A stretch of DNA of 64,000 bases. It comes from a virus. The translations under genes were made by a program, and so were the position numbers. Under the pieces are notes generated by a model that did no database searches, was not told the DNA's origin, and saw only the letters and a list, made by a program, of their open reading frames with translations. Positions within the stretch are counted from its first letter, which is position 1; each line of letters starts with the position of its first letter. The stretch spans positions 62,001 through 126,000 of IMG/VR virus record IMGVR_UViG_3300037086_000360; one strand, written 5' to 3'. Below, piece after piece: positions 1-64,000 of this stretch.

Positions 1-1
1 C

Positions 2-166
2 ATCATATTTCTAGCCATAGCGACTCTCGTCATTGTTGCCACCACTGTTGCGGTAAAGAACGAAGTAAATGGCACCGTAATCAGAGGCAATCTCATCGTC
101 ATTTTCATTTGTTTGGCTGGTGCGATTGTGATGCTTTTCAACTATCTCAAGGGTCTTCACCACTAG
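2..166 (+). CDS. Partial integral membrane protein, C-terminal end
   Basis: An open frame runs in from the left edge and stops at TAG 164-166, giving 54 visible residues. Two hydrophobic stretches (about residues 1-18 and 31-48) separated by a short charged loop indicate two membrane segments. The N-terminus lies outside the window and no family is recognised. The next gene is in the same frame 28 bases later. Confidence 0.7.
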   Translation: MIFLAIATLVIVATTVAVKNEVNGTVIRGNLIVIFICLAGAIVMLFNYLKGLHH

Positions 167-193
167 CATAGTTCTCTCTTAGAGGGTATTCAT

Positions 194-865
194 ATTTTTC
201 GTGAATACGAAAAAACTTTCAGGATTGTGACTCCCACTCTCAACTTCGTGACAAAGAGATGCTTGTCTGAAGAAGACCAGGAACGGCTCTTTGACGGCAA
301 GGTTTCGGTGTTTGAAAAAGTTGATGGTGCCAATGCTGGAATCGTCAGAGGAAATGGTGATAAATGGATCCTCCAGAAAAGGAGAGGGCTCGCTGACACC
401 GGCGCTCATCCTCAATACTCTTTCTTTTGGGAATGGGCCAAAGCCAACAACGACAAAATCCTTTCCATCCCCAACGGATGGACTGTCTATGGTGAGCTTC
501 TTTGGGCTCAGCATCATCTTTCCTATGATCTTCTCCCTTCTTACTTCATGGTGTTTGATGTTTGGGACGGTAGAAGATACCATGAAGACTCTGTTGATGT
601 GGCCAAGAAACTTGGGTTCCAACACGTTCCTCTTTTGGCTGAAGAGATGCTCGATCCCGAGGATATTGAGAAGTACCTCAGGGAGCTCTCTCCCTTTTCA
701 TCTACTGACCTTCGTGAAGGAGTGGTCGTAAAGAACTATAGAAAGCAGATGAGAGGCAAACTCGTCAATCCAAAGTTTGTCAAAGAGCTTGAGGAAGATG
801 ATCACTGGATGAAGGGTCCTCTCAAGAAAAACAAGTTAGCTCCTGGAACTGATGTTTTTGCATAG
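194..865 (+). CDS. RNA ligase (Rnl2-like nucleotidyltransferase)
   Basis: This is an ATP-dependent RNA ligase that would reseal broken RNA, for example tRNAs cut by host anticodon nucleases. Counting from ATT 194 (223 aa), the ligase motifs are in order: motif I EKVDG with catalytic Lys 42, motif III YGE with Glu 101, motif IIIa FDVWD, motif IV REGVVVK with Glu 175, and motif V KLVNPK with Lys 189. The first ordinary start is GTG 227, but the 11 residues before it (including EYEKTFRI) resemble the N-terminus usual in this family. An AGAGGG box at 181-186 is well spaced for ATT 194. Start choice is uncertain; the family call is firm. There is no separate C-terminal domain, so it is a short form. 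Confidence 0.88.
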   Translation: MFREYEKTFRIVTPTLNFVTKRCLSEEDQERLFDGKVSVFEKVDGANAGIVRGNGDKWILQKRRGLADTGAHPQYSFFWEWAKANNDKILSIPNGWTVYGELLWAQHHLSYDLLPSYFMVFDVWDGRRYHEDSVDVAKKLGFQHVPLLAEEMLDPEDIEKYLRELSPFSSTDLREGVVVKNYRKQMRGKLVNPKFVKELEEDDHWMKGPLKKNKLAPGTDVFA

Positions 866-874
866 GAGAAGAAT

Positions 875-1327
875 ATGTCGGATGTAGCAGAGAAAACAAA
901 ATTCGAAAAAATCAAGGACTTCGTCAAATATCTTCGCTACTCAAGAACTGGCAAAATCACTCTTTGGTATTTGCTCTTTATTTTCCTTGTCAATGGTGGA
1001 GTTGTTATTTTTGATGCAATCTTCGCACACAAGTTCGCAATGTGGAATCTGATCAGCATGATTGTCTTTGGCTTTGGCTACCCCTATTTCTTCACCTATC
1101 GTCTTATGTATCGAAAACAAGTAGTCAATGGAGCCAAGGCAGCCATGACTGGTGATCGCTATCTCAATGAATGGGGAGAACCGGACAAACACGCCTTCGA
1201 AAAAGCGATCGAAGAAAATAGACAGGCCTGTACAAAGCTCATGGCAACCATCAATTCTCTTTCACCACAAGCTATAGCCTCTCTTGCCAAAAAGGTTTCT
1301 TCTTCTAAAAAGAGGACAAAGAAATGA
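875..1327 (+). CDS. Two-segment membrane protein, NEWGE family copy 1
   Basis: A 150-aa protein of unknown function with a basic N-terminus, membrane segments at about residues 29-49 and 57-76, and a charged cytoplasmic tail carrying L-N-E-W-G-E near residue 98. The next gene has the same layout and the same motif, so the two are paralogues. It starts nine bases after the RNA ligase stop behind AGGAGAAG, suggesting co-transcription. Confidence 0.85.
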   Translation: MSDVAEKTKFEKIKDFVKYLRYSRTGKITLWYLLFIFLVNGGVVIFDAIFAHKFAMWNLISMIVFGFGYPYFFTYRLMYRKQVVNGAKAAMTGDRYLNEWGEPDKHAFEKAIEENRQACTKLMATINSLSPQAIASLAKKVSSSKKRTKK

Positions 1328-1782
1328 GGTTTGAATTTTTCTTCCAAATAAAAGATCTCGCAAGATTTCTCTGGCGAAATTGGAGCTCAAAAATTTGGGT
1401 CGTTCTTTTTTTCTTTGGAATTAGTTACAACACGTATCAATTAATTCTCCATATCCACCAGGAGAAGTCTTGGTGGGGCAATCTTGTTGCCATTGGATGG
1501 TGGTTCATCGTTCTCTATTTCATAGAGTATCGCCAATACAAGAAATGTCTTAGAGATGGTGCTAAAAAGCTCATGATGATGGATCCAAAAGAGCGATATT
1601 TTTACAATGAGTGGGGAGAATACGACATTAAGAAGGGTAGAGCCTATACTGAACAGCTCAAGAAAGAGCTTGAAGCAATGGCTGCCAAAATGGGTCCCAA
1701 CACTGTTGTCAGAGGAAGCATGAAGCTTGGAGGAAAGACGTGGCAAATAGGAAAAAGCACACCTCTCCGCAAGTCCAAATAA
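1324..1782 (+). CDS. Two-segment membrane protein, NEWGE family copy 2
   Basis: A 152-aa paralogue of the preceding gene, overlapping it by four bases (ATGA). Membrane segments are at about 24-43 and 52-68, followed by a GAKKLM stretch and Y-N-E-W-G-E near residue 95. Function unknown. Its last 43 bases also encode the start of the next gene. Confidence 0.85.
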   Translation: MRFEFFFQIKDLARFLWRNWSSKIWVVLFFFGISYNTYQLILHIHQEKSWWGNLVAIGWWFIVLYFIEYRQYKKCLRDGAKKLMMMDPKERYFYNEWGEYDIKKGRAYTEQLKKELEAMAAKMGPNTVVRGSMKLGGKTWQIGKSTPLRKSK

Positions 1783-2087
1783 AGAAACTCTCCCTTTGCA
1801 ATCATGACTTCAACAAGTTTATCAAGCAGATCGATGAGGACAATTATTATCTCGTGAGACTCAAAGGACGTTGGCACTGCGGCAAGATTCATTTTGTTGG
1901 AATGGGTGCACGAAACGATCGCAGAGAAGGACATTCTTGGGATTTTGATTTGGGTTCCTATTCTACCCAACTTTCATATAGAGAACCAAATGTCCTCGAC
2001 AAAGATTGGGAAGCGGTCTATCATATCATCGATCCCGCTCTGATTGCTGAAAGAGCAAAAGCTCTTCTTAATGGAAAGAAGAAATGA
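1740..2087 (+). CDS. Hypothetical protein with C-terminal AKALL motif
   Basis: A 115-aa soluble protein. GTG 1740 is preceded at good distance by GGAGG (1729-1733), which supports an unusual 43-base overlap with the upstream gene. It ends in E-R-A-K-A-L-L-N-G plus lysines, one of many proteins here with an A-K-x-L-L end motif. No family recognised. Confidence 0.8.
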   Translation: MANRKKHTSPQVQIKKLSLCNHDFNKFIKQIDEDNYYLVRLKGRWHCGKIHFVGMGARNDRREGHSWDFDLGSYSTQLSYREPNVLDKDWEAVYHIIDPALIAERAKALLNGKKK

Positions 2088-2332
2088 AGATTGTGAGAGT
2101 CTATTGGCAGTGGCTTAAGGAAGAAGGATTTCTCTATCTTTTCATTCTGATGACTATTAGTTTTCTTTTTGATGCTCTTATGTTGTGGATTCCAGCTCTC
2201 AAAAACTTTTTCCACGTAAAAAGCGTTCCTCTATCCTTTGTCATGAGCTTTGTGCTCAACATTATTTATGCCCATGTTTTTACTTATACTAAGTGGTTGA
2301 AAACTGAAGCAAAAAAGCTTTTAAACAAATAA
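2084..2332 (+). CDS. Small two-segment membrane protein
   Basis: An 82-aa protein with hydrophobic segments at about 15-35 and 48-68, ending in T-E-A-K-K-L-L-N-K. It overlaps the previous stop by four bases. The C-terminal A-K-x-L-L motif links it to neighbouring genes of different fold. Function unknown. Confidence 0.82.
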   Translation: MKIVRVYWQWLKEEGFLYLFILMTISFLFDALMLWIPALKNFFHVKSVPLSFVMSFVLNIIYAHVFTYTKWLKTEAKKLLNK

Positions 2333-2334
2333 CC

Positions 2335-2826
2335 ATGCCAAAGAATACAAAAGAATGGGAAACTGAACCCGATCATGTCTTTTTTACTCACAAAAACTTT
2401 CTCTGTGAAATCAAGAGAAACGATTTTCTTTCTCTCTGTGGCTATGTCTATATCCCTAAGACCCATTCTCTTTACAGGAAACATTATGACGACATTGATG
2501 TGAGAGTTCATGGTGGTCTGACCTTTTCGGACATGGTGCTCGATCAGTGGTGTATTGGATTTGATTGCGGTCATGCTGGGGATCTCGCTCCTGCAATGAA
2601 GACGCTCTTCAGGTCACCATTATATCATGATAAGGATGTTTATCGAAACGTCAAATACGTCAATGATGAACTTGTTCAACTCGTCGATCAAATCATCAAA
2701 GATTATACTTCTGAAGAAGAACTTGAAAGATATAAGGACACAATCAGATCTGATATTGCTCACGCCCTACTTTCAGATCCACAAGCAGCATATTTGGATA
2801 CATTAGGAAATGCGCGTATGACGTAA
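2335..2826 (+). CDS. Conserved phage protein, FDCGHAGD type
   Basis: A 163-aa protein with a G-Y-V-Y-I-P-K segment near residue 37, V-H-G-G-L-T-F near 60 and I-G-F-D-C-G-H-A-G-D near 75. I recognise this pattern from uncharacterised phage and plasmid proteins (recalled, not searched). Its last 15 bases lie inside the 5' arm of the downstream tRNA-Leu gene. Function unknown. Confidence 0.85.
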   Translation: MPKNTKEWETEPDHVFFTHKNFLCEIKRNDFLSLCGYVYIPKTHSLYRKHYDDIDVRVHGGLTFSDMVLDQWCIGFDCGHAGDLAPAMKTLFRSPLYHDKDVYRNVKYVNDELVQLVDQIIKDYTSEEELERYKDTIRSDIAHALLSDPQAAYLDTLGNARMT

Positions 2827-2896
2827 CCTGGCAGCCGTCGCGGTTCGAGAGGCCGCGGTCCGAAAGGATGTGAGGGTTCAAATCCCTCTGCGCGCA
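2812..2896 (+). tRNA. tRNA-Leu (GAG), C33 variant
   Basis: A class II cloverleaf: acceptor GCGCGTA pairs with TGCGCGC, discriminator is A, and the variable arm is TCC-GAAA-GGA. The T-arm is standard. The seven-base anticodon loop TCGAGAG gives GAG, with C where T33 is expected. The gene overlaps the preceding CDS end by 15 bases. Confidence 0.85.
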
Positions 2897-2909
2897 ATAC
2901 GAGATAAAA

Positions 2910-3275
2910 ATGATTGAGTTACAAAAGTGTCCAAAGATGTTTCGACGTCCATGGCTTTCTTTAATAGCTCTGATCCTGTTGGGTGAATGGTTGTTTGTGA
3001 AAACTTCTCTTCAGAGAATTAAGGCAGTCAATGCCGAGAAACAAGAAGAGTGGGAAGAGAATATAAGAAGGATTGAGCAAGAGAAGAGAGAGTTGGCTGA
3101 AAAGAAGCGACAGGATGAACTAGAGAGAAGATTAGGATGGGGATACAACTATCCCTATCTACCAGCTCCATCGTATGTGGTAGAATACAAGGGAATGCAA
3201 CTTATAAGACCAAGTATTGGATCTACTACTGGAAGTCCTTACCTCTACAATGGTGAGATTATCCAGAGATCATAA
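2910..3275 (+). CDS. Membrane-anchored coiled-coil protein
   Basis: A 121-aa protein with one hydrophobic segment at about 15-33, a Glu/Arg/Lys-rich coiled-coil stretch at about 38-75, then a Tyr/Pro-rich tail. It sits between two Leu tRNAs. The start has only a weak ribosome-binding site, and ATG 2937 is an alternative. No family recognised. Confidence 0.7.
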   Translation: MIELQKCPKMFRRPWLSLIALILLGEWLFVKTSLQRIKAVNAEKQEEWEENIRRIEQEKRELAEKKRQDELERRLGWGYNYPYLPAPSYVVEYKGMQLIRPSIGSTTGSPYLYNGEIIQRS

Positions 3276-3276
3276 T

Positions 3277-3360
3277 GCGCCCGTGGCGTAATTGGCAGCC
3301 GCAGCAGGTTCAGAATCTGTTGGTCGAAAGACTGTGGAGGTTCAACTCCTCTCGGGCGCA
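3277..3360 (+). tRNA. tRNA-Leu (CAG)
   Basis: A class II tRNA: acceptor GCGCCCG pairs with CGGGCGC, discriminator A, anticodon loop TTCAGAA (T33 present, CAG), long variable arm closed around GGTCGAAAGACT, and a T-arm with TTCAACT. Confidence 0.92.
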
Positions 3361-3376
3361 AGATTTGGAGGGCAAA

Positions 3377-3601
3377 ATGACGGTTGATTTTTCTATTGAA
3401 GAGCTCGAGCTTATTACTTCTTCTGTCTTAGACAGGAAGATTTCGCTCCAGCGACAGGCTGTTGAATACGAGATGGAAAAAGATCTTAAAGATACTCTCC
3501 TAGATTTTTCTCTTCCCTTCTGTGAAAAACTTCATCAAAAACTCATCATTCTGCAGGATCAAGCAGCAAAAAAAGATGAGACCAAAACTGTCAGGACGTG
3601 A
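3377..3601 (+). CDS. Hypothetical protein
   Basis: A 74-aa acidic-to-mixed helical protein starting at ATG 3377 behind GGAGGG. An in-frame extension upstream would run through the tRNA-Leu gene and is rejected. A central Glu/Lys-rich stretch may form a coiled coil. No family recognised. Confidence 0.75.
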   Translation: MTVDFSIEELELITSSVLDRKISLQRQAVEYEMEKDLKDTLLDFSLPFCEKLHQKLIILQDQAAKKDETKTVRT

Positions 3602-3710
3602 AAAAGCGGCTGCCATCTTTTGGTTGTTGCTGAAACTCACCACCACCGTCTTTCTTCTTTCTCTGCTCTATCCTTTCTATCTTCTGATTAGGGCATATTT
3701 CAAAATATGA
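3576..3710 (+). CDS. Small single-segment membrane protein
   Basis: A 44-aa protein with a basic N-terminus and one hydrophobic segment at about 14-37. It overlaps the previous gene by 26 bases and the next by four. A GCATATTT box lies inside its 3' end. Function unknown. Confidence 0.6.
   Translation: MRPKLSGREKAAAIFWLLLKLTTTVFLLSLLYPFYLLIRAYFKI
3693..3700 (+). promoter_or_regulatory. GCATATTT box before 3707 gene
   Basis: GCATATTT begins 14 bases before ATG 3707, with no Shine-Dalgarno between. It lies inside the 3' end of the upstream gene, so chance is possible, but the spacing matches other sites. Confidence 0.45.
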
Positions 3711-4003
3711 GCGATGCTCAAGAAGCAAAAGATCTGCTCTCAAACAAACCGGATTCTGACATCAAATGGGGTGGTAGTTCTGGTTATCGTTCTGTCACCA
3801 TGGTGATTGTGAAGTATGGCCCAAGTTCAACAAAAAGAGATTTGAGAAAGATTCGCAGAAAGTTCAAATCATATGCAAAAGGCCAGACTAGCATTACCCT
3901 CTTTAAGAATGGTAAAAAGAGAGTCTTTATTTTTAAATCTCATAGTCTTGAAGAGTCTGAGGCCTCCCTGATTCAAAGCTATTATGATTGGGTAGTAAAA
4001 TGA
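3707..4003 (+). CDS. Tandem paralogue family, copy 1
   Basis: A 98-aa protein, first of four neighbouring paralogues. Each has an N-terminal E-A-K-D-L-L-like helix, a beta-rich middle and a C-terminal Y-x-W-V-V/I-K. Here the ends are S-D-A-Q-E-A-K-D-L-L and Y-Y-D-W-V-V-K. Translation is coupled to the next copy by an ATGA overlap. Function unknown. Confidence 0.85.
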   Translation: MSDAQEAKDLLSNKPDSDIKWGGSSGYRSVTMVIVKYGPSSTKRDLRKIRRKFKSYAKGQTSITLFKNGKKRVFIFKSHSLEESEASLIQSYYDWVVK

Positions 4004-4329
4004 ATAACAGCGCGATTGCTCAGGAAGCAGAAGATCTATTGGCGTCTAAGCAGAGTTCTTCTTTCGATACTTGGGATGAACCAAGCGGTCACAAAGCAGT
4101 CAAAATCATAGCTTCTGCTGGCACACCAACGATGCTTGGTCACAGATTGAGAACTCTAAAAAAAAGAATATTGAAATACCATCGCAGTTCATTTGGTTAT
4201 GATAAGCCTGATTTTTACATTCTCCGCTTCAAAAAGCCTGGCAAAGTAGTTTATGTTTTCAGAATGCATGAATGTGGAAACAGGGACGTCAATACTGCAA
4301 AAGATTTTTATGAGTGGGTGATAAAGTGA
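4000..4329 (+). CDS. Tandem paralogue family, copy 2
   Basis: A 109-aa paralogue of the previous gene with an E-A-E-D-L-L N-terminal motif and F-Y-E-W-V-I-K end. ATG 4000 overlaps the upstream stop, and GTG of the next copy overlaps its own stop, so all four copies are chained. Function unknown. Confidence 0.85.
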   Translation: MNNSAIAQEAEDLLASKQSSSFDTWDEPSGHKAVKIIASAGTPTMLGHRLRTLKKRILKYHRSSFGYDKPDFYILRFKKPGKVVYVFRMHECGNRDVNTAKDFYEWVIK

Positions 4330-4634
4330 AATCATCTGATGAACTCGCTCTAGAAGCAAAAGATTTGCTTGAAGGAAAAGAGAGAATCTTCTTCGATATT
4401 CAGCCATCTGGTGGCATGAAAGATCTCAAATTTTTCGTAGTTCTAGATAAGAGTTTTGATTTTGAGAAACAACTTGAGACATTTGTTGAGACCACGGGTA
4501 TTTGGAAAAGCAAGTTCGAAATAACCAAATATAAGAACCACAACGGCCAATCTGTGATCATGATCTACGCTAAAGATATTCCAAACACGATAGCAGATCA
4601 TGTAAAAGAGTTTTATGAATGGGTAGTGAAATAG
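4326..4634 (+). CDS. Tandem paralogue family, copy 3
   Basis: A 102-aa paralogue starting at GTG 4326, which overlaps the upstream TGA. L-E-A-K-D-L-L-E-G-K lies near the N-terminus and F-Y-E-W-V-V-K at the end. Copies align at the two ends while the middles have diverged. Confidence 0.83.
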   Translation: MKSSDELALEAKDLLEGKERIFFDIQPSGGMKDLKFFVVLDKSFDFEKQLETFVETTGIWKSKFEITKYKNHNGQSVIMIYAKDIPNTIADHVKEFYEWVVK

Positions 4635-4951
4635 AAGAAATTGATTTCGCTAAAGAAGCAAAGAAGCTGCTTGAGGGAGGAGATTCATATTTCGATTCTC
4701 ATCCAATGCGTGGTGCCCAACACAATGAACAATTTGTTAAAATGATCTTCATCACCCCGAAGCATTCAGTGCTTCCGAAGGAACTCAAAAAATTAATGAT
4801 ACTAATGGAGGGAGATGGTTTTCCTCACACAAAACTTCTTGAGTTCAAAAGAGACGATGGCAAAATAATGTATCACTTTACTGGTGCCATGCTTCATCAA
4901 GACGTTGTAGATTATGTAAAAGACTTCTATGATTGGGTGGTAAAAGAATGA
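4619..4951 (+). CDS. Tandem paralogue family, copy 4
   Basis: A 110-aa paralogue with A-K-E-A-K-K-L-L-E-G-G near the start and F-Y-D-W-V-V-K-E at the end. ATG 4619 lies 16 bases inside copy 3. The last copy of the array; the following gene is unrelated. Confidence 0.83.
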   Translation: MGSEIEEIDFAKEAKKLLEGGDSYFDSHPMRGAQHNEQFVKMIFITPKHSVLPKELKKLMILMEGDGFPHTKLLEFKRDDGKIMYHFTGAMLHQDVVDYVKDFYDWVVKE

Positions 4952-5445
4952 ATCCTCAAGTCATTGGTTTTAAAGATGGAATCACTCATTTTGTGATCAT
5001 TTCAGATGAGAATGGTCTGTGGATAGAGATTCTTCCACAGCACTATATTGAAAACAAGTTTTACAAATGCACGAAAAATGATGGTGATTGCCCTATTTGT
5101 ACGGCATATGAGAGAACTAAAGATCGACAATTTAGGCCATTCATAAGCTATTTGTTTCCAATCATCCATCTTGATACTAATGAAATCTGCGTGCTCAGAG
5201 CTGGAAAATGGTTCATGAATCAAATGATGGATAGGCAGATTCAATATAGAGAAATAGAGGTCTCAAAGGAACAAGATGCCAGGGCATCAGCATTTCCAGT
5301 TTTGAAATTGGTGAGCGTGGCGAAGAAGAAATACAAGGACACTAAGAAAGCCGAATTCAATCTCACAAACATTAGAATCTCATTGACTAGAGATATTGAT
5401 GATCCAGTCTATCCAATTATCGCAAAAGCGGCTCTTGGAACATGA
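4948..5445 (+). CDS. Zinc-binding protein, possibly gp32-like ssDNA binder
   Basis: A 165-aa protein with His 37, Cys 44, Cys 51 and Cys 54 (H-x6-C-x6-C-x2-C) inside a beta-rich context, followed by basic stretches. The His/Cys order recalls the zinc site of T4-type single-strand DNA-binding protein gp32, but the spacing and length differ and there is no clear acidic tail. Treat the DNA-binding idea as a guess. Overlaps the previous stop by four bases. Confidence 0.8.
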   Translation: MNPQVIGFKDGITHFVIISDENGLWIEILPQHYIENKFYKCTKNDGDCPICTAYERTKDRQFRPFISYLFPIIHLDTNEICVLRAGKWFMNQMMDRQIQYREIEVSKEQDARASAFPVLKLVSVAKKKYKDTKKAEFNLTNIRISLTRDIDDPVYPIIAKAALGT

Positions 5446-5630
5446 GTATTGAAGCCTATCTCGCAAAACATCTACTGCTTGGGGATCGTTGCGAGCAGTG
5501 TGAGCATCATTTCACTCTTCAGTCAGCAAAGATGTGGTGTGATTTTGAAGAAATACCTCCTAGAGGATGGTTCTGCAATCAATTTTATTATATTGACCAT
5601 CCTTTGAAATATAGATTCAACAGAGTCTAA
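5442..5630 (+). CDS. Cys-rich miniprotein with LAKHLLLG motif
   Basis: A 62-aa protein, first of a run of related miniproteins. It has an N-terminal L-A-K-H-L-L-L-G helix, then C-E-Q-C and two further Cys residues, suggesting a small metal site. It overlaps its neighbour by four bases. Function unknown. Confidence 0.8.
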   Translation: MSIEAYLAKHLLLGDRCEQCEHHFTLQSAKMWCDFEEIPPRGWFCNQFYYIDHPLKYRFNRV

Positions 5631-5631
5631 T

Positions 5632-5877
5632 ATGAATGAAGACATCCTAGCCAAAAATATGATGCTTGAAAAATCATGTTGGGAGTGTAAATATCGAGGA
5701 AGTGGTTTTAAGAATCGCTGGTGTTATTTAAATGAAAAGGAGCCGCTTGAAAACCTTTGTCAAGGTTTTGTCGATTTCCCAAAAGTAGAAATAACACTTC
5801 CGTTCTCTGGAAAGATTGTGACAGCAAGTGATACCCGCTTGTTTCCAATTGAAATGGATACAACCCAAATTAAATGA
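5632..5877 (+). CDS. Cys-rich miniprotein, paralogue
   Basis: An 81-aa relative of the previous gene: I-L-A-K-N-M-M-L near the start, C-W-E-C, then single Cys residues at similar spacing. The C-terminal third has no counterpart in the other copies. Confidence 0.8.
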   Translation: MNEDILAKNMMLEKSCWECKYRGSGFKNRWCYLNEKEPLENLCQGFVDFPKVEITLPFSGKIVTASDTRLFPIEMDTTQIK

Positions 5878-6105
5878 ATAAAGACACGATCGCTAAATAC
5901 TTACTGCTCGGTCATTCTTGTGAAAACTGTTTTCATCGACATGCTCCTTGCTCCTCTTCTTTACACATTGCATTGTGAAAAGATTTCACTCGAAGGTGTT
6001 TGCGAAAAGTATCACACCTATGAGATAAGTGTCGTTATGAAGAAGTCACGTCAGGTCAGTGTTTCTTCAATACTCAACATTCAAAAACTGCGCAGGGTCC
6101 AATGA
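5874..6105 (+). pseudogene. Cys-rich miniprotein copy broken by a frameshift
   Basis: ATG 5874 opens a typical family N-terminus (T-I-A-K-Y-L-L-L-G, C-E-N-C) but that frame stops at 5976-5978. The +1 frame then continues with I-S-L-E-G-V-C-E-K-Y, closely matching the intact copy at 6102, and stops at 6105. The two halves fit one protein split by a frameshift around 5945-5970. A programmed shift or sequencing error cannot be excluded. Confidence 0.65.
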
Positions 6106-6293
6106 ATGCTGATAAAATAGCTAAGATGCTAATGCTTGGAGAGGCCTGTGGCAATTGTGTTGAACATTGTAAAGATCTTCCCATAGAGGGAGTGTGTGAG
6201 AAATATGTTCCGGGTGACGACATCACAATGCTTCGCGAAGAACTGTTGAAGAATCTTGGAATACCAAAAGACTATCTATTTCCATCCAAATAA
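6102..6293 (+). CDS. Cys-rich miniprotein with IAKMLMLG motif
   Basis: A 63-aa intact family member: K-I-A-K-M-L-M-L-G, C-G-N-C, then E-H-C and G-V-C-E-K-Y. It is the reference for recognising the broken copy upstream. Probably binds a metal ion; function unknown. Confidence 0.82.
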   Translation: MNADKIAKMLMLGEACGNCVEHCKDLPIEGVCEKYVPGDDITMLREELLKNLGIPKDYLFPSK

Positions 6294-6311
6294 ACAAGAT
6301 AACTTTCACAA

Positions 6312-6319
6312 GCATATTT
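6312..6319 (+). promoter_or_regulatory. GCATATTT box before HNH gene
   Basis: GCATATTT lies 20 bases before ATG 6332. The intervening sequence is AT-rich and has no Shine-Dalgarno. Confidence 0.55.
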
Positions 6320-6331
6320 TATTATTACTTT

Positions 6332-7165
6332 ATGCATAAATGTGAAATCTGTGGAAAGGAGTTTGAGAAGGGGCAGTCCCTAGGCGCCCACAAAAACTCA
6401 CATAATCCAGAAACTAAAAGAAAAATGCATCCAATAACGACAATTCTTCTTGAAGTCAAGAAGATATGTCCGAAATGTGGAAAACCTTTTACTATAAAAA
6501 GAAGAATTAGAAAAGATGGTAATTACAGTTCTTCCAATGAAGGAGGCGTTTATTGCGGTCACATTTGTGCAAATGGTCAGCTTCATACAGAAGAATGGAA
6601 GAAACATATAAGTATTGGTATTAGTGGCGAACATAATCCTAGATATATTGATGGAAGAAGTAAGATTGAAAAACCAAAAAAAGTAACAAAAATCAAAGAA
6701 GTAAAAAAAATAAAAGTTGAAAGAAAACCCAAAGTAGAATACTTTTGTACTTCGTGCGGTAAAAAAATAAGTGGACCAACTAAAACAACAAAGTGTATTG
6801 TTTGTAGATATGAAAATACTGATAAGATGAGAAAGTATAGAAGTCAGTGTGCTTTCCAAATCAACGTGTTCAATTATCCAGAAGAGTTTGATTTAGATTT
6901 GATTGCAAAACATGGAATGTATTCAGCAAAAAACAAAGAAGATAATCCTAACGGGATTACTAGAGACCATATGATTTCTGTGAAATATGGATTTGATAAT
7001 CATATTCCACCCGAAATCGTCAGACACCCTGCGAATTGTAGATTGATTACACATATGGAAAACATGAAGAAGAATAGAAGATGCATACTTACAATCGAAC
7101 AGCTTTCTGAAAGGATAAAAAGCTGGGACGAGAAATATGCACCCATAGCCAAGTTGGTAAGGTAA
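6332..7165 (+). CDS. HNH homing endonuclease with zinc fingers
   Basis: A 277-aa free-standing endonuclease. Residues 3-24 form a C2H2 finger (C-E-I-C ... H-K-N-S-H), followed by C-P-K-C and C-A-N-G blocks, a Lys-rich linker, another C-x2-C pair near 136, and a C-terminal HNH-type nuclease with R-D-H-M near 210 and H-P-A-N-C-R-L near 230. Such enzymes cut intron-less alleles so that their own gene spreads. Its last 27 bases lie inside a tRNA-Cys gene. It is related to the 52093 gene in its nuclease and to the 40865 and 43294 genes in its N-terminal fingers. Confidence 0.87.
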   Translation: MHKCEICGKEFEKGQSLGAHKNSHNPETKRKMHPITTILLEVKKICPKCGKPFTIKRRIRKDGNYSSSNEGGVYCGHICANGQLHTEEWKKHISIGISGEHNPRYIDGRSKIEKPKKVTKIKEVKKIKVERKPKVEYFCTSCGKKISGPTKTTKCIVCRYENTDKMRKYRSQCAFQINVFNYPEEFDLDLIAKHGMYSAKNKEDNPNGITRDHMISVKYGFDNHIPPEIVRHPANCRLITHMENMKKNRRCILTIEQLSERIKSWDEKYAPIAKLVR

Positions 7166-7211
7166 CCGGCCGCAACCCGGTCAAGCGCAAGTTCGATCCT
7201 TGCTGGGTGCT
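7139..7211 (+). tRNA. tRNA-Cys (GCA), C33 variant
   Basis: Acceptor GCACCCA pairs with TGGGTGC, discriminator T as expected for Cys. The anticodon loop CCGCAAC gives GCA, but position 33 is C. It overlaps the endonuclease stop region by 27 bases. A second, normal tRNA-Cys follows nine bases later. Confidence 0.82.
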
Positions 7212-7220
7212 CAACTTCAT

Positions 7221-7292
7221 GCAACGTTGGTCGAGTGGCTTAAACACAAGTCTGCAAAACTTGTCACCCCGGTTCGATCCCGGGACGTTGCT
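7221..7292 (+). tRNA. tRNA-Cys (GCA)
   Basis: Acceptor GCAACGT pairs with ACGTTGC, discriminator T, anticodon loop CTGCAAA with normal T33, T-arm CCCGG/CCGGG. The next CDS starts two bases downstream. Confidence 0.92.
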
Positions 7293-7294
7293 TT

Positions 7295-7582
7295 ATGTCT
7301 TATAGAGGATGGTCCAAAGACAAGAAAACATGGAAATACGTCTTCAACATGAAGATAAGTGGATGTCCTGACTGTGGCGAGAGATGGCATCACAACTATT
7401 TCTCTTTCTACAAAAGAGCAGATCCAAACATGTTCCCCTATTTCAAGGGACCAGATGATCAGTTTGCTAAGTATCTTTTGACAGTTAAAAACAGACGACT
7501 CGTAGATTCTTGGGTCTATGAATGTCCAAAGTGTCACAAGCGAACTTATCATCTTCAGGATGAATGGGAGAAAGTTTTTTAA
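7295..7582 (+). CDS. Zinc-ribbon protein
   Basis: A 95-aa protein with C-P-D-C near residue 24 and C-P-K-C near residue 77, a two-knuckle arrangement typical of a zinc ribbon. It begins directly after tRNA-Cys and has no evident ribosome-binding site. Function unknown; small phage zinc ribbons are often nucleic-acid or polymerase binders. Confidence 0.75.
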   Translation: MSYRGWSKDKKTWKYVFNMKISGCPDCGERWHHNYFSFYKRADPNMFPYFKGPDDQFAKYLLTVKNRRLVDSWVYECPKCHKRTYHLQDEWEKVF

Positions 7583-7587
7583 GAGAA

Positions 7588-7595
7588 GCATACTT
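7588..7595 (+). promoter_or_regulatory. GCATACTT box before tRNA-Ser
   Basis: GCATACTT lies 22 bases upstream of the tRNA-Ser 5' end at 7610, in the short gap after the previous stop. Confidence 0.45.
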
Positions 7596-7609
7596 CTTTT
7601 TGAATGCTT

Positions 7610-7696
7610 GGAGGCATCGCATAGCGGTTGAGTGCGTCGGTCCTGAAAACCGAAATGGGCGCAAGTCCATCGGGGGTTCGAATCCCTCTGCCTCCG
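7610..7696 (+). tRNA. tRNA-Ser (TGA), C33 variant
   Basis: Class II: acceptor GGAGGCA pairs with TGCCTCC, discriminator G (Ser identity), long variable arm ATGGGC-GCAA-GTCCAT. The anticodon loop CCTGAAA gives TGA with C at position 33. Confidence 0.88.
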
Positions 7697-7699
7697 TAG

Positions 7700-7746
7700 A
7701 TCGTGGTCGTCAGTGCTTGTCCGTGCTCACACTGCCTTATCACGAT
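7700..7746 (+). ncRNA. Two-storey hairpin RNA element
   Basis: ATCGTG pairs with CACGAT, then after an internal loop CAGTG pairs with CACTG. It sits between tRNA-Ser and a terminator. It could be a stable 3' trailer structure or an independent small RNA. Confidence 0.4.
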
Positions 7747-7752
7747 TGAACC

Positions 7753-7791
7753 CCGGGGAATGTCTCGCGGAAGCTTTTCCCGGTTATTTTT
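7753..7791 (+). terminator. Likely intrinsic terminator
   Basis: CCGGGGAA pairs with TTCCCGG (one bulge) and is followed by TTATTTTT, ending the tRNA-Ser transcript before the next CDS. Confidence 0.65.
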
Positions 7792-7794
7792 GAA

Positions 7795-7992
7795 ATGAAT
7801 CACTACATCATTTGTAGAACATGTGGAAAGCACTTCATCCTTGATGAATCCAACAAGGATGGCAGGTGTTCTGATGAGTGTAAAAAAAGATACCGGGCAT
7901 GTTTAAACTGTGGAAAGTATTACATCGGAGAGCTCGAGTATTGTTCAAAGGAGTGTGGGATTCAATACAAATTTGAATCTCCGTATGCATGA
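7795..7992 (+). CDS. Double zinc-finger miniprotein
   Basis: A 65-aa protein with four Cys pairs: C-R-T-C, a C-S-D-E-C cluster, C-L-N-C and C-S-K-E-C. This suggests two tandem treble-clef or ribbon sites. No catalytic motif. Its stop is overlapped by the next start region. Confidence 0.78.
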   Translation: MNHYIICRTCGKHFILDESNKDGRCSDECKKRYRACLNCGKYYIGELEYCSKECGIQYKFESPYA

Positions 7993-8245
7993 CATGGATG
8001 CAAACAAGCTTGAGAAACTTAGACAATTACCCTACTCAATCAGACGTTGCTGTGGTTCTTGTTTGCACAACATGGGCTTCAAAGACACGTTCTGGACCAC
8101 ATGCTCAGTCAACGACTATGAACATTTGAAGCATACAGAAACTGGAAGACAGCTTTCGATCTATATGTTTGGTTGCTGTCCAAAGTTTTCGTGGAATCCA
8201 GATGTTAAAAACCTAGGAGTTTGGATAGAGTTCTTAGAGAAATGA
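7985..8245 (+). CDS. Cys-containing hypothetical protein
   Basis: An 86-aa protein whose start resembles the Cys-rich miniproteins at 5442-6293 (N-K-L-E-K-L, then C-C-G-S-C). ATG 7994 is an equally plausible start. Further Cys residues near 48 and 65-66 suggest a metal site. Function unknown. Confidence 0.72.
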   Translation: MHDMDANKLEKLRQLPYSIRRCCGSCLHNMGFKDTFWTTCSVNDYEHLKHTETGRQLSIYMFGCCPKFSWNPDVKNLGVWIEFLEK

Positions 8246-8248
8246 TTT

Positions 8249-8334
8249 GGAGCAATCGCATAGTTGGTCGAGTGCGTCCGCTTGGAAAGCGGATATGGGT
8301 CAAACCATCGGGGGTTCGAATCCCTCTTGCTCCG
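8249..8334 (+). tRNA. tRNA-Ser (GGA)
   Basis: Class II: acceptor GGAGCAA pairs with TTGCTCC, discriminator G, anticodon loop TTGGAAA with T33, variable arm ATGGGT-CAA-ACCAT. Confidence 0.92.
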
Positions 8335-8351
8335 TAATTTTAGGAGTAAAA

Positions 8352-8918
8352 ATGTTGGATAAAATCAAGCTATTAAGCCAATTGATTGCAGCCGATTGTT
8401 TAAAGTTTGGTCAGTTTCAACTGAAATCTGGTCAGATATCTCCTTACTATTTGGATTTACGCAAAATCATTTCAAAACCTTCTCTCTTAGTTCAAGTAGC
8501 AGAAGCATACATCATTCTTCTCAAACATTTGTCGTATGATTTGATAGCAGCCGTGCCACTAGCAGCTCTTCCAATTGCCACCGCAGTTTCTATCCATCTT
8601 AATGTTCCATTTGTATATCCAAGACTAGTAGCTAAAGAACATGGAACAGGTAATTCTATTGAAGGAAGTTTCAAGCCAGCTGATAAAGTTGTATTGCTCG
8701 ATGATGTCATCAGCACGGCTCGCAGTAAGCTGGAAGCAATAGAAGTTTTGAAAAAAGAGGGGCTCAACATTACAGATTTAGTAGTATTAATAGATAGAGA
8801 AAGTGGTGGGAGCGAGGAAATGGAGCGAAATGGTGTGCGTTGCCACAGTTATGCTAAGATTTCTGAGCTCTTGAGCTTATACAAAGAACTTTCCCAACAA
8901 ACATTTGACCGAAGGTGA
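8352..8918 (+). CDS. pyrE: Orotate phosphoribosyltransferase
   Basis: A 188-aa enzyme that joins orotate to PRPP to give orotidine 5'-phosphate in pyrimidine synthesis. Visible family features: Y-Y-L-D-L-R near residue 32, the flexible loop R-L-V-A-K-E-H-G (91-98) and the PRPP-binding motif V-L-L-D-D-V-I-S-T-A (114-123), which has A where many homologues have G. ATG 8352 follows TAGGAG; an upstream in-frame extension through tRNA-Ser is rejected. Phage copies would supply pyrimidines, in line with thymidylate synthase at the right edge. Other phosphoribosyltransferases are a less likely alternative. Confidence 0.88.
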   Translation: MLDKIKLLSQLIAADCLKFGQFQLKSGQISPYYLDLRKIISKPSLLVQVAEAYIILLKHLSYDLIAAVPLAALPIATAVSIHLNVPFVYPRLVAKEHGTGNSIEGSFKPADKVVLLDDVISTARSKLEAIEVLKKEGLNITDLVVLIDRESGGSEEMERNGVRCHSYAKISELLSLYKELSQQTFDRR

Positions 8919-8940
8919 GCCTCGTCCGAAAGATAATAGC

Positions 8941-9192
8941 ATGATCAAGCTGAATACCTGGTATGATGGTTTAGCACCAGGTTTTAAGAGATGCTATTTC
9001 TACAAAAACAAGACACAATACATAGGTGTCGAATATGACATAGTTCGAGATAGTTGGTATTCAGATTTCTGGGATCAAGAGGTTATTCGACGCGAAGACG
9101 TAGCCAGTTTCGATGCTGATGACAAGACCTCGAGTGCCATCAAGCATGGGGTTGTGTCAAATCTATTCGACAATGTTCAGTATTTATTGTGA
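8941..9192 (+). CDS. Hypothetical protein
   Basis: An 83-aa protein with a Trp/Tyr-rich first half (L-N-T-W-Y near the start), a layout also seen in the 17578 gene. TTG 8905 is a possible but poorly supported earlier start. Function unknown. Confidence 0.72.
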   Translation: MIKLNTWYDGLAPGFKRCYFYKNKTQYIGVEYDIVRDSWYSDFWDQEVIRREDVASFDADDKTSSAIKHGVVSNLFDNVQYLL

Positions 9193-9202
9193 GGAGCATG
9201 TA

Positions 9203-9496
9203 ATGGACTTCAAAAATGTTAAAGAAGAAAAGCGCCCGATAGTATCATGGGATAATTATCGTGACAACAGTATATATCCTTGGATGGCTGATTGGGAAAT
9301 GCCCGACAAAGAATTTGACGATATGATTGCTAAATTGAAGAAAAAAGAACCTGAAACTTCCATAGAACAATTAAAAAAAGAAAACAAACAAAAATTTTCA
9401 TCTTATGCTATGAAAAAGACAGCATTTCATTCGAAATACTGGGTAAAGATTTATCATAATCCAGAGTATAAATATGATTTTGAAAATGAAGCATAA
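9203..9496 (+). CDS. Hypothetical protein
   Basis: A 97-aa Lys/Glu-rich protein with a Trp-rich N-terminal third and a central helical stretch. ATG 9203 is preceded by GAGGAG. No family recognised. Confidence 0.8.
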   Translation: MDFKNVKEEKRPIVSWDNYRDNSIYPWMADWEMPDKEFDDMIAKLKKKEPETSIEQLKKENKQKFSSYAMKKTAFHSKYWVKIYHNPEYKYDFENEA

Positions 9497-9683
9497 AAAT
9501 ATCCACTTTAAAGATGAAAGTGGAAAAGAATGGTGTGTTGGGATGCAAATGATTGAGACTGATTTTAAGTGTCTTTATTGTGGGAAAGCCATTGGATATG
9601 CCAACAACTATTGTGGAAAGTGTGGGAAGAAACTCAACTGGCCAACAATCGCTGTTACAGAAGATCTGTCAAAATTGAACTAA
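9486..9683 (+). CDS. Zinc-ribbon miniprotein
   Basis: A 65-aa protein ending in a compact ribbon: C-L-Y-C-G-K followed by C-G-K-C-G-K-K-L. It overlaps the previous gene by 11 bases; ATG 9474 is an alternative start. Function unknown. Confidence 0.75.
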   Translation: MKHKNIHFKDESGKEWCVGMQMIETDFKCLYCGKAIGYANNYCGKCGKKLNWPTIAVTEDLSKLN

Positions 9684-9685
9684 TT

Positions 9686-9777
9686 GGCAGGGGGCATCGT
9701 TCTCCCGAGCACGTGCACGGGCTAATGCCCCGTCGGAACTTGCCGCGAGCTCATGTCGAAGACGCCCACCCCCTGCT
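9686..9777 (+). ncRNA. Structured RNA closed by a GC-rich terminal stem
   Basis: The ends GCAGGGGG and CCCCCTGC pair, and inside GGGGCAT can alternatively pair with ATGCCCC. GC content is far above the flanks and no reading frame fits. It precedes a GCATATTT box. It could be a small RNA or a switch between two folds. Confidence 0.5.
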
Positions 9778-9790
9778 CTTCATTCACAAA

Positions 9791-9798
9791 GCATATTT
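9791..9798 (+). promoter_or_regulatory. GCATATTT box before 9807 gene
   Basis: GCATATTT begins 16 bases before ATG 9807; the gap is only A and T and holds no Shine-Dalgarno. Confidence 0.6.
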
Positions 9799-9806
9799 TT
9801 ATTTAT

Positions 9807-10013
9807 ATGAAAATGAAAACACCCAAACAATCAGCGCGCGAAGAATATTTTTGGGTCACAACTTATGACTCTTCAATACCACAAGTAGTAAAGCTTGATC
9901 AGAATGGAAAAGTATTCTTTTTCACTGTTTGGCATGGAATAAATTGGAAATATATGAAGGATGTGGGTCCTGATGAAATACATTTCATTCGCAAGATCAG
10001 GTCTCCAAAATGA
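9807..10013 (+). CDS. Hypothetical protein, probably from leaderless mRNA
   Basis: A 68-aa protein starting at ATG 9807 (M-K-M-K-T). An upstream extension would cross the structured RNA and the promoter-like box, so it is rejected. Trp-rich, no family recognised. Overlaps the next gene by four bases. Confidence 0.75.
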   Translation: MKMKTPKQSAREEYFWVTTYDSSIPQVVKLDQNGKVFFFTVWHGINWKYMKDVGPDEIHFIRKIRSPK

Positions 10014-10303
10014 ACCAAAAGAATTACGACTATCTAAAATATGAACTAGGATTCCAAGAAGTTATCCAATGGATTGGCGATGAAAAGTATTTCATTGTAA
10101 GAAATCAGTTTGGGGAAATAGAAGAAATTGTTGGAACCGATATGAAGAACTATGGACTAGAAGTTTTGATGATGTCTCCAATGTGTGTAAGTAGAAAAAT
10201 AGAAGAAATTGAATATTGTGGAGAAGTGATCAACACTACAGAATGGAGAGAAAAGCATGACAACAGCGGAGTTGATCAGAGAACTGCAGAAAGAAGATCC
10301 TGA
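10010..10303 (+). CDS. Hypothetical protein
   Basis: A 97-aa acidic protein. Its last 47 bases are shared with the next gene in another frame. No family recognised. Confidence 0.75.
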   Translation: MNQKNYDYLKYELGFQEVIQWIGDEKYFIVRNQFGEIEEIVGTDMKNYGLEVLMMSPMCVSRKIEEIEYCGEVINTTEWREKHDNSGVDQRTAERRS

Positions 10304-10856
10304 AGGAACTTGTCAGGTAAGAACTAGTGATGGTGGAGCAGTTTTTTGTTGTGAGGGCAAAGCGGGTTATTGGGATGGTCCTTATAGTTATATTGACAAA
10401 AATGAATTTGTAATAACCGATAAGGACAACAAAGTTGATATTCATTCCATGACTTACGAAACGTGGATATGGGATAATGATGGTGATTATTCCAACATTC
10501 GTGTAGAAGTCCACGGAGATAAAAAGAAATATTACTTAGAGAAGTTTGAAGAAATCTCCAAAGAAGCCAAACGTGCTGCAAAGCAACACAATGAAGAGTT
10601 TTTTTATGAAGTGCTAAATAAGATAAAAGAAGGATGGGCAATCGCTCAACCTCTAAGTGCCGCGATTGGACATTATCATGTTATGTGGTTTCTAAAGGAT
10701 CCAAACTTTGATTTCAAGGGCACAGATACAAAGCTCAATCAGGGGCAATGTGACATTGTTTTAAACAGTGGTTTTTTTGTCCCAATCAAAACTGAAAAAA
10801 ATATTGAGTGGCATTTCACATTAGCTAATGATGGGTATAGGAAAAAGAATGACTAA
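10257..10856 (+). CDS. Hypothetical protein with phage ELIRELQK-type N-terminus
   Basis: A 199-aa protein. The N-terminus (T-A-E-L-I-R-E-L-Q-K, then D-P-E) is a motif I know from many small phage proteins of unknown role. The next gene begins in a similar way. ATG 10257 is preceded by GGAGAG, supporting the long overlap. The acidic middle region is rich in Asp and Trp. Confidence 0.8.
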   Translation: MTTAELIRELQKEDPEGTCQVRTSDGGAVFCCEGKAGYWDGPYSYIDKNEFVITDKDNKVDIHSMTYETWIWDNDGDYSNIRVEVHGDKKKYYLEKFEEISKEAKRAAKQHNEEFFYEVLNKIKEGWAIAQPLSAAIGHYHVMWFLKDPNFDFKGTDTKLNQGQCDIVLNSGFFVPIKTEKNIEWHFTLANDGYRKKND

Positions 10857-11097
10857 TCAAGATATGATTGCTAAGTTGCATAAAGACTTTCCGGAACACA
10901 CATTCAAAATAGCAAAATTGTCGGATCAAGAAAATTTTGAAAAGAGAGAATATTTGGCAATTGATGGTGGGCCATCCATAATTCATTGGACAAGAATAGA
11001 AAATTTTTCTGGTTCAGTCGAAACAGAAAAGGCGCTATATGGTCTTATTACGGGCGAAATTATGACATACTTTTTGCAACATCAGGGAAAAATATAG
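10849..11097 (+). CDS. Hypothetical protein, related N-terminus
   Basis: An 82-aa protein beginning M-T-N-Q-D-M-I-A-K-L, matching the first 25 residues of the previous gene in spacing and ending in a Q-H-Q-G tail. Probably a paralogous short domain. Confidence 0.72.
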   Translation: MTNQDMIAKLHKDFPEHTFKIAKLSDQENFEKREYLAIDGGPSIIHWTRIENFSGSVETEKALYGLITGEIMTYFLQHQGKI

Positions 11098-11153
11098 AAA
11101 GAATAGATTAGGAAAGGCCAACCCCAAAATCTATAATAAGGAGAGAATACAAT

Positions 11154-13043
11154 ATGTCTAGAGTAATTGGAATTGACCTTGGAACCTCCAACTCCGCAGC
11201 GGCGGTAATGGAAGGTGATAGACCGGCTATCATTCCTTCAGCAGAAGGTGCCGGAGTTTCTTCAGGTAAGGCGTTCCCATCTTTCGTGGCATTCACGAAA
11301 GAAGGTGATCGTTTAGTAGGAGAACCTGCAAAGAGGCAGGCAGCTATCAATCCAGATGGAACCATTTTTGCAGCAAAGCGCAAAATGGGAACTGACTACA
11401 AATTCAATGTTTTTGGAAAGAACTATAGCCCACAGCAAATCTCTGCCTATATCTTGCAAAAGATTAAACAGGATGCTGAAAATTATTTGGGCGAAAAGGT
11501 CGAAGAGGTGGTCATCACATGTCCAGCGTACTTTGATGACAACCAGCGCACAGCTACAAAAGATGCTGGAGAAATTGCAGGACTCAAAGTTCTTAGAGTT
11601 ATCAATGAACCTACTGCTGCTTGTCTAGCCTATGGTCTAGAAAAAGCTGGTAGGGAAATGAAGATTCTCGTGTTTGACTTTGGTGGTGGAACACTTGATG
11701 TCACCATTATGGAAATGTGGAAAGAGGGTGGTTTCAAGGTTGTTTCTACTAGTGGAGACACTCAGCTTGGTGGAACCGACATGGACAATGCCTTTGTAGA
11801 ATATGTAGAAAAAGAGTTCGAGCGTCAAACTGGAATCGATCTCAAAAAGGACACAATGGCTACACAGAGGGTGAGAGAGGCTGCTGAAAAGGCAAAAGTA
11901 GAACTCTCAAGCACACTCACCACGGACATCAATCTGCCATTCATAACTGCGGATGCTTCTGGTCCTAAGCATATGACAATGACGGTAAACAGAGCAAAAT
12001 TGGAAGAGCTCGTTGGACCTATTGTTCAAAGAAGCAGTGGCCCACTGAAGATGGCGCTAAGAGATGCCAAGGTAGCGTTTGAAAAAGACGGTGCCCAGTT
12101 CAATGAAAATGGTGCAGACATCGATAAGATCATCATGGTTGGTGGTCCTACACGCATGCCTATTGTCCAAAAGTTTGTCGAAGATTTCTTTGGCAAAAAG
12201 GTAGAACGTGGAGTTGATCCAATGGAGTGTGTTGCTCTTGGAGCGGCAGTTCAGGCAGCAATTATCAAGGGAGATGTGAAAGACATTCTTCTTCTAGATG
12301 TCACTCCTCTTTCTCTTGGTCTTGAGACGCTTGGAAATGTTCATACCAAGTTGATCGATCGAAACACTACTATTCCTACGAGAAAGAGTCATGTGTTTTC
12401 AACTGCTGCCGATAACCAGACTGAAGTCACAATCCGTGTTCTTCAGGGTGAACGCCCAATGTCTAATGACAATGTAGAATTGGGAAGATTCAATCTTGTT
12501 GGCATTCCTCCTGCACCCAGGGGTGTTCCTCAAATAGAAGTCGCTTTTGACATCGATGCTAGTGGCATAGTTTCTGTATCAGCAAAAGATCTTGGGACTG
12601 GCAAAGAGCAGTCGATCAAGATCACAGCACCAAAGAAGCTCTCTAAGGAAGAGATCGAGAAAATGGTACGCGAAGCTGAACAGTTTGCCTCAGATGATGC
12701 AAAACGAAAGGAAGAAGTGGAGGCCACAAATCAAGCTGATGCTTTGGCCTATTCTGTCGAAAAATCTCTCAAAGATTATGGTGATAGGGTTAGTCAAAAT
12801 GAGCGCGCCGATATCGAATCGAAGTTAAACGATTTGAAAACAGCCATTAAAGATAAGAACCTTGATAGAATAAAAACGGCATCTGAAGATCTGACAAAAT
12901 CGTCTCACAAACTTGCTGAAGAAATATATAAGCAGCAAGCGAGCCAACAGGCTGGTTTTCAAGCCGATCCTCAGCCAGATCAGAATGCAAAGAAACTGGA
13001 TGACGAGGTAATTGATGCTGAATTTCATGAAGAAAAGAAATAA
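11154..13043 (+). CDS. dnaK: Hsp70 chaperone DnaK
   Basis: A full-length 629-aa Hsp70 that would use ATP to bind and release unfolded peptides in the cytoplasm. The nucleotide-binding domain spans about 1-385 with the phosphate motif G-I-D-L-G-T-S near residue 6 and F-D-F-G-G-G-T near 175. The interdomain linker D-V-T-P-L-S-L-G lies near 382, followed by the substrate domain and an acidic tail ending D-A-E-F-H-E-E. It has AAGGAG before ATG. No GrpE or DnaJ gene is in the window, so it may work with host co-chaperones. No motif is missing, so it is likely active. Phage-encoded DnaK is uncommon. Confidence 0.97.
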
Positions 13044-13066
13044 TTAGGCGGCCGCGGGGCTGCCTT

Positions 13067-13156
13067 GGAGGCGTAAACCGAAATTGGTATCGGCCCAGTT
13101 TCGAAAACTGGTCAGGGGCGCGAGCACCTGTGGAGGTTCGAGACCTCTCGCCTCCG
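13067..13156 (+). tRNA. tRNA-Ser (CGA)
   Basis: Class II: acceptor GGAGGCG pairs with CGCCTCC, discriminator G, anticodon loop TTCGAAA with T33, long variable arm CAGGGGC-GCGA-GCACCTG. Confidence 0.92.
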
Positions 13157-13175
13157 TATTCTAAAGGAGATAAGA

Positions 13176-13682
13176 ATGAAAAAGTTGATGGTTTTGATTT
13201 TGATGCTTTGTTCTACTTTTGCTTTTGCCTACTCTCAGAGAGTTCTCGGTTCAGTCCAATATTTTGAGCTTGGATCTGCTAGAACGCGTATTCTTTCAGT
13301 TAGTGTTGATGTAACTGGAAACGTGACACTTAACGCTGATTTATTCTCATATAGTCTTACTACTGCCGATAAAGATTCTTTAGTTGCAATGTTGAATGAT
13401 TGTCTTAGATTGATCGGTATTGCTGAGTCGAACAAGACAACAATAGACTACCAGAAGAAGTTGAAGCCAGTTTTCATGAGTTTGAGTTGGGGATACATAT
13501 ATGCCACTTTCACCACGTCTGGCTATGAACACTCTGGATTGGAAATTTGCACAATCTGTGGAGGTAACAATTTGATTATGGATATTGGAAAACAGCAGAT
13601 TTCAGATCTTATTGCTATTCTCAATAAAGCGTCTTCTGAGCAAGACGACATAACGAGGCAAATCAAGTTATTCGAGCAATGA
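13176..13682 (+). CDS. Exported protein with signal peptide
   Basis: A 168-aa protein with a lysine-plus-hydrophobic N-terminus and an A-F-A junction near residue 18, a clear Sec-type signal peptide. The mature part is Ser/Thr-rich with a C-T-I-C pair near 128. AAAGGAG precedes ATG. Probably periplasmic; function unknown. Confidence 0.85.
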   Translation: MKKLMVLILMLCSTFAFAYSQRVLGSVQYFELGSARTRILSVSVDVTGNVTLNADLFSYSLTTADKDSLVAMLNDCLRLIGIAESNKTTIDYQKKLKPVFMSLSWGYIYATFTTSGYEHSGLEICTICGGNNLIMDIGKQQISDLIAILNKASSEQDDITRQIKLFEQ

Positions 13683-13897
13683 GAAAGCATCTCAAATCAA
13701 TTTTTTATAAAAGAAAGGTGTTTCTTTTAGAATGGTTAAGTATAGCTTCTGTTCTTCTTGGAGCAGTCATTATCACTTTGAAATTCATTCAAACTTTACA
13801 CATCTCTTGGGTTCTAGCTACGGCCCCATTTGCCATTGTTCCGCTTCTCTACTTAGTTGTTATTGTTATATTCCTCGTTGCCATGAGTAGACGATAG
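13679..13897 (+). CDS. Two-segment membrane protein
   Basis: A 72-aa protein with hydrophobic segments at about 20-40 and 44-68 and basic ends. It overlaps the exported-protein stop by four bases, so the two may act together. Confidence 0.82.
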   Translation: MRKHLKSIFYKRKVFLLEWLSIASVLLGAVIITLKFIQTLHISWVLATAPFAIVPLLYLVVIVIFLVAMSRR

Positions 13898-13915
13898 CAT
13901 ACTGATTGCTAGTAG

Positions 13916-13923
13916 GCATATTT
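13916..13923 (+). promoter_or_regulatory. GCATATTT box before 13930 gene
   Basis: GCATATTT begins 14 bases before ATG 13930 and the gap CTTCGT has no Shine-Dalgarno. One of the clearest sites. Confidence 0.65.
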
Positions 13924-13929
13924 CTTCGT

Positions 13930-14229
13930 ATGACAATACATGGAACTCGGTGTCTGTTGTGTGGAGATCTGATATTCTCTAGAGCTCGCCATGATATGCG
14001 TTGGTGCTCGTGTGAGAATGTCGCAGTGGATGGTGGGTTCGACTATACCAAAGGAACTCTCAGGGGTGCCATTGAAACTGTTATAGCAGAAACGATTGAG
14101 CTTGATGTTGATATAAAGATTCTTTACAATGATTGGAGCCATGGAGCCGATAAATTCGGTCTCATCAAATGGTTGGGCACTCAAGAAGAGCTCGAAGTAC
14201 TCCAGGCAAAAGCTCTTTTACAGAGCTGA
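13930..14229 (+). CDS. Cys/His protein with C-terminal AKALL motif
   Basis: A 99-aa protein starting at ATG 13930, with C-L-L-C near residue 8 and C-S-C near 27, possibly a zinc site. It ends L-Q-A-K-A-L-L-Q-S, another A-K-x-L-L C-terminus. No Shine-Dalgarno; a promoter-like box sits 14 bases before the start. Confidence 0.78.
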   Translation: MTIHGTRCLLCGDLIFSRARHDMRWCSCENVAVDGGFDYTKGTLRGAIETVIAETIELDVDIKILYNDWSHGADKFGLIKWLGTQEELEVLQAKALLQS

Positions 14230-14243
14230 GGTAAAGATAAATT

Positions 14244-14564
14244 ATGATGCTAAACGATTACAACGAAATCAAAGAAAAGGCTCTTTCGCATCTTTCTGAG
14301 GCCAGAAACGCATATGTGAAAAAATATCCAGTCGCAATGGCCATGAAAGATTTCGATCAGGTTTCGAAGCTAAAAAACATGATTCGCATGTGTGAAGTCG
14401 GCATCATGAACATTGAGAAGATGAACCTTGACCAACTTCAAAACATCATCAATGATTCTATCTCAAAGGCTATAGGGTTTGGTGAGGATGAGGATGATGA
14501 AGAAGATGAGGAAGATGATGAGGATGAAATAGATCCAAATGAGCCACAATTTGGAAAGAACTAG
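14244..14564 (+). CDS. Hypothetical protein with poly-acidic tail
   Basis: A 106-aa protein: helical first 70 residues, then an almost uninterrupted Asp/Glu run (about 77-97). GAGGTAAAGATAA precedes the start. Acidic tails are seen in nucleic-acid mimics and SSB-like proteins, but no family is recognised. Confidence 0.8.
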   Translation: MMLNDYNEIKEKALSHLSEARNAYVKKYPVAMAMKDFDQVSKLKNMIRMCEVGIMNIEKMNLDQLQNIINDSISKAIGFGEDEDDEEDEEDDEDEIDPNEPQFGKN

Positions 14565-15052
14565 TGGATCTTCACAAAATTCGACAATCTAAAATTTATA
14601 GACAGATTCTTTCTTTAGGCTATAAAGACGTTACTTCTTCTCGACAAGAAAAGACCGCCACCTTGGCGCTCTCTGCCACCCGTCAGTTTATTACTGTCCA
14701 TACTAATGGTTATATTCGTCTTGGTAAAATTCGTTCCTATTCCAATGGTATTCCTCGCTATGCTCCAATAAGAGATCCAAAGTCTGGAGCTTTTACTAAT
14801 GAAGAAGAATATGTTGAAGGTCTTCAATTTCTTTTCAATCGTCTAACCAAACAAGATGATCGTCAGAAAAAGGCCCAAGAATTTGTTTTAGAAAATGCCA
14901 AAGTTATCATTCGTGGTTCTTTTGAAGAAATAATGGGAGACTATTGGAGTAGGAGAGCGATTAAGCTTTTACACCAACAAGATTGGGTTGATTTGAAGGG
15001 CCTCATAAAAGACATTCTTGAATCAGAAAAAAAGAATAAGATCACTTATTGA
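14564..15052 (+). CDS. Hypothetical protein
   Basis: A 162-aa mixed alpha/beta protein starting at GTG 14564, which overlaps the upstream TAG by one base. Basic N-terminal half, acidic/helical C-terminal half. No family recognised. Confidence 0.75.
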   Translation: MDLHKIRQSKIYRQILSLGYKDVTSSRQEKTATLALSATRQFITVHTNGYIRLGKIRSYSNGIPRYAPIRDPKSGAFTNEEEYVEGLQFLFNRLTKQDDRQKKAQEFVLENAKVIIRGSFEEIMGDYWSRRAIKLLHQQDWVDLKGLIKDILESEKKNKITY

Positions 15053-15053
15053 T

Positions 15054-15061
15054 GCATATTT
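15054..15061 (+). promoter_or_regulatory. GCATATTT box before structured RNA
   Basis: GCATATTT directly follows the stop of the previous gene and precedes a 200-nt folded, non-coding stretch. Confidence 0.5.
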
Positions 15062-15065
15062 AATA

Positions 15066-15260
15066 GTGCATTGAAGCGGTGGCGAGAGTTTCATCCATAC
15101 AGGAAAAAAAGACTCTTACCGAATTACACTCAGTGCTCTTTAGAAATTTACGAAGTGTAGCGGGCAGGATGGTTACATCAAATAGCACGGGTGCCCCAAC
15201 AACGGCGCCCAACAAATCCTAACAACCACTTGCTGGTTGTTAGGTAACTCTCGAAAGAGA
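15066..15260 (+). ncRNA. Multi-hairpin structured RNA
   Basis: No reading frame fits this stretch. Paired elements in order: CGGT/ACCG enclosing AGAGT/ACTCT, ACACT/AGTGT, GGGTGCC/GGCGCCC, a perfect ten-pair hairpin CCTAACAACC/GGTTGTTAGG, and AACTCTC-GAAA-GAGAGTT. A promoter-like box lies just upstream. It may be a small RNA or a long leader of the peroxiredoxin gene. Confidence 0.55.
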
Positions 15261-15325
15261 GTTGAGCCTTCCTCATAACACACACTTCTCTTTTTCTAAC
15301 CAACCCTCCTATCAGGAGGAACCTA

Positions 15326-15805
15326 ATGGAAGTGATTCTATCACAAGGCCAAGAGGCTCCTGATTTCTCCCTGAAAGATCAAGACAGCAGGATTATAAAG
15401 CTCTCCGACTTTAGGGGAAGAAAGGTCCTTCTCTATTTCTATCCCAAAGCAGACACCTCAGGATGTATAGCACAATCATGTGCTGTGAGAGACGCTCGTC
15501 AAGAGTTGGAGAATTTCAGTATTGATATCCTTGGAATCAGTCCAGACAGCCAAGAAGATCAAAAGAAGTTTGATCTCAAATATTCTCTTGGATTTCCACT
15601 TTTGTCGGATACAACACATGAAGTTGCTGAGGCCTATGGCGTATGGGGTGATAAGATCTATGCTTTCTTTACGGGTATAGTTCGATCTTCATTTCTTGTA
15701 GATGAGGTTGGAGATCTTGCTGAAGTTTGGTATAGGGTAAAACCTGAACAAACAGTTCCATTTACTCGACAAGCTATTAGAAAAAAGACTGCAGTTAGTA
15801 AGTAA
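15326..15805 (+). CDS. Peroxiredoxin, PrxQ/Bcp type
   Basis: A 159-aa thiol peroxidase that would reduce peroxides. F-Y-P-K-A-D-T-S-G-C holds the peroxidatic Cys 47, and Cys 52 follows at the C-x4-C spacing typical of PrxQ proteins. AGGAGGA precedes ATG. Needs a thioredoxin-like partner; a TlpA-like gene lies at 52930. Length fits the family. Confidence 0.93.
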   Translation: MEVILSQGQEAPDFSLKDQDSRIIKLSDFRGRKVLLYFYPKADTSGCIAQSCAVRDARQELENFSIDILGISPDSQEDQKKFDLKYSLGFPLLSDTTHEVAEAYGVWGDKIYAFFTGIVRSSFLVDEVGDLAEVWYRVKPEQTVPFTRQAIRKKTAVSK

Positions 15806-15808
15806 AAC

Positions 15809-23926: not shown

Positions 23927-24064
23927 GTGACATTAAAACAAAGAATCCTTCCAATTATCAATCTGACAAAGTACAATGGAAAGAACACCCTCTATTTCGC
24001 CAACAAACATGTTTTGATAGCTATCAGGCTCAAGGAATGGTTTTACTTCAAATGGCAAAAATAG
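23927..24064 (+). CDS. Small basic hypothetical protein
   Basis: A 45-aa frame starting at GTG 23927, with AGGG eight bases upstream. Basic with Trp and Phe at the end. It lies just before a terminator. Small and without a family, so moderately supported only. Confidence 0.45.
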   Translation: MTLKQRILPIINLTKYNGKNTLYFANKHVLIAIRLKEWFYFKWQK

Positions 24065-24075
24065 CAACCTAAAAT

Positions 24076-24094
24076 CCCTCGAAAGAGGGCTTTT
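24076..24094 (+). terminator. Intrinsic terminator
   Basis: CCCTC-GAAA-GAGGG followed by CTTTTCG, same hairpin type as after the TROVE gene. Confidence 0.8.
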
Positions 24095-24157
24095 CGTATC
24101 TACTTCGACAATCTCATAAAGATAAGTCTAAATGTACTCAACTTCCGGAGGCAATCA

Positions 24158-26584
24158 ATGTCACAAAAATTAATCAATATTTTGAAAAAACTTCATTTTC
24201 AAACACTCAAGTCTCTTGTAGCCGAAGGCATAACACTCGATGATCAGGCTCTAGTCAAACTAGCCCAATCACTTCTGAATGCAGAAATCGATTCAGGAGA
24301 TACGATTGTAGATTCTGAAATGCCAGCAACATTCTTGGGATGCACTCTTGATTGGAGCGCTGGAGCCGCAAATGACACCACTGTCAAAATCACAAAGGGT
24401 TCATATAGTGTAACTCAAGATTTGTCTTTGTCGAATACTATTATCACGGGAGGAGTAGGAGCATTCCAACCCTTGACAATGAATGGCGGAAATATTGTTG
24501 GTTCTGCTGACAACTCACCAATGATCAATGCTAGTATTGTTTTTGGAGACTACGTAGTCTTTGCAGCGAATTCCGGAATGGTGGCGTCTTACGATTATGT
24601 GAATGATATTTGGCACAGTCCTATGAGTGGAACAGGAGTTAGTAGCGATGGGGGTGCCTCAACAGGTGTAATTGGTGCTTCCAATATTTTATGTCTGGCA
24701 ATTTTCGATAGCAAATTAGTAGTCGCAGGAGATTCGGGTCGACTTGGATCTTGGAATGGAACCGCATGGACAAAATATAGTGCTGGTTCTGGATTGTGCA
24801 ACAATGGAACTGCTCTTGGAAGCACTTATGCTATAAGAGCAGCTAGAACGTACAATAGCAATTTGGTTATTGCGGGAGATATGGCCATGGTTGCTTCATG
24901 GGATGGAAGTGCTTGGACGAACCATGACGCATCTTCTGGACTTCGTAATAATGGAACTGCAATGGATGGTGATAGTATATATTGTATGACTGAATACAAT
25001 GGAAGTTTGGTCGTAGCAGGTCTTGACAGCAGAGTCGCTTCGTGCAGTACAGAAACGTGGACAAACTATGACGCAGGATCTGGAATATGCAACGGAGGAA
25101 CAGCACTGGGAACAGGAGCAGTTTGGACTGCTATAGTTTATGACAGCAAGTTGGTAATAGCGGGAGCAGTAGGGTATCTTGCATCTTACGACTCTTCGAC
25201 TGGAAATTGGACTAACTACAATGCTGGATCTGGACTTTGTAGCGCGGGCACCACTCTCGGCGCTAGTCAAGCTATTAAAGCTCTTTCAGTATATGATAGT
25301 AAATTAGTAGTAACGGGTTCTTATGCGGGGAGAGTTGCCTCTTGGAATGGAACTTCATGGACAAACTATAATACAGGATCTGGATTATGCAATAACGGAA
25401 CTGCTCTTGGTACATTTATTCAAGTTTTATGCAGTGTTGTTCAAGGGACAAATTTAGTCGTTGCAGGTACTTATTCAAGGATTGCTTCTTGGGATGGAAC
25501 TGCTTGGCACAACTATGATGGGGCGGGAACTGGGGCGGGTCCTAATTACGACGCAATAATGGGCGCAGTTTCAGAAGAAGAAATTCTTCAAGCTATTGTC
25601 TATGATAATCATTTAGTGATTGGCACAATTATGGGTAAAATTTCTTCTTATGATTTTGGAACCTCAACGTGGAACGCTTTTAATAAAGCAGGAATTGGAT
25701 TATGGAATTATGGATCAGTAGTAGGCTATGCATCTATAAGGTCTATGGCAGTCTATGACAATAAGCTTGTAGTTGGATGCTCCAGCGGGGTAGTTGCTTC
25801 TTGGAATGGAACTTCTTGGACTAGCTACAATACGGGATCTGGATTGTGCAACAATGGGACTGCAATTGGGTCCAATTATGTAAGGTCAATGATTGTATTT
25901 GGTGGAAATTTGATAATTTCAGGTGATACTAGTAAATTAGCTTCCTGGGATGGAACTGCTTGGAAGAACTATGATGGAACAGGAACTGGAACAGGAATAT
26001 ATAATGGCAATGTCCTGGGTGCGTATTCTACAATGGATATGTGTATTTATGACAGCAAATTGATAGTTGCTGGAGGCGCGTTCGATTCTAGCAGAGTATC
26101 ATCTTACGATGGTACAAATTGGAAATATTATGACGGAACAGGTATAGGAACGGGACCTTTTAATTATAATACTGCCTTGGGGTCCAATAATATGGCAAGC
26201 TGTGTTTCATACGACAACAAACTTGTCATCAGTGGTTACAATGGAAGAGTTGCATCTTGGAACGGAACTTCCTGGACCAACTACAATGCAGGATCTGGAT
26301 TGTGCAACAATGGGACTGCAGTTACCGCTTACCCTTTTCTCACCGTGTTCGGAACTATTTTAATATTGGCTGCTACAAATGGACAAATCGCCTCTTGGGA
26401 CGGAACTGCATGGAAGAATTATGATGGATCTGGAACTGGGACTGGAATATACAATGGTGGTTCTGCTATGAACAACAAGTATATTTATAAAACCGTTCAA
26501 TACAGCACAGGAATTTATTTCTTAGGTGGCGATGAAACCATTGCTAGCTATGATGGAACAACCTGGCACAATTATAACACATAA
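24158..26584 (+). CDS. Large repeat protein, beta-propeller-like
   Basis: An 808-aa protein. After about 145 N-terminal residues there are around 14 repeats of roughly 50-55 aa, each with Y-D-S-K-L-V-V-A-G, then A-S-W-D/N-G-T-x-W, then N-Y-x-G-S-G-L-C-N-N-G-T-A. The Trp-ended beta-strand repeats suggest one or two beta-propellers or a repeat rod, most likely displayed on the virion or secreted to bind a surface. There is no signal peptide. GGAGG precedes ATG. Near-identical DNA repeats make expansion, contraction and recombination likely. Receptor binding is inferred. Confidence 0.88.
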   Translation: MSQKLINILKKLHFQTLKSLVAEGITLDDQALVKLAQSLLNAEIDSGDTIVDSEMPATFLGCTLDWSAGAANDTTVKITKGSYSVTQDLSLSNTIITGGVGAFQPLTMNGGNIVGSADNSPMINASIVFGDYVVFAANSGMVASYDYVNDIWHSPMSGTGVSSDGGASTGVIGASNILCLAIFDSKLVVAGDSGRLGSWNGTAWTKYSAGSGLCNNGTALGSTYAIRAARTYNSNLVIAGDMAMVASWDGSAWTNHDASSGLRNNGTAMDGDSIYCMTEYNGSLVVAGLDSRVASCSTETWTNYDAGSGICNGGTALGTGAVWTAIVYDSKLVIAGAVGYLASYDSSTGNWTNYNAGSGLCSAGTTLGASQAIKALSVYDSKLVVTGSYAGRVASWNGTSWTNYNTGSGLCNNGTALGTFIQVLCSVVQGTNLVVAGTYSRIASWDGTAWHNYDGAGTGAGPNYDAIMGAVSEEEILQAIVYDNHLVIGTIMGKISSYDFGTSTWNAFNKAGIGLWNYGSVVGYASIRSMAVYDNKLVVGCSSGVVASWNGTSWTSYNTGSGLCNNGTAIGSNYVRSMIVFGGNLIISGDTSKLASWDGTAWKNYDGTGTGTGIYNGNVLGAYSTMDMCIYDSKLIVAGGAFDSSRVSSYDGTNWKYYDGTGIGTGPFNYNTALGSNNMASCVSYDNKLVISGYNGRVASWNGTSWTNYNAGSGLCNNGTAVTAYPFLTVFGTILILAATNGQIASWDGTAWKNYDGSGTGTGIYNGGSAMNNKYIYKTVQYSTGIYFLGGDETIASYDGTTWHNYNT

Positions 26585-26596
26585 ACTTCACTCTAT

Positions 26597-26620
26597 GGCT
26601 CCTTGAAAGAGGAGCCATTT
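26597..26620 (+). terminator. Terminator after repeat-protein gene
   Basis: GGCTCCT pairs with AGGAGCC across a short loop and is followed by ATTTAATT; imperfect U-tract. Confidence 0.7.
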
Positions 26621-26636
26621 AATTAAAGAGAATAGT

Positions 26637-26831
26637 TTGAAAAAAAATAATAGTCTTAAAACTGTAACACTCAATAAAAACCAATTATATGAGATTTTTA
26701 GAGTCTATGATGCTATGAGAGCTCTCAACAATTGGGCAGTAGAAAGTGGAGCAACCCAAGTTCATTATGAAGATAGTATAAAGGATTTCATTTTCGAAAC
26801 ATTATATACTCTACAAAGTAACAAGGGATAG
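26637..26831 (+). CDS. Hypothetical protein
   Basis: A 64-aa helical protein with a TTG start and AAAGAG upstream. No family recognised. Confidence 0.65.
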   Translation: MKKNNSLKTVTLNKNQLYEIFRVYDAMRALNNWAVESGATQVHYEDSIKDFIFETLYTLQSNKG

Positions 26832-26835
26832 CCGT

Positions 26836-27102
26836 GTGAGACTAAAGGGTATAGTGTTTGGTGACTTCATTTATTTTCCAACAAAGTCAACATTCCTAGA
26901 AAATCAGCAGTATGTATACATTGTCAATGGCTTAGACCCAGATGGAGTGTATTGCATACAGATAATAATCCAAGACAATAAAGCTTCAGTTTCACAAGCA
27001 TTTCTCGATAAAGAGGCCTTGGCTGAATATAGAAAAACTAATGCTAAAAATTGGATCAAGTATAGTCACTCGATTATTCCAACTCTTTTCAAAAAGCTCT
27101 AA
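26836..27102 (+). CDS. Hypothetical protein
   Basis: An 88-aa beta-rich protein, GTG start with AAGGGA upstream. No family recognised. Confidence 0.7.
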   Translation: MRLKGIVFGDFIYFPTKSTFLENQQYVYIVNGLDPDGVYCIQIIIQDNKASVSQAFLDKEALAEYRKTNAKNWIKYSHSIIPTLFKKL

Positions 27103-27167
27103 AGCTTCGAGTAAGCAATAGTCTCTTTCCCTCCTCTTACACAAGATAATATAAAGGATAATTACTC

Positions 27168-27770
27168 ATGGCGATGAAAAAGATAATCGTTCGCGGCTTT
27201 ATTATTACTTGTCTCAAGTGTGGTCAACATAACTCTACAATAGAGGTGCGGCAGGACGGTGTCGATCTCCAATGTAAAGTGTGTGGCAATAAGCTTCTTT
27301 TGCGCCCTGGCGAGTTTTTCTTGATGCCAGGTCCTCCTGGGCAGAATGGGACTCCTGCAACCACTGAAGCTATTGATCCCACAGATCAGAATACACCACA
27401 AGAACCAGTTATTGCTTCTAATATTCCTGAAGAAATACAGCAGAAAATACAGGAGCAGGCTCAGCTCTTAGAACAAGAACTCAGTCAAGTTCCAAAAGAT
27501 GATTGGCCCTCAAGGGTCCTAGAAGAATATGTTCAAAAAATTGGAGGAGCAGAAAACTTTAAGCCTCAGAAAACTTTAGAGAAGAACGATATCGACAAAA
27601 AGATTGATGAGCACATCCAAGAAAAAAAGGAAGAATCCATTAAAGAAATAACTCCAGATTTTCATAAAGATGAAACACCTCCAGAACCTCCTAAGCCACC
27701 AGAGCCACCAAAAAATATGGGTCCAAAACCTTTGAAGGGATGGAAGTCACCCGAGCCACCTAAAGGGTAA
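27168..27770 (+). CDS. Zinc-ribbon protein with Pro-rich tail
   Basis: A 200-aa protein. Residues 15-40 hold C-L-K-C and C-K-V-C (zinc ribbon). A Gln/Glu-rich helical region follows (about 85-160), then a tail with repeated P-P-E/K-P motifs. The next gene begins at the base after its stop. Might be a scaffold or adaptor; function unknown. Confidence 0.82.
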   Translation: MAMKKIIVRGFIITCLKCGQHNSTIEVRQDGVDLQCKVCGNKLLLRPGEFFLMPGPPGQNGTPATTEAIDPTDQNTPQEPVIASNIPEEIQQKIQEQAQLLEQELSQVPKDDWPSRVLEEYVQKIGGAENFKPQKTLEKNDIDKKIDEHIQEKKEESIKEITPDFHKDETPPEPPKPPEPPKNMGPKPLKGWKSPEPPKG

Positions 27771-28148
27771 ATGATGACAGTTTATGATTTGAACAAGCGA
27801 GATCTTCCCGATCTCGATTTGTTTGCTAGTTCTAATAACGACTTCTTAAAATCGATTCATTGGCAAGCGTCTCAACGATCTCTTTCTCAGGCTCAAATAG
27901 ATGCGGCTAGAAGAACATGGGAAAGAATTAATGCACCCAAGTTCGATGAATTTGATAGATACGCTCTTGATTTAATACTAGAACTTTTTGTTCAAATGAA
28001 AGGAATGTCGGGATATGGTGAGTACTATTATAAATTGAAAGATCAATTGAAAAAACAAGGCTCTCTTTCACCTAGACAAATGCAATCACTGAGAGAGAAG
28101 ATGGTTAAATACAGAAAGGCATTGGTGCGAAGAACCTTTGGTGCATAA
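27771..28148 (+). CDS. Hypothetical helical protein
   Basis: A 125-aa mostly helical protein with a basic C-terminus. Coupled directly to the zinc-ribbon gene. No family recognised. Confidence 0.8.
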   Translation: MMTVYDLNKRDLPDLDLFASSNNDFLKSIHWQASQRSLSQAQIDAARRTWERINAPKFDEFDRYALDLILELFVQMKGMSGYGEYYYKLKDQLKKQGSLSPRQMQSLREKMVKYRKALVRRTFGA

Positions 28149-28170
28149 TCCAAAATAGAGGTAATTTACT

Positions 28171-28425
28171 ATGACAAGTTGTTATAACATCACTAAAAAA
28201 GGAACAACATACTACGTTGTTCCTCTTCACGAACCAGACGGTGGAATTTTGTCCAAATCGGCATATTTTATTACGTTAGTGTCCAACAATACTCAAACTG
28301 GTTATCATGTCGATTCATTAGAAGCCGGAACACTTATTGCTGATATCAATAATAGTACACCCTCAAAACTAGATCCAGGACTTGAGGAAAAGATTTACCA
28401 TATATTGTCTATATGGCAACAATAA
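28171..28425 (+). CDS. Hypothetical protein
   Basis: An 84-aa protein beginning M-T-S-C-Y-N. AGAGGTAA precedes ATG. A GCATATTTTATTA stretch lies inside but is probably chance. No family recognised. Confidence 0.72.
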   Translation: MTSCYNITKKGTTYYVVPLHEPDGGILSKSAYFITLVSNNTQTGYHVDSLEAGTLIADINNSTPSKLDPGLEEKIYHILSIWQQ

Positions 28426-28444
28426 AATAGTAGGAGAGAAAAAT

Positions 28445-28828
28445 ATGAATGCAGTGTCAATAATTCTTTTGATTGTAGGTGCCATTTTTGGTGGCGGAAT
28501 TGGTTGGTTGATAAAGACTCTTTTGAGCAATGCTAAAATAAACTCTTTGAAAGCAACGATTGTCCAAGACCAGAAAGATTTGGCCGCCAAGCAAACTCAA
28601 CTCGATCAAACCAGTGCTCTTCTTCACGACGCACTTAGTGCCATTGAAGTAACTCAGGCATACCAGGCTATCGATGCTCAGACTGCTAAGGACATCGTTA
28701 CAATCAAACAAACCTTTGATCAAAGTGGAAAAGCAACTCAGGCATCGTACGATGCAATGAAAAAGCTCTTGGATCAAATCAATCAGAGAAACTCAGGTTA
28801 CAATGCTGGAAAAGTACCAACAAAATAA
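28445..28828 (+). CDS. Membrane-anchored coiled-coil protein, possible inner spanin
   Basis: A 127-aa protein with one N-terminal membrane segment (about 3-24, Gly-rich) followed by a long Gln/Ala/Leu helical region. AGGAGAG precedes the start. The next gene encodes a short lipoprotein, so the pair has the layout of a two-component spanin (inner-membrane and outer-membrane parts that fuse membranes at lysis). Sequence gives no direct proof. Confidence 0.78.
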   Translation: MNAVSIILLIVGAIFGGGIGWLIKTLLSNAKINSLKATIVQDQKDLAAKQTQLDQTSALLHDALSAIEVTQAYQAIDAQTAKDIVTIKQTFDQSGKATQASYDAMKKLLDQINQRNSGYNAGKVPTK

Positions 28829-28840
28829 GCGGAGGTGAAT

Positions 28841-29248
28841 ATGAAAAAGCTGATATATATATTGTTGATAGGTCTTCTCATAATGAGTTTGGGCGGTTGT
28901 ATGTCGTATTTCAGAGCACATGCTGAAGAGTGGGGATATGTTCCCAAAGGGACACTTGCCCCAGTTCATGAACCACTTCCAAAACCAGTTCTGCCAACTC
29001 TCGATACAACTAATTTGTCTCCCGAGATTCTATTTCAACAAGTATTAGTGCTTGATGGAACGGTCCAAAAATTTATTATTCTTGTAGAAATCTACGATAG
29101 AGAATTGACCGGAAAGCCACAAAACAATGCATATGCGGCTATGACTTTGGATCAATTGAAAATAAAATATCTACAACTTCTTGGTCTTGTTGACAATAAG
29201 GGAAACCCAACTACCCCAACAACGAAAAGTTTGCTAGAGAATCAATGA
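28841..29248 (+). CDS. Lipoprotein, possible outer spanin
   Basis: A 135-aa protein with signal peptide and lipobox L-G-G-C at about residue 20, then a Pro-rich stretch. ATG 28841 follows GGAGGTG. It lies 12 bases after the coiled-coil membrane protein. A spanin role is inferred from gene order only, and it is longer than most outer spanins. Confidence 0.8.
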   Translation: MKKLIYILLIGLLIMSLGGCMSYFRAHAEEWGYVPKGTLAPVHEPLPKPVLPTLDTTNLSPEILFQQVLVLDGTVQKFIILVEIYDRELTGKPQNNAYAAMTLDQLKIKYLQLLGLVDNKGNPTTPTTKSLLENQ

Positions 29249-29754
29249 AAAGGTATCTTCTCCTTATCACCACTCAAGGCCTTGACGCAGTACTGACTCT
29301 TGCGGATGATGCCGAAGAGGCAAAACAAAGAGTATCAAGTATTACCAATAATAGGGCAAGATTAATGTATCTCTTTGAAAAAGGTGAAGATCCATACAGA
29401 GGAACGAAAGAGCGTTCCTATAGTTCTGGAACAGAGGAAGTATGGTCCCACGACTTTGAAAAGTTTAAGAAAAGTAAAAGAGAGGACGCTGCCAGAGAAG
29501 TTGGATCTTCTCCAATTGAAATGTATTATGGATTCAACATGAGAAAGAGCACTCATGGCGATTTCCTTGAGGTTAGTCTAAATGTAGAACCAGAAGAAAT
29601 GCAAGCGCTGCGACAGGGTGACCCGTATAAGTCGGCCCATAAGATCCTCAACATCCTTGAAAAGGATCCAAGACATTCAGCTATATTAAGCAGCCGTGGT
29701 GGTATGGGTAAAAATATCAAGATCTGGAAGGGTGTCATGAAGGCTCATTTATGA
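29245..29754 (+). CDS. Hypothetical protein
   Basis: A 169-aa Arg/Glu/Lys-rich soluble protein, overlapping both neighbours by four bases. No family recognised. Confidence 0.8.
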   Translation: MKRYLLLITTQGLDAVLTLADDAEEAKQRVSSITNNRARLMYLFEKGEDPYRGTKERSYSSGTEEVWSHDFEKFKKSKREDAAREVGSSPIEMYYGFNMRKSTHGDFLEVSLNVEPEEMQALRQGDPYKSAHKILNILEKDPRHSAILSSRGGMGKNIKIWKGVMKAHL

Positions 29755-30035
29755 CGGTACTTAATAAAAGAAAGAATACTGCCGGCTTTGATGTTTTTTG
29801 GAATGAGATTAGATTCATGAGCATAAATGACGCCCTCAAAAAAATATTCCTATGTCGTTCTTTATCTCGAACTCATGCGTCGATGAATGTTGATGATCAT
29901 ATTCCAACAATTGTTCTTAATGGATCAAAAGATCCACAGGAAATAAACACTGCCATAATCAAGATGCTTTTGCAAAAGGATTATGGCAGATACATTGTAG
30001 GGATGTTATTTAAAGGCTTGCTTTTTATCGACTAA
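29751..30035 (+). CDS. Hypothetical protein
   Basis: A 94-aa protein, last plus-strand gene before a convergent minus-strand pair. No family recognised. Confidence 0.78.
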   Translation: MTVLNKRKNTAGFDVFWNEIRFMSINDALKKIFLCRSLSRTHASMNVDDHIPTIVLNGSKDPQEINTAIIKMLLQKDYGRYIVGMLFKGLLFID

Positions 30036-30036
30036 G

Positions 30037-30210
30037 TTACCAACTCAATTTTCCACTGCGTACAACTTCAGACACAAAGATAATGACCGCACAAATGATC
30101 CAAAAAACAAGGGACACTGTAACTAGTTCATGTGGTATCAATTTAGTTGTGATTCCAACGATCCACAATATAAGACATATGAGTCCTATAATCAATAATA
30201 TTGTAAGCAT
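30037..30210 (-). CDS. 57-aa two-segment membrane protein
   Basis: A minus-strand frame starting at 30210 with AAAGGAG seven bases upstream. Hydrophobic stretches at about 2-20 and 29-48, with the short basic end R-S-G-K. It follows the NlpC/P60-like gene on the same strand. Its size and topology would fit a holin-like protein, but this is inference. Confidence 0.75.
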   Translation of the reverse strand: MLTILLIIGLICLILWIVGITTKLIPHELVTVSLVFWIICAVIIFVSEVVRSGKLSW

Positions 30211-30260
30211 ACTTTTTCTCCTTTATGGATGACATATTAGATGGCAACGCCATCACTAAA

Positions 30261-31028
30261 CTACTTTTTATTGATTAAACTGTGCGAGCCTGATTTCCAA
30301 CTCTTAGACATAATTTTTTGAGATTTTTTCAATTGTTCATAATAGTCTTCTCTCTTTGAGAAGGGCTCTACGAGCATCCAAACAAGGAACTTTGAGAACC
30401 AATTTGGTTTTCCAGAGACAGCATCGCTCCATTGATTTCTTTTCACTCCTTCTACTTTTTGCCCCTGGCTATAACATCCCAACCAATTAAAATTATCAGA
30501 AAATCCAAAATCTGCTGGAGCTTGAATCGATGTTGGGTTTTTGTTGTCATTCGGATTGAGACCGATTTCAGTATAACACCAAGCTACAAGTTCTGAACAA
30601 ATAAAAGCCTTATTTGCAGCTCTTTTTATTGCTGCTTTTCTGCTTAGATATGGAAAAGCAAAAAGTTCAATATATTCGTATGGTTTTGCTAGTTGTCTAT
30701 ATGCCATTCCAACAAGTTGCGTTCTTTGTTCATCAGAGAGACCCTTTTTCCATCTCAATATATCTACACCGGTATAATCATGAAAACCATTGCCAAAAGT
30801 TACCCCATAAGCACCTGCTTCTATAGACCAACCATCACCAGTATAGATTTCACAGTGTGAATATGGAGAGTCCGTCACATCACATTCAAGACCTCCTAGC
30901 AGTTGATTCCCCTTGGCTCGATAAAGAATAACGTCGCCCTTTTGTAGAATATCGGTCAAAGGGCTTTCAATTTTGTAGGGCATTTGTGTAATACATTTTT
31001 TAGCGAACGGATTCCATCCATTTTGCAT
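30261..31028 (-). CDS. NlpC/P60-like cysteine hydrolase (permuted YiiX type)
   Basis: A 255-aa protein. G-D-V-I-L-Y-R near 31 and S-P-Y-S-H-C-E-I-Y near 54 give the His motif, and F-I-C-S-E-L-V-A-W near 141 the catalytic Cys, in the permuted order typical of YiiX/YaeF-like NlpC/P60 proteins. Such enzymes cleave peptide or amide bonds in cell wall or other substrates. No signal peptide. AAGGAG precedes ATG on the minus strand. Neighbouring membrane protein and spanin-like genes suggest a lysis role. Confidence 0.83.
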   Translation of the reverse strand: MQNGWNPFAKKCITQMPYKIESPLTDILQKGDVILYRAKGNQLLGGLECDVTDSPYSHCEIYTGDGWSIEAGAYGVTFGNGFHDYTGVDILRWKKGLSDEQRTQLVGMAYRQLAKPYEYIELFAFPYLSRKAAIKRAANKAFICSELVAWCYTEIGLNPNDNKNPTSIQAPADFGFSDNFNWLGCYSQGQKVEGVKRNQWSDAVSGKPNWFSKFLVWMLVEPFSKREDYYEQLKKSQKIMSKSWKSGSHSLINKK

Positions 31029-31109
31029 ATCAGAACTCCTTAAAGAAGATTTATACTATATCTTTCAAAATCGAGCTGGAAATTGAAAGATAATGAAAAG
31101 GATATCATT

Positions 31110-31526
31110 ATGCAATTGAAAAGGCTTCTAAAAGAGTTAGCTGTGCCAGTAGCTGGTTCAACCAATATAGGAAAAAAGCTCCGACAGTATCGTGGCATTA
31201 ATGTCATTCTTCTTGATGAGGGTGAACCGCCAGATGTCCATGGCATTCCAAAAGAGATGGAAGCGTATGGCAGGGGATGGATGGATAAAAACTCAAAATC
31301 AATACAAATTGATGGCGGTCCTAGTGGATCACGCTCTGGTCATCCCTCTACTGCCGAAAATGGTTTCTATTGGGGAGCAGATTATAATAAACAATGGAAT
31401 TTTCAAGGCAAACCGCTAACTGGAGTTATTTATGTGAGAGGTCGAGCTGGAACACCAACTGATTTTCTTCATAATAATCTTACAACTATATTAGATCTAG
31501 TCTTCAAAAGACTACCGAGGCCATAG
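31110..31526 (+). CDS. Hypothetical protein
   Basis: A 138-aa protein divergent from the hydrolase gene. It contains S-G-S-R-S-G-H-P-S near 72 and a G-R-A-G-T stretch near 114. TTG 31083 is an alternative start. The helical basic N-terminus may form a DNA-binding tail. No family recognised. Confidence 0.72.
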   Translation: MQLKRLLKELAVPVAGSTNIGKKLRQYRGINVILLDEGEPPDVHGIPKEMEAYGRGWMDKNSKSIQIDGGPSGSRSGHPSTAENGFYWGADYNKQWNFQGKPLTGVIYVRGRAGTPTDFLHNNLTTILDLVFKRLPRP

Positions 31527-31527
31527 G

Positions 31528-32637
31528 ATGAAAAAAATGAATACTTTTCTCATAACGATGATTATCTCTCTCTTTCTTTTTGAGTGTGTGACGGTTGGTA
31601 CAAAACCAACTCCCACACCTACCCCAATAGTAGTCCCAACGATACCGTCGACACCCATTCCAAATCCAGCGGTTCCAACCATTGCAGTTGAACCAAGCTC
31701 AGTTCAGCTTCAAGCCAAGGGATTTTCTCCAATTCTTGGAACTCTGAGTTTCAATCTATTGTTTGGAAATCAGCAATATATCAAAGATTGGAAATTGGAA
31801 ATAGCTGCAGATAAAGGCGTTCAAAAAACATTTACAGATACCAAGGCCATTACTTCATTAAATTGGGATGGAAAGAGTGATGTTGGGGTTGTAGTTCCAG
31901 ATGGAAACTATATAGCAACCTTGTCGGTAACATACAATACACTTCTTTTGAAGTCGGTCACTATAGTAACACAAGTGTTTGGTGTTGCATCTTCTGCTCC
32001 ACTAGTGTCAATCGCACCAGATCCAGGACAGATTGTTGCAGACGATAAAGGATCCATTAAGCCAGTGTATCTCACAATCGTAGCACATACCCCCTTTGCA
32101 GCAATGTCGGATTGGGCTGTTAGTATTATTGATTCCAACAAAAAAGAAATTGCTACCATGGCTGGTCATTACCCACAGAATGTGTATATTTGGAATGGAA
32201 AAATAGAGTTCGGAAATTCTGTAGATCCAAATCAAGTATACACTATAGTAGCTACCGTGAAGGATGAGTTTGGCAACACTTCAAAGTCCAGCATCTCTCT
32301 GGTTGCTAGTGATTCTAAGAAAGTGGCAATGATATATCTCACGTCCGACAAGTTCACCGTCAGTCCATCGATGAAAACCATCAAATTCAATCTTTCATTT
32401 GGAAAAATAGCTATTGAGGCTAAGTCTTGGAAAATTGAAATCAAAAAGGGAAACGATGTGGTTCGCACTATCAATAGCAGGGGGTTGTTCCTTGCTAAGG
32501 CTGCTGAATGGGATGGAAAGAAAGATAATGGCCTTGCTGCTGGTGATGGAGAATACACGGCCACTCTTACTGTGAATTATGGTGTCATTTTTGGAACATC
32601 GGTTGCAATTAGTGCTCCATTTATTCTCTCCAGATAA
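31528..32637 (+). CDS. Putative lipoprotein with FlgD-type Ig repeats
   Basis: A 369-aa protein with a hydrophobic N-terminus ending L-F-E-C near residue 20 (a loose lipobox), a Thr/Pro linker, then three Ig-like modules. Modules one and three show the FlgD-Ig signature W-D-G-K ... V-P/A-D-G-x-Y-x-A-T-L. Such modules occur in flagellar hook-cap proteins and in many surface lipoproteins, notably of spirochaetes (recalled). The role may be host-surface modification or virion decoration. Confidence 0.8.
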   Translation: MKKMNTFLITMIISLFLFECVTVGTKPTPTPTPIVVPTIPSTPIPNPAVPTIAVEPSSVQLQAKGFSPILGTLSFNLLFGNQQYIKDWKLEIAADKGVQKTFTDTKAITSLNWDGKSDVGVVVPDGNYIATLSVTYNTLLLKSVTIVTQVFGVASSAPLVSIAPDPGQIVADDKGSIKPVYLTIVAHTPFAAMSDWAVSIIDSNKKEIATMAGHYPQNVYIWNGKIEFGNSVDPNQVYTIVATVKDEFGNTSKSSISLVASDSKKVAMIYLTSDKFTVSPSMKTIKFNLSFGKIAIEAKSWKIEIKKGNDVVRTINSRGLFLAKAAEWDGKKDNGLAAGDGEYTATLTVNYGVIFGTSVAISAPFILSR

Positions 32638-32672
32638 TTTAGAGCGAATGTTTTTAGAGATATAATAAATTC

Positions 32673-33218
32673 ATGAGATACTCTCGCATCGATACTGAGA
32701 GAGCAAAGGCGTTTGTGTTTAGGGCTATTCTGGAGAAGCTTGAAAAAGATCCCACAGATTCAGTCCTGATTGTAAAACTGCCTTCTCTGCTCAGGGTCAC
32801 CATTGGCGATCAAACTATTGGAAAAAGATACTCCAAGCCGTTTGCTTCTCAGGCGGCATGGGAAGTTTTGAAAAAGACTACTTCCAAAAAGGCTTTGAAA
32901 CTATCTTCGAAAGATGGTGGAATTACAAGGGATCATGTGATTGGCACAACTCTAGCCGCCAAGATTCTCCTGAAGAAGCTCAAACCCAACTTTACACAGA
33001 AGCAGTTTGATGCTTTTTTAAATGAACACCTCTTCAATTGGTTCGTCACCAAAAAGGAGAATCAAAGACTCAGGAGTGCCCAAACCAATTCAAAAAATTG
33101 GGTAGAAGCTTACAAGAAGTGTGGTATCACCCACATGGTCAACATAGAGACTCAGAAGAGAGTTTCAATAGCAAAGCTCGTAAATGATCTCGGACTCAAG
33201 TCGCCGAGCATATTTTAA
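32673..33218 (+). CDS. Hypothetical protein with HNH-like segment
   Basis: A 181-aa basic protein. G-G-I-T-R-D-H-V near residue 82 and T-K-K-E-N-Q-R-L near 125 have the spacing of a degenerate HNH nuclease (the R-D-H motif is also in the 6332 and 52093 endonucleases), but Cys ligands are lacking. An AGATATAAT element lies 15 bases before ATG. Function uncertain. Confidence 0.72.
   Translation: MRYSRIDTERAKAFVFRAILEKLEKDPTDSVLIVKLPSLLRVTIGDQTIGKRYSKPFASQAAWEVLKKTTSKKALKLSSKDGGITRDHVIGTTLAAKILLKKLKPNFTQKQFDAFLNEHLFNWFVTKKENQRLRSAQTNSKNWVEAYKKCGITHMVNIETQKRVSIAKLVNDLGLKSPSIF
33208..33215 (+). promoter_or_regulatory. GCATATTT box before 33228 gene
   Basis: GCATATTT lies 20 bases before ATG 33228, inside the end of the previous gene; no Shine-Dalgarno follows. 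Confidence 0.42.
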
Positions 33219-33227
33219 AAATATAGA

Positions 33228-33536
33228 ATGAATTACTACTTTGGTTCAGGGTATATTCAGGATGGATTGCTCAAAGAAACTGATGGTCGAATCGTCATCT
33301 ACGACGACAGGATCATGGTTTCTTTCATTCGTTCAACCGATCACAATTACCTTCTCCGTTCTCTAGCAGCACAGTATCGACTCAACAAAGACAAGGTCAT
33401 CAACAATGCACTTCGTCTTTACTTTCGTCATGAAGGTGATAGAGTGGTTGTTTCTGGGTGTAGAAAGATTGACGATGAAGAGTTCTGGGAGAACTCTGAA
33501 GCTTACTCTCGTTTAATTAAAACCAAAATAAAGTAA
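33228..33536 (+). CDS. Hypothetical protein
   Basis: A 102-aa protein with a beta-rich start and a middle reading Y-R-L-N-K-D-K-V-I-N-N-A-L-R, which could be a ribbon-helix-helix-like DNA-binding helix pair. Tentative. Confidence 0.75.
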   Translation: MNYYFGSGYIQDGLLKETDGRIVIYDDRIMVSFIRSTDHNYLLRSLAAQYRLNKDKVINNALRLYFRHEGDRVVVSGCRKIDDEEFWENSEAYSRLIKTKIK

Positions 33537-33546
33537 AATCGAGCTT

Positions 33547-33554
33547 GCATACTT
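33547..33554 (+). promoter_or_regulatory. GCATACTT box before long structured RNA
   Basis: GCATACTT lies just after the previous stop and starts a 370-nt non-coding stretch that ends in a terminator. Confidence 0.55.
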
Positions 33555-33561
33555 TATTTCG

Positions 33562-33924
33562 TTAGGTTGTAGAGTTTCAGCTTATAAAGAGGTAATGAAC
33601 GAAGGGAGGTGCAGATTGACTCCACCTTACTAGAAAAGCCTTACTGAAGGCTACAACAAATAAAGATGAAACAATATGGACGATAAACAAGATTGTAGCT
33701 CGTCCACTTAACTAATCAAAAGTGGACAAATACGGGGTCTCTTCTCCAAGAGCCAAAGAGAAAGCCCCGGGCCGCAAGGCTCGCTGTCGGTAACGGCAGA
33801 AAAAAAATTATTATGAGTTACGGGGTTCTAAGGAGGCTGTTAGAATCCAACTTTAATTTAGAGATAAATAAAACAAATGAACTAAAGATGAAAAGGGGCA
33901 CCATAGAGTGCCCCAATTTATTTT
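33562..33924 (+). ncRNA. Long structured RNA of unknown class, about 360 nt
   Basis: No plausible reading frame. Helices include AGCCTT/AAGGCT, GTCCACTT/AAGTGGAC, CTCTT/AAGAG, GCC-GCAA-GGC, CTGtCG-GTAA-CGgCAG, GGGTTCTAA/TTAGAATCC and the terminator. A promoter-like box precedes it. It does not show tmRNA, RNase P or group I core signatures that I can recognise. Confidence 0.6.
33895..33924 (+). terminator. Intrinsic terminator of structured RNA
   Basis: GGGGCAC pairs with GTGCCCC across a six-base loop, followed by AATTTATTTT. Confidence 0.8.
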
Positions 33925-34018
33925 CCAAACTGTGAAAAAACTAGTCTCCTGCCGCTAAGATATAATTGGACGCGCAGTGCGTCAAGAAAAAGTCCACTTA
34001 GGTGGCAAGGAGAACAAT

Positions 34019-34942
34019 ATGACTCTATCTAATCTCGAATGCCGAATACTCGTCGGCGGCAAACCAATCAAAACACATTATGATGAAGACGGTAGGAAAT
34101 GGGTAGAAGCCCGTGATGGCTCTACGTATACCCTCGACATCAAAAACAGCTCAGACGCTCGTACATTAGCAGTGATCTCTGTTGATGGTATCAATGTCAT
34201 CAATGGTGAACTTGCAGAAATGACATGTGAAAATGGTTATGTACTTAATCCACACTCTAATCTCCTAGTTGAAGGTTGGAGGATCAGTGACGATCAAGTC
34301 AAAGAGTTTGTTTTTACATTCAACAAAGACCAATCATATTCAGTCAAGTTGGGCCAAGGAAAAGAGACACTTGGAGTTATTGGCGTAGCATTTTTCAGAG
34401 CCAAAGAGCTCGAAAATAAAACAACTACAATCATACATCACTATCCCACCCATTATCCTCCTTATTGGTATCCTTGGTATGTTGGACCATACATTGGTGG
34501 ACCCTATTGGGGATCACCTACCACAACCATCTATGGAGGAACAACTTCTGGAGTTACGTCTGGAACCAATAGTTCAAACTACAATATAAACAGTGTTACC
34601 TACACCACTAGTTCTACTGGAGATCAGGTCATGACGACTGGAATGACTAATGGATTTGCAAATGGGACATCTTCGACATTGAATACAACTTCCCTTGTAG
34701 CATCCACATCAGAGCCTGTGAACTTAATGGCTTCTGCGATTAATTTTGCAGCAGGAACTAGAAAAGGAGATGTGATTGATTCTCAAGTGACTGAAGTCAC
34801 AATCCCTGATTGTCTGTATGTTGGAACAGAGACTATTTACTATGATTCATATGAAAATTTGAAAAAGAGAGGAGTCATTAGAGAAGCATCCGTTGGACTT
34901 CCAAAGCCGTTCAAGAACACAAAGTACTGTGAAGACATTTAG
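34019..34942 (+). CDS. Hypothetical protein with Tyr/Pro/Trp-rich middle
   Basis: A 307-aa protein. The first 140 residues look beta-rich, then comes a Tyr/Pro/Trp-rich segment (H-Y-P-P-Y-W-Y-P-W-Y, about 147-170) and a Ser/Thr/Gly-rich region to about 245. Such composition is seen in virion or surface proteins. AAGGAG precedes ATG 34019. An AGATATAAT element lies further upstream. No family recognised. Confidence 0.82.
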   Translation: MTLSNLECRILVGGKPIKTHYDEDGRKWVEARDGSTYTLDIKNSSDARTLAVISVDGINVINGELAEMTCENGYVLNPHSNLLVEGWRISDDQVKEFVFTFNKDQSYSVKLGQGKETLGVIGVAFFRAKELENKTTTIIHHYPTHYPPYWYPWYVGPYIGGPYWGSPTTTIYGGTTSGVTSGTNSSNYNINSVTYTTSSTGDQVMTTGMTNGFANGTSSTLNTTSLVASTSEPVNLMASAINFAAGTRKGDVIDSQVTEVTIPDCLYVGTETIYYDSYENLKKRGVIREASVGLPKPFKNTKYCEDI

Positions 34943-34999
34943 TCTCTCTAATCACCAGTTATTCGTTCTGAGAAAGATAGAAGCAGCAAGGGGGACGAA

Positions 35000-35293
35000 A
35001 TGAATTTGAAAAAACTATTGAGTGAACTTGAAGAAATGCATACTACTTTTATCGGAAAAGGAAATCCAAGAAGTGGTCGTGGCTCTAATGGAAAGTTGAG
35101 AGGTTTTGAAGGACCCAAAGTTCCCTATGGTGCTAGATCTGCTAATGCTTGGAAAATAGATGGTACTGATATGTCGGACAAAGAAGCTGACGACTATCTA
35201 ACAAACAAGCTGAAAGCAGCCGGCATCAACCCTAAAGATATGGATACAGAAGAAAAGATGGAAGCAGCAAGAAACAAAAAACTGGTAAAATGA
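35000..35293 (+). CDS. Hypothetical protein
   Basis: A 97-aa protein with a Gly/Ser/Arg-rich middle and an acidic C-terminal helix. AAGGGGGACG precedes ATG. No family recognised. Confidence 0.78.
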   Translation: MNLKKLLSELEEMHTTFIGKGNPRSGRGSNGKLRGFEGPKVPYGARSANAWKIDGTDMSDKEADDYLTNKLKAAGINPKDMDTEEKMEAARNKKLVK

Positions 35294-35312
35294 AAAAATT
35301 TCAAGAGACCTT

Positions 35313-35320
35313 GCATATAT
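35313..35320 (+). promoter_or_regulatory. GCATATAT box before 24-aa frame
   Basis: GCATATAT follows the previous stop by 20 bases and lies 36 bases before ATG 35349. Confidence 0.5.
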
Positions 35321-35348
35321 TCATTTACAAGAGGTAAGATACAAATAC

Positions 35349-35423
35349 ATGTTGTGGGTACAAGCAGCCGCACAGAAGCATTATCAACCCATTTACTTTG
35401 TTAATCCAAAGAGTGGGCCGTAA
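35349..35423 (+). CDS. Possible 24-aa peptide
   Basis: ATG 35349 is preceded by AAGAGGTAAG and the frame ends just before a strong terminator, so box, frame and terminator make a complete small transcription unit. Very short; may instead be part of a non-coding RNA. Confidence 0.35.
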   Translation: MLWVQAAAQKHYQPIYFVNPKSGP

Positions 35424-35447
35424 TCGCGAGCTGCTATGGGAACGGGT

Positions 35448-35490
35448 AGGGGTACCTGGCCAATACGGCTCGGTACCCCTTTCTTTTTTT
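35448..35490 (+). terminator. Strong intrinsic terminator
   Basis: GGGGTACC pairs perfectly with GGTACCCC around an inner GCC/GGC, followed by TTTCTTTTTTT. The 175 bases after it up to tRNA-Arg hold no gene I can support. Confidence 0.93.
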
Positions 35491-35665
35491 CGGGCCGTTT
35501 TCTGCGTAAGCAAAACGTGGTTTTAGAGACGAATTGAAAAATGATAGATTGAATGAACGATGAATGAAGATTTTTGGTAGGAAAGCAGAAACGAAAGAAT
35601 CTGCTTAACCGTATTCTTTGACAAACAACGCCACTTAGTCTAATGACATAGGTGGGTTCATCTCT

Positions 35666-35739
35666 GCGCCTATAGTGTAACGGACAGCACACGGTGTTCC
35701 TAACGCCGTTTAGTCTGGGTTCGAATCCCGGTAGGCGCA
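35666..35739 (+). tRNA. tRNA-Arg (CCT)
   Basis: Acceptor GCGCCTA pairs with TAGGCGC, discriminator A, anticodon loop TTCCTAA with T33, T-arm CTGGG/CCCGG. Confidence 0.92.
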
Positions 35740-35742
35740 TGA

Positions 35743-35895
35743 ATCTCACTGATTGAATCAGGCGATCACTGTTTACGCCCAGCGCGAGATTCCCGCTACT
35801 GTATAGGCGGCAAAACCTATCAGATGCGGTGTTTCGTATAATGAAATAAATCAGTGAGTCAAGCGGTTGCCGCCGCCTGATTCGATCAGTGAGAT
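35743..35895 (+). ncRNA. Structured RNA closed by a 22-pair terminal stem
   Basis: Bases 35743-35764 pair with 35874-35895 in an unbroken 22-pair helix (one G-T pair). The 109-base interior has smaller helices and no reading frame. It lies between tRNA-Arg and a second long-stem RNA. The closed-rod architecture resembles Y RNAs, so it is a candidate Ro60 ligand; it could also be an RNase III-processed spacer. Confidence 0.72.
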
Positions 35896-36021
35896 AGAGA
35901 TGGGTTAGATCGTGGGCATCCAAAGTGTCCCTATGCAGGATGCATCTCGCCCGGCCTTCGCGGAGTGGCCCATGCCGGGAAACAACTGGCCACCAGGGGA
36001 CACACTATCCGACCTATCTCT
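35896..36021 (+). ncRNA. Second long-stem structured RNA
   Basis: AGAGATGGGT (35896-35905) pairs with ACCTATCTCT (36012-36021), continuing through GAT/ATC and GTG/CAC. Inside, GTGTCCC can pair with GGGGACAC and CCCGGC with GCCGGG, with an alternative GCATCC/GGATGC. GC-rich and non-coding. It abuts the previous RNA and precedes tRNA-His. Confidence 0.7.
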
Positions 36022-36026
36022 CACAT

Positions 36027-36099
36027 GGTGGTATTAGTGTAGCGGTAACACGAGACTCTGTGGAAGTCTAGTTGGGAGTTCGACTCTCCTATATCACCC
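36027..36099 (+). tRNA. tRNA-His (GTG)
   Basis: Acceptor GGTGGTA pairs with TATCACC, discriminator C as required for His, anticodon loop CTGTGGA with T33. The base before is T, so the extra G-1 would not be genome-encoded. Confidence 0.88.
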
Positions 36100-36102
36100 T
36101 TT

Positions 36103-36175
36103 GGGCGGTTAGCTCAGTTGGTAGAGCACTCGCTTCGCATGCGAGACGTCGGGAGTTCGAATCTCCCACTGTCCA
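36103..36175 (+). tRNA. tRNA-Ala (CGC)
   Basis: Acceptor GGGCGGT pairs with ACTGTCC including the G3-T70 pair that identifies Ala; discriminator A; anticodon loop TTCGCAT. Confidence 0.92.
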
Positions 36176-36409
36176 CTAAAGTTTGAATACTTGGTAGCAA
36201 CACTTGTCATCTTGACCAGACAGCATCACAGTAAAACGCTGTTTCAAAAACTCGATGACCTGAGGACCACTGTATCCTTCACTTCTGAAGGCAACGTTGT
36301 CTAAGAAATGCATGAGATCATCCATATCAATGTAGCGTTTTCCAGTGTCTTGATCGACTAGTTGGGTGATTGGTTTGTTGTCAACACGCTTGCTTTGTTC
36401 TATATCCAT
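36176..36409 (-). CDS. Hypothetical protein on minus strand
   Basis: A 77-aa protein whose stop touches the 3' end of tRNA-Ala. Y-I-D-M-D-D-L near 28 and a helical C-terminal half. No Shine-Dalgarno; a promoter-like box lies 14 bases before the start on the same strand. No family recognised. Confidence 0.72.
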   Translation of the reverse strand: MDIEQSKRVDNKPITQLVDQDTGKRYIDMDDLMHFLDNVAFRSEGYSGPQVIEFLKQRFTVMLSGQDDKCCYQVFKL

Positions 36410-36415
36410 AAAGAA

Positions 36416-36423
36416 AACTATGC
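36416..36423 (-). promoter_or_regulatory. GCATAGTT box on minus strand
   Basis: Read on the minus strand, GCATAGTT begins 14 bases before the ATG at 36409. The spacing equals plus-strand sites. Confidence 0.55.
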
Positions 36424-36455
36424 ATATTGGTGCTCGCGGTGTAACATGCCGTAGA

Positions 36456-36463
36456 GCATATTT
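36456..36463 (+). promoter_or_regulatory. GCATATTT box before 36470 gene
   Basis: GCATATTT begins 14 bases before ATG 36470; no Shine-Dalgarno in between. Confidence 0.62.
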
Positions 36464-36469
36464 TGCTAC

Positions 36470-36838
36470 ATGGTAGATGCTGTGATTGGTCTCTTATCTC
36501 AAGCGTGGGGTGCAATATGGTGGGGGTTGTGTTATCTCTACAACTTCACCATTTTTGGGTACATTTCATATCCAATCGATCCACTCATCAATGATTGGAA
36601 GGAAGCTCTTCCAATGTATATTCTCGTTATTGTGATGATTGGATTACTTTGGTTCTGGGCAACTTGTAAAGGACGAATTATCAGAATTGGAAAGGTTGAA
36701 TGGACCTTCAAGACAAATCTTTGGGAATTTTTCACTTTGCCTGATTACCGCTGGAATGTTTTCAGAAAATATGGATCAATTCGCAAGAGAGTCTTCAAGA
36801 CTCGTAAATTGTTTATCGGAAAAAAGGATTTATCATAA
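36470..36838 (+). CDS. Integral membrane protein
   Basis: A 122-aa protein with hydrophobic segments at about 5-34 and 47-66 and a basic, aromatic C-terminal tail. Expressed from a box with 14-base spacing, so probably leaderless. No family recognised. Confidence 0.8.
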   Translation: MVDAVIGLLSQAWGAIWWGLCYLYNFTIFGYISYPIDPLINDWKEALPMYILVIVMIGLLWFWATCKGRIIRIGKVEWTFKTNLWEFFTLPDYRWNVFRKYGSIRKRVFKTRKLFIGKKDLS

Positions 36839-36877
36839 AAATACACGATACACTCCGCGATACCATGGAGTGGACGC

Positions 36878-36948
36878 TCCGCGATAGTGTAGCGGTAACA
36901 CGGCAGGTTTTGAGCCTGCTTTCCTGGGTTCGAGTCCTAGTCGCGGAA
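36878..36948 (+). tRNA. tRNA-Gln (TTG)
   Basis: Acceptor TCCGCGA pairs with TCGCGGA, discriminator A, anticodon loop TTTTGAG giving TTG. A hairpin CACTCC/GGAGTG lies just upstream. Confidence 0.88.
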
Positions 36949-36952
36949 ACAT

Positions 36953-37023
36953 TTCCCCGTAGTGTAATGGCAACACCTCAGATTTTGGATCTGACTTTAG
37001 AGGTTCGAGTCCTCTCGGGGAAA
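36953..37023 (+). tRNA. tRNA-Gln (TTG), second copy
   Basis: Acceptor TTCCCCG pairs with CGGGGAA, discriminator A, anticodon loop TTTTGGA giving TTG. D-arm GTG/CAC is the same as in the neighbouring tRNA-Gln. Confidence 0.82.
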
Positions 37024-37051
37024 TAATGATATCATTTGAACCTCAAATGTA

Positions 37052-37071
37052 AGATAAAGCATATTTTATCT
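37052..37071 (+). promoter_or_regulatory. Inverted repeat containing GCATATTT before HNH gene
   Basis: AGATAAA and TTTATCT form an inverted repeat around the box GCATATTT (37059-37066), 24 bases before ATG 37083; GAGAGG gives a Shine-Dalgarno. It could be a promoter with an operator or a small hairpin. Confidence 0.5.
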
Positions 37072-37082
37072 GAGAGGTTCAA

Positions 37083-37604
37083 ATGAAAAAATGTGAAAAT
37101 TGTGGTAATAAACATGATGGCTTATATGGCTCCGGAAGATTCTGTGGCCAGAAGTGTGCAAGAGCTTTTTCTTCTAAGGAGAAGCGTCAAGAAATAAATG
37201 AAAAAGTCAGCCAAACACTGAAACGAAAGTTTGCTGATGGGACACTAAGGGGTTCCAATAACGGTAGAGGATTTACTGCTGAAGAACGTGCGAGAGGGAA
37301 TAGAGCAAGAGTAGAGAAGCGTAAACAGAATGTTCTCGCTCTTTATCAAACTGATTGGAATCAACTTGTAGCAAAATATGGCAAAAAGGTTTGGAAACAT
37401 TTTCTTGTTGAAGAACAAGGTGGAAAATGTCTGAAATGCAAAGCTGATTCGAAAGATTGGATGGGACAAGAACTGGTTCTTGAGTTGGACCACATTGATG
37501 GGAACAAAAGGAACGACAAAAGAAAAAATCTAAGAATGCTTTGCCCAAATTGTCATTCACAAACTGAAACCTATTGCAAGGGTTTCAAAAACAACAGGGC
37601 ATAG
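37083..37604 (+). CDS. HNH endonuclease
   Basis: A 173-aa protein. C-E-N-C near 4 and F-C-G-Q-K-C near 20 form an N-terminal zinc finger. Basic linker to about 95, then a canonical HNH domain: C-L-K-C, L-D-H-I-D-G-N near 134, and C-P-N-C-H-S near 155. Probably a homing endonuclease. It is adjacent to tRNA-Gln genes but unlike the other four does not run into a tRNA. Confidence 0.9.
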   Translation: MKKCENCGNKHDGLYGSGRFCGQKCARAFSSKEKRQEINEKVSQTLKRKFADGTLRGSNNGRGFTAEERARGNRARVEKRKQNVLALYQTDWNQLVAKYGKKVWKHFLVEEQGGKCLKCKADSKDWMGQELVLELDHIDGNKRNDKRKNLRMLCPNCHSQTETYCKGFKNNRA

Positions 37605-37630
37605 TTCTTTTTTTGAAGAGGTGTATAAAG

Positions 37631-38239
37631 ATGGCTATTTCAGGTCCTTGGCAAGGGGTCAACGGCAACGAGATTGATGTGGGCCCTACAATTCTCGCTA
37701 GAAAATCAAAGCTTGCAAAAGCCTTATTGGCACACGACAATGCTTATCTCCAAAAGATGGCTGAAAGGTGGAAGTTTATGAAGGAAGGTTTTTTCAAATA
37801 CATGTGCATTCCGTTTCTTTGGTGCTTTGCACTTGCTGGAATGGTAGCATGTATCGGTGGAGCAATCTACTTCTGGTTCGTGGAATCTGAACACTTGTAT
37901 ATTGCTCTGGGAGTTGTGCTTGTTCCCTTTGTTCTTGGAGCCTTTTGGGCAGGAACAATGGCGCTCTTCGATTATGCTTGCAGTAACAGTAATAACAACT
38001 GGGATGATCGAAAAAAGCATTGGTTCTTCGCCTACTATATTTGGGGCATGATGGGGATGGTAGGAGTTCTTGGTGCTGGTTCAGCCTTTTCAGCGGCCAT
38101 GTATTTGTGGTTTGGCCGCATGACTGCTCCTCCAATGATTGGTTTGGGGATTGTGATGGTTCCATTCGTCCTCTCACTTTGTATCGGGCTCATTCTTTGG
38201 GCATGGGATCTTCACGATGAAAGAGGAATGGATAGGTGA
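37631..38239 (+). CDS. Multi-segment membrane protein
   Basis: A 202-aa protein with two similar halves: paired hydrophobic segments at about 52-75 and 78-105, then 125-150 and 158-185, suggesting an internal duplication. ATG 37631 follows GAGGTG. Function unknown. Confidence 0.83.
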   Translation: MAISGPWQGVNGNEIDVGPTILARKSKLAKALLAHDNAYLQKMAERWKFMKEGFFKYMCIPFLWCFALAGMVACIGGAIYFWFVESEHLYIALGVVLVPFVLGAFWAGTMALFDYACSNSNNNWDDRKKHWFFAYYIWGMMGMVGVLGAGSAFSAAMYLWFGRMTAPPMIGLGIVMVPFVLSLCIGLILWAWDLHDERGMDR

Positions 38240-38496
38240 AAACGAGACTCACGAATGACTGCTATCTGATCACCATTCACATTGGAAAGAGTGTAGAACA
38301 TTATTACCGCAATGGTTCTGATTGGATTAAGGAGAGCGCTCGTGGTCGGAAGTTCAAAGCAACTGCTGAACAGGTGTTGAACCACTTGTTACCAGTGCTT
38401 TCCGGAACCAAGCCCAAGGCATCAATCGCCGTTGAGCATAAAGACCTTAGTGAATCAGTTAGTCGTACATTGAAAAATCTCCGCAGCAAAGACTGA
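38236..38496 (+). CDS. Hypothetical protein
   Basis: An 86-aa soluble basic protein, GTG start overlapping the upstream stop. No family recognised. Confidence 0.78.
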   Translation: MKTRLTNDCYLITIHIGKSVEHYYRNGSDWIKESARGRKFKATAEQVLNHLLPVLSGTKPKASIAVEHKDLSESVSRTLKNLRSKD

Positions 38497-38508
38497 TGGA
38501 GGTGATAG

Positions 38509-38697
38509 ATGAAGGATACGACAAAGACCTATATCGTCTTCTCTCTTGAAATACAGGACGAGCCTCCAATCATCAAAAGATTGAATGGAGAAGAGATCAG
38601 AAAACTCTGTACTCAGGGGTATCAAGGAAACATTGCAATTGTTGATGGAAATCTTCTGAAAAGTTGGGAGAACAAGATAGATTTGACAAAGCTTTAA
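38509..38697 (+). CDS. Hypothetical protein
   Basis: A 62-aa protein, GGAGGTGATAG before ATG. Its stop lies two bases before the start of a structured RNA. No family recognised. Confidence 0.78.
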   Translation: MKDTTKTYIVFSLEIQDEPPIIKRLNGEEIRKLCTQGYQGNIAIVDGNLLKSWENKIDLTKL

Positions 38698-38699
38698 CC

Positions 38700-38788
38700 G
38701 TGGTAGGCGAGGCTGTATAACCGCCGGGTAGCAGCATCTGCTGCGCAGTTTAGCCTGAGGAGTCGCGGGTAAACTCCTCCTAGACCAC
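38700..38788 (+). ncRNA. tRNA-like structured RNA or degenerate tRNA
   Basis: The ends GTGGT and ACCAC pair, GTAGC/GCTGC closes a seven-base loop containing CAT, and GAGGAG pairs with CTCCTC. This is roughly cloverleaf-shaped, 89 nt, but with no TTC loop and a G at position 33. It may be a decayed tRNA or a tRNA mimic. The normal tRNA-Gln follows six bases later. Confidence 0.45.
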
Positions 38789-38794
38789 TTTCAT

Positions 38795-38867
38795 TGTCCC
38801 TTAGCTCATGTGGTAGAGCGCCTGACTCTGGATCAGGAGGCGCCCCGTTCAAGTCGGGGAGGGACAA
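38795..38867 (+). tRNA. tRNA-Gln (CTG)
   Basis: Acceptor TGTCCCT pairs with AGGGACA, discriminator A, anticodon loop CTCTGGA, T-arm CCCCG/CGGGG. Confidence 0.9.
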
Positions 38868-38884
38868 TAAAGAAGGAGGCCAAT

Positions 38885-39214
38885 ATGAAGAAAACATTTT
38901 GGCTTTTGATTTTGGGTGTGATTTTGGTTTCGTCTTCTTGCGTATTGCCAGGAACGGCTACAGTCAGTTTTGTCAATCATGCTGGTTTTGTGGGCAGTCC
39001 AATTCTTGTTAATTTTTATCTAGATGGTGCTATGATGTCCGGTAGTCCTTTTGGATATACGACAAGTTTGCTCGGAAATCAATGGGCTGGCCTTTCACCT
39101 GGAAGCCATGTTTTAGGTGCATCAGTATCTACAAATGGCCGTCCAACAACCACACAGGCTGTTAATTTAACAGCAAATCAATTTTACACTTGGACAATAA
39201 CTTCATCTCCATAA
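38885..39214 (+). CDS. Lipoprotein
   Basis: A 109-aa protein with signal peptide and lipobox S-S-S-C near residue 19. The mature part is Ser/Thr/Gly-rich and beta-like. AAGGAGG precedes ATG 38885; the longer frame through tRNA-Gln is rejected. Function unknown. Confidence 0.83.
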   Translation: MKKTFWLLILGVILVSSSCVLPGTATVSFVNHAGFVGSPILVNFYLDGAMMSGSPFGYTTSLLGNQWAGLSPGSHVLGASVSTNGRPTTTQAVNLTANQFYTWTITSSP

Positions 39215-39228
39215 TTGAGGAGGCCAAC

Positions 39229-39495
39229 ATGTTTGCAAAAGGTGATAGGGTTGTATACATTCCTCTTCATGTTCATGGAGATTCTCTTCATGAGGATTGC
39301 GAACATGGTGTGGTCTCATCTGTGAGAGGAAATATGGTGTTTGTGAAATACGATCTCATAGGAGATCGACTTTCAGGTATACCGAAAGTGATAATGGTTA
39401 TGCAGACTGGTGATGAACCTTATACTGCACAAGGAACCAATGCTGAAGACCTTGTTCCAGAAGTTTCCGTAGAGGCAAAAGCACTCTTGTCATGA
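39229..39495 (+). CDS. Beta-rich protein ending in EAKALLS
   Basis: An 88-aa protein. G-D-R-V-V-Y-I-P near the start and a barrel-like strand pattern resemble a small SH3-type fold. It ends E-A-K-A-L-L-S, and the following three genes carry the same motif near their N-termini. GAGGAGG precedes ATG 39229. Confidence 0.8.
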   Translation: MFAKGDRVVYIPLHVHGDSLHEDCEHGVVSSVRGNMVFVKYDLIGDRLSGIPKVIMVMQTGDEPYTAQGTNAEDLVPEVSVEAKALLS

Positions 39496-39692
39496 GTGAA
39501 GAATGGAAGAGAGCTAAAATGCTTCTTTCTGGAAAGTGTAATAATCGACAATCCTGTTTTGAAAATGGTTCAGAATGGGGACATTTTGAAGGCATTATGT
39601 GTAAATACTTGGGAGAGAAGCGCGATCATTTAAGTGACGAATCCTATGGTTTTTGTCTTCGCTACAACATGAAAATAGAAGTGAGTGATTGA
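39492..39692 (+). CDS. Cys miniprotein with RAKMLLSG motif
   Basis: A 66-aa protein: W-K-R-A-K-M-L-L-S-G-K-C near the start, then Cys near 24, 37 and 56. First of three tandem relatives; coupled by overlaps. Resembles the 5442-6293 family. Function unknown. Confidence 0.8.
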   Translation: MSEEWKRAKMLLSGKCNNRQSCFENGSEWGHFEGIMCKYLGEKRDHLSDESYGFCLRYNMKIEVSD

Positions 39693-39895
39693 TGGATGAA
39701 TGGATGGAAGCAAAAATCGCACTCACTGGTGGTTGTCATAAAGGACAGCCTTGTTTTACTCCTGGAAAACAGTGGGGAATTTTCGAAAATGCGATGTGCC
39801 ACCATTTAGGAGCTTTGCGTCCAAATACAGAAGATCCTGGTCCTCCATGGTGTTTTCTCTACAACATAGAAGTCGATCTTACAAATTGTAAATGA
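39692..39895 (+). CDS. Cys miniprotein with EAKIALTGG motif
   Basis: A 67-aa paralogue of the previous gene: W-M-E-A-K-I-A-L-T-G-G-C, with Cys spacing conserved. ATG 39692 overlaps the upstream TGA. Confidence 0.8.
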   Translation: MDEWMEAKIALTGGCHKGQPCFTPGKQWGIFENAMCHHLGALRPNTEDPGPPWCFLYNIEVDLTNCK

Positions 39896-40074
39896 ATGGT
39901 CCAATCGATCTTCAATATGAAGTTTGGCTAGAAGCCAAAAGACTTCTCATAGGATGCAAATATAGCATGCCATGCAAGTATGGAAATCCACCAACTGAAA
40001 CACCATGTGGTTATTTTCGAGTGAGGATGAAAGTCCAGTATTGTGTAAAATATGAAGTATACTTTGGAGAATAG
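39892..40074 (+). CDS. Cys miniprotein with EAKRLLIG motif
   Basis: A 60-aa third relative: W-L-E-A-K-R-L-L-I-G-C followed by three Cys. Overlaps the previous gene by four bases. Confidence 0.78.
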   Translation: MNGPIDLQYEVWLEAKRLLIGCKYSMPCKYGNPPTETPCGYFRVRMKVQYCVKYEVYFGE

Positions 40075-40075
40075 A

Positions 40076-40264
40076 ATGAAAACAATCAAACCTCCTGAAC
40101 GGCCTCGCGGTCGCCTCATTCAAGATGGAAGCTCATGGGAATATGAGATGCCGTGGGATGAGGAAATGACAGAAGAACAAAAGGTGAAGTTTCAAACTCT
40201 TCACGGAAGAAAATGGAGAAGGTTTATGCTTGAAGAGCTTGGAATGAAAAGAAAGAAGATTTAG
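40076..40264 (+). CDS. Hypothetical protein
   Basis: A 62-aa protein, Pro/Arg-rich start, acidic middle and very basic end. TTTGGAG precedes ATG 40076. No family recognised. Confidence 0.72.
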   Translation: MKTIKPPERPRGRLIQDGSSWEYEMPWDEEMTEEQKVKFQTLHGRKWRRFMLEELGMKRKKI

Positions 40265-40302
40265 AAAGCAGTCAAAGAACTTAGAAAAATGTAGGGGGCA
40301 TT

Positions 40303-40566
40303 ATGGATTTTGACGATCTCATAACTGATAAACGTTTAGCAAAAAAAGTTATCGATGATCCAAACACCAGTGAAAATCTTCGAATTCTTTTGCAACTTGC
40401 AATGAAGAAAGATGGCCAAAACATCACTCCTACACAAGACATGTCGTGGGAAAAGTCGATGACCACAGAAAAAAACATGATTCTGCTTTGGTATGGTGTT
40501 TCTGATAAAGACCATAGTGGTCACATGGTTGGCATAGATAAGATTACAAAGAAACCTCTCAAATAA
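40303..40566 (+). CDS. Hypothetical protein
   Basis: An 87-aa mixed-charge protein with AGGGGG before ATG. No family recognised. Confidence 0.75.
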   Translation: MDFDDLITDKRLAKKVIDDPNTSENLRILLQLAMKKDGQNITPTQDMSWEKSMTTEKNMILLWYGVSDKDHSGHMVGIDKITKKPLK

Positions 40567-40571
40567 AACTT

Positions 40572-40645
40572 CAGGATGTGGGGAAGCTTGGTATCCCGCT
40601 TGCCTCGGACGCAAGAGAACGTTGGTTCAAATCCAATCATCCTGA
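40572..40645 (+). tRNA. tRNA-Pro (CGG)
   Basis: Acceptor CAGGATG pairs with CATCCTG, discriminator A, anticodon loop CTCGGAC, T-arm GTTGG/CCAAT. C1 is typical of Pro. Confidence 0.9.
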
Positions 40646-40661
40646 CTTCAATCAAAAACTT

Positions 40662-40735
40662 TGGGTGGTAGCTCAGTTGGCAAGAGCGCTTGCTCGACAC
40701 GCAAGAGGTCGGCAGTTCAATTCTGCCTCACCCAA
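40662..40735 (+). tRNA. tRNA-Val (GAC), C33 variant
   Basis: Acceptor TGGGTGG pairs with TCACCCA, discriminator A. Anticodon loop TCGACAC gives GAC, with C at position 33. T-arm GGCAG/CTGCC. Confidence 0.87.
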
Positions 40736-40742
40736 CTCTTCT

Positions 40743-40839
40743 CTATGGAGGTGAGCTTATAACTCACTGCTCATGGAGAGATACAATGACCAATGTGCGC
40801 CATTGGCGATCACTAGTCATTGCTAAAAATAACGGGAAT
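40743..40839 (+). ncRNA. Structured RNA, homologue A
   Basis: TCTC/GAGA with inner ATG/CAT and GGTGAG/CTCACT form the first hairpin; ATGAC/GTCAT enclosing CCAATG/CATTGG forms the second. The order hairpin, GATACRATG, TGTGC, then GATCACT and CATTGCTA, recurs at 41779-41901, so the two are related. It follows tRNA-Val directly. Confidence 0.5.
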
Positions 40840-40849
40840 AACCCCCTTA

Positions 40850-40857
40850 GCATATTT
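40850..40857 (+). promoter_or_regulatory. GCATATTT box before 40865 endonuclease
   Basis: GCATATTT begins 15 bases before ATG 40865; no Shine-Dalgarno in between. Confidence 0.62.
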
Positions 40858-40864
40858 TCTCTAA

Positions 40865-41707
40865 ATGTATAAATGTAAGATCTGTAGTAAAGAGTTTTCA
40901 ATTCAACAGAAAATGGCACGTCACTCTGTGAGTGCCCATCACTATAAGCCAAGAATCAAAAGAATAAAAGTCACTAAAAATTGTGAAAAGTGTGGTAAAC
41001 CTTTCGATGTCATCAGAGTGATTCACCTGAAGACAGGTGAGGTAAGTATACCCGGAGATGAAAAAAGATTTGATACTCGGAGTTGTGCAAACGGTCATCC
41101 TCACACTAAAGAATGGAAGTCAAATATAGGCAAGGGACTAAAAGGCAAAGCTTCTTGGCGTAAAGGAAAAGGAGAGCTGCACCCCACTAGATCTTGTAAA
41201 GATTGTGGAAAAACTATTCAATATGACAATAAATCTGGATTTTGTAGAAAGTGCTTACCAAAGCATCTCTATGAGAATCAACAATATAGAGACAATGTCT
41301 CTCTTCGGATGAAGAGAAAATACGCAAATGGAGAACTTAAAGGATGGATGTCGCGTTCTAAGCTGAGTTTCCCTGAATCGTTTTTTATAAGAGTATTGAC
41401 GAATAATCAATTGATTCAACATTGTGAAATAAACAAGAGAGTTTCCAAAAGAGCGCTTGGTTTGAATGACTCTGTTGGTTATTTTTTAGATTTCTTTTTT
41501 GCCAAGAAAATGATTGACTTAGAAATAGATGGAAGGCAGCATCTCTCCGATCCAGAGAGAATCAAGTCTGATAAAATCAGAGACAAGGCTCTTATAAAGA
41601 GTGGATATAAAGTCTATCGAATCAAGTGGGTAAATATCAAAAATGACATTGGCAAGAAATATATGAAAGAAGAGATCCAGAAATTTTTGGATTTTTACAA
41701 CAGGTAG
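40865..41707 (+). CDS. Homing endonuclease, C2H2 finger plus Vsr-like nuclease
   Basis: A 280-aa protein. Residues 3-26 are a C2H2 finger, followed by C-E-K-C-G-K-P-F and S-C-A-N-G-H-P-H-T-K-E-W, the same N-terminal module as the 6332 HNH enzyme. The C-terminal domain is different: L-E-I-D-G-R-Q-H near 218, then S-D-K-I-R-D and V-Y-R-I-K-W, the very-short-patch-repair/EDxHD nuclease pattern. The stop codon lies inside the downstream tRNA-Pro. The paralogue at 43294 has the same arrangement. Likely mobile, targeting tRNA genes. Confidence 0.88.
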   Translation: MYKCKICSKEFSIQQKMARHSVSAHHYKPRIKRIKVTKNCEKCGKPFDVIRVIHLKTGEVSIPGDEKRFDTRSCANGHPHTKEWKSNIGKGLKGKASWRKGKGELHPTRSCKDCGKTIQYDNKSGFCRKCLPKHLYENQQYRDNVSLRMKRKYANGELKGWMSRSKLSFPESFFIRVLTNNQLIQHCEINKRVSKRALGLNDSVGYFLDFFFAKKMIDLEIDGRQHLSDPERIKSDKIRDKALIKSGYKVYRIKWVNIKNDIGKKYMKEEIQKFLDFYNR

Positions 41708-41774
41708 TGGGGAAGTCCGGTATCCCGCTTGAATTGGAATCAAGAGATCGTTGGTTCAAATCCAACCTATCTGA
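41701..41774 (+). tRNA. tRNA-Pro (TGG)
   Basis: Acceptor CAGGTAG pairs with CTATCTG, discriminator A, anticodon loop ATTGGAA with T33, T-arm GTTGG/CCAAC. Overlaps the endonuclease stop by seven bases. Confidence 0.9.
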
Positions 41775-41778
41775 CTCT

Positions 41779-41901
41779 CATAGCGGGCTAATCATATGCT
41801 TTTCAAAAAAGAGTCTATGATAGCCCAGCTATGGATACGATGGCTATTGTGCATCTGCAATATATAACTTCATTGCTAAAGATGATCACTGACCATTGCT
41901 A
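41779..41901 (+). ncRNA. Structured RNA, homologue B
   Basis: CATAGC/GCTATG encloses GGCTA/TAGCC and TCATA/TATGA in one long hairpin (41779-41833). The following bases repeat the GATACGATG, TGTGC, GATCACT and CATTGCTA blocks of homologue A. Both copies follow a tRNA. Confidence 0.5.
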
Positions 41902-41991
41902 GGGTAGTATTCCACAGAGCGGTCTGTAAAACCGTTGGCGTTTCGTCAAACTGTGGTGGAAGCCGAAGGAGTTCAATTCTCTTACTACCCA
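41902..41991 (+). tRNA. Non-canonical tRNA-Tyr-like RNA (GTA)
   Basis: Acceptor GGGTAGT pairs with ACTACCC, discriminator A, hairpin GCGGT-CTGTAAA-ACCGT offers a Tyr GTA loop, and the T-arm has TTCAATT. But there is no D-arm. TTCCACAG after the acceptor pairs with CTGTGG(T)GGAA after the anticodon and TGGCG-TTT-CGTCA hairpins, enclosing both. A normal tRNA-Tyr follows eight bases later. Confidence 0.6.
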
Positions 41992-41999
41992 TTTTTCTT

Positions 42000-42081
42000 G
42001 CGTCGGTGGGAGAGCGGCAATTCCGGCAGACTGTAGATCTGTTGCCCAACGGCTACGCAGGTTCGAGTCCTGCCCGGCGCA
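42000..42081 (+). tRNA. tRNA-Tyr (GTA)
   Basis: Class II: acceptor GCGTCGG pairs with CCGGCGC, discriminator A, anticodon loop CTGTAGA with T33, variable arm around GCCCAACGGC, T-arm GCAGG/CCTGC. Confidence 0.92.
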
Positions 42082-42107
42082 ATCTCTTCTGCATATCAGT
42101 GCCGTAG

Positions 42108-42115
42108 GCATATTT
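42108..42115 (+). promoter_or_regulatory. GCATATTT box before 42132 gene
   Basis: GCATATTT lies 24 bases before ATG 42132, which has GAAAGG as a Shine-Dalgarno. Confidence 0.55.
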
Positions 42116-42131
42116 TTGATGAAAGGTAAAA

Positions 42132-42623
42132 ATGAAACTGAGAAAAGGATTTGTCAGTAACAGCTCTAGTGCGTCATTTGTCATCATCGATGCCTCTAGA
42201 GGATATGACTCTCTCGATGGATCCATTCTCACTGCTGGTTCTAGCTTAGGAGAAACTGAATTTGGATGGGGTCCTGAAAAGATTGAGGGCATTGGAACTC
42301 GAATCAATTGGGCCTATCTACAAGCTCATTACGCTCATCCAGAAGAAGATCCTCTTCTCGAAAAAGCAATCAGAGTTGTGCATGGAAATCAAAATCCGTA
42401 TCTCGAGATGCTGGAAGAGGTCATCAAGGAAAACTCATCCATTGAAGAAATCGATTGGGGATTCACGAAAGACAAGTATGGTGGTTTTGAAGATGGCTAC
42501 ATTGACCACCAGTCTAGTGCTGCTGAAGACAGAAACATGGAGATCTTTGAATCAAAAAATACTCTCAAGGATTTCATCTTTGGAAAAGCGTCTTACATTC
42601 AGCTAGACAACGACAACCATTGA
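42132..42623 (+). CDS. SNSSS-motif phage protein
   Basis: A 163-aa protein opening K-L-R-K-G-F-V-S-N-S-S-S-A-S-F, an N-terminal motif I know from many uncharacterised phage proteins (recalled). The remainder is acidic. The motif may be a processing or targeting signal; function unknown. Confidence 0.85.
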   Translation: MKLRKGFVSNSSSASFVIIDASRGYDSLDGSILTAGSSLGETEFGWGPEKIEGIGTRINWAYLQAHYAHPEEDPLLEKAIRVVHGNQNPYLEMLEEVIKENSSIEEIDWGFTKDKYGGFEDGYIDHQSSAAEDRNMEIFESKNTLKDFIFGKASYIQLDNDNH

Positions 42624-42634
42624 TTACATTCCCT

Positions 42635-42663
42635 CTTCGTAGAACCTAACGGTTGCGAAGAGG
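42635..42663 (+). terminator. Possible terminator hairpin
   Basis: CCTCTTCG pairs with CGAAGAGG; CATTCCCTCTTCGTA is repeated just downstream (42666-42680). There is no clean T-tract, so this may be a regulatory hairpin instead. Confidence 0.35.
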
Positions 42664-42786
42664 TCATTCCCTCTTCGTATAAAAGAAAAACTTGAAGAAA
42701 AGAGGTCATGAACTCTTCTCCTAGGGCAAGTATAGCCGGCGATAAGACGGAGGTGGTGGCCCATATCCATCAGGGGGAGCTTTCTT

Positions 42787-42794
42787 GCATACTT
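42787..42794 (+). promoter_or_regulatory. GCATACTT box before 42802 gene
   Basis: GCATACTT begins 15 bases before ATG 42802; no Shine-Dalgarno in between. Confidence 0.58.
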
Positions 42795-42801
42795 GATAGT
42801 G

Positions 42802-42969
42802 ATGACCAAGACCGACAAAACTTATACTTGTACGAAATGTGGAGCCAAAGGATTAGACTGGCACACTGTAAACATTGCACTTGGGCACTATATTGGAACT
42901 CACCATCTTGAAGTGAAATGGTGTGGTCCTATTGTTGAAGAAAAGAAGGTCAATGGTGAGAAGAGATAG
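42802..42969 (+). CDS. Small Cys/His protein
   Basis: A 55-aa protein with C-T-K-C near residue 10, H-T near 22, several later His and one Cys, possibly a zinc finger. Start supported by box spacing. Overlaps the next gene by 17 bases. Confidence 0.68.
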   Translation: MTKTDKTYTCTKCGAKGLDWHTVNIALGHYIGTHHLEVKWCGPIVEEKKVNGEKR

Positions 42970-43282
42970 ATCGACCTATGGTAGAACGTCAATCGACTAC
43001 TATCGATCGATTGATTACGACGTGAAGTTTTCTGCCGCGCTTTTTCCTAAAAAATGGACTACTCTCACTCATCATGGAAGTTGTCTCTCTTCTTTTACAG
43101 ACGGCTATCACGAATGTGACAAGTGCCATTGGACATTCATCCCCTATGGTGGACCCAAAGACAGCAAGGGAGTGTTCTGGCACTATTGTCCTGGATGTGG
43201 AAAGCGCATTCGACATAACGTGGTGAAACAATGTGATCCTTCTGGAAAATGTCCTCATGGACTCGGCATTGAAAGAGAATAG
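42953..43282 (+). CDS. Zinc-ribbon protein
   Basis: A 109-aa protein with C-D-K-C near 52, C-P-G-C-G-K-R-I near 77 and C-D-P-S-G-K-C near 92. The first two pairs form a classic ribbon. Starts at ATG 42953 inside the previous gene. Function unknown. Confidence 0.75.
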   Translation: MVRRDRSTYGRTSIDYYRSIDYDVKFSAALFPKKWTTLTHHGSCLSSFTDGYHECDKCHWTFIPYGGPKDSKGVFWHYCPGCGKRIRHNVVKQCDPSGKCPHGLGIERE

Positions 43283-43293
43283 CCTATTCCTTT

Positions 43294-44145
43294 ATGTATA
43301 AATGTAAAATCTGCAGAAAAGAGTTCGACACTCAACAAAGAATGACCTCTCATTGTTCCTCGCACTATTCAAAATCCAAGCGTATAGAAAGAATAATTGT
43401 CACAAAACATTGTGAGAAATGTGGAAAACCATTTAATGTCATTAGAACGCTTATATTGAAGACAGGCGAAATAAAGATACCCGAAAATGAGAAAAGATTT
43501 GATACCCGTAGTTGTGCAAATGGACAAATACATACTAAAGAATGGAAATCAAATATAAGTAAGGGAACGAAAGGAAAAACATCTTGGTATAAAGATGGAA
43601 GAAGTTCTCTGATTATTTTTTGTAAAGAGTGTGGAAGGAAACTAAAATACAACAACAAATCAGGTTATTGTAATCGACATTTTCGCGACCATGTATTTTC
43701 TACTGATGAATATAGAAAAAATCTTTCTTCTTCTGTAAGAAGAAATGTTGAAAATGGAACTCATAAAGGATGGCAAACTAGAAACATTGTTAGCTATCCG
43801 GAGAAGTTTTTTATTGATGTTCTGAAGAATAATCAACTTTTTGAGAAATGTGAGATGAATAAACCAATCTCAAAGAGTTCTCTTGGACTTAGTGGTAATG
43901 AAAACTATTTTTTAGATTTTTTCTTTGCAGAAAAAATGATTGATTTGGAAATTGATGGAAAGCAACATTTCTATGAAGATAGAATAGAATCAGACGAAAC
44001 AAGGGATGCTGCTCTTACAAAAAATGGCTATAGAGTTTATCGTATCAAATGGAAGAGCATCAATAGGCCTGAAGGCAAAGCATATATAAAGACAGAGATT
44101 GATAATTTTTTAGAGTTTTACAACGGGCAGTATTTCAATTGGTAG
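43294..44145 (+). CDS. Homing endonuclease, C2H2 finger plus Vsr-like nuclease
   Basis: A 283-aa paralogue of the 40865 enzyme along its whole length: C2H2 finger (3-26), C-E-K-C-G-K-P-F, S-C-A-N-G-Q-I-H-T-K-E-W, and nuclease core L-E-I-D-G-K-Q-H near 221 with E-T-R-D and V-Y-R-I-K-W. The last 22 bases lie inside the downstream tRNA-Pro (TGG), the same isoacceptor as the other copy's neighbour, suggesting that unit moved or duplicated together. Confidence 0.88.
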   Translation: MYKCKICRKEFDTQQRMTSHCSSHYSKSKRIERIIVTKHCEKCGKPFNVIRTLILKTGEIKIPENEKRFDTRSCANGQIHTKEWKSNISKGTKGKTSWYKDGRSSLIIFCKECGRKLKYNNKSGYCNRHFRDHVFSTDEYRKNLSSSVRRNVENGTHKGWQTRNIVSYPEKFFIDVLKNNQLFEKCEMNKPISKSSLGLSGNENYFLDFFFAEKMIDLEIDGKQHFYEDRIESDETRDAALTKNGYRVYRIKWKSINRPEGKAYIKTEIDNFLEFYNGQYFNW

Positions 44146-44196
44146 AATGCCTGGTTTGGGACCAGGCGGTTCCCGGATCGTGCCCGGGCTGCCCGA
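44124..44196 (+). tRNA. tRNA-Pro (TGG), second copy
   Basis: Acceptor CGGGCAG pairs with CTGCCCG, discriminator A, anticodon loop TTTGGGA giving TGG. The T-loop is ATCGTGC, not the usual TTCRANY. Sequence is otherwise unlike the first tRNA-Pro (TGG). Confidence 0.85.
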
Positions 44197-44223
44197 CTTT
44201 CTCCCCGACTAAAGAGGTGCTTG

Positions 44224-44637
44224 ATGGTTGATTGCTTGAAGAGGTTCAAGAAGTTCTATATGATTCCTCTCAACAGAAAGATCACTACTTTACTGGCTGG
44301 AGTTCTCGCTACTTGTTTTCCTGCTGTTGGTTTTATTTACGCCCTTCAAGCTCACAACATTACATATATCGTCATCTACACCACTCTTATGGGCTTAGTC
44401 TTTCTCTTTGTGCCGCCTCTGATTTGGAATGTCAATTTGAAAGACATGGAAAAATCAGAAAAAGAAGCTGAAGAAGAAAAGCAGTGGTTCGTTTCAAATG
44501 AAAACAAAGCAATTGATGAATATAGCGACAATGTGATCTTCTATGTCAATGATCTTCTTCATGACAAACCATGGTTTTCCAAATCAATGAAAAGTAAGCT
44601 TGTGAAAGCCATCATTTCGAAGCTGGGGAGTGTATGA
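44224..44637 (+). CDS. Two-segment membrane protein, family copy 1
   Basis: A 137-aa protein: membrane segments at about 20-43 and 48-68, then a Glu-rich cytoplasmic tail ending in a basic helix (K-L-V-K-A-I-I-S-K-L). Two relatives follow at 44634 and 45211. GAGGTG precedes ATG. Confidence 0.83.
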   Translation: MVDCLKRFKKFYMIPLNRKITTLLAGVLATCFPAVGFIYALQAHNITYIVIYTTLMGLVFLFVPPLIWNVNLKDMEKSEKEAEEEKQWFVSNENKAIDEYSDNVIFYVNDLLHDKPWFSKSMKSKLVKAIISKLGSV

Positions 44638-45050
44638 TGAGAGTAGTCAATTGGTTTGTTGGTCGCGTGAGAGGGTTGAAGAAGGTTCGTCTTGGCCGTA
44701 AGCTTTCTCTTTACGGCTTTGGTTTTTTTGTTTTCGCCTTCATTATGATCATTACAATAGGCACTCACACTCCACATGCTTTCCTTCTTGGAATTGCCTG
44801 CTTTGCCATCTGCCTTGTTTGGTTTCCTCTTGCATTTCTCTTTACTGACGTTGAGTTTATTGAAAAGAGAGAGAAGGCTGAAGAAGACAGGAAGCAAGAG
44901 TTTATCAACAATCAAGACAAGGTGATCGAGGATTTGAGTGATTGGTATGCCAAAAATCTCTGTATTACTCTTGAGTACCGTCCTGAATTCACTTTGGAAG
45001 CGAAAAATAAACTCATCACCAAAATCATATCGAAATTGGAGAATATATGA
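44634..45050 (+). CDS. Two-segment membrane protein, family copy 2
   Basis: A 138-aa paralogue with segments at about 20-40 and 45-65 and the tail ending K-L-I-T-K-I-I-S-K-L-E-N. ATGA overlap with copy 1. Confidence 0.83.
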   Translation: MMRVVNWFVGRVRGLKKVRLGRKLSLYGFGFFVFAFIMIITIGTHTPHAFLLGIACFAICLVWFPLAFLFTDVEFIEKREKAEEDRKQEFINNQDKVIEDLSDWYAKNLCITLEYRPEFTLEAKNKLITKIISKLENI

Positions 45051-45214
45051 TGCCATTCAAAGAGGGAGAAATTGTTGTTTTGAAATCTGGTGGACCCAAG
45101 ATGACCATCAAGACAATTTATTCCGAACTTGAGATCAAGTGCACTTGGTTCGATACCTTGGGTCATGCTCAAGAGCATGTCTTTCCGGCCATTCTCCTAA
45201 GAAAGGCGTCATGA
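45047..45214 (+). CDS. DUF2158-like protein
   Basis: A 55-aa protein with G-E-I-V-V-L-K-S-G-G-P-K-M-T followed by C-T-W-F-D, the signature I associate with the DUF2158/YodC family of small beta-barrel proteins. Overlaps both neighbours. Function of the family is unknown. Confidence 0.82.
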   Translation: MMPFKEGEIVVLKSGGPKMTIKTIYSELEIKCTWFDTLGHAQEHVFPAILLRKAS

Positions 45215-45624
45215 TGAAAAGGCCCTCCTTTTTCAGACGGATGAAGTTGATCAATCGATCCTACATAATCACGCAATCTGCCGTGATCTTGTTTATGATC
45301 ATTGTCAATTTTCTTGTTGCTTCTATTCATCCTGTAACCGTCATACTTTTGGTTGCTGGTGCTGCTAGTCTCTTTGAACTGATTGTTTTTCTTCCTCTCC
45401 TGTTTCTTATGGAAATAAGAAAAGTTGAGAGGGGTTACGAAGAATTCGAAAAAGAAAAACAGGAGTTTTTAGCCGATCCAGAACGAAAGTTGAAAAGATA
45501 TAGCAGTCAAGTTGTCAGTGCAGCAATGGCTCTGATTTGGCACTTTCCTCTATTTACTCCTGGTGCAAAGAACCAACTCATTGATAGGATCATTAGTGAG
45601 CTCTCAACAGAAAAAGATCACTGA
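45211..45624 (+). CDS. Two-segment membrane protein, family copy 3
   Basis: A 137-aa third relative: segments at about 18-40 and 44-66, tail ending Q-L-I-D-R-I-I-S-E-L. Coupled by ATGA to the DUF2158-like gene. Confidence 0.82.
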   Translation: MMKRPSFFRRMKLINRSYIITQSAVILFMIIVNFLVASIHPVTVILLVAGAASLFELIVFLPLLFLMEIRKVERGYEEFEKEKQEFLADPERKLKRYSSQVVSAAMALIWHFPLFTPGAKNQLIDRIISELSTEKDH

Positions 45625-45772
45625 AAACGATATCATCGCTTCAGAAGCAAAAATACTTCTCGATGATGGAACTCAATGTAAAAAGTGCGGTAAAGTTGTC
45701 ACACCAGACGCTGAGTTTTTTGGTTGGCTCTGTCCGGAGTGTTCCGAATATGGCAAAAAAAAATACTCCTAA
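45596..45772 (+). CDS. Zinc-ribbon miniprotein with SEAKILLDDG motif
   Basis: A 58-aa protein: A-S-E-A-K-I-L-L-D-D-G, then C-K-K-C and C-P-E-C. GTG 45596 overlaps the previous gene; AGGA upstream. Same plan (A-K-x-L-L helix plus Cys pairs) as the 5442 and 39492 families. Confidence 0.7.
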   Translation: MSSQQKKITENDIIASEAKILLDDGTQCKKCGKVVTPDAEFFGWLCPECSEYGKKKYS

Positions 45773-46061
45773 ATCGGTAACCTGCTCAAAATGTCAGAAG
45801 AGTTCTCCTCTCAATAAGATCATAGTTAAAAAAATCGATATACCATTTGGCATTCCCACTCTTTGGTTGGTAAACAAAGAAGATTATGATTTAGTTCCTC
45901 CTGAGTTGGTCGCACAGGCGATGTTGGGTGATGGAATCATTCCTGCGCGCCTTACTGGAGAAGATAGATTTTGCCCTCATTGCAATTGCCACTACACATA
46001 CAAAGATTTAGAAAAAGTTGGTCTCTTTCCACCTGTCGACATGTCAAAATTTCATCTGTAG
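45750..46061 (+). CDS. Zinc-ribbon protein
   Basis: A 103-aa protein with C-S-K-C near 12 and C-P-H-C-N-C near 82. Overlaps the previous gene by 23 bases. Function unknown. Confidence 0.75.
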   Translation: MAKKNTPKSVTCSKCQKSSPLNKIIVKKIDIPFGIPTLWLVNKEDYDLVPPELVAQAMLGDGIIPARLTGEDRFCPHCNCHYTYKDLEKVGLFPPVDMSKFHL

Positions 46062-46096
46062 ACAATTCTGCCGAGTTTCTGTAAGATAATAACATA

Positions 46097-46489
46097 ATGC
46101 AGCTTGAACATGAAATAATTGAAGAACTCTTTTCAGATTCTCAGTTTGTACAAATGTTGATAGACATCAGTAGTGACAATTTTGACAGTCTTGAAGAACT
46201 TTTTCCAGCCAAATGGAAGTTTTCTGAAGACAGATATGATATGGACAAAGACTCTGTCAGACGAATAGAACACTTGAAAAAGACACAGAGTTTGTTTGCC
46301 GTAAACACTACTGGAGACGAAGACACTAATTTCAGCTTTCTCAGTGTAGAAAAACAATATGGTGACCTGTTGATCTGGGTGCTCGACAAAATCAAATACA
46401 ATTGGTCTCCAATAGAAGATTTCCATCCAGATAACTACGAAGAATATAATAAGAGTGAAAATGATATGGATAACATATATGACGAGTAG
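46097..46489 (+). CDS. Acidic hypothetical protein
   Basis: A 130-aa Asp/Glu-rich protein. A TAAGATAATA element lies just before ATG, a second recurring upstream motif. No family recognised. Confidence 0.78.
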   Translation: MQLEHEIIEELFSDSQFVQMLIDISSDNFDSLEELFPAKWKFSEDRYDMDKDSVRRIEHLKKTQSLFAVNTTGDEDTNFSFLSVEKQYGDLLIWVLDKIKYNWSPIEDFHPDNYEEYNKSENDMDNIYDE

Positions 46490-46495
46490 TGTGAT

Positions 46496-47185
46496 ATGAC
46501 GACTGATTTGTTGACTCTTCTTGAGGGTAAAAAAGACCCCAACATAGAAAAACGTCTCATCAAAAAACTTGGAACCATTTCAGTTTATAGTGTCAATGGA
46601 TTCAAAGTCAGAAACTTGAAGAAATCTGACGAAGAGTTCACAAACTGCGCGCAGCACTATCAGCTTCCCAGGCTCATTCCAAAAAACGAATTTTGGATCG
46701 ATGAACATACTCGAAAAGACGAACAACACTTTTATATAGACGGCATGCTCTCAATGATAAAATCTCTTGCTCAAAGTGTTCCTCACCTCAAGGCCGTCAA
46801 GATCTCCGACAGAAAGGAAAGAGACGAAAGAAAAAGTGCGTCTGGTGAAATGATGAGCATCAAGTCCGGTGATTTCAAGATTGAGAAACGACTTTGGAAA
46901 AATCTCAAAGATGGAACAAAAGTCTATATTGTCAATGGCAAACAAGTCAGAGACGTCTACAAGGTCGATTACACCGAGGGTGGACATGGATATGTATATG
47001 GGTTCGTCCCAAAAGATGAGATTTGGATTGACGACGATGTTGTTTCTGCAGAGAGACCATTCATTTTTCTTCATGAACAGCTTGAAAGAGATAAGATGAA
47101 GAATGAGGGATGGAAGTACAATAGGGCCCACGCTTTTGCAGCCGAGAAGGAATGGGAAGACCGTCAAGATAAGGAGACAGCATGA
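46496..47185 (+). CDS. Protein with duplicated domain
   Basis: A 229-aa protein made of two copies of one domain: E-K-R-L-I-K-K-L ... V-Y-S-V-N-G-x-K-V-R ... P-K-N-E-F-W-I-D at about 19-75, and E-K-R-L-W-K-N-L ... V-Y-I-V-N-G-K-Q-V-R ... P-K-D-E-I-W-I-D at about 126-180. The C-terminus has N-R-A-H-A-F-A-A-E-K. Known to me only as a hypothetical phage family. Confidence 0.82.
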   Translation: MTTDLLTLLEGKKDPNIEKRLIKKLGTISVYSVNGFKVRNLKKSDEEFTNCAQHYQLPRLIPKNEFWIDEHTRKDEQHFYIDGMLSMIKSLAQSVPHLKAVKISDRKERDERKSASGEMMSIKSGDFKIEKRLWKNLKDGTKVYIVNGKQVRDVYKVDYTEGGHGYVYGFVPKDEIWIDDDVVSAERPFIFLHEQLERDKMKNEGWKYNRAHAFAAEKEWEDRQDKETA

Positions 47186-47409
47186 AATTCTCCAAGCTTT
47201 TATCTGAAAAGCTTTTTCACAAGCACAATTGGGAAAAAATTAAAGAAAGCATTGGCAGAAGTAACTTTCAGGGTATTGCTGGAGATGATGTTCCCAATGT
47301 GAGAGTCAAGGCAGTCAAAGAGAAGTGTAAGACGTGCAAGAAAGAGCGAGCATATCTGATTGACGGCCATGGAACCCATTATCCAATCGATTCATCTAAA
47401 ATAAAATAA
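47182..47409 (+). CDS. Hypothetical protein
   Basis: A 75-aa basic protein with C-K-T-C near 53 and an N-terminal H-K-H. Overlaps the previous stop by four bases. No family recognised. Confidence 0.78.
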   Translation: MKFSKLLSEKLFHKHNWEKIKESIGRSNFQGIAGDDVPNVRVKAVKEKCKTCKKERAYLIDGHGTHYPIDSSKIK

Positions 47410-47410
47410 A

Positions 47411-47418
47411 GCATATTT
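47411..47418 (+). promoter_or_regulatory. GCATATTT box before inserted tRNA
   Basis: GCATATTT begins 18 bases before the tRNA 5' end at 47429, the same spacing as at two other tRNA genes. Confidence 0.62.
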
Positions 47419-47428
47419 ATTTTCGCAT

Positions 47429-47580
47429 TCTCCTGTAGTGTAGTTGGAAGCACTGGGCCACTAAAGGGGTAGACTATCACCTCCCGGAAGTACAACGGAA
47501 CAAGAGGTGGTGAGGACCAAACATACTCGGCACGTCTATCTGCTTGGCTCACAGAGTTGGTTCAAGCCCAGCCAGGAGAA
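47429..47580 (+). tRNA. tRNA with about 79-nt insertion in the anticodon loop
   Basis: Acceptor TCTCCTG pairs with CAGGAGA, D-arm GTG/CAC, anticodon stem GGGCC/GGCTC (47455-47459 and 47546-47550), five-base variable loop ACAGA and T-arm GTTGG/CCAGC are all canonical. But 86 bases replace the seven-base anticodon loop. The insert folds: GGGTAGAC/GTCTATCT, then CACCTC/GAGGTG, CCG/CGG and GAG/CTC. The amino acid cannot be assigned. It is shorter than any group I intron known to me. Confidence 0.72.
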
Positions 47581-47603
47581 TCTTTTTTTGAAGGAGAATA
47601 TGG

Positions 47604-47726
47604 ATGCACTTTAATTGGTGGAGTATGGGTGTTGCGATTGTATTTGCGGTTGGTATGACTTTACTCGTAATCGCTGTGAAGCGCGCAGATCGAAATATTC
47701 GAAAGAGAGAGAAGTTAGACAGATGA
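47604..47726 (+). CDS. 40-aa single-segment membrane protein
   Basis: ATG 47604 with AAGGAG seven bases upstream; membrane segment at about 7-26, then a very basic tail. ATGA overlap with the next gene, another membrane protein. Confidence 0.7.
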   Translation: MHFNWWSMGVAIVFAVGMTLLVIAVKRADRNIRKREKLDR

Positions 47727-47926
47727 AAAACACATTCTTCATGGTGGTAATGATTTTGTCGATAGTGGTAATCATGGTTGCTGGTGATTATGCACTATAC
47801 CATCTTGCCACATCTTTGAAGACTTGGTGGTATACGATTTTAGCAATTGTCGCCGGTATTCTTTTGACAGCAATGCTTTCGACTATTGGTGCTGAAATCG
47901 TTGTGAAGCACATAGAAAAAGCATAA
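47723..47926 (+). CDS. Two-segment membrane protein
   Basis: A 67-aa protein with hydrophobic segments at about 4-26 and 35-60. Starts over the upstream stop. Function unknown. Confidence 0.78.
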   Translation: MKNTFFMVVMILSIVVIMVAGDYALYHLATSLKTWWYTILAIVAGILLTAMLSTIGAEIVVKHIEKA

Positions 47927-47939
47927 TAAAATGTGCGAA

Positions 47940-47947
47940 GCATAATT
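47940..47947 (+). promoter_or_regulatory. GCATAATT box before tRNA-Asn cluster
   Basis: GCATAATT begins 18 bases before the first tRNA-Asn 5' end at 47958. Confidence 0.58.
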
Positions 47948-47957
47948 CTTTTTGCAT

Positions 47958-48030
47958 TCTCCTGTAGCTCAGTTGGTGGAGCGTCCGGCCGTTAACCGGA
48001 AGGTCGCTGGTTCGAGTCCAGCCGGGAGAG
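47958..48030 (+). tRNA. tRNA-Asn (GTT), C33 variant
   Basis: Acceptor TCTCCTG pairs with CGGGAGA, discriminator G (Asn identity), anticodon loop CCGTTAA with C at position 33. The 5' end matches the inserted tRNA at 47429. Confidence 0.88.
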
Positions 48031-48037
48031 CTCTCTT

Positions 48038-48112
48038 TGCACCGTAGCTCAGTGCGTTAAGAGCGGCCGGCTGTTACCCGGATGGTCGAGGGTTCGATTC
48101 CCTCCGGTGCAT
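48038..48112 (+). tRNA. tRNA-Asn-like (GTT)
   Basis: Acceptor TGCACCG pairs with CGGTGCA, discriminator T, anticodon stem with four pairs plus a mismatch, loop CTGTTAC giving GTT. The discriminator is unusual for Asn. Confidence 0.75.
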
Positions 48113-48119
48113 CTTTCTT

Positions 48120-48192
48120 TCCCCTGTAGCGCAGCTGGTAGCGCAGTAGACTGTTAATCTATTGGTCGCAGGTTCGAATCCTGCCGGGGGAG
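48120..48192 (+). tRNA. tRNA-Asn (GTT), canonical
   Basis: Acceptor TCCCCTG pairs with CGGGGGA, discriminator G, anticodon loop CTGTTAA with T33, T-arm GCAGG/CCTGC. Confidence 0.93.
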
Positions 48193-48618
48193 TTATTCTC
48201 TGAATTTTCCTGATTTGATTGCTTGTGTTATTACTTTGAAGTTGCTCGCTACTAGATTTGAGATTTCTGAAATGTTGGTCGTTCGTTTCGTCAGCGTGTG
48301 TTTGAGCTTCATTTGAGACATAAGGTGTTCAGGTTCAACGAAAAACATCACAAGAAACTCGTCATTGATTGCTGAAATTGTGGTAGTTATTTTGATTTGA
48401 GCCCTTTTGATGGATCGCTTTTCTGCATTTAGAACCATGATGTTTTCTGCACTCCAAAGTTCTCCATGTTTTCCAAAACGAATATCTCTGATTGAAGAGT
48501 AGTCGAAGTCAAAGTGAATCTTTCTGGCCACTTCAGTCGCTATTTGGTTCCAACTGTTCTGCATAAACTCTAAATCAAAAAGACATTGTATGCGGTAATG
48601 ATCGTAATTGAATCTCAT
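48193..48618 (-). CDS. Hypothetical protein on minus strand
   Basis: A 141-aa protein whose stop touches the end of tRNA-Asn. Alpha/beta, basic. A TAAGATAATCAT element precedes its ATG on the minus strand. No family recognised. Confidence 0.78.
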   Translation of the reverse strand: MRFNYDHYRIQCLFDLEFMQNSWNQIATEVARKIHFDFDYSSIRDIRFGKHGELWSAENIMVLNAEKRSIKRAQIKITTTISAINDEFLVMFFVEPEHLMSQMKLKHTLTKRTTNISEISNLVASNFKVITQAIKSGKFRE

Positions 48619-48633
48619 ATGATTATCTTATCG

Positions 48634-48641
48634 GCATATTT
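48634..48641 (+). promoter_or_regulatory. GCATATTT box before 48669 gene
   Basis: GCATATTT lies 35 bases before ATG 48669, which has a full AGGAGG. It is divergent from the minus-strand gene. Confidence 0.55.
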
Positions 48642-48668
48642 CTTTTTTAGCTACGTTTAGGAGGTCTT

Positions 48669-48842
48669 ATGCCTTGGTATGGAAAAGGGTATAATGATGG
48701 AGATGGGGATGATGCCCTAAGATTCATTCCAGTTGGAAAAGAACCAGTCTCTTTTATTCCTGTTGGCCATGAAGATGAATACGTGCAAGATGGTCAAGGC
48801 AATTGGTGGAAGAAAGAAGACTGGAAGAAAATGAGGATATAA
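48669..48842 (+). CDS. Small Trp/Gly/Asp-rich protein
   Basis: A 57-aa protein with Gly-Asp run at the start, duplicated F-I-P-V-G (about 20 and 30) and a W-W-K-K-E-D-W-K-K end. Ideal AGGAGG. First of a coupled gene chain to 51253. Confidence 0.78.
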   Translation: MPWYGKGYNDGDGDDALRFIPVGKEPVSFIPVGHEDEYVQDGQGNWWKKEDWKKMRI

Positions 48843-49069
48843 TGTGGATAAGGGTTGATGAAAAACTACCTGAGCCGTATAAGACGGTTCTTCTCTGGTA
48901 TAAGGATGTCAAGTACCCACATCAGAACGATGGAACACAAATAATAACCGGTTCTCTTCTAGAAGATGAATGGTCTATTTCTGATGAAGAACTTGAGTAT
49001 CATGTCCATTGTGGAGATGTAGTGATAACTCATTGGATGGAATTGCCGAATGGTCCAAAAAAGGTGTAG
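48842..49069 (+). CDS. DUF551-like protein
   Basis: A 75-aa protein: W-I-R-V-D-E-K-L-P-E-P near the start and T-H-W-M-E-L-P near the end, the layout I associate with the DUF551 family of phage proteins. Function unknown. TAATG overlap upstream. Confidence 0.83.
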   Translation: MWIRVDEKLPEPYKTVLLWYKDVKYPHQNDGTQIITGSLLEDEWSISDEELEYHVHCGDVVITHWMELPNGPKKV

Positions 49070-49070
49070 T

Positions 49071-49457
49071 ATGAAGTTGATGGAAGACTATGCGAGAGCC
49101 CTACAAGCAATATATGATGAAGTCGGATTCAAGGAAGATTGGGTAGTTTATCCTATTGATGATAGAACTGAGATGTATTGGAAAATCACCAATGAATACG
49201 GATCTTGGTTTAGAACCGTAGATCCTGCTTCAGCCACAGAACCCCCGTCTGGAATTTATGGTGTAATGTTTAATGAGAATCGAGATACTGTAATTGAGGG
49301 TGATGGCGAAGTCTATGAAGACGAAATCTATACACAACGCTTTTATCCAAAGCACGTGTATCGAGGTAAAAATCTCACTTTGATTTTTGTCGACACTCAC
49401 ACCGATGGCAATAAGTTTTTCGCTATTTTCGACAATGCGAAAGAGGTGACTGAATGA
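49071..49457 (+). CDS. Acidic hypothetical protein
   Basis: A 128-aa protein, beta-rich and acidic, with a helical N-terminus. Starts two bases after the previous stop. No family recognised. Confidence 0.8.
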   Translation: MKLMEDYARALQAIYDEVGFKEDWVVYPIDDRTEMYWKITNEYGSWFRTVDPASATEPPSGIYGVMFNENRDTVIEGDGEVYEDEIYTQRFYPKHVYRGKNLTLIFVDTHTDGNKFFAIFDNAKEVTE

Positions 49458-49807
49458 AGGTTCTTCTTATTAAGGCTGATACAAACGATGCCGACTATGT
49501 CATAAGTGAAAACATCATCAAGGATGATGAACTAGAAAAGATTCTACACATCATTGATGTGGTCAAAACCAAGACTGCTTCTATGACTGGGTGGTCGCGT
49601 CATAACTGGCCCTGGGGTGAATACTCCGATAACACTCCTTCAGAGCTTTATGAAGGTCTTTTGACAGAGGATGAAATTGAAATGTTTCAAGAGTATCTTC
49701 CATATGGAGAGTTTGGAATACATACGATCATAAGCATCAAGCTTTTGCATGTTGAACGAGAAGAAGATCTTCTTGATACTTATAAAATTGAAAAACGAGG
49801 AGAGTAA
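49454..49807 (+). CDS. Acidic hypothetical protein
   Basis: A 117-aa protein with W-S-R-H-N-W-P-W-G near 45. Overlaps the previous stop by four bases. No family recognised. Confidence 0.8.
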   Translation: MKVLLIKADTNDADYVISENIIKDDELEKILHIIDVVKTKTASMTGWSRHNWPWGEYSDNTPSELYEGLLTEDEIEMFQEYLPYGEFGIHTIISIKLLHVEREEDLLDTYKIEKRGE

Positions 49808-49808
49808 G

Positions 49809-49988
49809 ATGGGAAAGAGTTTTTGGGAAAGATTTCATGGCAGCGAAGAATATGTTGCTGAACCGGTTGAACATGCTCTAGGCAATCTGCCACCTAATGA
49901 AGAGGCTAAGCTTCTTCTGATGGAATCAACCATGTCTGATTACGGAGATTTTGTTAAAACAGCACATGGACATGTTTTCAATGCATAA
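49809..49988 (+). CDS. Small protein with EAKLLLM motif
   Basis: A 59-aa protein with E-E-A-K-L-L-L-M-E near residue 31. GAGGAGAG precedes ATG 49809. Carries the recurring A-K-x-L-L motif internally. Confidence 0.75.
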   Translation: MGKSFWERFHGSEEYVAEPVEHALGNLPPNEEAKLLLMESTMSDYGDFVKTAHGHVFNA

Positions 49989-50008
49989 AAATATGAGAGG
50001 AAATAGCA

Positions 50009-50290
50009 ATGGCAAGGAGAGGATCACCTAGACAAAAGGATCACGAAGCGAGAATTGAAGCTGAAACCAAAAGATACGAAAAGTTAATTGAGAGTGCTGA
50101 TCCAGAGCTTCTTCGTAAAATTGTTGATAGGATCTTTTCAGAAGTAGCATCAAGTGTTCGTTTTGGATTATCATCCATGTATGAATCAGATGACCCAGAC
50201 AGAGAGCGAGCAATCGATGAAGCTCGTCTCTATGCTAGAGAAGATATGTATGACACAATCAAGTCCATGCTCAAAGGAAAAGATGGATAG
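50009..50290 (+). CDS. Hypothetical helical protein
   Basis: A 93-aa strongly charged helical protein. GAGAGGAAA precedes ATG. No family recognised. Confidence 0.8.
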   Translation: MARRGSPRQKDHEARIEAETKRYEKLIESADPELLRKIVDRIFSEVASSVRFGLSSMYESDDPDRERAIDEARLYAREDMYDTIKSMLKGKDG

Positions 50291-50543
50291 AAAAATTTAT
50301 TGGAATCCTGAAGCAAAATACTATTTTAGGCTTATTGATATTTTCGATGATAGAATTTATCGTGGTTCAATGAGCAAAAAGTATCATGTGATGATTCACA
50401 TCCCAGGAGAGGTTGATCCTGACGGAGAATCAGCGACTTTTGTTGCAGAAGATAAACAAAGCAACTCTCATACTATCATAAATGAATCAGTTGAAGTAAC
50501 TGATCCGGTTGTGCTGGCTAAGTTGCTTCTATTGGGGTTTTGA
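50283..50543 (+). CDS. Hypothetical protein ending in AKLLLLGF
   Basis: An 86-aa beta-rich protein whose C-terminus is V-L-A-K-L-L-L-L-G-F. ATG 50283 lies eight bases inside the previous gene behind AAAGGA. Confidence 0.77.
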   Translation: MDRKIYWNPEAKYYFRLIDIFDDRIYRGSMSKKYHVMIHIPGEVDPDGESATFVAEDKQSNSHTIINESVEVTDPVVLAKLLLLGF

Positions 50544-50544
50544 A

Positions 50545-50748
50545 ATGAGTGACGAAATCATACAAGAAGCAAAGCAGTTGCTGCTCGACGAACTTCACGA
50601 ATGCCAGTCTTGTCATAAATGGGCCACAGAACATGAGGAAAACCCTGTCACGTTTGATTCAGATCCATATGACGACGAAATCAATGGAAACACAACAGAA
50701 GTTTGGGAATGTGAAAATTGCAGGCATGAGTCTTCAATGGACATCTAA
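50545..50748 (+). CDS. Zinc-ribbon miniprotein with EAKQLLL motif
   Basis: A 67-aa protein: Q-E-A-K-Q-L-L-L near the start, then C-Q-S-C and C-E-N-C. Same modular plan as the gene at 45596. Confidence 0.78.
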   Translation: MSDEIIQEAKQLLLDELHECQSCHKWATEHEENPVTFDSDPYDDEINGNTTEVWECENCRHESSMDI

Positions 50749-51008
50749 TGGCTAAGAAACCATATTTCTATATCATGACACCAGAACTTTTCGATAAAAA
50801 CAGGGCTGTTTTTGATCAGATAGAGACTGCAGACAGTTTCGCAAGAGAAGCTAAATTGTTGCTCCTCCTTTCAGGAAAGGGAATTGGTTCAATCACTAAA
50901 GTTGGTTCTTTTGGTGGAATACCAATCTACCTTGATGAAAATATGGAAAGTGACAAGATAGTGATGGGTTATGACAAAAGCAAATGCAAGAAAAAGAAAT
51001 CGATTTGA
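50748..51008 (+). CDS. REAKLLL protein, copy 1
   Basis: An 86-aa protein with P-Y-F-Y-I-M-T near the start, F-A-R-E-A-K-L-L-L-L near 32 and G-G-I-P-I-Y-L-D near 58. The next gene is a paralogue with the same order. TAATG overlap upstream. Confidence 0.8.
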   Translation: MAKKPYFYIMTPELFDKNRAVFDQIETADSFAREAKLLLLLSGKGIGSITKVGSFGGIPIYLDENMESDKIVMGYDKSKCKKKKSI

Positions 51009-51253
51009 ATTTATCACCAACATCTAGAATACCTCTAAACGGAAAAATTAAATACCTCATAGTCAGCGAAGACACTCTCAAGATGATGTCTCTAGATTCA
51101 GAAGATGAGAATGATAAAATCTCTAGAGAAGCAAAAGCTCTTCTTATTAGTAGTAGTGCTATACTAGTAGGATACTTGGAAGGTATTCGAGTATTTTTAG
51201 ACCCAATGTCAGTTGGTCCTCATTATATGGTTTGTTGGACTAGAGAAGCATAA
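50984..51253 (+). CDS. REAKALL protein, copy 2
   Basis: An 89-aa paralogue: K-Y-L-I-V-S-E near 22, I-S-R-E-A-K-A-L-L-I near 46 and E-G-I-R-V-F-L-D near 66. ATG 50984 lies 25 bases inside copy 1. Confidence 0.78.
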   Translation: MQEKEIDLNLSPTSRIPLNGKIKYLIVSEDTLKMMSLDSEDENDKISREAKALLISSSAILVGYLEGIRVFLDPMSVGPHYMVCWTREA

Positions 51254-51264
51254 TTTATATAAAT

Positions 51265-51337
51265 GGGGCTGTAGCTCAGTTGGTAGAGCACAACATTTGC
51301 AATGTTGCCGTCGCCTGTTCGACTCAGGTCAGCTCCA
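51265..51337 (+). tRNA. tRNA-Ala (TGC)
   Basis: Acceptor GGGGCTG pairs with CAGCTCC with the G3-T70 Ala signature, discriminator A, anticodon loop TTTGCAA, T-arm GCCTG/CAGGT. Confidence 0.93.
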
Positions 51338-51339
51338 CT

Positions 51340-51669
51340 ATGAGTAAATATTTATTTTTGATGAAGGAGCTCGAAACCAAGGGACAAGGTAAGATGACTG
51401 TCTTTGGTAACTCGATGACCCCTATCATCAAAAGCGGTGTAACCCTCACCTTCAAGAAGCAAGAAGAGTATGAGATTAGTGATGTGGTTTTCTGCAAAGT
51501 CAAAGGACGCTATATAGATGCACACCTCGTGTTGAAGAAAAATCCAACTAAAGGCTATCTCATAGGCAACAATCATGGGTGGGAAAATGGTTGGACGAAG
51601 ACAATATATGGAAAGGTCGATTTTGGTAAAAGCAATGAAAATAAAATACCTGATAAGTCTGCCACATAA
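51340..51669 (+). CDS. S24/LexA-type serine peptidase-like protein
   Basis: A 109-aa protein with F-G-N-S-M-T-P near 22 (the catalytic-Ser G-x-S-M-x-P motif) and V-V-F-C-K-V-K-G-R near 49 for the second strand, with a Lys as possible general base. This matches the peptidase fold of LexA, UmuD, phage repressors and signal peptidases. There is no DNA-binding domain or membrane segment, so its role may be proteolysis of a phage or host protein. It starts two bases after tRNA-Ala. Confidence 0.78.
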   Translation: MSKYLFLMKELETKGQGKMTVFGNSMTPIIKSGVTLTFKKQEEYEISDVVFCKVKGRYIDAHLVLKKNPTKGYLIGNNHGWENGWTKTIYGKVDFGKSNENKIPDKSAT

Positions 51670-51844
51670 GTTTGATCATATCATCAGACATTGGGCCTAT
51701 GTAGACAACTGTTCTGAAGCTGAAGTCATCAGAAGGGCGATTGTCTTATATGATTATTTGCACAGAGAAATAGTTGATGGAGAAAATCATCTTCTCATAA
51801 AAGATGAATCCAATAATACAGAAAAAGAGATCGTTCTAGAATGA
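51635..51844 (+). CDS. Ribbon-helix-helix-like protein
   Basis: A 69-aa protein: K-I-K-Y-L-I-S-L-P strand, then two helices (D-H-I-I-R-H-W-A and S-E-A-E-V-I-R-R-A-I-V) as in CopG-type DNA-binding proteins. Overlaps the peptidase-like gene by 35 bases. Possibly a transcriptional regulator. Confidence 0.7.
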   Translation: MKIKYLISLPHKFDHIIRHWAYVDNCSEAEVIRRAIVLYDYLHREIVDGENHLLIKDESNNTEKEIVLE

Positions 51845-52056
51845 GGTGTGTCTATTGTGGGAGTGAGCTACACACATTGACAAACTGTCCTCATACTTGG
51901 GGTGGTTCAGCAAATCGTGCAAAAATGAGATGTGTTTATTGTGGGGCCCATGATCACAATATAGAAGCTTGTCCTAAGACTTGGGGTGGAAGTGCGGCTA
52001 GAGCATGGCATGAAGAATCAGTGAAAGATAGTTTCATAAAAGATACGGGCTGTTAG
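51841..52056 (+). CDS. Double zinc-knuckle protein
   Basis: A 71-aa protein with two repeats of C-V-Y-C-G-x4-H-x4-C followed by P-x-T-W-G-G-S (starting at 3 and 31), i.e. two CCHC zinc knuckles, which usually bind single-stranded nucleic acid. Its 3' end overlaps the broken tRNA at 52047. Confidence 0.85.
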   Translation: MRCVYCGSELHTLTNCPHTWGGSANRAKMRCVYCGAHDHNIEACPKTWGGSAARAWHEESVKDSFIKDTGC

Positions 52057-52077
52057 CTCAGTCTGGTTAGAGCATAG
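52047..52077 (+). pseudogene. 5' tRNA fragment upstream of endonuclease gene
   Basis: GGGCTGT-TA-GCTCAGTCTGGTTAGAGC is an acceptor strand plus full D-arm, cut off before the anticodon stem. The endonuclease gene at 52093 follows and its 3' end runs into an intact tRNA-Ala, so the pattern is half tRNA, endonuclease, whole tRNA. Confidence 0.72.
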
Positions 52078-52092
52078 TTTTATTTATAAAGT

Positions 52093-52833
52093 ATGGCCGG
52101 AACCGCTATAGGAAATAAAAATCGCACAATGTATTCTCGCCCCGAGTATTGGGAAAAAATTGCCGCAATTAGGAAAGCAAATCTCGAGAGAAGAACATTA
52201 AGAATAATCAAAAAATGTGAAAAATGCGGTAAAAAATTTGAAATCGTAAGACGAAAGAAAAATGGAAAATATAAAACATCAAAAAGAGAAAAAAGATTTT
52301 GCAGTCAAACTTGTGCGAACGGTCATCTCCAAACTGAGGAAACAAAAAGAAGAATAAGCAAGAGTCTAAGAGCAAGAGAAGTAAAAAGGTATAAGAAAAT
52401 GTGTCCCCAATGCAAGAAATTGTTCACAACACGTAGGAAATTTGGGATTCATTGTTCTAGAAGTTGTGCTTCAAGCTCCAGAGGTAGAACAACTTATGAT
52501 AATTTTCGACGATACAAAAGTCTTTGCACTTTCAGATTTGATCCGTTTGATTTTCCAGATGAGTTTGATCTATCTCTTCTAGAGGGGGTTGGATTCTATC
52601 GACCTACAAATAGTAAGTTCGGTGGAAATTTGAATGGAATTATGAGAGACCATATTCTCTCTGCAAGAGATGGTTACGTAGATAAGATTGATCCAAAAAT
52701 CATCAGTCATCCTGCTAATTGTAGACTTTTGACTGCTGAAGATAATATGTCGAAGAACAGTAAGAGTGCAATGACTTTAGAAGAGTTGTTGAAGAAGATA
52801 GAGAAATGGAACAAGGTTTATTCGGGGCTGTAG
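52093..52833 (+). CDS. HNH homing endonuclease
   Basis: A 246-aa protein: C-E-K-C-G-K-K-F near 41, F-C-S-Q-T-C-A-N-G-H near 70, C-P-Q-C near 103, then the HNH-type nuclease with R-D-H-I-L near 184 and H-P-A-N-C-R-L-L near 206. The nuclease domain matches the 6332 enzyme, but the N-terminal C2H2 finger is missing. Its last ten bases lie in tRNA-Ala (GGC) and a tRNA half lies upstream, so it appears inserted in a tRNA array. Confidence 0.87.
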   Translation: MAGTAIGNKNRTMYSRPEYWEKIAAIRKANLERRTLRIIKKCEKCGKKFEIVRRKKNGKYKTSKREKRFCSQTCANGHLQTEETKRRISKSLRAREVKRYKKMCPQCKKLFTTRRKFGIHCSRSCASSSRGRTTYDNFRRYKSLCTFRFDPFDFPDEFDLSLLEGVGFYRPTNSKFGGNLNGIMRDHILSARDGYVDKIDPKIISHPANCRLLTAEDNMSKNSKSAMTLEELLKKIEKWNKVYSGL

Positions 52834-52896
52834 CTCAGTTGGTAGAGCGCAACACTGGCAGTGTTGTCCGCGCCCGTTCGACTCGGGTCAGCTCCA
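52824..52896 (+). tRNA. tRNA-Ala (GGC)
   Basis: Acceptor GGGGCTG pairs with CAGCTCC with G3-T70, discriminator A, anticodon loop CTGGCAG. Overlaps the endonuclease stop by ten bases. Confidence 0.93.
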
Positions 52897-52929
52897 CTAT
52901 AGAAACTGGGAGACACATTAGGAGAATAA

Positions 52930-53391
52930 ATGGAAATTCAAGATCTCATCAAAAAGGCTAGTCTTCAGAAAGTAAATGAAAAGGCTATAGACTTTACTCT
53001 TCCAGACATTGATGGAAATAATATAACCCTAAGTAGCCTTAAGGGTAAGGTTGTGGTGATTAATTTTTTCGCTGAATGGTGCGGGCCGTGTAAGAGTGAA
53101 ATGCCCTCCCTTCAGAGAATGTATGATAGATGCAAAGAAAGTGATTTTGTATTTCTTGCAATCAATGTTGGTGATCCACCCCAGGAAGCCAAAAATTATG
53201 CTGAAAAGGCTGAGCTAACTTTTCCAATCCTATGCGACAAAGATTCATCCGTAGCAGCCTCCTACGGAGCCCAGAGTATACCACTAACATATATCATAGA
53301 CAAGACTGGTACGGTTGTGGCTGGTGGTGTTGGAGCTAGATCCTGGGATAAACCGGCTATCTATGACATCTTAGATGCTCTATTGGCTTAG
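52930..53391 (+). CDS. TlpA/ResA-like thioredoxin-fold protein
   Basis: A 153-aa thiol-disulfide oxidoreductase. W-C-G-P-C places the redox pair at Cys 51 and Cys 54; the cis-Pro segment S-I-P-L-T follows near 117. Unlike cellular TlpA proteins it has no signal peptide or membrane anchor, so it acts in the cytoplasm. It could recycle the peroxiredoxin encoded at 15326. Confidence 0.92.
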   Translation: MEIQDLIKKASLQKVNEKAIDFTLPDIDGNNITLSSLKGKVVVINFFAEWCGPCKSEMPSLQRMYDRCKESDFVFLAINVGDPPQEAKNYAEKAELTFPILCDKDSSVAASYGAQSIPLTYIIDKTGTVVAGGVGARSWDKPAIYDILDALLA

Positions 53392-53446
53392 TTTTCTAGA
53401 ACAAACGATAGTTTAGAGCGATTGAGTTTTATGATAGTATGATGTC

Positions 53447-53848
53447 ATGAAGATAGACAAAGAAACCGTCACCTCTTTCCGGAAAGATTTTGCCGCTTGT
53501 GTGGCCGACCTCGAAAAGAAGTATGGCGTCACAATGCGGATCGGTGGCATCCGCTACACGGAAGCCGAGTTTTATGGAAAGCTGTCTGTGAAGAGCAACG
53601 ACCCTGAAGCTCAGCGAGTCGCAAACACCAACCTAAATGGCTCCCTCAAGTATCTCTGCCAATCTCACAACGTCACGACCGGCCCCAGCGGGCTGATTGG
53701 TTCGGTCTACTCCTACGAAGGAAAGCGATACACCATTTCCGATTTCGTCTCTCGCCGCAGGAAGTATCCCATGACCGCCAACTGTTCCGATGGCAAGTCT
53801 TATCGTCTCCCCTGGGCATATTTGAGATTGATGAAGCTGGAGGCGTAG
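53447..53848 (+). CDS. Hypothetical protein, higher GC
   Basis: A 133-aa basic alpha/beta protein. Codon use is clearly richer in G and C than in genes before it, starting a block that runs to about 57340. The next gene starts at the base after its stop. No family recognised. Confidence 0.83.
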   Translation: MKIDKETVTSFRKDFAACVADLEKKYGVTMRIGGIRYTEAEFYGKLSVKSNDPEAQRVANTNLNGSLKYLCQSHNVTTGPSGLIGSVYSYEGKRYTISDFVSRRRKYPMTANCSDGKSYRLPWAYLRLMKLEA

Positions 53849-54097
53849 ATGTTCAACTTCAAAGAAATGTTCGAAAGGCTGCCGCCCACCACCGTTGCGA
53901 CTTTAGGAACCATTTGGTTCATCTTCGCATCGTTGGTGATGTTTGGATTCGTCGCCCTAGCCTATGCGGTTCACGCATCGCTTCCCTGGATCATTGCATC
54001 AGCCTTCTTTGCGTGCGCGCATGCAATCTTGGTTGTCATCCTTCTGAAGCACGTCTGGCGGATGAGAAAGATAATCACAGAAGGAGAACCCCAATGA
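53849..54097 (+). CDS. Two-segment membrane protein
   Basis: An 82-aa protein with segments at about 17-40 and 44-66. Higher-GC block. Function unknown. Confidence 0.8.
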   Translation: MFNFKEMFERLPPTTVATLGTIWFIFASLVMFGFVALAYAVHASLPWIIASAFFACAHAILVVILLKHVWRMRKIITEGEPQ

Positions 54098-54387
54098 AAA
54101 ATGATAGCCCATTCAAGCACAAGATCCCTTTCAATCGTCGTGGAGAGTTGGATCCCTATGGTGAGATTTGGAAAGACAACTCCCAGTGGGAAGATAGTAT
54201 GGAGTTTGTTGAAGTCGAGAAAACACAGTATGCTCATGCCATTTTCAGATCAGAAAAGACTGGCAAGCAATACCCCATGTTCATCAGTGATTTCAACAAG
54301 ATTGTTCCGAGCTTGAGAAAAGGTCGAGTTTCTGGAACATTCACATTTCGCAAGTCCGGAAACAACGTCGCGATTCAGTTGCTTTAG
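54094..54387 (+). CDS. Hypothetical protein
   Basis: A 97-aa basic protein, AAGGAG before ATG 54094, overlapping the previous stop. No family recognised. Confidence 0.8.
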   Translation: MKNDSPFKHKIPFNRRGELDPYGEIWKDNSQWEDSMEFVEVEKTQYAHAIFRSEKTGKQYPMFISDFNKIVPSLRKGRVSGTFTFRKSGNNVAIQLL

Positions 54388-54393
54388 GAGTCA

Positions 54394-54726
54394 ATGATGA
54401 AGAACGATCCTCTTGGAATGACGTCTCTTGGGTTGAAGTGCGACAACCCTTCTTGCGACTACGTCGACACCACAGCAAACATAGACGACTATGAGAAGTA
54501 TCTCAATATGCCGTGTCCCAAGTGTGGAGCGAACCTCTTCACTCAAGCCGATTATGACGTCATCAAGAAGTTTGACGATTTCAGGAGAAATCCCATCGTT
54601 AAGCTGCTCACAAAGCTCTTCGCGAAAAAGATTCCACCAGAAATGATCAAGCCGGTTCATGCTCACATGGATGGCACCGGCTGGGATGGACTCAAGCTCA
54701 CCCCAGAAGATGAGGAGAAGAAATAA
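54394..54726 (+). CDS. Zinc-binding conserved phage protein
   Basis: A 110-aa protein with C-D-N-P-S-C near 16 and C-P-K-C near 41 (zinc site), followed by a helical half. Similar short Cys-pair proteins are common in phages. TAATG coupling to the next gene. Confidence 0.82.
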   Translation: MMKNDPLGMTSLGLKCDNPSCDYVDTTANIDDYEKYLNMPCPKCGANLFTQADYDVIKKFDDFRRNPIVKLLTKLFAKKIPPEMIKPVHAHMDGTGWDGLKLTPEDEEKK

Positions 54727-54968
54727 TGCTCTTCAAGAGAATCAGCATCGATCACTATACAGAAATGCTCACCTGGAGCAAAGAGCATCTTGAGAGCCTT
54801 CATACTATGAAGAAGCAGGCTCAAAAGCAGTATGATGACTACAAAGCCGAATACCCCGAGCTTCTTCCTCTCGTCACAGCTCTCTTGGAGAAAATCACCC
54901 ATCAGATCGATGAGGCCACTTCCTCTCAGAGGAAATACCAGGTCGCTTTGGACAAGTTGACAAAATGA
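54726..54968 (+). CDS. Coiled-coil protein
   Basis: An 80-aa almost fully helical protein with heptad-like Leu and charged residues. No family recognised. Confidence 0.8.
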   Translation: MLFKRISIDHYTEMLTWSKEHLESLHTMKKQAQKQYDDYKAEYPELLPLVTALLEKITHQIDEATSSQRKYQVALDKLTK

Positions 54969-55147
54969 AAGCTTTACGAGTTTTCACGCTCCTTTTTCTT
55001 GGTTTTGCGATTGGGGTTTTCAGCCTCAATCTCTGGCTCCAACATGAGACTCGAGTCAATGAACGAGCAATCAAGGAGTTGGATCAGGAGATTCAGAAGC
55101 TTGAAAAACAACACTATCTACACACTCATAAAATGATCATCGTATGA
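54965..55147 (+). CDS. Membrane-anchored coiled-coil miniprotein
   Basis: A 60-aa protein with one membrane segment (about 4-24) followed by a short helical stretch. Overlaps both neighbours by four bases. Confidence 0.78.
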   Translation: MKALRVFTLLFLGFAIGVFSLNLWLQHETRVNERAIKELDQEIQKLEKQHYLHTHKMIIV

Positions 55148-55434
55148 CCCATTTGAACAAGCCAGAAACTGCTTTGATTCTTCTTTCCAGAGAAAAACCC
55201 AAGATGCCAAAAACATTTAATGGCAAGATGGATCGAGTAATAAGGCTCATAAAGAGGGCATCTAAGCTGGATGATCACCGCGGCTTCTACAGAAACTGTG
55301 TATGCGACTACTGCAACACTTTTCACGAAATCGACACCCTGCTCAAAGCCGCCGATAGACAAGCTAGAAGTCGAAGTGAGAGAATCATTTCTATGATAGC
55401 AAACGTGAAAAGTCGATTTAGGAAACAAAAATGA
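55144..55434 (+). CDS. Basic protein with CVCDYC motif
   Basis: A 96-aa basic protein with C-V-C-D-Y-C-N-T-F-H-E-I near 58. The gene at 55706 has a matching C-E-C-V-W-C-R-V-H-R-E-L, so the two share a small Cys/His motif. Confidence 0.8.
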   Translation: MTHLNKPETALILLSREKPKMPKTFNGKMDRVIRLIKRASKLDDHRGFYRNCVCDYCNTFHEIDTLLKAADRQARSRSERIISMIANVKSRFRKQK

Positions 55435-55706
55435 TTTCCTTAGAGAAAAAGCAGTCATTGATCAATATGGCTAAAAGCAATCTGACTCAGAATGAGGCCA
55501 CTTTGCGCAAGCTTCAGGCCACTCTAGAAAAGGACAATCAAGTTCGGGATTTTCTCTACAAGACATTTCCAAACAACGAGGATACTTTAGAAGAGGCTGA
55601 TCAGCTTGTAGCCAATGTGGAGAGACTCATCGAACAAGTCGAAGATCTTCTGATCAGTTGTGCAGAAAATCTTCGAAATGTCGAAGCGTTGGAGGTAGAT
55701 GAATAA
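55431..55706 (+). CDS. Coiled-coil protein
   Basis: A 91-aa acidic helical protein. Overlaps both neighbours by one to four bases. Function unknown. Confidence 0.8.
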   Translation: MISLEKKQSLINMAKSNLTQNEATLRKLQATLEKDNQVRDFLYKTFPNNEDTLEEADQLVANVERLIEQVEDLLISCAENLRNVEALEVDE

Positions 55707-55915
55707 TGGCCGAAATGAACGAGGCGGATCTCTACAATCTCCACAACGCTGCATCTGCTGGTTCCAGAACGGCAGAATCTGTTTCTAAGAAACTGAAAGT
55801 TCTCATTCGTGTTGTTGAGCTTCTTGTTGAAACACAGAGGCCACACAGATACAAGAAATCATGTGAGTGCGTTTGGTGCCGTGTTCATCGTGAGCTCAAA
55901 ACTCTGAAGGAGTAG
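55706..55915 (+). CDS. Small protein with CECVWC motif
   Basis: A 69-aa helical protein ending in C-E-C-V-W-C-R-V-H-R-E-L, shared with the 55144 gene. Starts on the last base of the previous stop. Confidence 0.8.
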   Translation: MAEMNEADLYNLHNAASAGSRTAESVSKKLKVLIRVVELLVETQRPHRYKKSCECVWCRVHRELKTLKE

Positions 55916-55918
55916 AAG

Positions 55919-56464
55919 ATGAAGCTGATGAAGTGGGTGATTTTGTTTTCAGCTTTTGCTCTTCTCGTTGGGTGTTCTGCGGCTTATCGAGAAACCCATC
56001 GAACTCATAAAGTCCAACAGATCCCAGCAAACTTTCACACGAATGACTCTGTTTGGTGGCTCTGGCTGCTCTCTCAAGAGAACAGAAACAGCTACTACAG
56101 TGAAGCTTATTACTACGACCATCCATCTGCTCGGCCAAAGCCTGCCCCCAAGACTCTTGCAGAGGAGCGGGAGATAGAGTTTCCTGAAATCGTTCTTCCC
56201 GAAAAGACTCTTGCTGAAGAGGAAGAGACTGAAAACGCAAAGCCAGAAGTGGCGACTGAGAAAACTCTCGCAGAGGAAGAGCAGATAATGGAAGAACCTG
56301 CTGCTGATCCAGTAGAAACTATGGATGCTCCAGATGCTACCGCTACGGGAACTGATGAGGCTGCTTCGGGTGAGACAGGCGGAACAAGCGGTGGTGAAGC
56401 TGCTGGTGGAGAGGGAGATGGCGGAGCTGGTGGAGATGGTGGAGATGGTGGAGGAGGTGACTAA
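55919..56464 (+). CDS. Lipoprotein with KTLAEE repeats and Gly-rich tail
   Basis: A 181-aa protein with signal peptide and lipobox L-V-G-C near residue 19, an aromatic region (about 45-70), three K-T-L-A-E-E repeats and a Gly/Asp/Glu tail. Low-complexity tail suggests an extended surface or periplasmic linker. Coupled to the next membrane-protein gene. Confidence 0.85.
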   Translation: MKLMKWVILFSAFALLVGCSAAYRETHRTHKVQQIPANFHTNDSVWWLWLLSQENRNSYYSEAYYYDHPSARPKPAPKTLAEEREIEFPEIVLPEKTLAEEEETENAKPEVATEKTLAEEEQIMEEPAADPVETMDAPDATATGTDEAASGETGGTSGGEAAGGEGDGGAGGDGGDGGGGD

Positions 56465-56751
56465 TGGAAAAGGGTGGATGGATTGCAATCTTGGCCTTTA
56501 CGGCTGTTTGCATTGTGGCCCTCTTTTTTGGAATCAAGTGCCTTTTGCTGACGGCTGCTATCGATGTCATAACGGCTGATCAGGCTATTGGCTACACAAT
56601 GCACATCACTGTAGATGGTCAAGACACTTCGATCTGGTTCAAGACCAAAAAGATCGTTGTGAACAATGAGTTTGCTTTGGAAGATGGAAAGGGTTCTCTC
56701 TATACCCATCTTTCGAAGGGAGTCATTCTCGATATAAAGCCAATCCAGTAG
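56464..56751 (+). CDS. Single-segment membrane protein
   Basis: A 95-aa protein with one N-terminal segment (about 6-28) and a beta-rich exterior domain. Starts on the last base of the lipoprotein stop. Confidence 0.8.
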   Translation: MEKGGWIAILAFTAVCIVALFFGIKCLLLTAAIDVITADQAIGYTMHITVDGQDTSIWFKTKKIVVNNEFALEDGKGSLYTHLSKGVILDIKPIQ

Positions 56752-56753
56752 TC

Positions 56754-56761
56754 GCATACTT
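56754..56761 (+). promoter_or_regulatory. GCATACTT box before 56782 gene
   Basis: GCATACTT lies 28 bases before ATG 56782; AAGGAA gives a Shine-Dalgarno. Confidence 0.45.
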
Positions 56762-56781
56762 CTATAAAGAAGGAAACGAAG

Positions 56782-57339
56782 ATGAAGAAGAGAACTGAAG
56801 TAGAGGAGATTAGCCCGTTTCTCCAGATTCGAATGGTGCAAAGGGATTGGTCGGGCTACGATCCGAATCTACTCGAAAGAGCATGCAAGAGAGGATTGGA
56901 GCTCGAGCGAAGAGTCGAGCAATATGAAGATATTTCTCCAAAACATGGCCGTGAAAAGTTTTGGACGCATTGGGGAACATTCGCCGCAGCTTCCGGATAC
57001 ACCATCCTCCTCGCTGGGCTCGCATTTCTCATCTGTGTCTTCGTTGTATGGGGCGTGCGTTCCGACAAGTGGGAGAAGGGATATGCCGCTGGAAAGACTG
57101 AGATCCTTTCTAATGCAATCTCATTCGTCGAAGCCCAGTATCGCCACGTCGATCAAAGCCAAATCCGCTTGGAGTTTCCGAATGGAGTCGACTATCTCAA
57201 CAAGAGCAAGTGGGTAGAGGAACACTATGGTCATGAGTATCCCTGGCAGTTCCAAACAAGGGAGGAAGCCGCTAAGAAATATGACGACTTAGTGAAGAGT
57301 GGTGAAGCTTACAAGATTTTTATTTCACCCAAACAGTAG
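56782..57339 (+). CDS. Single-segment membrane protein
   Basis: A 185-aa protein with a central membrane segment (about 68-93) and charged domains on both sides. End of the higher-GC block. No family recognised. Confidence 0.8.
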   Translation: MKKRTEVEEISPFLQIRMVQRDWSGYDPNLLERACKRGLELERRVEQYEDISPKHGREKFWTHWGTFAAASGYTILLAGLAFLICVFVVWGVRSDKWEKGYAAGKTEILSNAISFVEAQYRHVDQSQIRLEFPNGVDYLNKSKWVEEHYGHEYPWQFQTREEAAKKYDDLVKSGEAYKIFISPKQ

Positions 57340-57340
57340 A

Positions 57341-57348
57341 GCATATTT
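57341..57348 (+). promoter_or_regulatory. GCATATTT box before tRNA at 57359
   Basis: GCATATTT begins 18 bases before the tRNA 5' end; same spacing as at 47411 and 47940. Confidence 0.65.
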
Positions 57349-57358
57349 TGATACAAAT

Positions 57359-57444
57359 GGGCTCGTCGCCAAGTTGGTAAGGCAGCGGCCTTTTAAGCCG
57401 CCAGATCCGCAAGGACGTCGCCGGTTCGAGTCCGGCCGAGCTCA
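57359..57444 (+). tRNA. Class II tRNA with Lys anticodon (TTT)
   Basis: Acceptor GGGCTCG pairs with CGAGCTC, discriminator A, anticodon loop CTTTTAA giving TTT. The 18-base variable arm ATCC-GCAA-GGA is a class II feature expected for Leu, Ser or Tyr, not Lys. The acceptor is the same as in the class I tRNA-Lys genes at 60507 and 62024. Confidence 0.82.
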
Positions 57445-57457
57445 ATAGGAGGAGAGT

Positions 57458-57655
57458 ATGGATGGAGCCAGAGTTATTTACGCGATAGGGAATGTGTTGA
57501 CTGATGCTGGCATTATTGCAGTGTCGATTTACCTTGCCTATCATACGGGCAACAGCAACTGGTTGTGGTTGCTCGCATTACTTCTTGTCACTGGTTGGCG
57601 GGTGGCTTCTACCAGTAAGAAAAAGGACGGAGAAAAGACGAATTCAAAGTCCTAG
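57458..57655 (+). CDS. Small membrane protein
   Basis: A 65-aa protein with two closely spaced hydrophobic segments (about 9-28 and 32-48) and a Lys-rich tail. AGGAGGAG precedes ATG. Confidence 0.78.
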   Translation: MDGARVIYAIGNVLTDAGIIAVSIYLAYHTGNSNWLWLLALLLVTGWRVASTSKKKDGEKTNSKS

Positions 57656-57663
57656 GAACAAAA

Positions 57664-57891
57664 ATGCAAGAGTGGGAAAAGGCAAGAGATCTTCTCACCA
57701 ACGTCTCTCCATATGAGATAAGAAAGAGAGAGTTTTTTGCTCAACAAAGTAGGGAGTTCCTTCTTTCTTGCATGAAAATTTTGCATCTCTATGGACAGTG
57801 TAATCTTAATGACGAGAATGGTGATTGGATGGAACTTACTGTTGAAGACATTCAACAAGAGTTTAAAAAAAGAAATAGCATGGGGCAGTAG
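57664..57891 (+). CDS. Hypothetical protein with EKARDLL start
   Basis: A 75-aa charged protein beginning Q-E-W-E-K-A-R-D-L-L, a variant of the A-K-x-L-L motif. Its stop codon lies within a 12-pair hairpin stem. Confidence 0.75.
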   Translation: MQEWEKARDLLTNVSPYEIRKREFFAQQSREFLLSCMKILHLYGQCNLNDENGDWMELTVEDIQQEFKKRNSMGQ

Positions 57892-57937
57892 TCTGCAAAG
57901 GATTCGGTCTCGCTAACTGAATTTTGACTGCTGCTCC
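57882..57937 (+). ncRNA. Long rod-like hairpin
   Basis: GGGGCAGTAGTC pairs fully with GACTGCTGCTCC (12 pairs, three G-T), then an internal loop, then ATTCGGT pairs with ACTGAAT around a seven-base loop. It covers a stop codon. It could be a 3' end stabiliser, an RNase III site or a small Ro60 ligand. Confidence 0.5.
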
Positions 57938-57960
57938 ACCATTTTTAGAAAGGTTCTGAT

Positions 57961-58161
57961 ATGGAACACGACGATGATGTTCTTGTTTTGACAATTGTGC
58001 TGATAGCGCTTGCGAGTATTTCTATCTTTGGAATTACGATAGCATTCCTCCAACTTACCGCGCCCACAGGGATTAAAATTGTGCTCGCTATAGTGAGTGT
58101 CATAACTGCTATTGTAGATGTCCGTTTTGCAAAACACATTTGGGCAATATACCATCACTAA
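57961..58161 (+). CDS. Two-segment membrane protein
   Basis: A 66-aa protein with an acidic start and segments at about 7-29 and 36-53. AGAAAGG precedes ATG. Function unknown. Confidence 0.78.
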   Translation: MEHDDDVLVLTIVLIALASISIFGITIAFLQLTAPTGIKIVLAIVSVITAIVDVRFAKHIWAIYHH

Positions 58162-58173
58162 GATATAATCTAA

Positions 58174-58521
58174 ATGAAGCCCAAGAAGAAACCCTTCCCT
58201 CAAAAAAAACGTCCGCGCAAGAAAAAGAAGTCACACAAACTTTTGGCGTGGCTCATTATTGTTCTTCTTGTTCTTCTCATTGGAATGAGTCTAGGATTCT
58301 TAGTTGTGCTTTCAAATATAGCAGATGATGGAACACTTAGTCCCTTTCTTCTATCATTGAAAAGTTTGTTTAGTAGTGTAACTCAATTGGATTTTGCCAC
58401 ATTCCTTCAAAAGGTCAAAGACTTTTTTCCAAAAGGATTTCCAGTTTTTCAGAGCATACTTACAACAATAGGAGGAGTACTAGGAATTGTTGTAATGAGC
58501 AGAAGTTTAAAAAAGAAATAG
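58174..58521 (+). CDS. Basic membrane protein
   Basis: A 115-aa protein: very basic first 22 residues (Lys/Pro/Arg), segment at about 24-47, a second at 90-108. An AAGATATAAT element precedes ATG by a few bases and there is no Shine-Dalgarno. No family recognised. Confidence 0.78.
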   Translation: MKPKKKPFPQKKRPRKKKKSHKLLAWLIIVLLVLLIGMSLGFLVVLSNIADDGTLSPFLLSLKSLFSSVTQLDFATFLQKVKDFFPKGFPVFQSILTTIGGVLGIVVMSRSLKKK

Positions 58522-58528
58522 ATTCATT

Positions 58529-58608
58529 GGGGTATATGCAAGCGGTCAAGCGACAAGTCTGATAAACTTGTGCCTTCGGGCAATGTGGGATCAACACCCA
58601 CTACCCCT
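58529..58608 (+). tRNA. Class II tRNA with Ile anticodon (GAT)
   Basis: Acceptor GGGGTA pairs with TACCCC (six pairs), anticodon loop CTGATAA giving GAT, variable arm TGCC-TTCG-GGCA, T-loop ATCAACA. A long variable arm is not expected on tRNA-Ile, and the acceptor and T-loop are also irregular. May be a diverged or special-purpose tRNA. Confidence 0.68.
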
Positions 58609-58613
58609 AAATC

Positions 58614-58687
58614 GCGGGATTAGCTCAGTTGGTTAGAGCGCCTGCCTCACACGCAGGAGATCGCTAGTTCGAATCTAGCATCTCGCA
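58614..58687 (+). tRNA. tRNA-Val (CAC)
   Basis: Acceptor GCGGGAT pairs with ATCTCGC, discriminator A, anticodon loop CTCACAC with T33, T-arm GCTAG/CTAGC. Confidence 0.93.
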
Positions 58688-58701
58688 ATCTGGAGAAGAA
58701 G

Positions 58702-58923
58702 ATGAATGTCAAAAAAGTGAAAATCGATTTTCACGATGTCAAGGATTTCCTTCCAGCCCAACATCGATGGTGTCTTTGCATAACAACTGATCTCAATACA
58801 AAAAAGAAAACCATTCGAACTGCCTATAATGATGATGGTTTTTGGGATACTAATTCTTCAAAAGCTGAAGGAATTGGAAATGTTTCTTACTGGGTCTATC
58901 CTGAAGAAATAGAAATTGATTGA
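58702..58923 (+). CDS. Hypothetical protein
   Basis: A 73-aa beta-rich protein with C-L-C near 24. GGAGAAG precedes ATG. No family recognised. Confidence 0.78.
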   Translation: MNVKKVKIDFHDVKDFLPAQHRWCLCITTDLNTKKKTIRTAYNDDGFWDTNSSKAEGIGNVSYWVYPEEIEID

Positions 58924-58944
58924 TCCCACCTCTAAGATAAGAAT

Positions 58945-59415
58945 ATGAAAATAGAAAAAACAATCGCACTTGTCGCACATGACAACTGCAAAAAAGACCT
59001 CATTGAGTGGGCCCGTTGGAATGCTAAGGCCCTTTTAGAATGTAACTTAGTTTGCACAGGAACTACTGGTAAATTGATCGACAGGGTGCTTACTGAAGAA
59101 ATGACTGAGGATCACCAATACCGCCGCGACATTACCATGTTGAAATCTGGACCAATTGGTGGAGATCAACAACTTGGATCAATGATAGTCGATGGCAAAA
59201 TAGATATCCTTATTTTCTTTTGGGATCCAATGGAACCACATCCACATGATGTTGATGTAAAAGCGCTTCTAAGAATAGCGGTGCTCTACAACATTCCTAC
59301 AGCATGCAATAGATCAACCGCAGATTTTGTCATTTCATCGAGCTTGATGGGTGAGGAATATGCTCCTGTGGTCAGAGACTACTCAGACCACATTGACAGA
59401 GAGGTAGTTCTCTAA
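58945..59415 (+). CDS. mgsA: Methylglyoxal synthase
   Basis: A 156-aa enzyme converting dihydroxyacetone phosphate to methylglyoxal and phosphate. A-L-V-A-H-D at 8-13, T-G-T-T-G-K at 38-43, S-G-P-I-G-G-D-Q-Q at 68-76, F-F-W-D-P at 91-95 and H-P-H-D-V-D-V at 99-105 match E. coli MgsA closely, including the catalytic Asp residues and His. Length fits. A TAAGATAAGA element lies just before ATG. Why a phage carries it is unclear; it could divert glycolysis or relieve sugar-phosphate stress when phosphate is short. Confidence 0.95.
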   Translation: MKIEKTIALVAHDNCKKDLIEWARWNAKALLECNLVCTGTTGKLIDRVLTEEMTEDHQYRRDITMLKSGPIGGDQQLGSMIVDGKIDILIFFWDPMEPHPHDVDVKALLRIAVLYNIPTACNRSTADFVISSSLMGEEYAPVVRDYSDHIDREVVL

Positions 59416-59416
59416 G

Positions 59417-59424
59417 GCATATTT
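59417..59424 (+). promoter_or_regulatory. GCATATTT box before NADAR gene
   Basis: GCATATTT begins 14 bases before ATG 59431. The whole 17 bases from the box to ATGAT are identical to those at 61418. Confidence 0.68.
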
Positions 59425-59430
59425 CTCTGT

Positions 59431-59859
59431 ATGATAGACAAGTTTGAAAAAAACAAAAGATTTCTCAGTAATTTCTGGGAGTGTGAAGTTTACTCTGTTT
59501 TCGATGATATAGTTTATAAGTCCGTTGAACACGCATTTCAAGCAGCTAAGACAAACATTAAAGAAGAAAAAGAAGCTATTAGAAACTGTACTACTCCTGG
59601 ACAAGCCAAAAGAATGGGTAAAATCGTGACCCTTCGTCCAGACTGGGAAGAAAATAAGTTGGTCTTTATGGAAAGCTTTGTGAGACAGAAGTTCATTACG
59701 CACCAAGAACTATTGGCTCTCCTTCTTGCAACAGGAAATGAAGAGCTCATCGAAGGAAATACTTGGGGAGATGTTTTCTGGGGAGTCTGTAATGGAATTG
59801 GTGAAAATCATCTCGGAAAAATTTTGATGAAAGTGAGAGATGTTCTTCGCTCCTCATAG
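59431..59859 (+). CDS. NADAR (YbiA-type) protein
   Basis: A 142-aa protein of the NADAR/DUF1768 superfamily. F-L-S-N-F-W-E-C at 11-18, V-E-H-A-F-Q-A-A-K near 32 and a C-terminal W-G-D-V-F-W-G-V-C-N-G-I-G-E-N are signature segments. Family members are N-glycosidases; some remove ADP-ribose from guanine bases, and a phage copy could counter ADP-ribosylating toxins (established for some members, inferred here). Start has no Shine-Dalgarno but a promoter-like box at 14 bases. Confidence 0.92.
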   Translation: MIDKFEKNKRFLSNFWECEVYSVFDDIVYKSVEHAFQAAKTNIKEEKEAIRNCTTPGQAKRMGKIVTLRPDWEENKLVFMESFVRQKFITHQELLALLLATGNEELIEGNTWGDVFWGVCNGIGENHLGKILMKVRDVLRSS

Positions 59860-59884
59860 CAAGATAATTAAAAGGAGAAAGTAA

Positions 59885-60076
59885 ATGGCCGACAATCTCA
59901 AAATCACTGTCAATGCTGCTGGCAATTTCATTAATGCTGGAGATCTTGCAATCCTTTTGCAAAATGTTCAATCAAAGCTGACTACAAAAGAGCAATATGA
60001 TACTTTTTTCGCAAATCTTCTCATTCAGTTGAAGAACATCCATGATCTCACTGCTCCTGAACCCACGGAGAAGTAG
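59885..60076 (+). CDS. Hypothetical protein
   Basis: A 63-aa protein with AAAGGAG and an upstream AAGATAAT element. No family recognised. Confidence 0.78.
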   Translation: MADNLKITVNAAGNFINAGDLAILLQNVQSKLTTKEQYDTFFANLLIQLKNIHDLTAPEPTEK

Positions 60077-60091
60077 TTTAGGAGTAATTGA

Positions 60092-60445
60092 ATGAAGTTC
60101 AATAAACTTGTAAATCAAATTGATGAAGCAAAGTCTTATTACGATAAGACTTGGCCAAAGTCAGACGCCCTTTATGGTCTGACCATCAATAGATTTCTTG
60201 CTGCCTGGGATGCCTCTTCACAAAAGAAGAAAATGGTGAAGAAATGGGGTCTCGATATAACAAGAAAAGATCTTTCAATGGATTTTTTCAATGACACTGC
60301 AGGTAATGATAGATATGAATTATCCACGGAATTGGACACCAAACCAGAGCGTGGTGGATATAAAGAAGAAGATCAGGTTTTTATCGAATTCACTTACAAG
60401 AACGGCATAATTAAGATTACAGATTGCCGCGTTGAAGGACACTAG
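60092..60445 (+). CDS. Hypothetical protein
   Basis: A 117-aa charged protein, TTAGGAG before ATG. Asp- and Lys-rich with a beta-rich end. No family recognised. Confidence 0.8.
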   Translation: MKFNKLVNQIDEAKSYYDKTWPKSDALYGLTINRFLAAWDASSQKKKMVKKWGLDITRKDLSMDFFNDTAGNDRYELSTELDTKPERGGYKEEDQVFIEFTYKNGIIKITDCRVEGH

Positions 60446-60463
60446 CCAAAAGGAGGCGAGACC

Positions 60464-60529
60464 ATGAGTAGATATAAACAGAGTCGAGTCCAGCATGCTT
60501 GCGCATGGGCTCGTAGCTCAACCCGGTAG
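60464..60529 (+). CDS. Possible 21-aa peptide running into tRNA-Lys
   Basis: ATG 60464 has AAAAGGAGG in ideal position and the frame ends in the D-arm of the tRNA. It could be a leader peptide or chance; there is no protein evidence. Confidence 0.3.
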   Translation: MSRYKQSRVQHACAWARSSTR

Positions 60530-60580
60530 AGTCACTGCCCTTTAAGCAGATGGTTGCAGGTTCAACTCCTGCCGAGCTCA
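60507..60580 (+). tRNA. tRNA-Lys (TTT), C33 variant
   Basis: Class I: acceptor GGGCTCG pairs with CGAGCTC, discriminator A, anticodon loop CCTTTAA giving TTT with C at position 33, T-arm GCAGG/CCTGC. A GCATGCTT box variant starts 14 bases upstream. Confidence 0.87.
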
Positions 60581-60635
60581 ATTTCTACAATAGGAACTGA
60601 TTTGAACGAACACAAGGAAACAACAATGAACGGTA

Positions 60636-61403
60636 ATGAGGAATACGGAGGTGAACCTCCAAGTAGTAAGCGGACTACTCCTGTATTTCGGTCTAGGAGT
60701 TTTGTCCGACTTATTGGTGACAGCCTACTATATCTTCGTAGGCAAACAATGGGCAACTCTAGCCTCATTACTATCGATACCGATAGCTTTACTAAACTTA
60801 TGGGTCATAGATAAAGTCCTTATCATAACTCCATCATGGGATATGGCAATCACTTATGCCATAGGAAATGCCATTGGATGTCTTGCGATCATGACACTTG
60901 CAAGAAAGCTGAGAGAGAAGAAACTGAAGATGCCTAGATTTAAGACAGAAGAAGAGTTTCTATCCCATGTCCTCGATAATCTACAACACATCATTTGGGG
61001 CAACCACATTGTTTCAATTGAAGGACAACATGTCTTTCTAGATTCTAAACAACTAAAGGTCAATTGGAAAAAAGATTCTCATTTACTAACACCAATGTTT
61101 GGAATCAACCCAGAGGACGAGTGGATCAAACTTCTCCAATTTGAATGTTGTGCTACTCTGCTAAATCAAGCTTATCCAGTTTTCATAAACGCTTTAAAAA
61201 AGTCTCTTCCATCAAAGGTGATAGGACCAGATACTCCATATAATTTAGGGGTGTCCTATCCATACTTCATCACCCTTGTTATGGATGACGAAAAGGTCTA
61301 TGTGCCAGGGCATCTCATTTGTGAGGCTGTCGATGCTGGACTGAATGGTGAGCCATTGATAGCGAAGATCTTTTTGAGTCAAGAAGGTCATCCAATACAA
61401 TAA
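60636..61403 (+). CDS. Membrane protein with soluble C-terminal domain
   Basis: A 255-aa protein. Residues 8-92 are hydrophobic with about three membrane segments, including A-I-G-N-A-I-G-C. A soluble alpha/beta domain follows (95-255). Start choice is uncertain: ATG 60626 is in another frame and GTG 60651 is directly behind GGAG. No family recognised with confidence. Confidence 0.78.
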   Translation: MRNTEVNLQVVSGLLLYFGLGVLSDLLVTAYYIFVGKQWATLASLLSIPIALLNLWVIDKVLIITPSWDMAITYAIGNAIGCLAIMTLARKLREKKLKMPRFKTEEEFLSHVLDNLQHIIWGNHIVSIEGQHVFLDSKQLKVNWKKDSHLLTPMFGINPEDEWIKLLQFECCATLLNQAYPVFINALKKSLPSKVIGPDTPYNLGVSYPYFITLVMDDEKVYVPGHLICEAVDAGLNGEPLIAKIFLSQEGHPIQ

Positions 61404-61417
61404 CATATCTATTGCAG

Positions 61418-61425
61418 GCATATTT
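61418..61425 (+). promoter_or_regulatory. GCATATTT box before 61432 gene
   Basis: GCATATTT begins 14 bases before ATG 61432; identical context to the NADAR box. Confidence 0.68.
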
Positions 61426-61431
61426 CTCTGT

Positions 61432-61662
61432 ATGATCGACCCATCAAAGTTACCAACTCACATTGTTGGAATGATGATTGGTTTTAGTATGGGGTTGTTT
61501 GGTTTGATTCTTGTTGTCATTTCTTTAAGTATTAAAGTGTCTTTATCCATAATAACTTTTATTTCATTTTTTCTGTTGGTATTTGGCGGTTCTATCATGA
61601 TAGCAGCTATTCCGCTTGGATTGTTTTTCTGGTTTCTCTACAAGTTGAAGGTTATTGATTAG
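61432..61662 (+). CDS. Two-segment membrane protein
   Basis: A 76-aa protein with segments at about 9-33 and 36-68. No Shine-Dalgarno; likely leaderless. Function unknown. Confidence 0.8.
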   Translation: MIDPSKLPTHIVGMMIGFSMGLFGLILVVISLSIKVSLSIITFISFFLLVFGGSIMIAAIPLGLFFWFLYKLKVID

Positions 61663-61670
61663 GAGTGAAT

Positions 61671-61883
61671 ATGGAACCAGTCACGTTAGTAAAATATGAC
61701 TATGACTCTTTTCCCGATGATTGGAAAAAGAGCAACCCAAATCCTTATGAGGGAGTGGTTTTTGCATATTTAGGAAAAATAGTTAATATGCCCGGACACG
61801 TGTATGTTCAGGACATTATGACGGGGAAGTCGGAGATTCTTCATGAAGAGAATCTTTTGGTATTGACTGAAGAAGAGACTTAG
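61671..61883 (+). CDS. Hypothetical protein, SH3-like
   Basis: A 70-aa beta-rich acidic protein. ATG 61671 follows TAGGAG. Strand pattern (V-V-F-A-Y-L-G-K) suggests a small barrel. No family recognised. Confidence 0.78.
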   Translation: MEPVTLVKYDYDSFPDDWKKSNPNPYEGVVFAYLGKIVNMPGHVYVQDIMTGKSEILHEENLLVLTEEET

Positions 61884-61888
61884 TTTTT

Positions 61889-61973
61889 GGGCTCGTAGGT
61901 AAGAGGTTGAAACCAGTGGTCCCTTAAACCACCGTCCGTAAGGACCCCGCCAGTTCGAATCTGGCCGAGCTCA
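61889..61973 (+). tRNA. Class II tRNA with Lys anticodon (CTT), C33 variant
   Basis: Acceptor GGGCTCG pairs with CGAGCTC, discriminator A, D-arm GGT/ACC, anticodon loop CCCTTAA giving CTT with C at 33, long variable arm GTCC-GTAA-GGAC. It begins five bases after the previous stop. As at 57359, Lys anticodon and class II body do not match. Confidence 0.8.
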
Positions 61974-61985
61974 TTTGTTTTTCTT

Positions 61986-62023
61986 GGGGTGCTAGCTCAA
62001 TTGGCAGAGCAATCCTTTTGAAT
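61986..62023 (+). pseudogene. 5' tRNA half ending in the anticodon arm
   Basis: GGGGTGC-TA-GCTC AATTGGCA GAGC then an anticodon arm with loop TTTTGAA (TTG, Gln-like), cut off where the intact tRNA-Lys begins. No 3' half is present nearby. Confidence 0.68.
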
Positions 62024-62096
62024 GGGCTCGTAGCTTAGTGGCCAAAGCATCTGCCTCTTAAGCAGACTATCCCCGGTTCGAGTCCGGGCGAGCTCA
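62024..62096 (+). tRNA. tRNA-Lys (CTT), canonical
   Basis: Class I: acceptor GGGCTCG pairs with CGAGCTC, discriminator A, anticodon loop CTCTTAA with T33, T-arm CCCGG/CCGGG. Confidence 0.92.
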
Positions 62097-62117
62097 CTCT
62101 TTTTGAAAGGAGATTCC

Positions 62118-62315
62118 ATGGAGTGGTTGATCATGGTTTTGATTTGGGTTGGTTTTGGAATTGCCGGGCTCTTCATCAATAAGGCTAAAAATCGAAGCCC
62201 TTTTGGTGGATTTTGTTGGGGCTTCTTTCTCGGTATCATTGGTTTGCTTATTGCTGCATTGATTAAACCCAAGGCCCTGGTTTCACCTACGGATCCAACT
62301 TCTCCATCTTCTTGA
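62118..62315 (+). CDS. Two-segment membrane protein
   Basis: A 65-aa protein with segments at about 2-20 and 32-53 joined by a basic loop, and a Pro/Ser tail. AAAGGAG precedes ATG 62118. The overall pattern resembles small phage superinfection or holin-like proteins, but no family is recognised. Confidence 0.8.
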   Translation: MEWLIMVLIWVGFGIAGLFINKAKNRSPFGGFCWGFFLGIIGLLIAALIKPKALVSPTDPTSPSS

Positions 62316-62327
62316 AAGAAGGCCCGT

Positions 62328-62492
62328 GTGTCTATTGATGAGTATGCAAAAAAGATCACGTCTAAAATCTCGTCTTTGACAAAAATGGCTGCTGGAAAAA
62401 TGTCGAAAAGCGAAAACTATGAGATGGTCGACTATGTCCAACTCGAAGAAGTTTTGAAAATAATTGAAGATATGAAGAAGGAGACAGTATGA
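62328..62492 (+). CDS. Small helical protein
   Basis: A 54-aa charged helical protein with GTG start and AAGAAGG upstream. ATGA overlap with the next gene supports it. Confidence 0.65.
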   Translation: MSIDEYAKKITSKISSLTKMAAGKMSKSENYEMVDYVQLEEVLKIIEDMKKETV

Positions 62493-63037
62493 GACTTAGT
62501 ACTGCTCATGGTTCTGGCAGAGCAACAATAAAAGGTTATTGGTCTATTCAGGGACCTCAAGAAGAAGGCGAACACGGTCTTCCTCCTGAAATTGTTGAGA
62601 TGTTCAAAAATCCAAGAACTCAGCAAGTTGCAGTTGTTCATGCGAGTGCTGAGGGTGAAGGCTCTTCAGTTTACAGTCGATTCACCGACGATCCAGCATA
62701 CATACCCCCGAAGTACGGCAAAGAAGAAGATCGTCTGACTGAGGAGACAGTTCAAGCCTGGTTTATGTCAGCAGGTTTTCCAAAGCCAGAGAAAATGCAT
62801 TGTCTTGTCAATGGTTATGATTGGGAGAGAGAGGATCACTGGTGGCTGGTGAAAGTCGATCAGGGCTACATCAAAATCGGTTGGAGAAAAAGGGTCATCA
62901 ACATCGACTGGTCTGAAACTCCTCTCCGAAAGATTATCACGCCCGATGACGTGACAAAGAGTGGTGACATGGTTCATGCGTGGAGTATTGCCAAAGCTAT
63001 CGAGTATCTCACTGAAGTGAGACGGTCGTTCTTATAG
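62489..63037 (+). CDS. Hypothetical protein
   Basis: A 182-aa protein: Ser/Gly-rich start, then an acidic region and a C-terminal domain with W-W-L-V-K-V and W-R-K-R-V-I strands. No family recognised. Confidence 0.82.
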   Translation: MRLSTAHGSGRATIKGYWSIQGPQEEGEHGLPPEIVEMFKNPRTQQVAVVHASAEGEGSSVYSRFTDDPAYIPPKYGKEEDRLTEETVQAWFMSAGFPKPEKMHCLVNGYDWEREDHWWLVKVDQGYIKIGWRKRVINIDWSETPLRKIITPDDVTKSGDMVHAWSIAKAIEYLTEVRRSFL

Positions 63038-63044
63038 GAACAAT

Positions 63045-63173
63045 ATGGAAAATAGCATGAAGGATGTCATTTTTCTTTTACTCAAAGGAAAGACAAAAGA
63101 GGCCAAGCTTCTTCTCGAAAGCATAATGGTTTATCAATTGGTTCGAGCTATTCACGACAAGAGAAACAAATGA
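63045..63173 (+). CDS. Small protein with EAKLLLE motif
   Basis: A 42-aa protein: L-L-L-K-G-K-T-K-E-A-K-L-L-L-E and a basic end. AGGA precedes ATG, and an ATGA overlap with the next gene supports it. It is the A-K-x-L-L motif with almost nothing else. Confidence 0.68.
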   Translation: MENSMKDVIFLLLKGKTKEAKLLLESIMVYQLVRAIHDKRNK

Positions 63174-63445
63174 GCGATGCTCCTATGTTTTCTGAGCGTT
63201 GGGAAAAAGCAGTTGCCAATGCAAAAATAGTATTAGAACAGTACAAGAATCAGCCAAATAAAGAAGATTACTCATGGACAGTTTGGTCCATTGGTAATTG
63301 GCTCTATCTTGAGCAAGCATGGAAACGACAAGGAATTGTCGTTTTAGAAGCACTTGAAGCAATTGTTTTCGATCCAATCAAAAGCAAAAACCACACATTC
63401 AAAGGTCCAAAGCGAGGCAAAGCTGGACGAGAAATTGCTGATTAG
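63170..63445 (+). CDS. Hypothetical protein
   Basis: A 91-aa mixed-charge protein with Trp-rich middle and basic tail. No family recognised. Confidence 0.8.
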   Translation: MSDAPMFSERWEKAVANAKIVLEQYKNQPNKEDYSWTVWSIGNWLYLEQAWKRQGIVVLEALEAIVFDPIKSKNHTFKGPKRGKAGREIAD

Positions 63446-63455
63446 GAGAAAAGAA

Positions 63456-63638
63456 ATGAACAAGATTTTCAATTGGGTTCTCACCGCCATAGATGCATTG
63501 GTGGGCGTGTTCGTCATTTATTCAACCATTGGTCCAATCTTCAAAGGAAACTTCTTCATGATTGGCGTCCTCATTCTTGGTCTGGTTGTCTGTGTTCGAC
63601 TCTTTGTAGCTGATATTGGGAAGGCTTTGAAGAAATGA
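63456..63638 (+). CDS. Two-segment membrane protein
   Basis: A 60-aa protein with segments at about 6-27 and 33-52. AGGAGAAAAG precedes ATG 63456. ATGA overlap with the next gene. Confidence 0.78.
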   Translation: MNKIFNWVLTAIDALVGVFVIYSTIGPIFKGNFFMIGVLILGLVVCVRLFVADIGKALKK

Positions 63639-63865
63639 ACACCATCAATGAAGGACCGGTGAAAAAGGGCGGCAACAACGGACCTGCCAGAACTCCACCT
63701 CCACCCTTTGCTCCTGCTCCTCGACCTACTCAATCCTCGAATGAGGCATCCATTAAGGATGCTCTGAAAGAGATTTGTAACAAAGAGAGTCCAGATATGA
63801 AGATCCCCTTCATGGCTGGCGTTCATTTTACAATAAAGTACCTAAAGGAACAAGGTATTCTCTAG
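63635..63865 (+). CDS. Pro-rich hypothetical protein
   Basis: A 76-aa protein with a Gly/Pro-rich flexible first half and a helical second half. Coupled upstream by ATGA; thymidylate synthase follows after TAGGAG. Confidence 0.78.
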   Translation: MNTINEGPVKKGGNNGPARTPPPPFAPAPRPTQSSNEASIKDALKEICNKESPDMKIPFMAGVHFTIKYLKEQGIL

Positions 63866-63874
63866 GAGTGAAAA

Positions 63875-64000
63875 ATGAAAAAGTATCTCGATCTCTGCCA
63901 ACACATTTTGGATAATGGTGTTGACAGACCAGACAGGACTGGAACTGGGACGAGAGGCGTCTTCGGCCATCAAATCCGCTTTAATCTGCAAGAAGGATTT
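63875..64000 (+). CDS. thyA: Thymidylate synthase, 5' part
   Basis: The window ends after 42 residues. The N-terminus has the folate-dependent thymidylate synthase signature: L-D-N-G, then D-R-T-G-T-G-T near 21-27, where the Arg binds dUMP phosphate. It makes dTMP from dUMP. TAGGAG precedes ATG 63875. Together with OPRT at 8352 it supports phage control of pyrimidine supply. Confidence 0.92.

Follow-up and report, generated by a model that had tools for sequence, protein, structure and literature searches.

The closest described systems are phage promoters that consist of a single sequence element. T4 late promoters are read by gp55, a small region-2 sigma, and carry their single element of 8 bp roughly one helical turn before the start, with an AT-rich segment after it and no conserved -35; in the Aeromonas phage Aeh1, a/gC is found at -13/-12 (PMC2988020). 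In phiEco32, the sigma gp36, which has no region-4 homology, transcribes middle and late genes from single-element tAATGTAtA promoters with starts 6-8 bp downstream, and the gp36 paper makes no use of the word leaderless (PMC8948821). The giant phages phiKZ and AR9 have short promoter motifs of their own, like the phage studied here, and AR9 5' UTRs span 26-491 nt (PMC5312081).

Here, we analysed a stretch of 64,000 nucleotides (the window) from a 250-kb phage record. An earlier note had reported at least 25 recurring GCATAYTT-type boxes, and their recurrence is borne out: the window contains 30 exact matches, 29 of them on the + strand, whereas dinucleotide-shuffled versions gave 4.24 +/- 1.95 and at most 9. 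The top over-represented 8-mer of the whole record is GCATATTT (56 on the + strand versus 4.9 expected; 3 on the - strand). This box (box1) tolerates the variants GCATANTT and GCATATAT, and enrichment is absent for other single changes; exact variant counts were used because Shine-Dalgarno sequence leaked into the motif when it was refined by EM. Information is found in the 8-mer itself, in T-rich positions 8-13 and in purines from position 14 on, with none upstream of the box and no sigma70-type -35 at 16-18 bp. Box1 is a single element near -10 with an AT-rich segment downstream, as are gp55-type late promoters, and its architecture matches T4 late and phiEco32 promoters, here with a leaderless subset. 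The earlier note did not recognise the box as a described phage promoter; our literature search found no published description of the sequence either, but the architecture is a known one. The T4 late consensus TATAAATA differs from GCATANTT and ACATATAT and is not enriched in G000; the Aeh1 a/gC resembles GCATATTT/ACATATAT. At gene starts, GCATATTT and a further short box, AAGATAAT, have the look of a one-part promoter recognised by a small sigma of the phage, and we are quite confident that box1 is the sole sequence element of such a promoter class in a large uncultured phage lineage.

A phage sigma factor, suggested earlier as a thing to look for, is encoded outside the window at record positions 4500-5129. 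This gp55-like small sigma (sigma-A) is shared with five of six relatives, which were recovered from viral contigs with helicase and sigma probes; probing with the TROVE protein found none. Sigma-A matches Pfam Sigma70_r2 over the cut-off and the PHROG late sigma (1e-7), and its sigma-family matches are mainly to region 2. A fold match to gp55 (7d7c_F) has a probability of 1.00, with no fold hit at E<=0.001, and HHalign gives a weak match to gp55 (E 5e-4, probability 31%). Judged from these comparisons, sigma-A is a putative small region-2 sigma and gp55 relative of weak homology; a tblastn search of 50,697 phage records gave no match to it. A second region-2 sigma (sigma-B) is present in three relatives. 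It was not found in the studied record, which does have the second box, AAGATAA(T) or AAGATAAT (box2), and sigma-A was not found in the G006 fragment, which does have box1. In G007 and G008, which have a divergent sigma-A, box1 is ACATATAT instead of GCATANTT, and box2 remains AAGATAA. The box1 consensus shifts with the sigma-A clade and AAGATAA does not, suggesting that sigma-A and box1 might form a pair. The phage RNA polymerase that the earlier note also proposed to look for did not emerge: beta/beta' subunits were not found in six incomplete records, in contrast to phiKZ and AR9, which use phage multisubunit RNA polymerases. The same six records gave no match to the gp45 N-domain (PF02916), whereas the T4 late system uses the gp45 clamp as activator. 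Probably, sigma-A binds host RNA polymerase, and it would read box1 as a -10 that has no -35 partner.

Alternatively, the boxes might be -10 elements of the host primary sigma, perhaps with a phage activator, while the phage sigmas serve other promoters. Sigma70 -10 hexamers follow the TAnnnT rule, which box2, as (T/A)AAGAT, fits when the ATG is taken as +1; the failure to find sigma-B in the studied record would also agree. However, GCATATTT is a poor sigma70 -10, neither -35 nor extended -10 information is seen, and the box1 consensus varies between phages along with the sigma-A clade. We therefore regard recognition by host sigma as unlikely and favour a phage sigma as the reader of the boxes.

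Individual boxes of the window and what follows them are given below, where offset is the distance to the ATG from the first base of the box (for box1, its first G).

3693..3700, + strand: box1 GCATATTT, ATG 3707, offset 14, ORF 3707-4003, leaderless spacing
9791..9798, + strand: box1, ATG 9807, offset 16, leaderless spacing
13916..13923, + strand: box1, ATG 13930, offset 14, leaderless spacing
21757..21764, + strand: box1-like GCATATAA, a variant without demonstrated enrichment, ATG 21772, offset 15, 371-aa ORF
36416..36423, - strand: box1 GCATAGTT, ATG 36409, offset 14, leaderless spacing
36456..36463, + strand: box1, ATG 36470, offset 14, leaderless spacing, back to back with minus-strand box 36416..36423
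40850..40857, + strand: box1, ATG 40865, offset 15, HNH endonuclease-like gene
42787..42794, + strand: box1 GCATACTT, ATG 42802, offset 15, leaderless spacing
59417..59424, + strand: box1, ATG 59431, offset 14, leaderless spacing
61418..61425, + strand: box1, ATG 61432, offset 14, leaderless spacing
17847..17854, + strand: box1 GCATAATT, ATG 17864, offset 17
37059..37066, + strand: box1, start 37083 at 24 bases, Shine-Dalgarno; box2 at 37051
42108..42115, + strand: box1, start 42132 at 24 bases, Shine-Dalgarno-like sequence
48634..48641, + strand: box1, start 48669 at 35 bases, Shine-Dalgarno
56754..56761, + strand: box1 GCATACTT, start 56782 at 28 bases, Shine-Dalgarno-like sequence
47411..47418, + strand: box1, about 18 bases 5' of interrupted tRNA (about 47428-47582)
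47940..47947, + strand: box1 GCATAATT, tRNA-Asn (47958) 18 bases on
51248..51255, + strand: box1 GCATAATT, tRNA-Ala (51265) 17 bases on
57341..57348, + strand: box1, tRNA-Lys (57358/57359) 17-18 bases on
7588..7595, + strand: box1 GCATACTT, tRNA-Ser (7609) 21 bases on
2788..2795, + strand: box1, tRNA-Leu (2811) 23 bases on
8930..8936, + strand: box2 AAGATAA, ATG 8941, offset 11, class 2 leaderless spacing
58934..58940, + strand: box2 AAGATAA, ATG 58945, offset 11, leaderless spacing
46083..46089, + strand: box2 AAGATAA, ATG 46097, offset 14
54068..54074, + strand: box2 AAGATAA, start 54094 at 26 bases, Shine-Dalgarno
59861..59867, + strand: box2 AAGATAA, start 59885 at 24 bases, Shine-Dalgarno

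Of the 31 intergenic box1 sites on the + strand of the window, 12 are followed by an ATG at 14-16, as compared to 7.4% for intergenic positions at large (binomial p 1e-6), and in seven related records 50 sites are, versus 16.5 expected (p about 3e-11), where all p-values, here and below, assume independent sites and independent orthologue pairs. Nine boxes had been named earlier for this spacing, including the one at 36423 on the minus strand, and all nine have the positions and distances described; the box at 21757 is GCATATAA, a variant without demonstrated enrichment. Box2 has its own leaderless spacing, with an ATG at 11 in 33 cases versus 5.8 expected in seven records. ATGs at the leaderless spacing of box1 open longer ORFs (42/57 versus 143/326, p 4e-5), an effect that is weaker for box2 (23/33 versus 142/283, p 0.04). 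Leaderless spacing is found for a minority of box1 sites, and many lie 22-46 bases from a start that has a Shine-Dalgarno sequence. The Shine-Dalgarno core (GGAG, GAGG or AGGA) occurs in only 2 of 28 genes with a near box1 (14-16), which agrees with its lack in the earlier examples, as opposed to 65 of 73 with a far box1 (22-46) and 276 of 542 with no box; for box2 the counts are 1/31 near and 68/77 far. This lack arises partly because the box fills that place, and with a looser score (>=4 nt match) the contrast between near and control is weak.

RNA would start about 6-8 bases past box1. An ATG 14-16 bases from the first G would give an mRNA with a leader of 0-2 bases and leaderless translation, an ATG at 22-46 would leave a short leader carrying the Shine-Dalgarno sequence, and a tRNA would retain a short 5' leader. 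The proposal of a phage -10-like box with starts at or next to some ATGs is supported by strand, spacing, the lack of a -35, Shine-Dalgarno loss, tRNA boxes and sigma, and leaderless mRNAs are predicted from the spacing. In bacterial leaderless genes, for example in Mycobacterium, the -10 is likewise placed such that the start site is the ATG. Here, however, the phage's own putative promoter classes are so placed, in a genome otherwise rich in Shine-Dalgarno sequences; entry papers on the bacterial genes are PMC3160421 and PMC3898074. T4 has no such spacing, as its WATAAATA sites have an ATG at 13-15 in 2 of 39 cases and a main peak near 29-36.

Boxes do precede tRNAs, as the earlier note had stated for three of them, but not at a fixed 18 bases: box1 lies mostly 14-26 bases from the nearest tRNA. 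The tRNA at 47429 is not recovered by standard ARAGORN or Rfam, but only as an ARAGORN tRNA with an 81-nt anticodon-arm insertion. Since tRNAs with a CTA anticodon are present, amber recoding was examined too, and it was rejected, as reading past TAG is no more coding-like than past TAA or TGA.

The fixed ATG distance, at which Shine-Dalgarno sequences are absent, might instead point to a signal for translation, in the form of a ribosome-binding or 5' UTR element other than Shine-Dalgarno, but this is very improbable given the boxes 5' of tRNAs and the Shine-Dalgarno sequence between box and start in those 65 of 73 far genes. Least credible of all is a motif for genome polarity, replication or packaging (KOPS/Chi-like) whose strand bias, 77 forward to 5 reverse GCATAYTT in the record (reversed-pattern control 8/5), mirrors gene direction, because boxes are intergenic with fixed ATG spacing and, in two-strand records, face the adjacent gene start on both strands (24 towards and 5 away in G001, 14 and 3 in G002). 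The phage promoter reading accommodates both this bias and the ATG excess at 14-16.

Among the PHROG families listed (25 of 60 and 25 of 37), replication genes and tRNAs lie behind GCATATTT, whereas portal, tail, baseplate and lysis genes lie behind AAGATAAT; by this gene content, late (virion) genes belong to box2 and not to box1. Therefore, box1 and box2 are probably middle-like and late promoters, and box2 would operate as box1 does, for virion and lysis genes. T4 late promoters, in contrast to box1, serve virion genes. Single-element promoters and a phage sigma are common to phiEco32 and the box1 system, but phiEco32 has a different box sequence and one sigma with one box, while here there are two boxes and two sigma families. 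We tentatively suggest, at somewhat less than even odds, that two gene programmes use two minimal region-2 sigmas, each of which directs host RNA polymerase to a single 7-8-base box of its own, and that the box-ATG distance sets leaderless versus Shine-Dalgarno translation in each. The earlier note made no mention of the second box or its late-gene association.

If the boxes are promoters, the mRNA would often begin at the start codon itself, given their proximity. Transcription of an uncultured giant phage lineage would then be readable from sequence alone, and the boxes flag start codons overlooked by ordinary gene callers. Putative natural sigma-box pairs differ between relatives and are offered as material; single-element recognition by a minimal sigma and phage leaderless translation are therefore testable in vitro. 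The motif is not general to jumbo phages, since Phage G, whose TROVE protein is 48% identical, is not enriched (32+/48-, control 20/23) and the excess in three huge-phage records is weak at best. Within the lineage, box class is kept between orthologues at 25-76% protein identity, and the DNA polymerase gene has box1 at 25 in two phages.

The record (250,111 bp, linear, IMG/VR; the window is its positions 62001-126000) carries about 397 called genes, 381 of them on the + strand, and 63 tRNAs. It encodes DnaB, a primase, a DNA polymerase, a gp32-like protein, DnaK, a TROVE protein and many host-like genes and is thus a large phage; no close cultured relative was found in this analysis. Copies of GCATAYTT (box1), which the earlier note had read as a phage promoter element, are far more frequent in the window than expected (30 observed, 29 of them on the + strand; 4.2 expected). 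Across the whole record, 77 forward copies stand against 5 reverse ones, and GCATATTT is the top over-represented 8-mer relative to a dinucleotide model. The consensus is GCATANTT, in which bases 1-5 and the final T are almost invariant and base 6 is free; GCATATAT is a further tolerated variant.

The nine boxes that the earlier note had placed at leaderless spacing, where the predicted mRNA begins at the start codon, were all confirmed, with the ATG at 14, 15 or 16 from the first G. Of the 31 boxes considered in the window, 12 are followed by an ATG at offset 14-16, vs 7.4% of intergenic positions. Alignment of 92 intergenic boxes shows a favoured A immediately 5' of the 8-mer, T-rich positions 8-13 and a purine-rich stretch from position 14 onward (first G = 0), with almost no information farther upstream, the -35 region included. 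With the RNA start placed at the first purine-rich position, box1 would sit at about -14 to -7. The same layout is seen in T4 late promoters (PMC2988020) and in phiEco32 gp36 promoters, where start sites lie 6-8 bp past the element (PMC8948821).

Related uncultured viral contigs were retrieved with helicase and sigma probes (G001, 179 kb; G002, 72 kb; G005, 31 kb; G006, 90 kb; G007, 131 kb; G008, 189 kb; plus two small contigs). Their genes are preceded by box1 at like spacing, with the ATG either 14-15 from the first G without a Shine-Dalgarno or at 24-45 with one. Pooled over seven records (n = 206 boxes), ATG counts at offsets 14, 15 and 16 are 24, 15 and 11, vs about 5.5 at each other offset (p ~3e-11); this count is independent of gene starts, and the intergenic status of the boxes is set by the gene calls. 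ATGs at these offsets also open longer frames than those at the remaining offsets. A Shine-Dalgarno core precedes 2/28 genes with box1 at 13-17, 65/73 with box1 at 22-46 and 276/542 that have a gap upstream but lack a box, as called by a simple purpose-made gene caller that gives starts with a Shine-Dalgarno a small bonus. As a control, T4 WATAAATA sites in 99 kb lack such a peak (ATG at 13-15 in 2/39; main peak at about 29-36).

A second box, AAGATAA (box2), usually with A or T 5' and often T 3', was recovered from upstream k-mers in all well-sampled relatives. It has a leaderless spacing of its own, with an ATG peak 11 from the first A (33/213 sites, p ~5e-15), and a Shine-Dalgarno is present in 1/31 cases at 10-15 from the ATG and in 68/77 at 22-46. 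Spacing is less uniform in G007 and G008, where offsets 14 and 9 are equal to or more frequent than 11.

Genes immediately downstream of the boxes were scanned against PHROG, and 25 families were listed per box. Those listed for box1 include DNA polymerase, primase, dUTPase, exonucleases, UvsX, homing endonucleases and one head protease; those for box2 include portal, tail tube, baseplate wedge, tape measure and minor head proteins, as well as endolysins, peptidases and homing endonucleases. The gene-class split is clear among the families listed, timing being read from function. Many tRNAs also have box1 upstream. Box class tends to be kept between orthologues (both box1, 15 pairs vs 7.9 expected; both box2, 12 vs 2.7; switched, 5 vs 9.3), the pairs being non-independent.

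The search for a phage sigma factor proposed in the earlier note yielded sigma-A, a small gp55-like region-2 protein of 209 aa in the record; beta and beta' RNA polymerase genes were not found in the incomplete records searched. Sigma-A exceeds the Pfam cut-off for Sigma70_r2 and matches a PHROG late sigma (1e-7). The confident matches of its predicted fold are sigma factors, including gp55 (7d7c_F, probability 1.00), although none of the hits reaches E 0.001. Homologues occur in G001, G002, G005, G007 and G008. A second region-2 family, sigma-B, occurs in G001, G006 and G008 and was not found in the record. The sigma-A proteins of G007 and G008 are nearest to each other and diverged from all others, and there box1 is ACATATAT in place of GCATANTT while AAGATAA is unaltered. 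In this small sample of incomplete records, this suggests that sigma-A pairs with box1 and sigma-B with box2.

Strand bias, layout, ATG spacing and sigma genes thus support the original promoter reading and extend it to two putative classes of single-element promoter, each with a predicted leaderless subset, within a large-phage lineage. Both would work like T4 late and phiEco32 promoters. They are not classed as T4 late promoters, because their consensus is different, as is the gene class in the case of box1.

Further features of the record and of G001 are as follows.

Window 11154-13043 (+), DnaK-like phage protein
Window 19126-20778 (+), TROVE/Ro RNA-binding protein, 48% identity to Bacillus phage G gp540
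Window 20812-21250 (+), box1 at 20812 and 21024, then a gene-less stretch with strong hairpins (z -1.7)
Window 33547-34000 (+), box1 at 33547, then about 450 nt in which no gene is called
Window 47428-47582 (+), interrupted tRNA with box1 about 18 bases 5'
Record 193217-193290 and 193293-193367, CTA-anticodon tRNAs
G001 113615-113688, CTA-anticodon tRNA with box1 (GCATAGTT) 17 bases upstream

Pfam matches in record stretches L001-L003 and L007-L010 include the anti-defence proteins Tad6 (Thoeris inhibitor) and Apyc1 (anti-Pycsar), FtsH, PAS-domain histidine kinases and a gp32-like SSB. The CTA-anticodon tRNAs are possible amber suppressors; TAG still resembles a stop in the record and G001. 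The tRNA at 47428-47582 is absent from standard ARAGORN and Rfam calls and is called, as tRNA-Ser(gct), only when an 81-nt anticodon-arm insertion is allowed; the insertion point is uncertain, and the insertion falls short of the usual length of a group I intron. Within 33547-34000, a candidate structured phage RNA, positions 33561-33860 fold better than shuffles (z -3.6).
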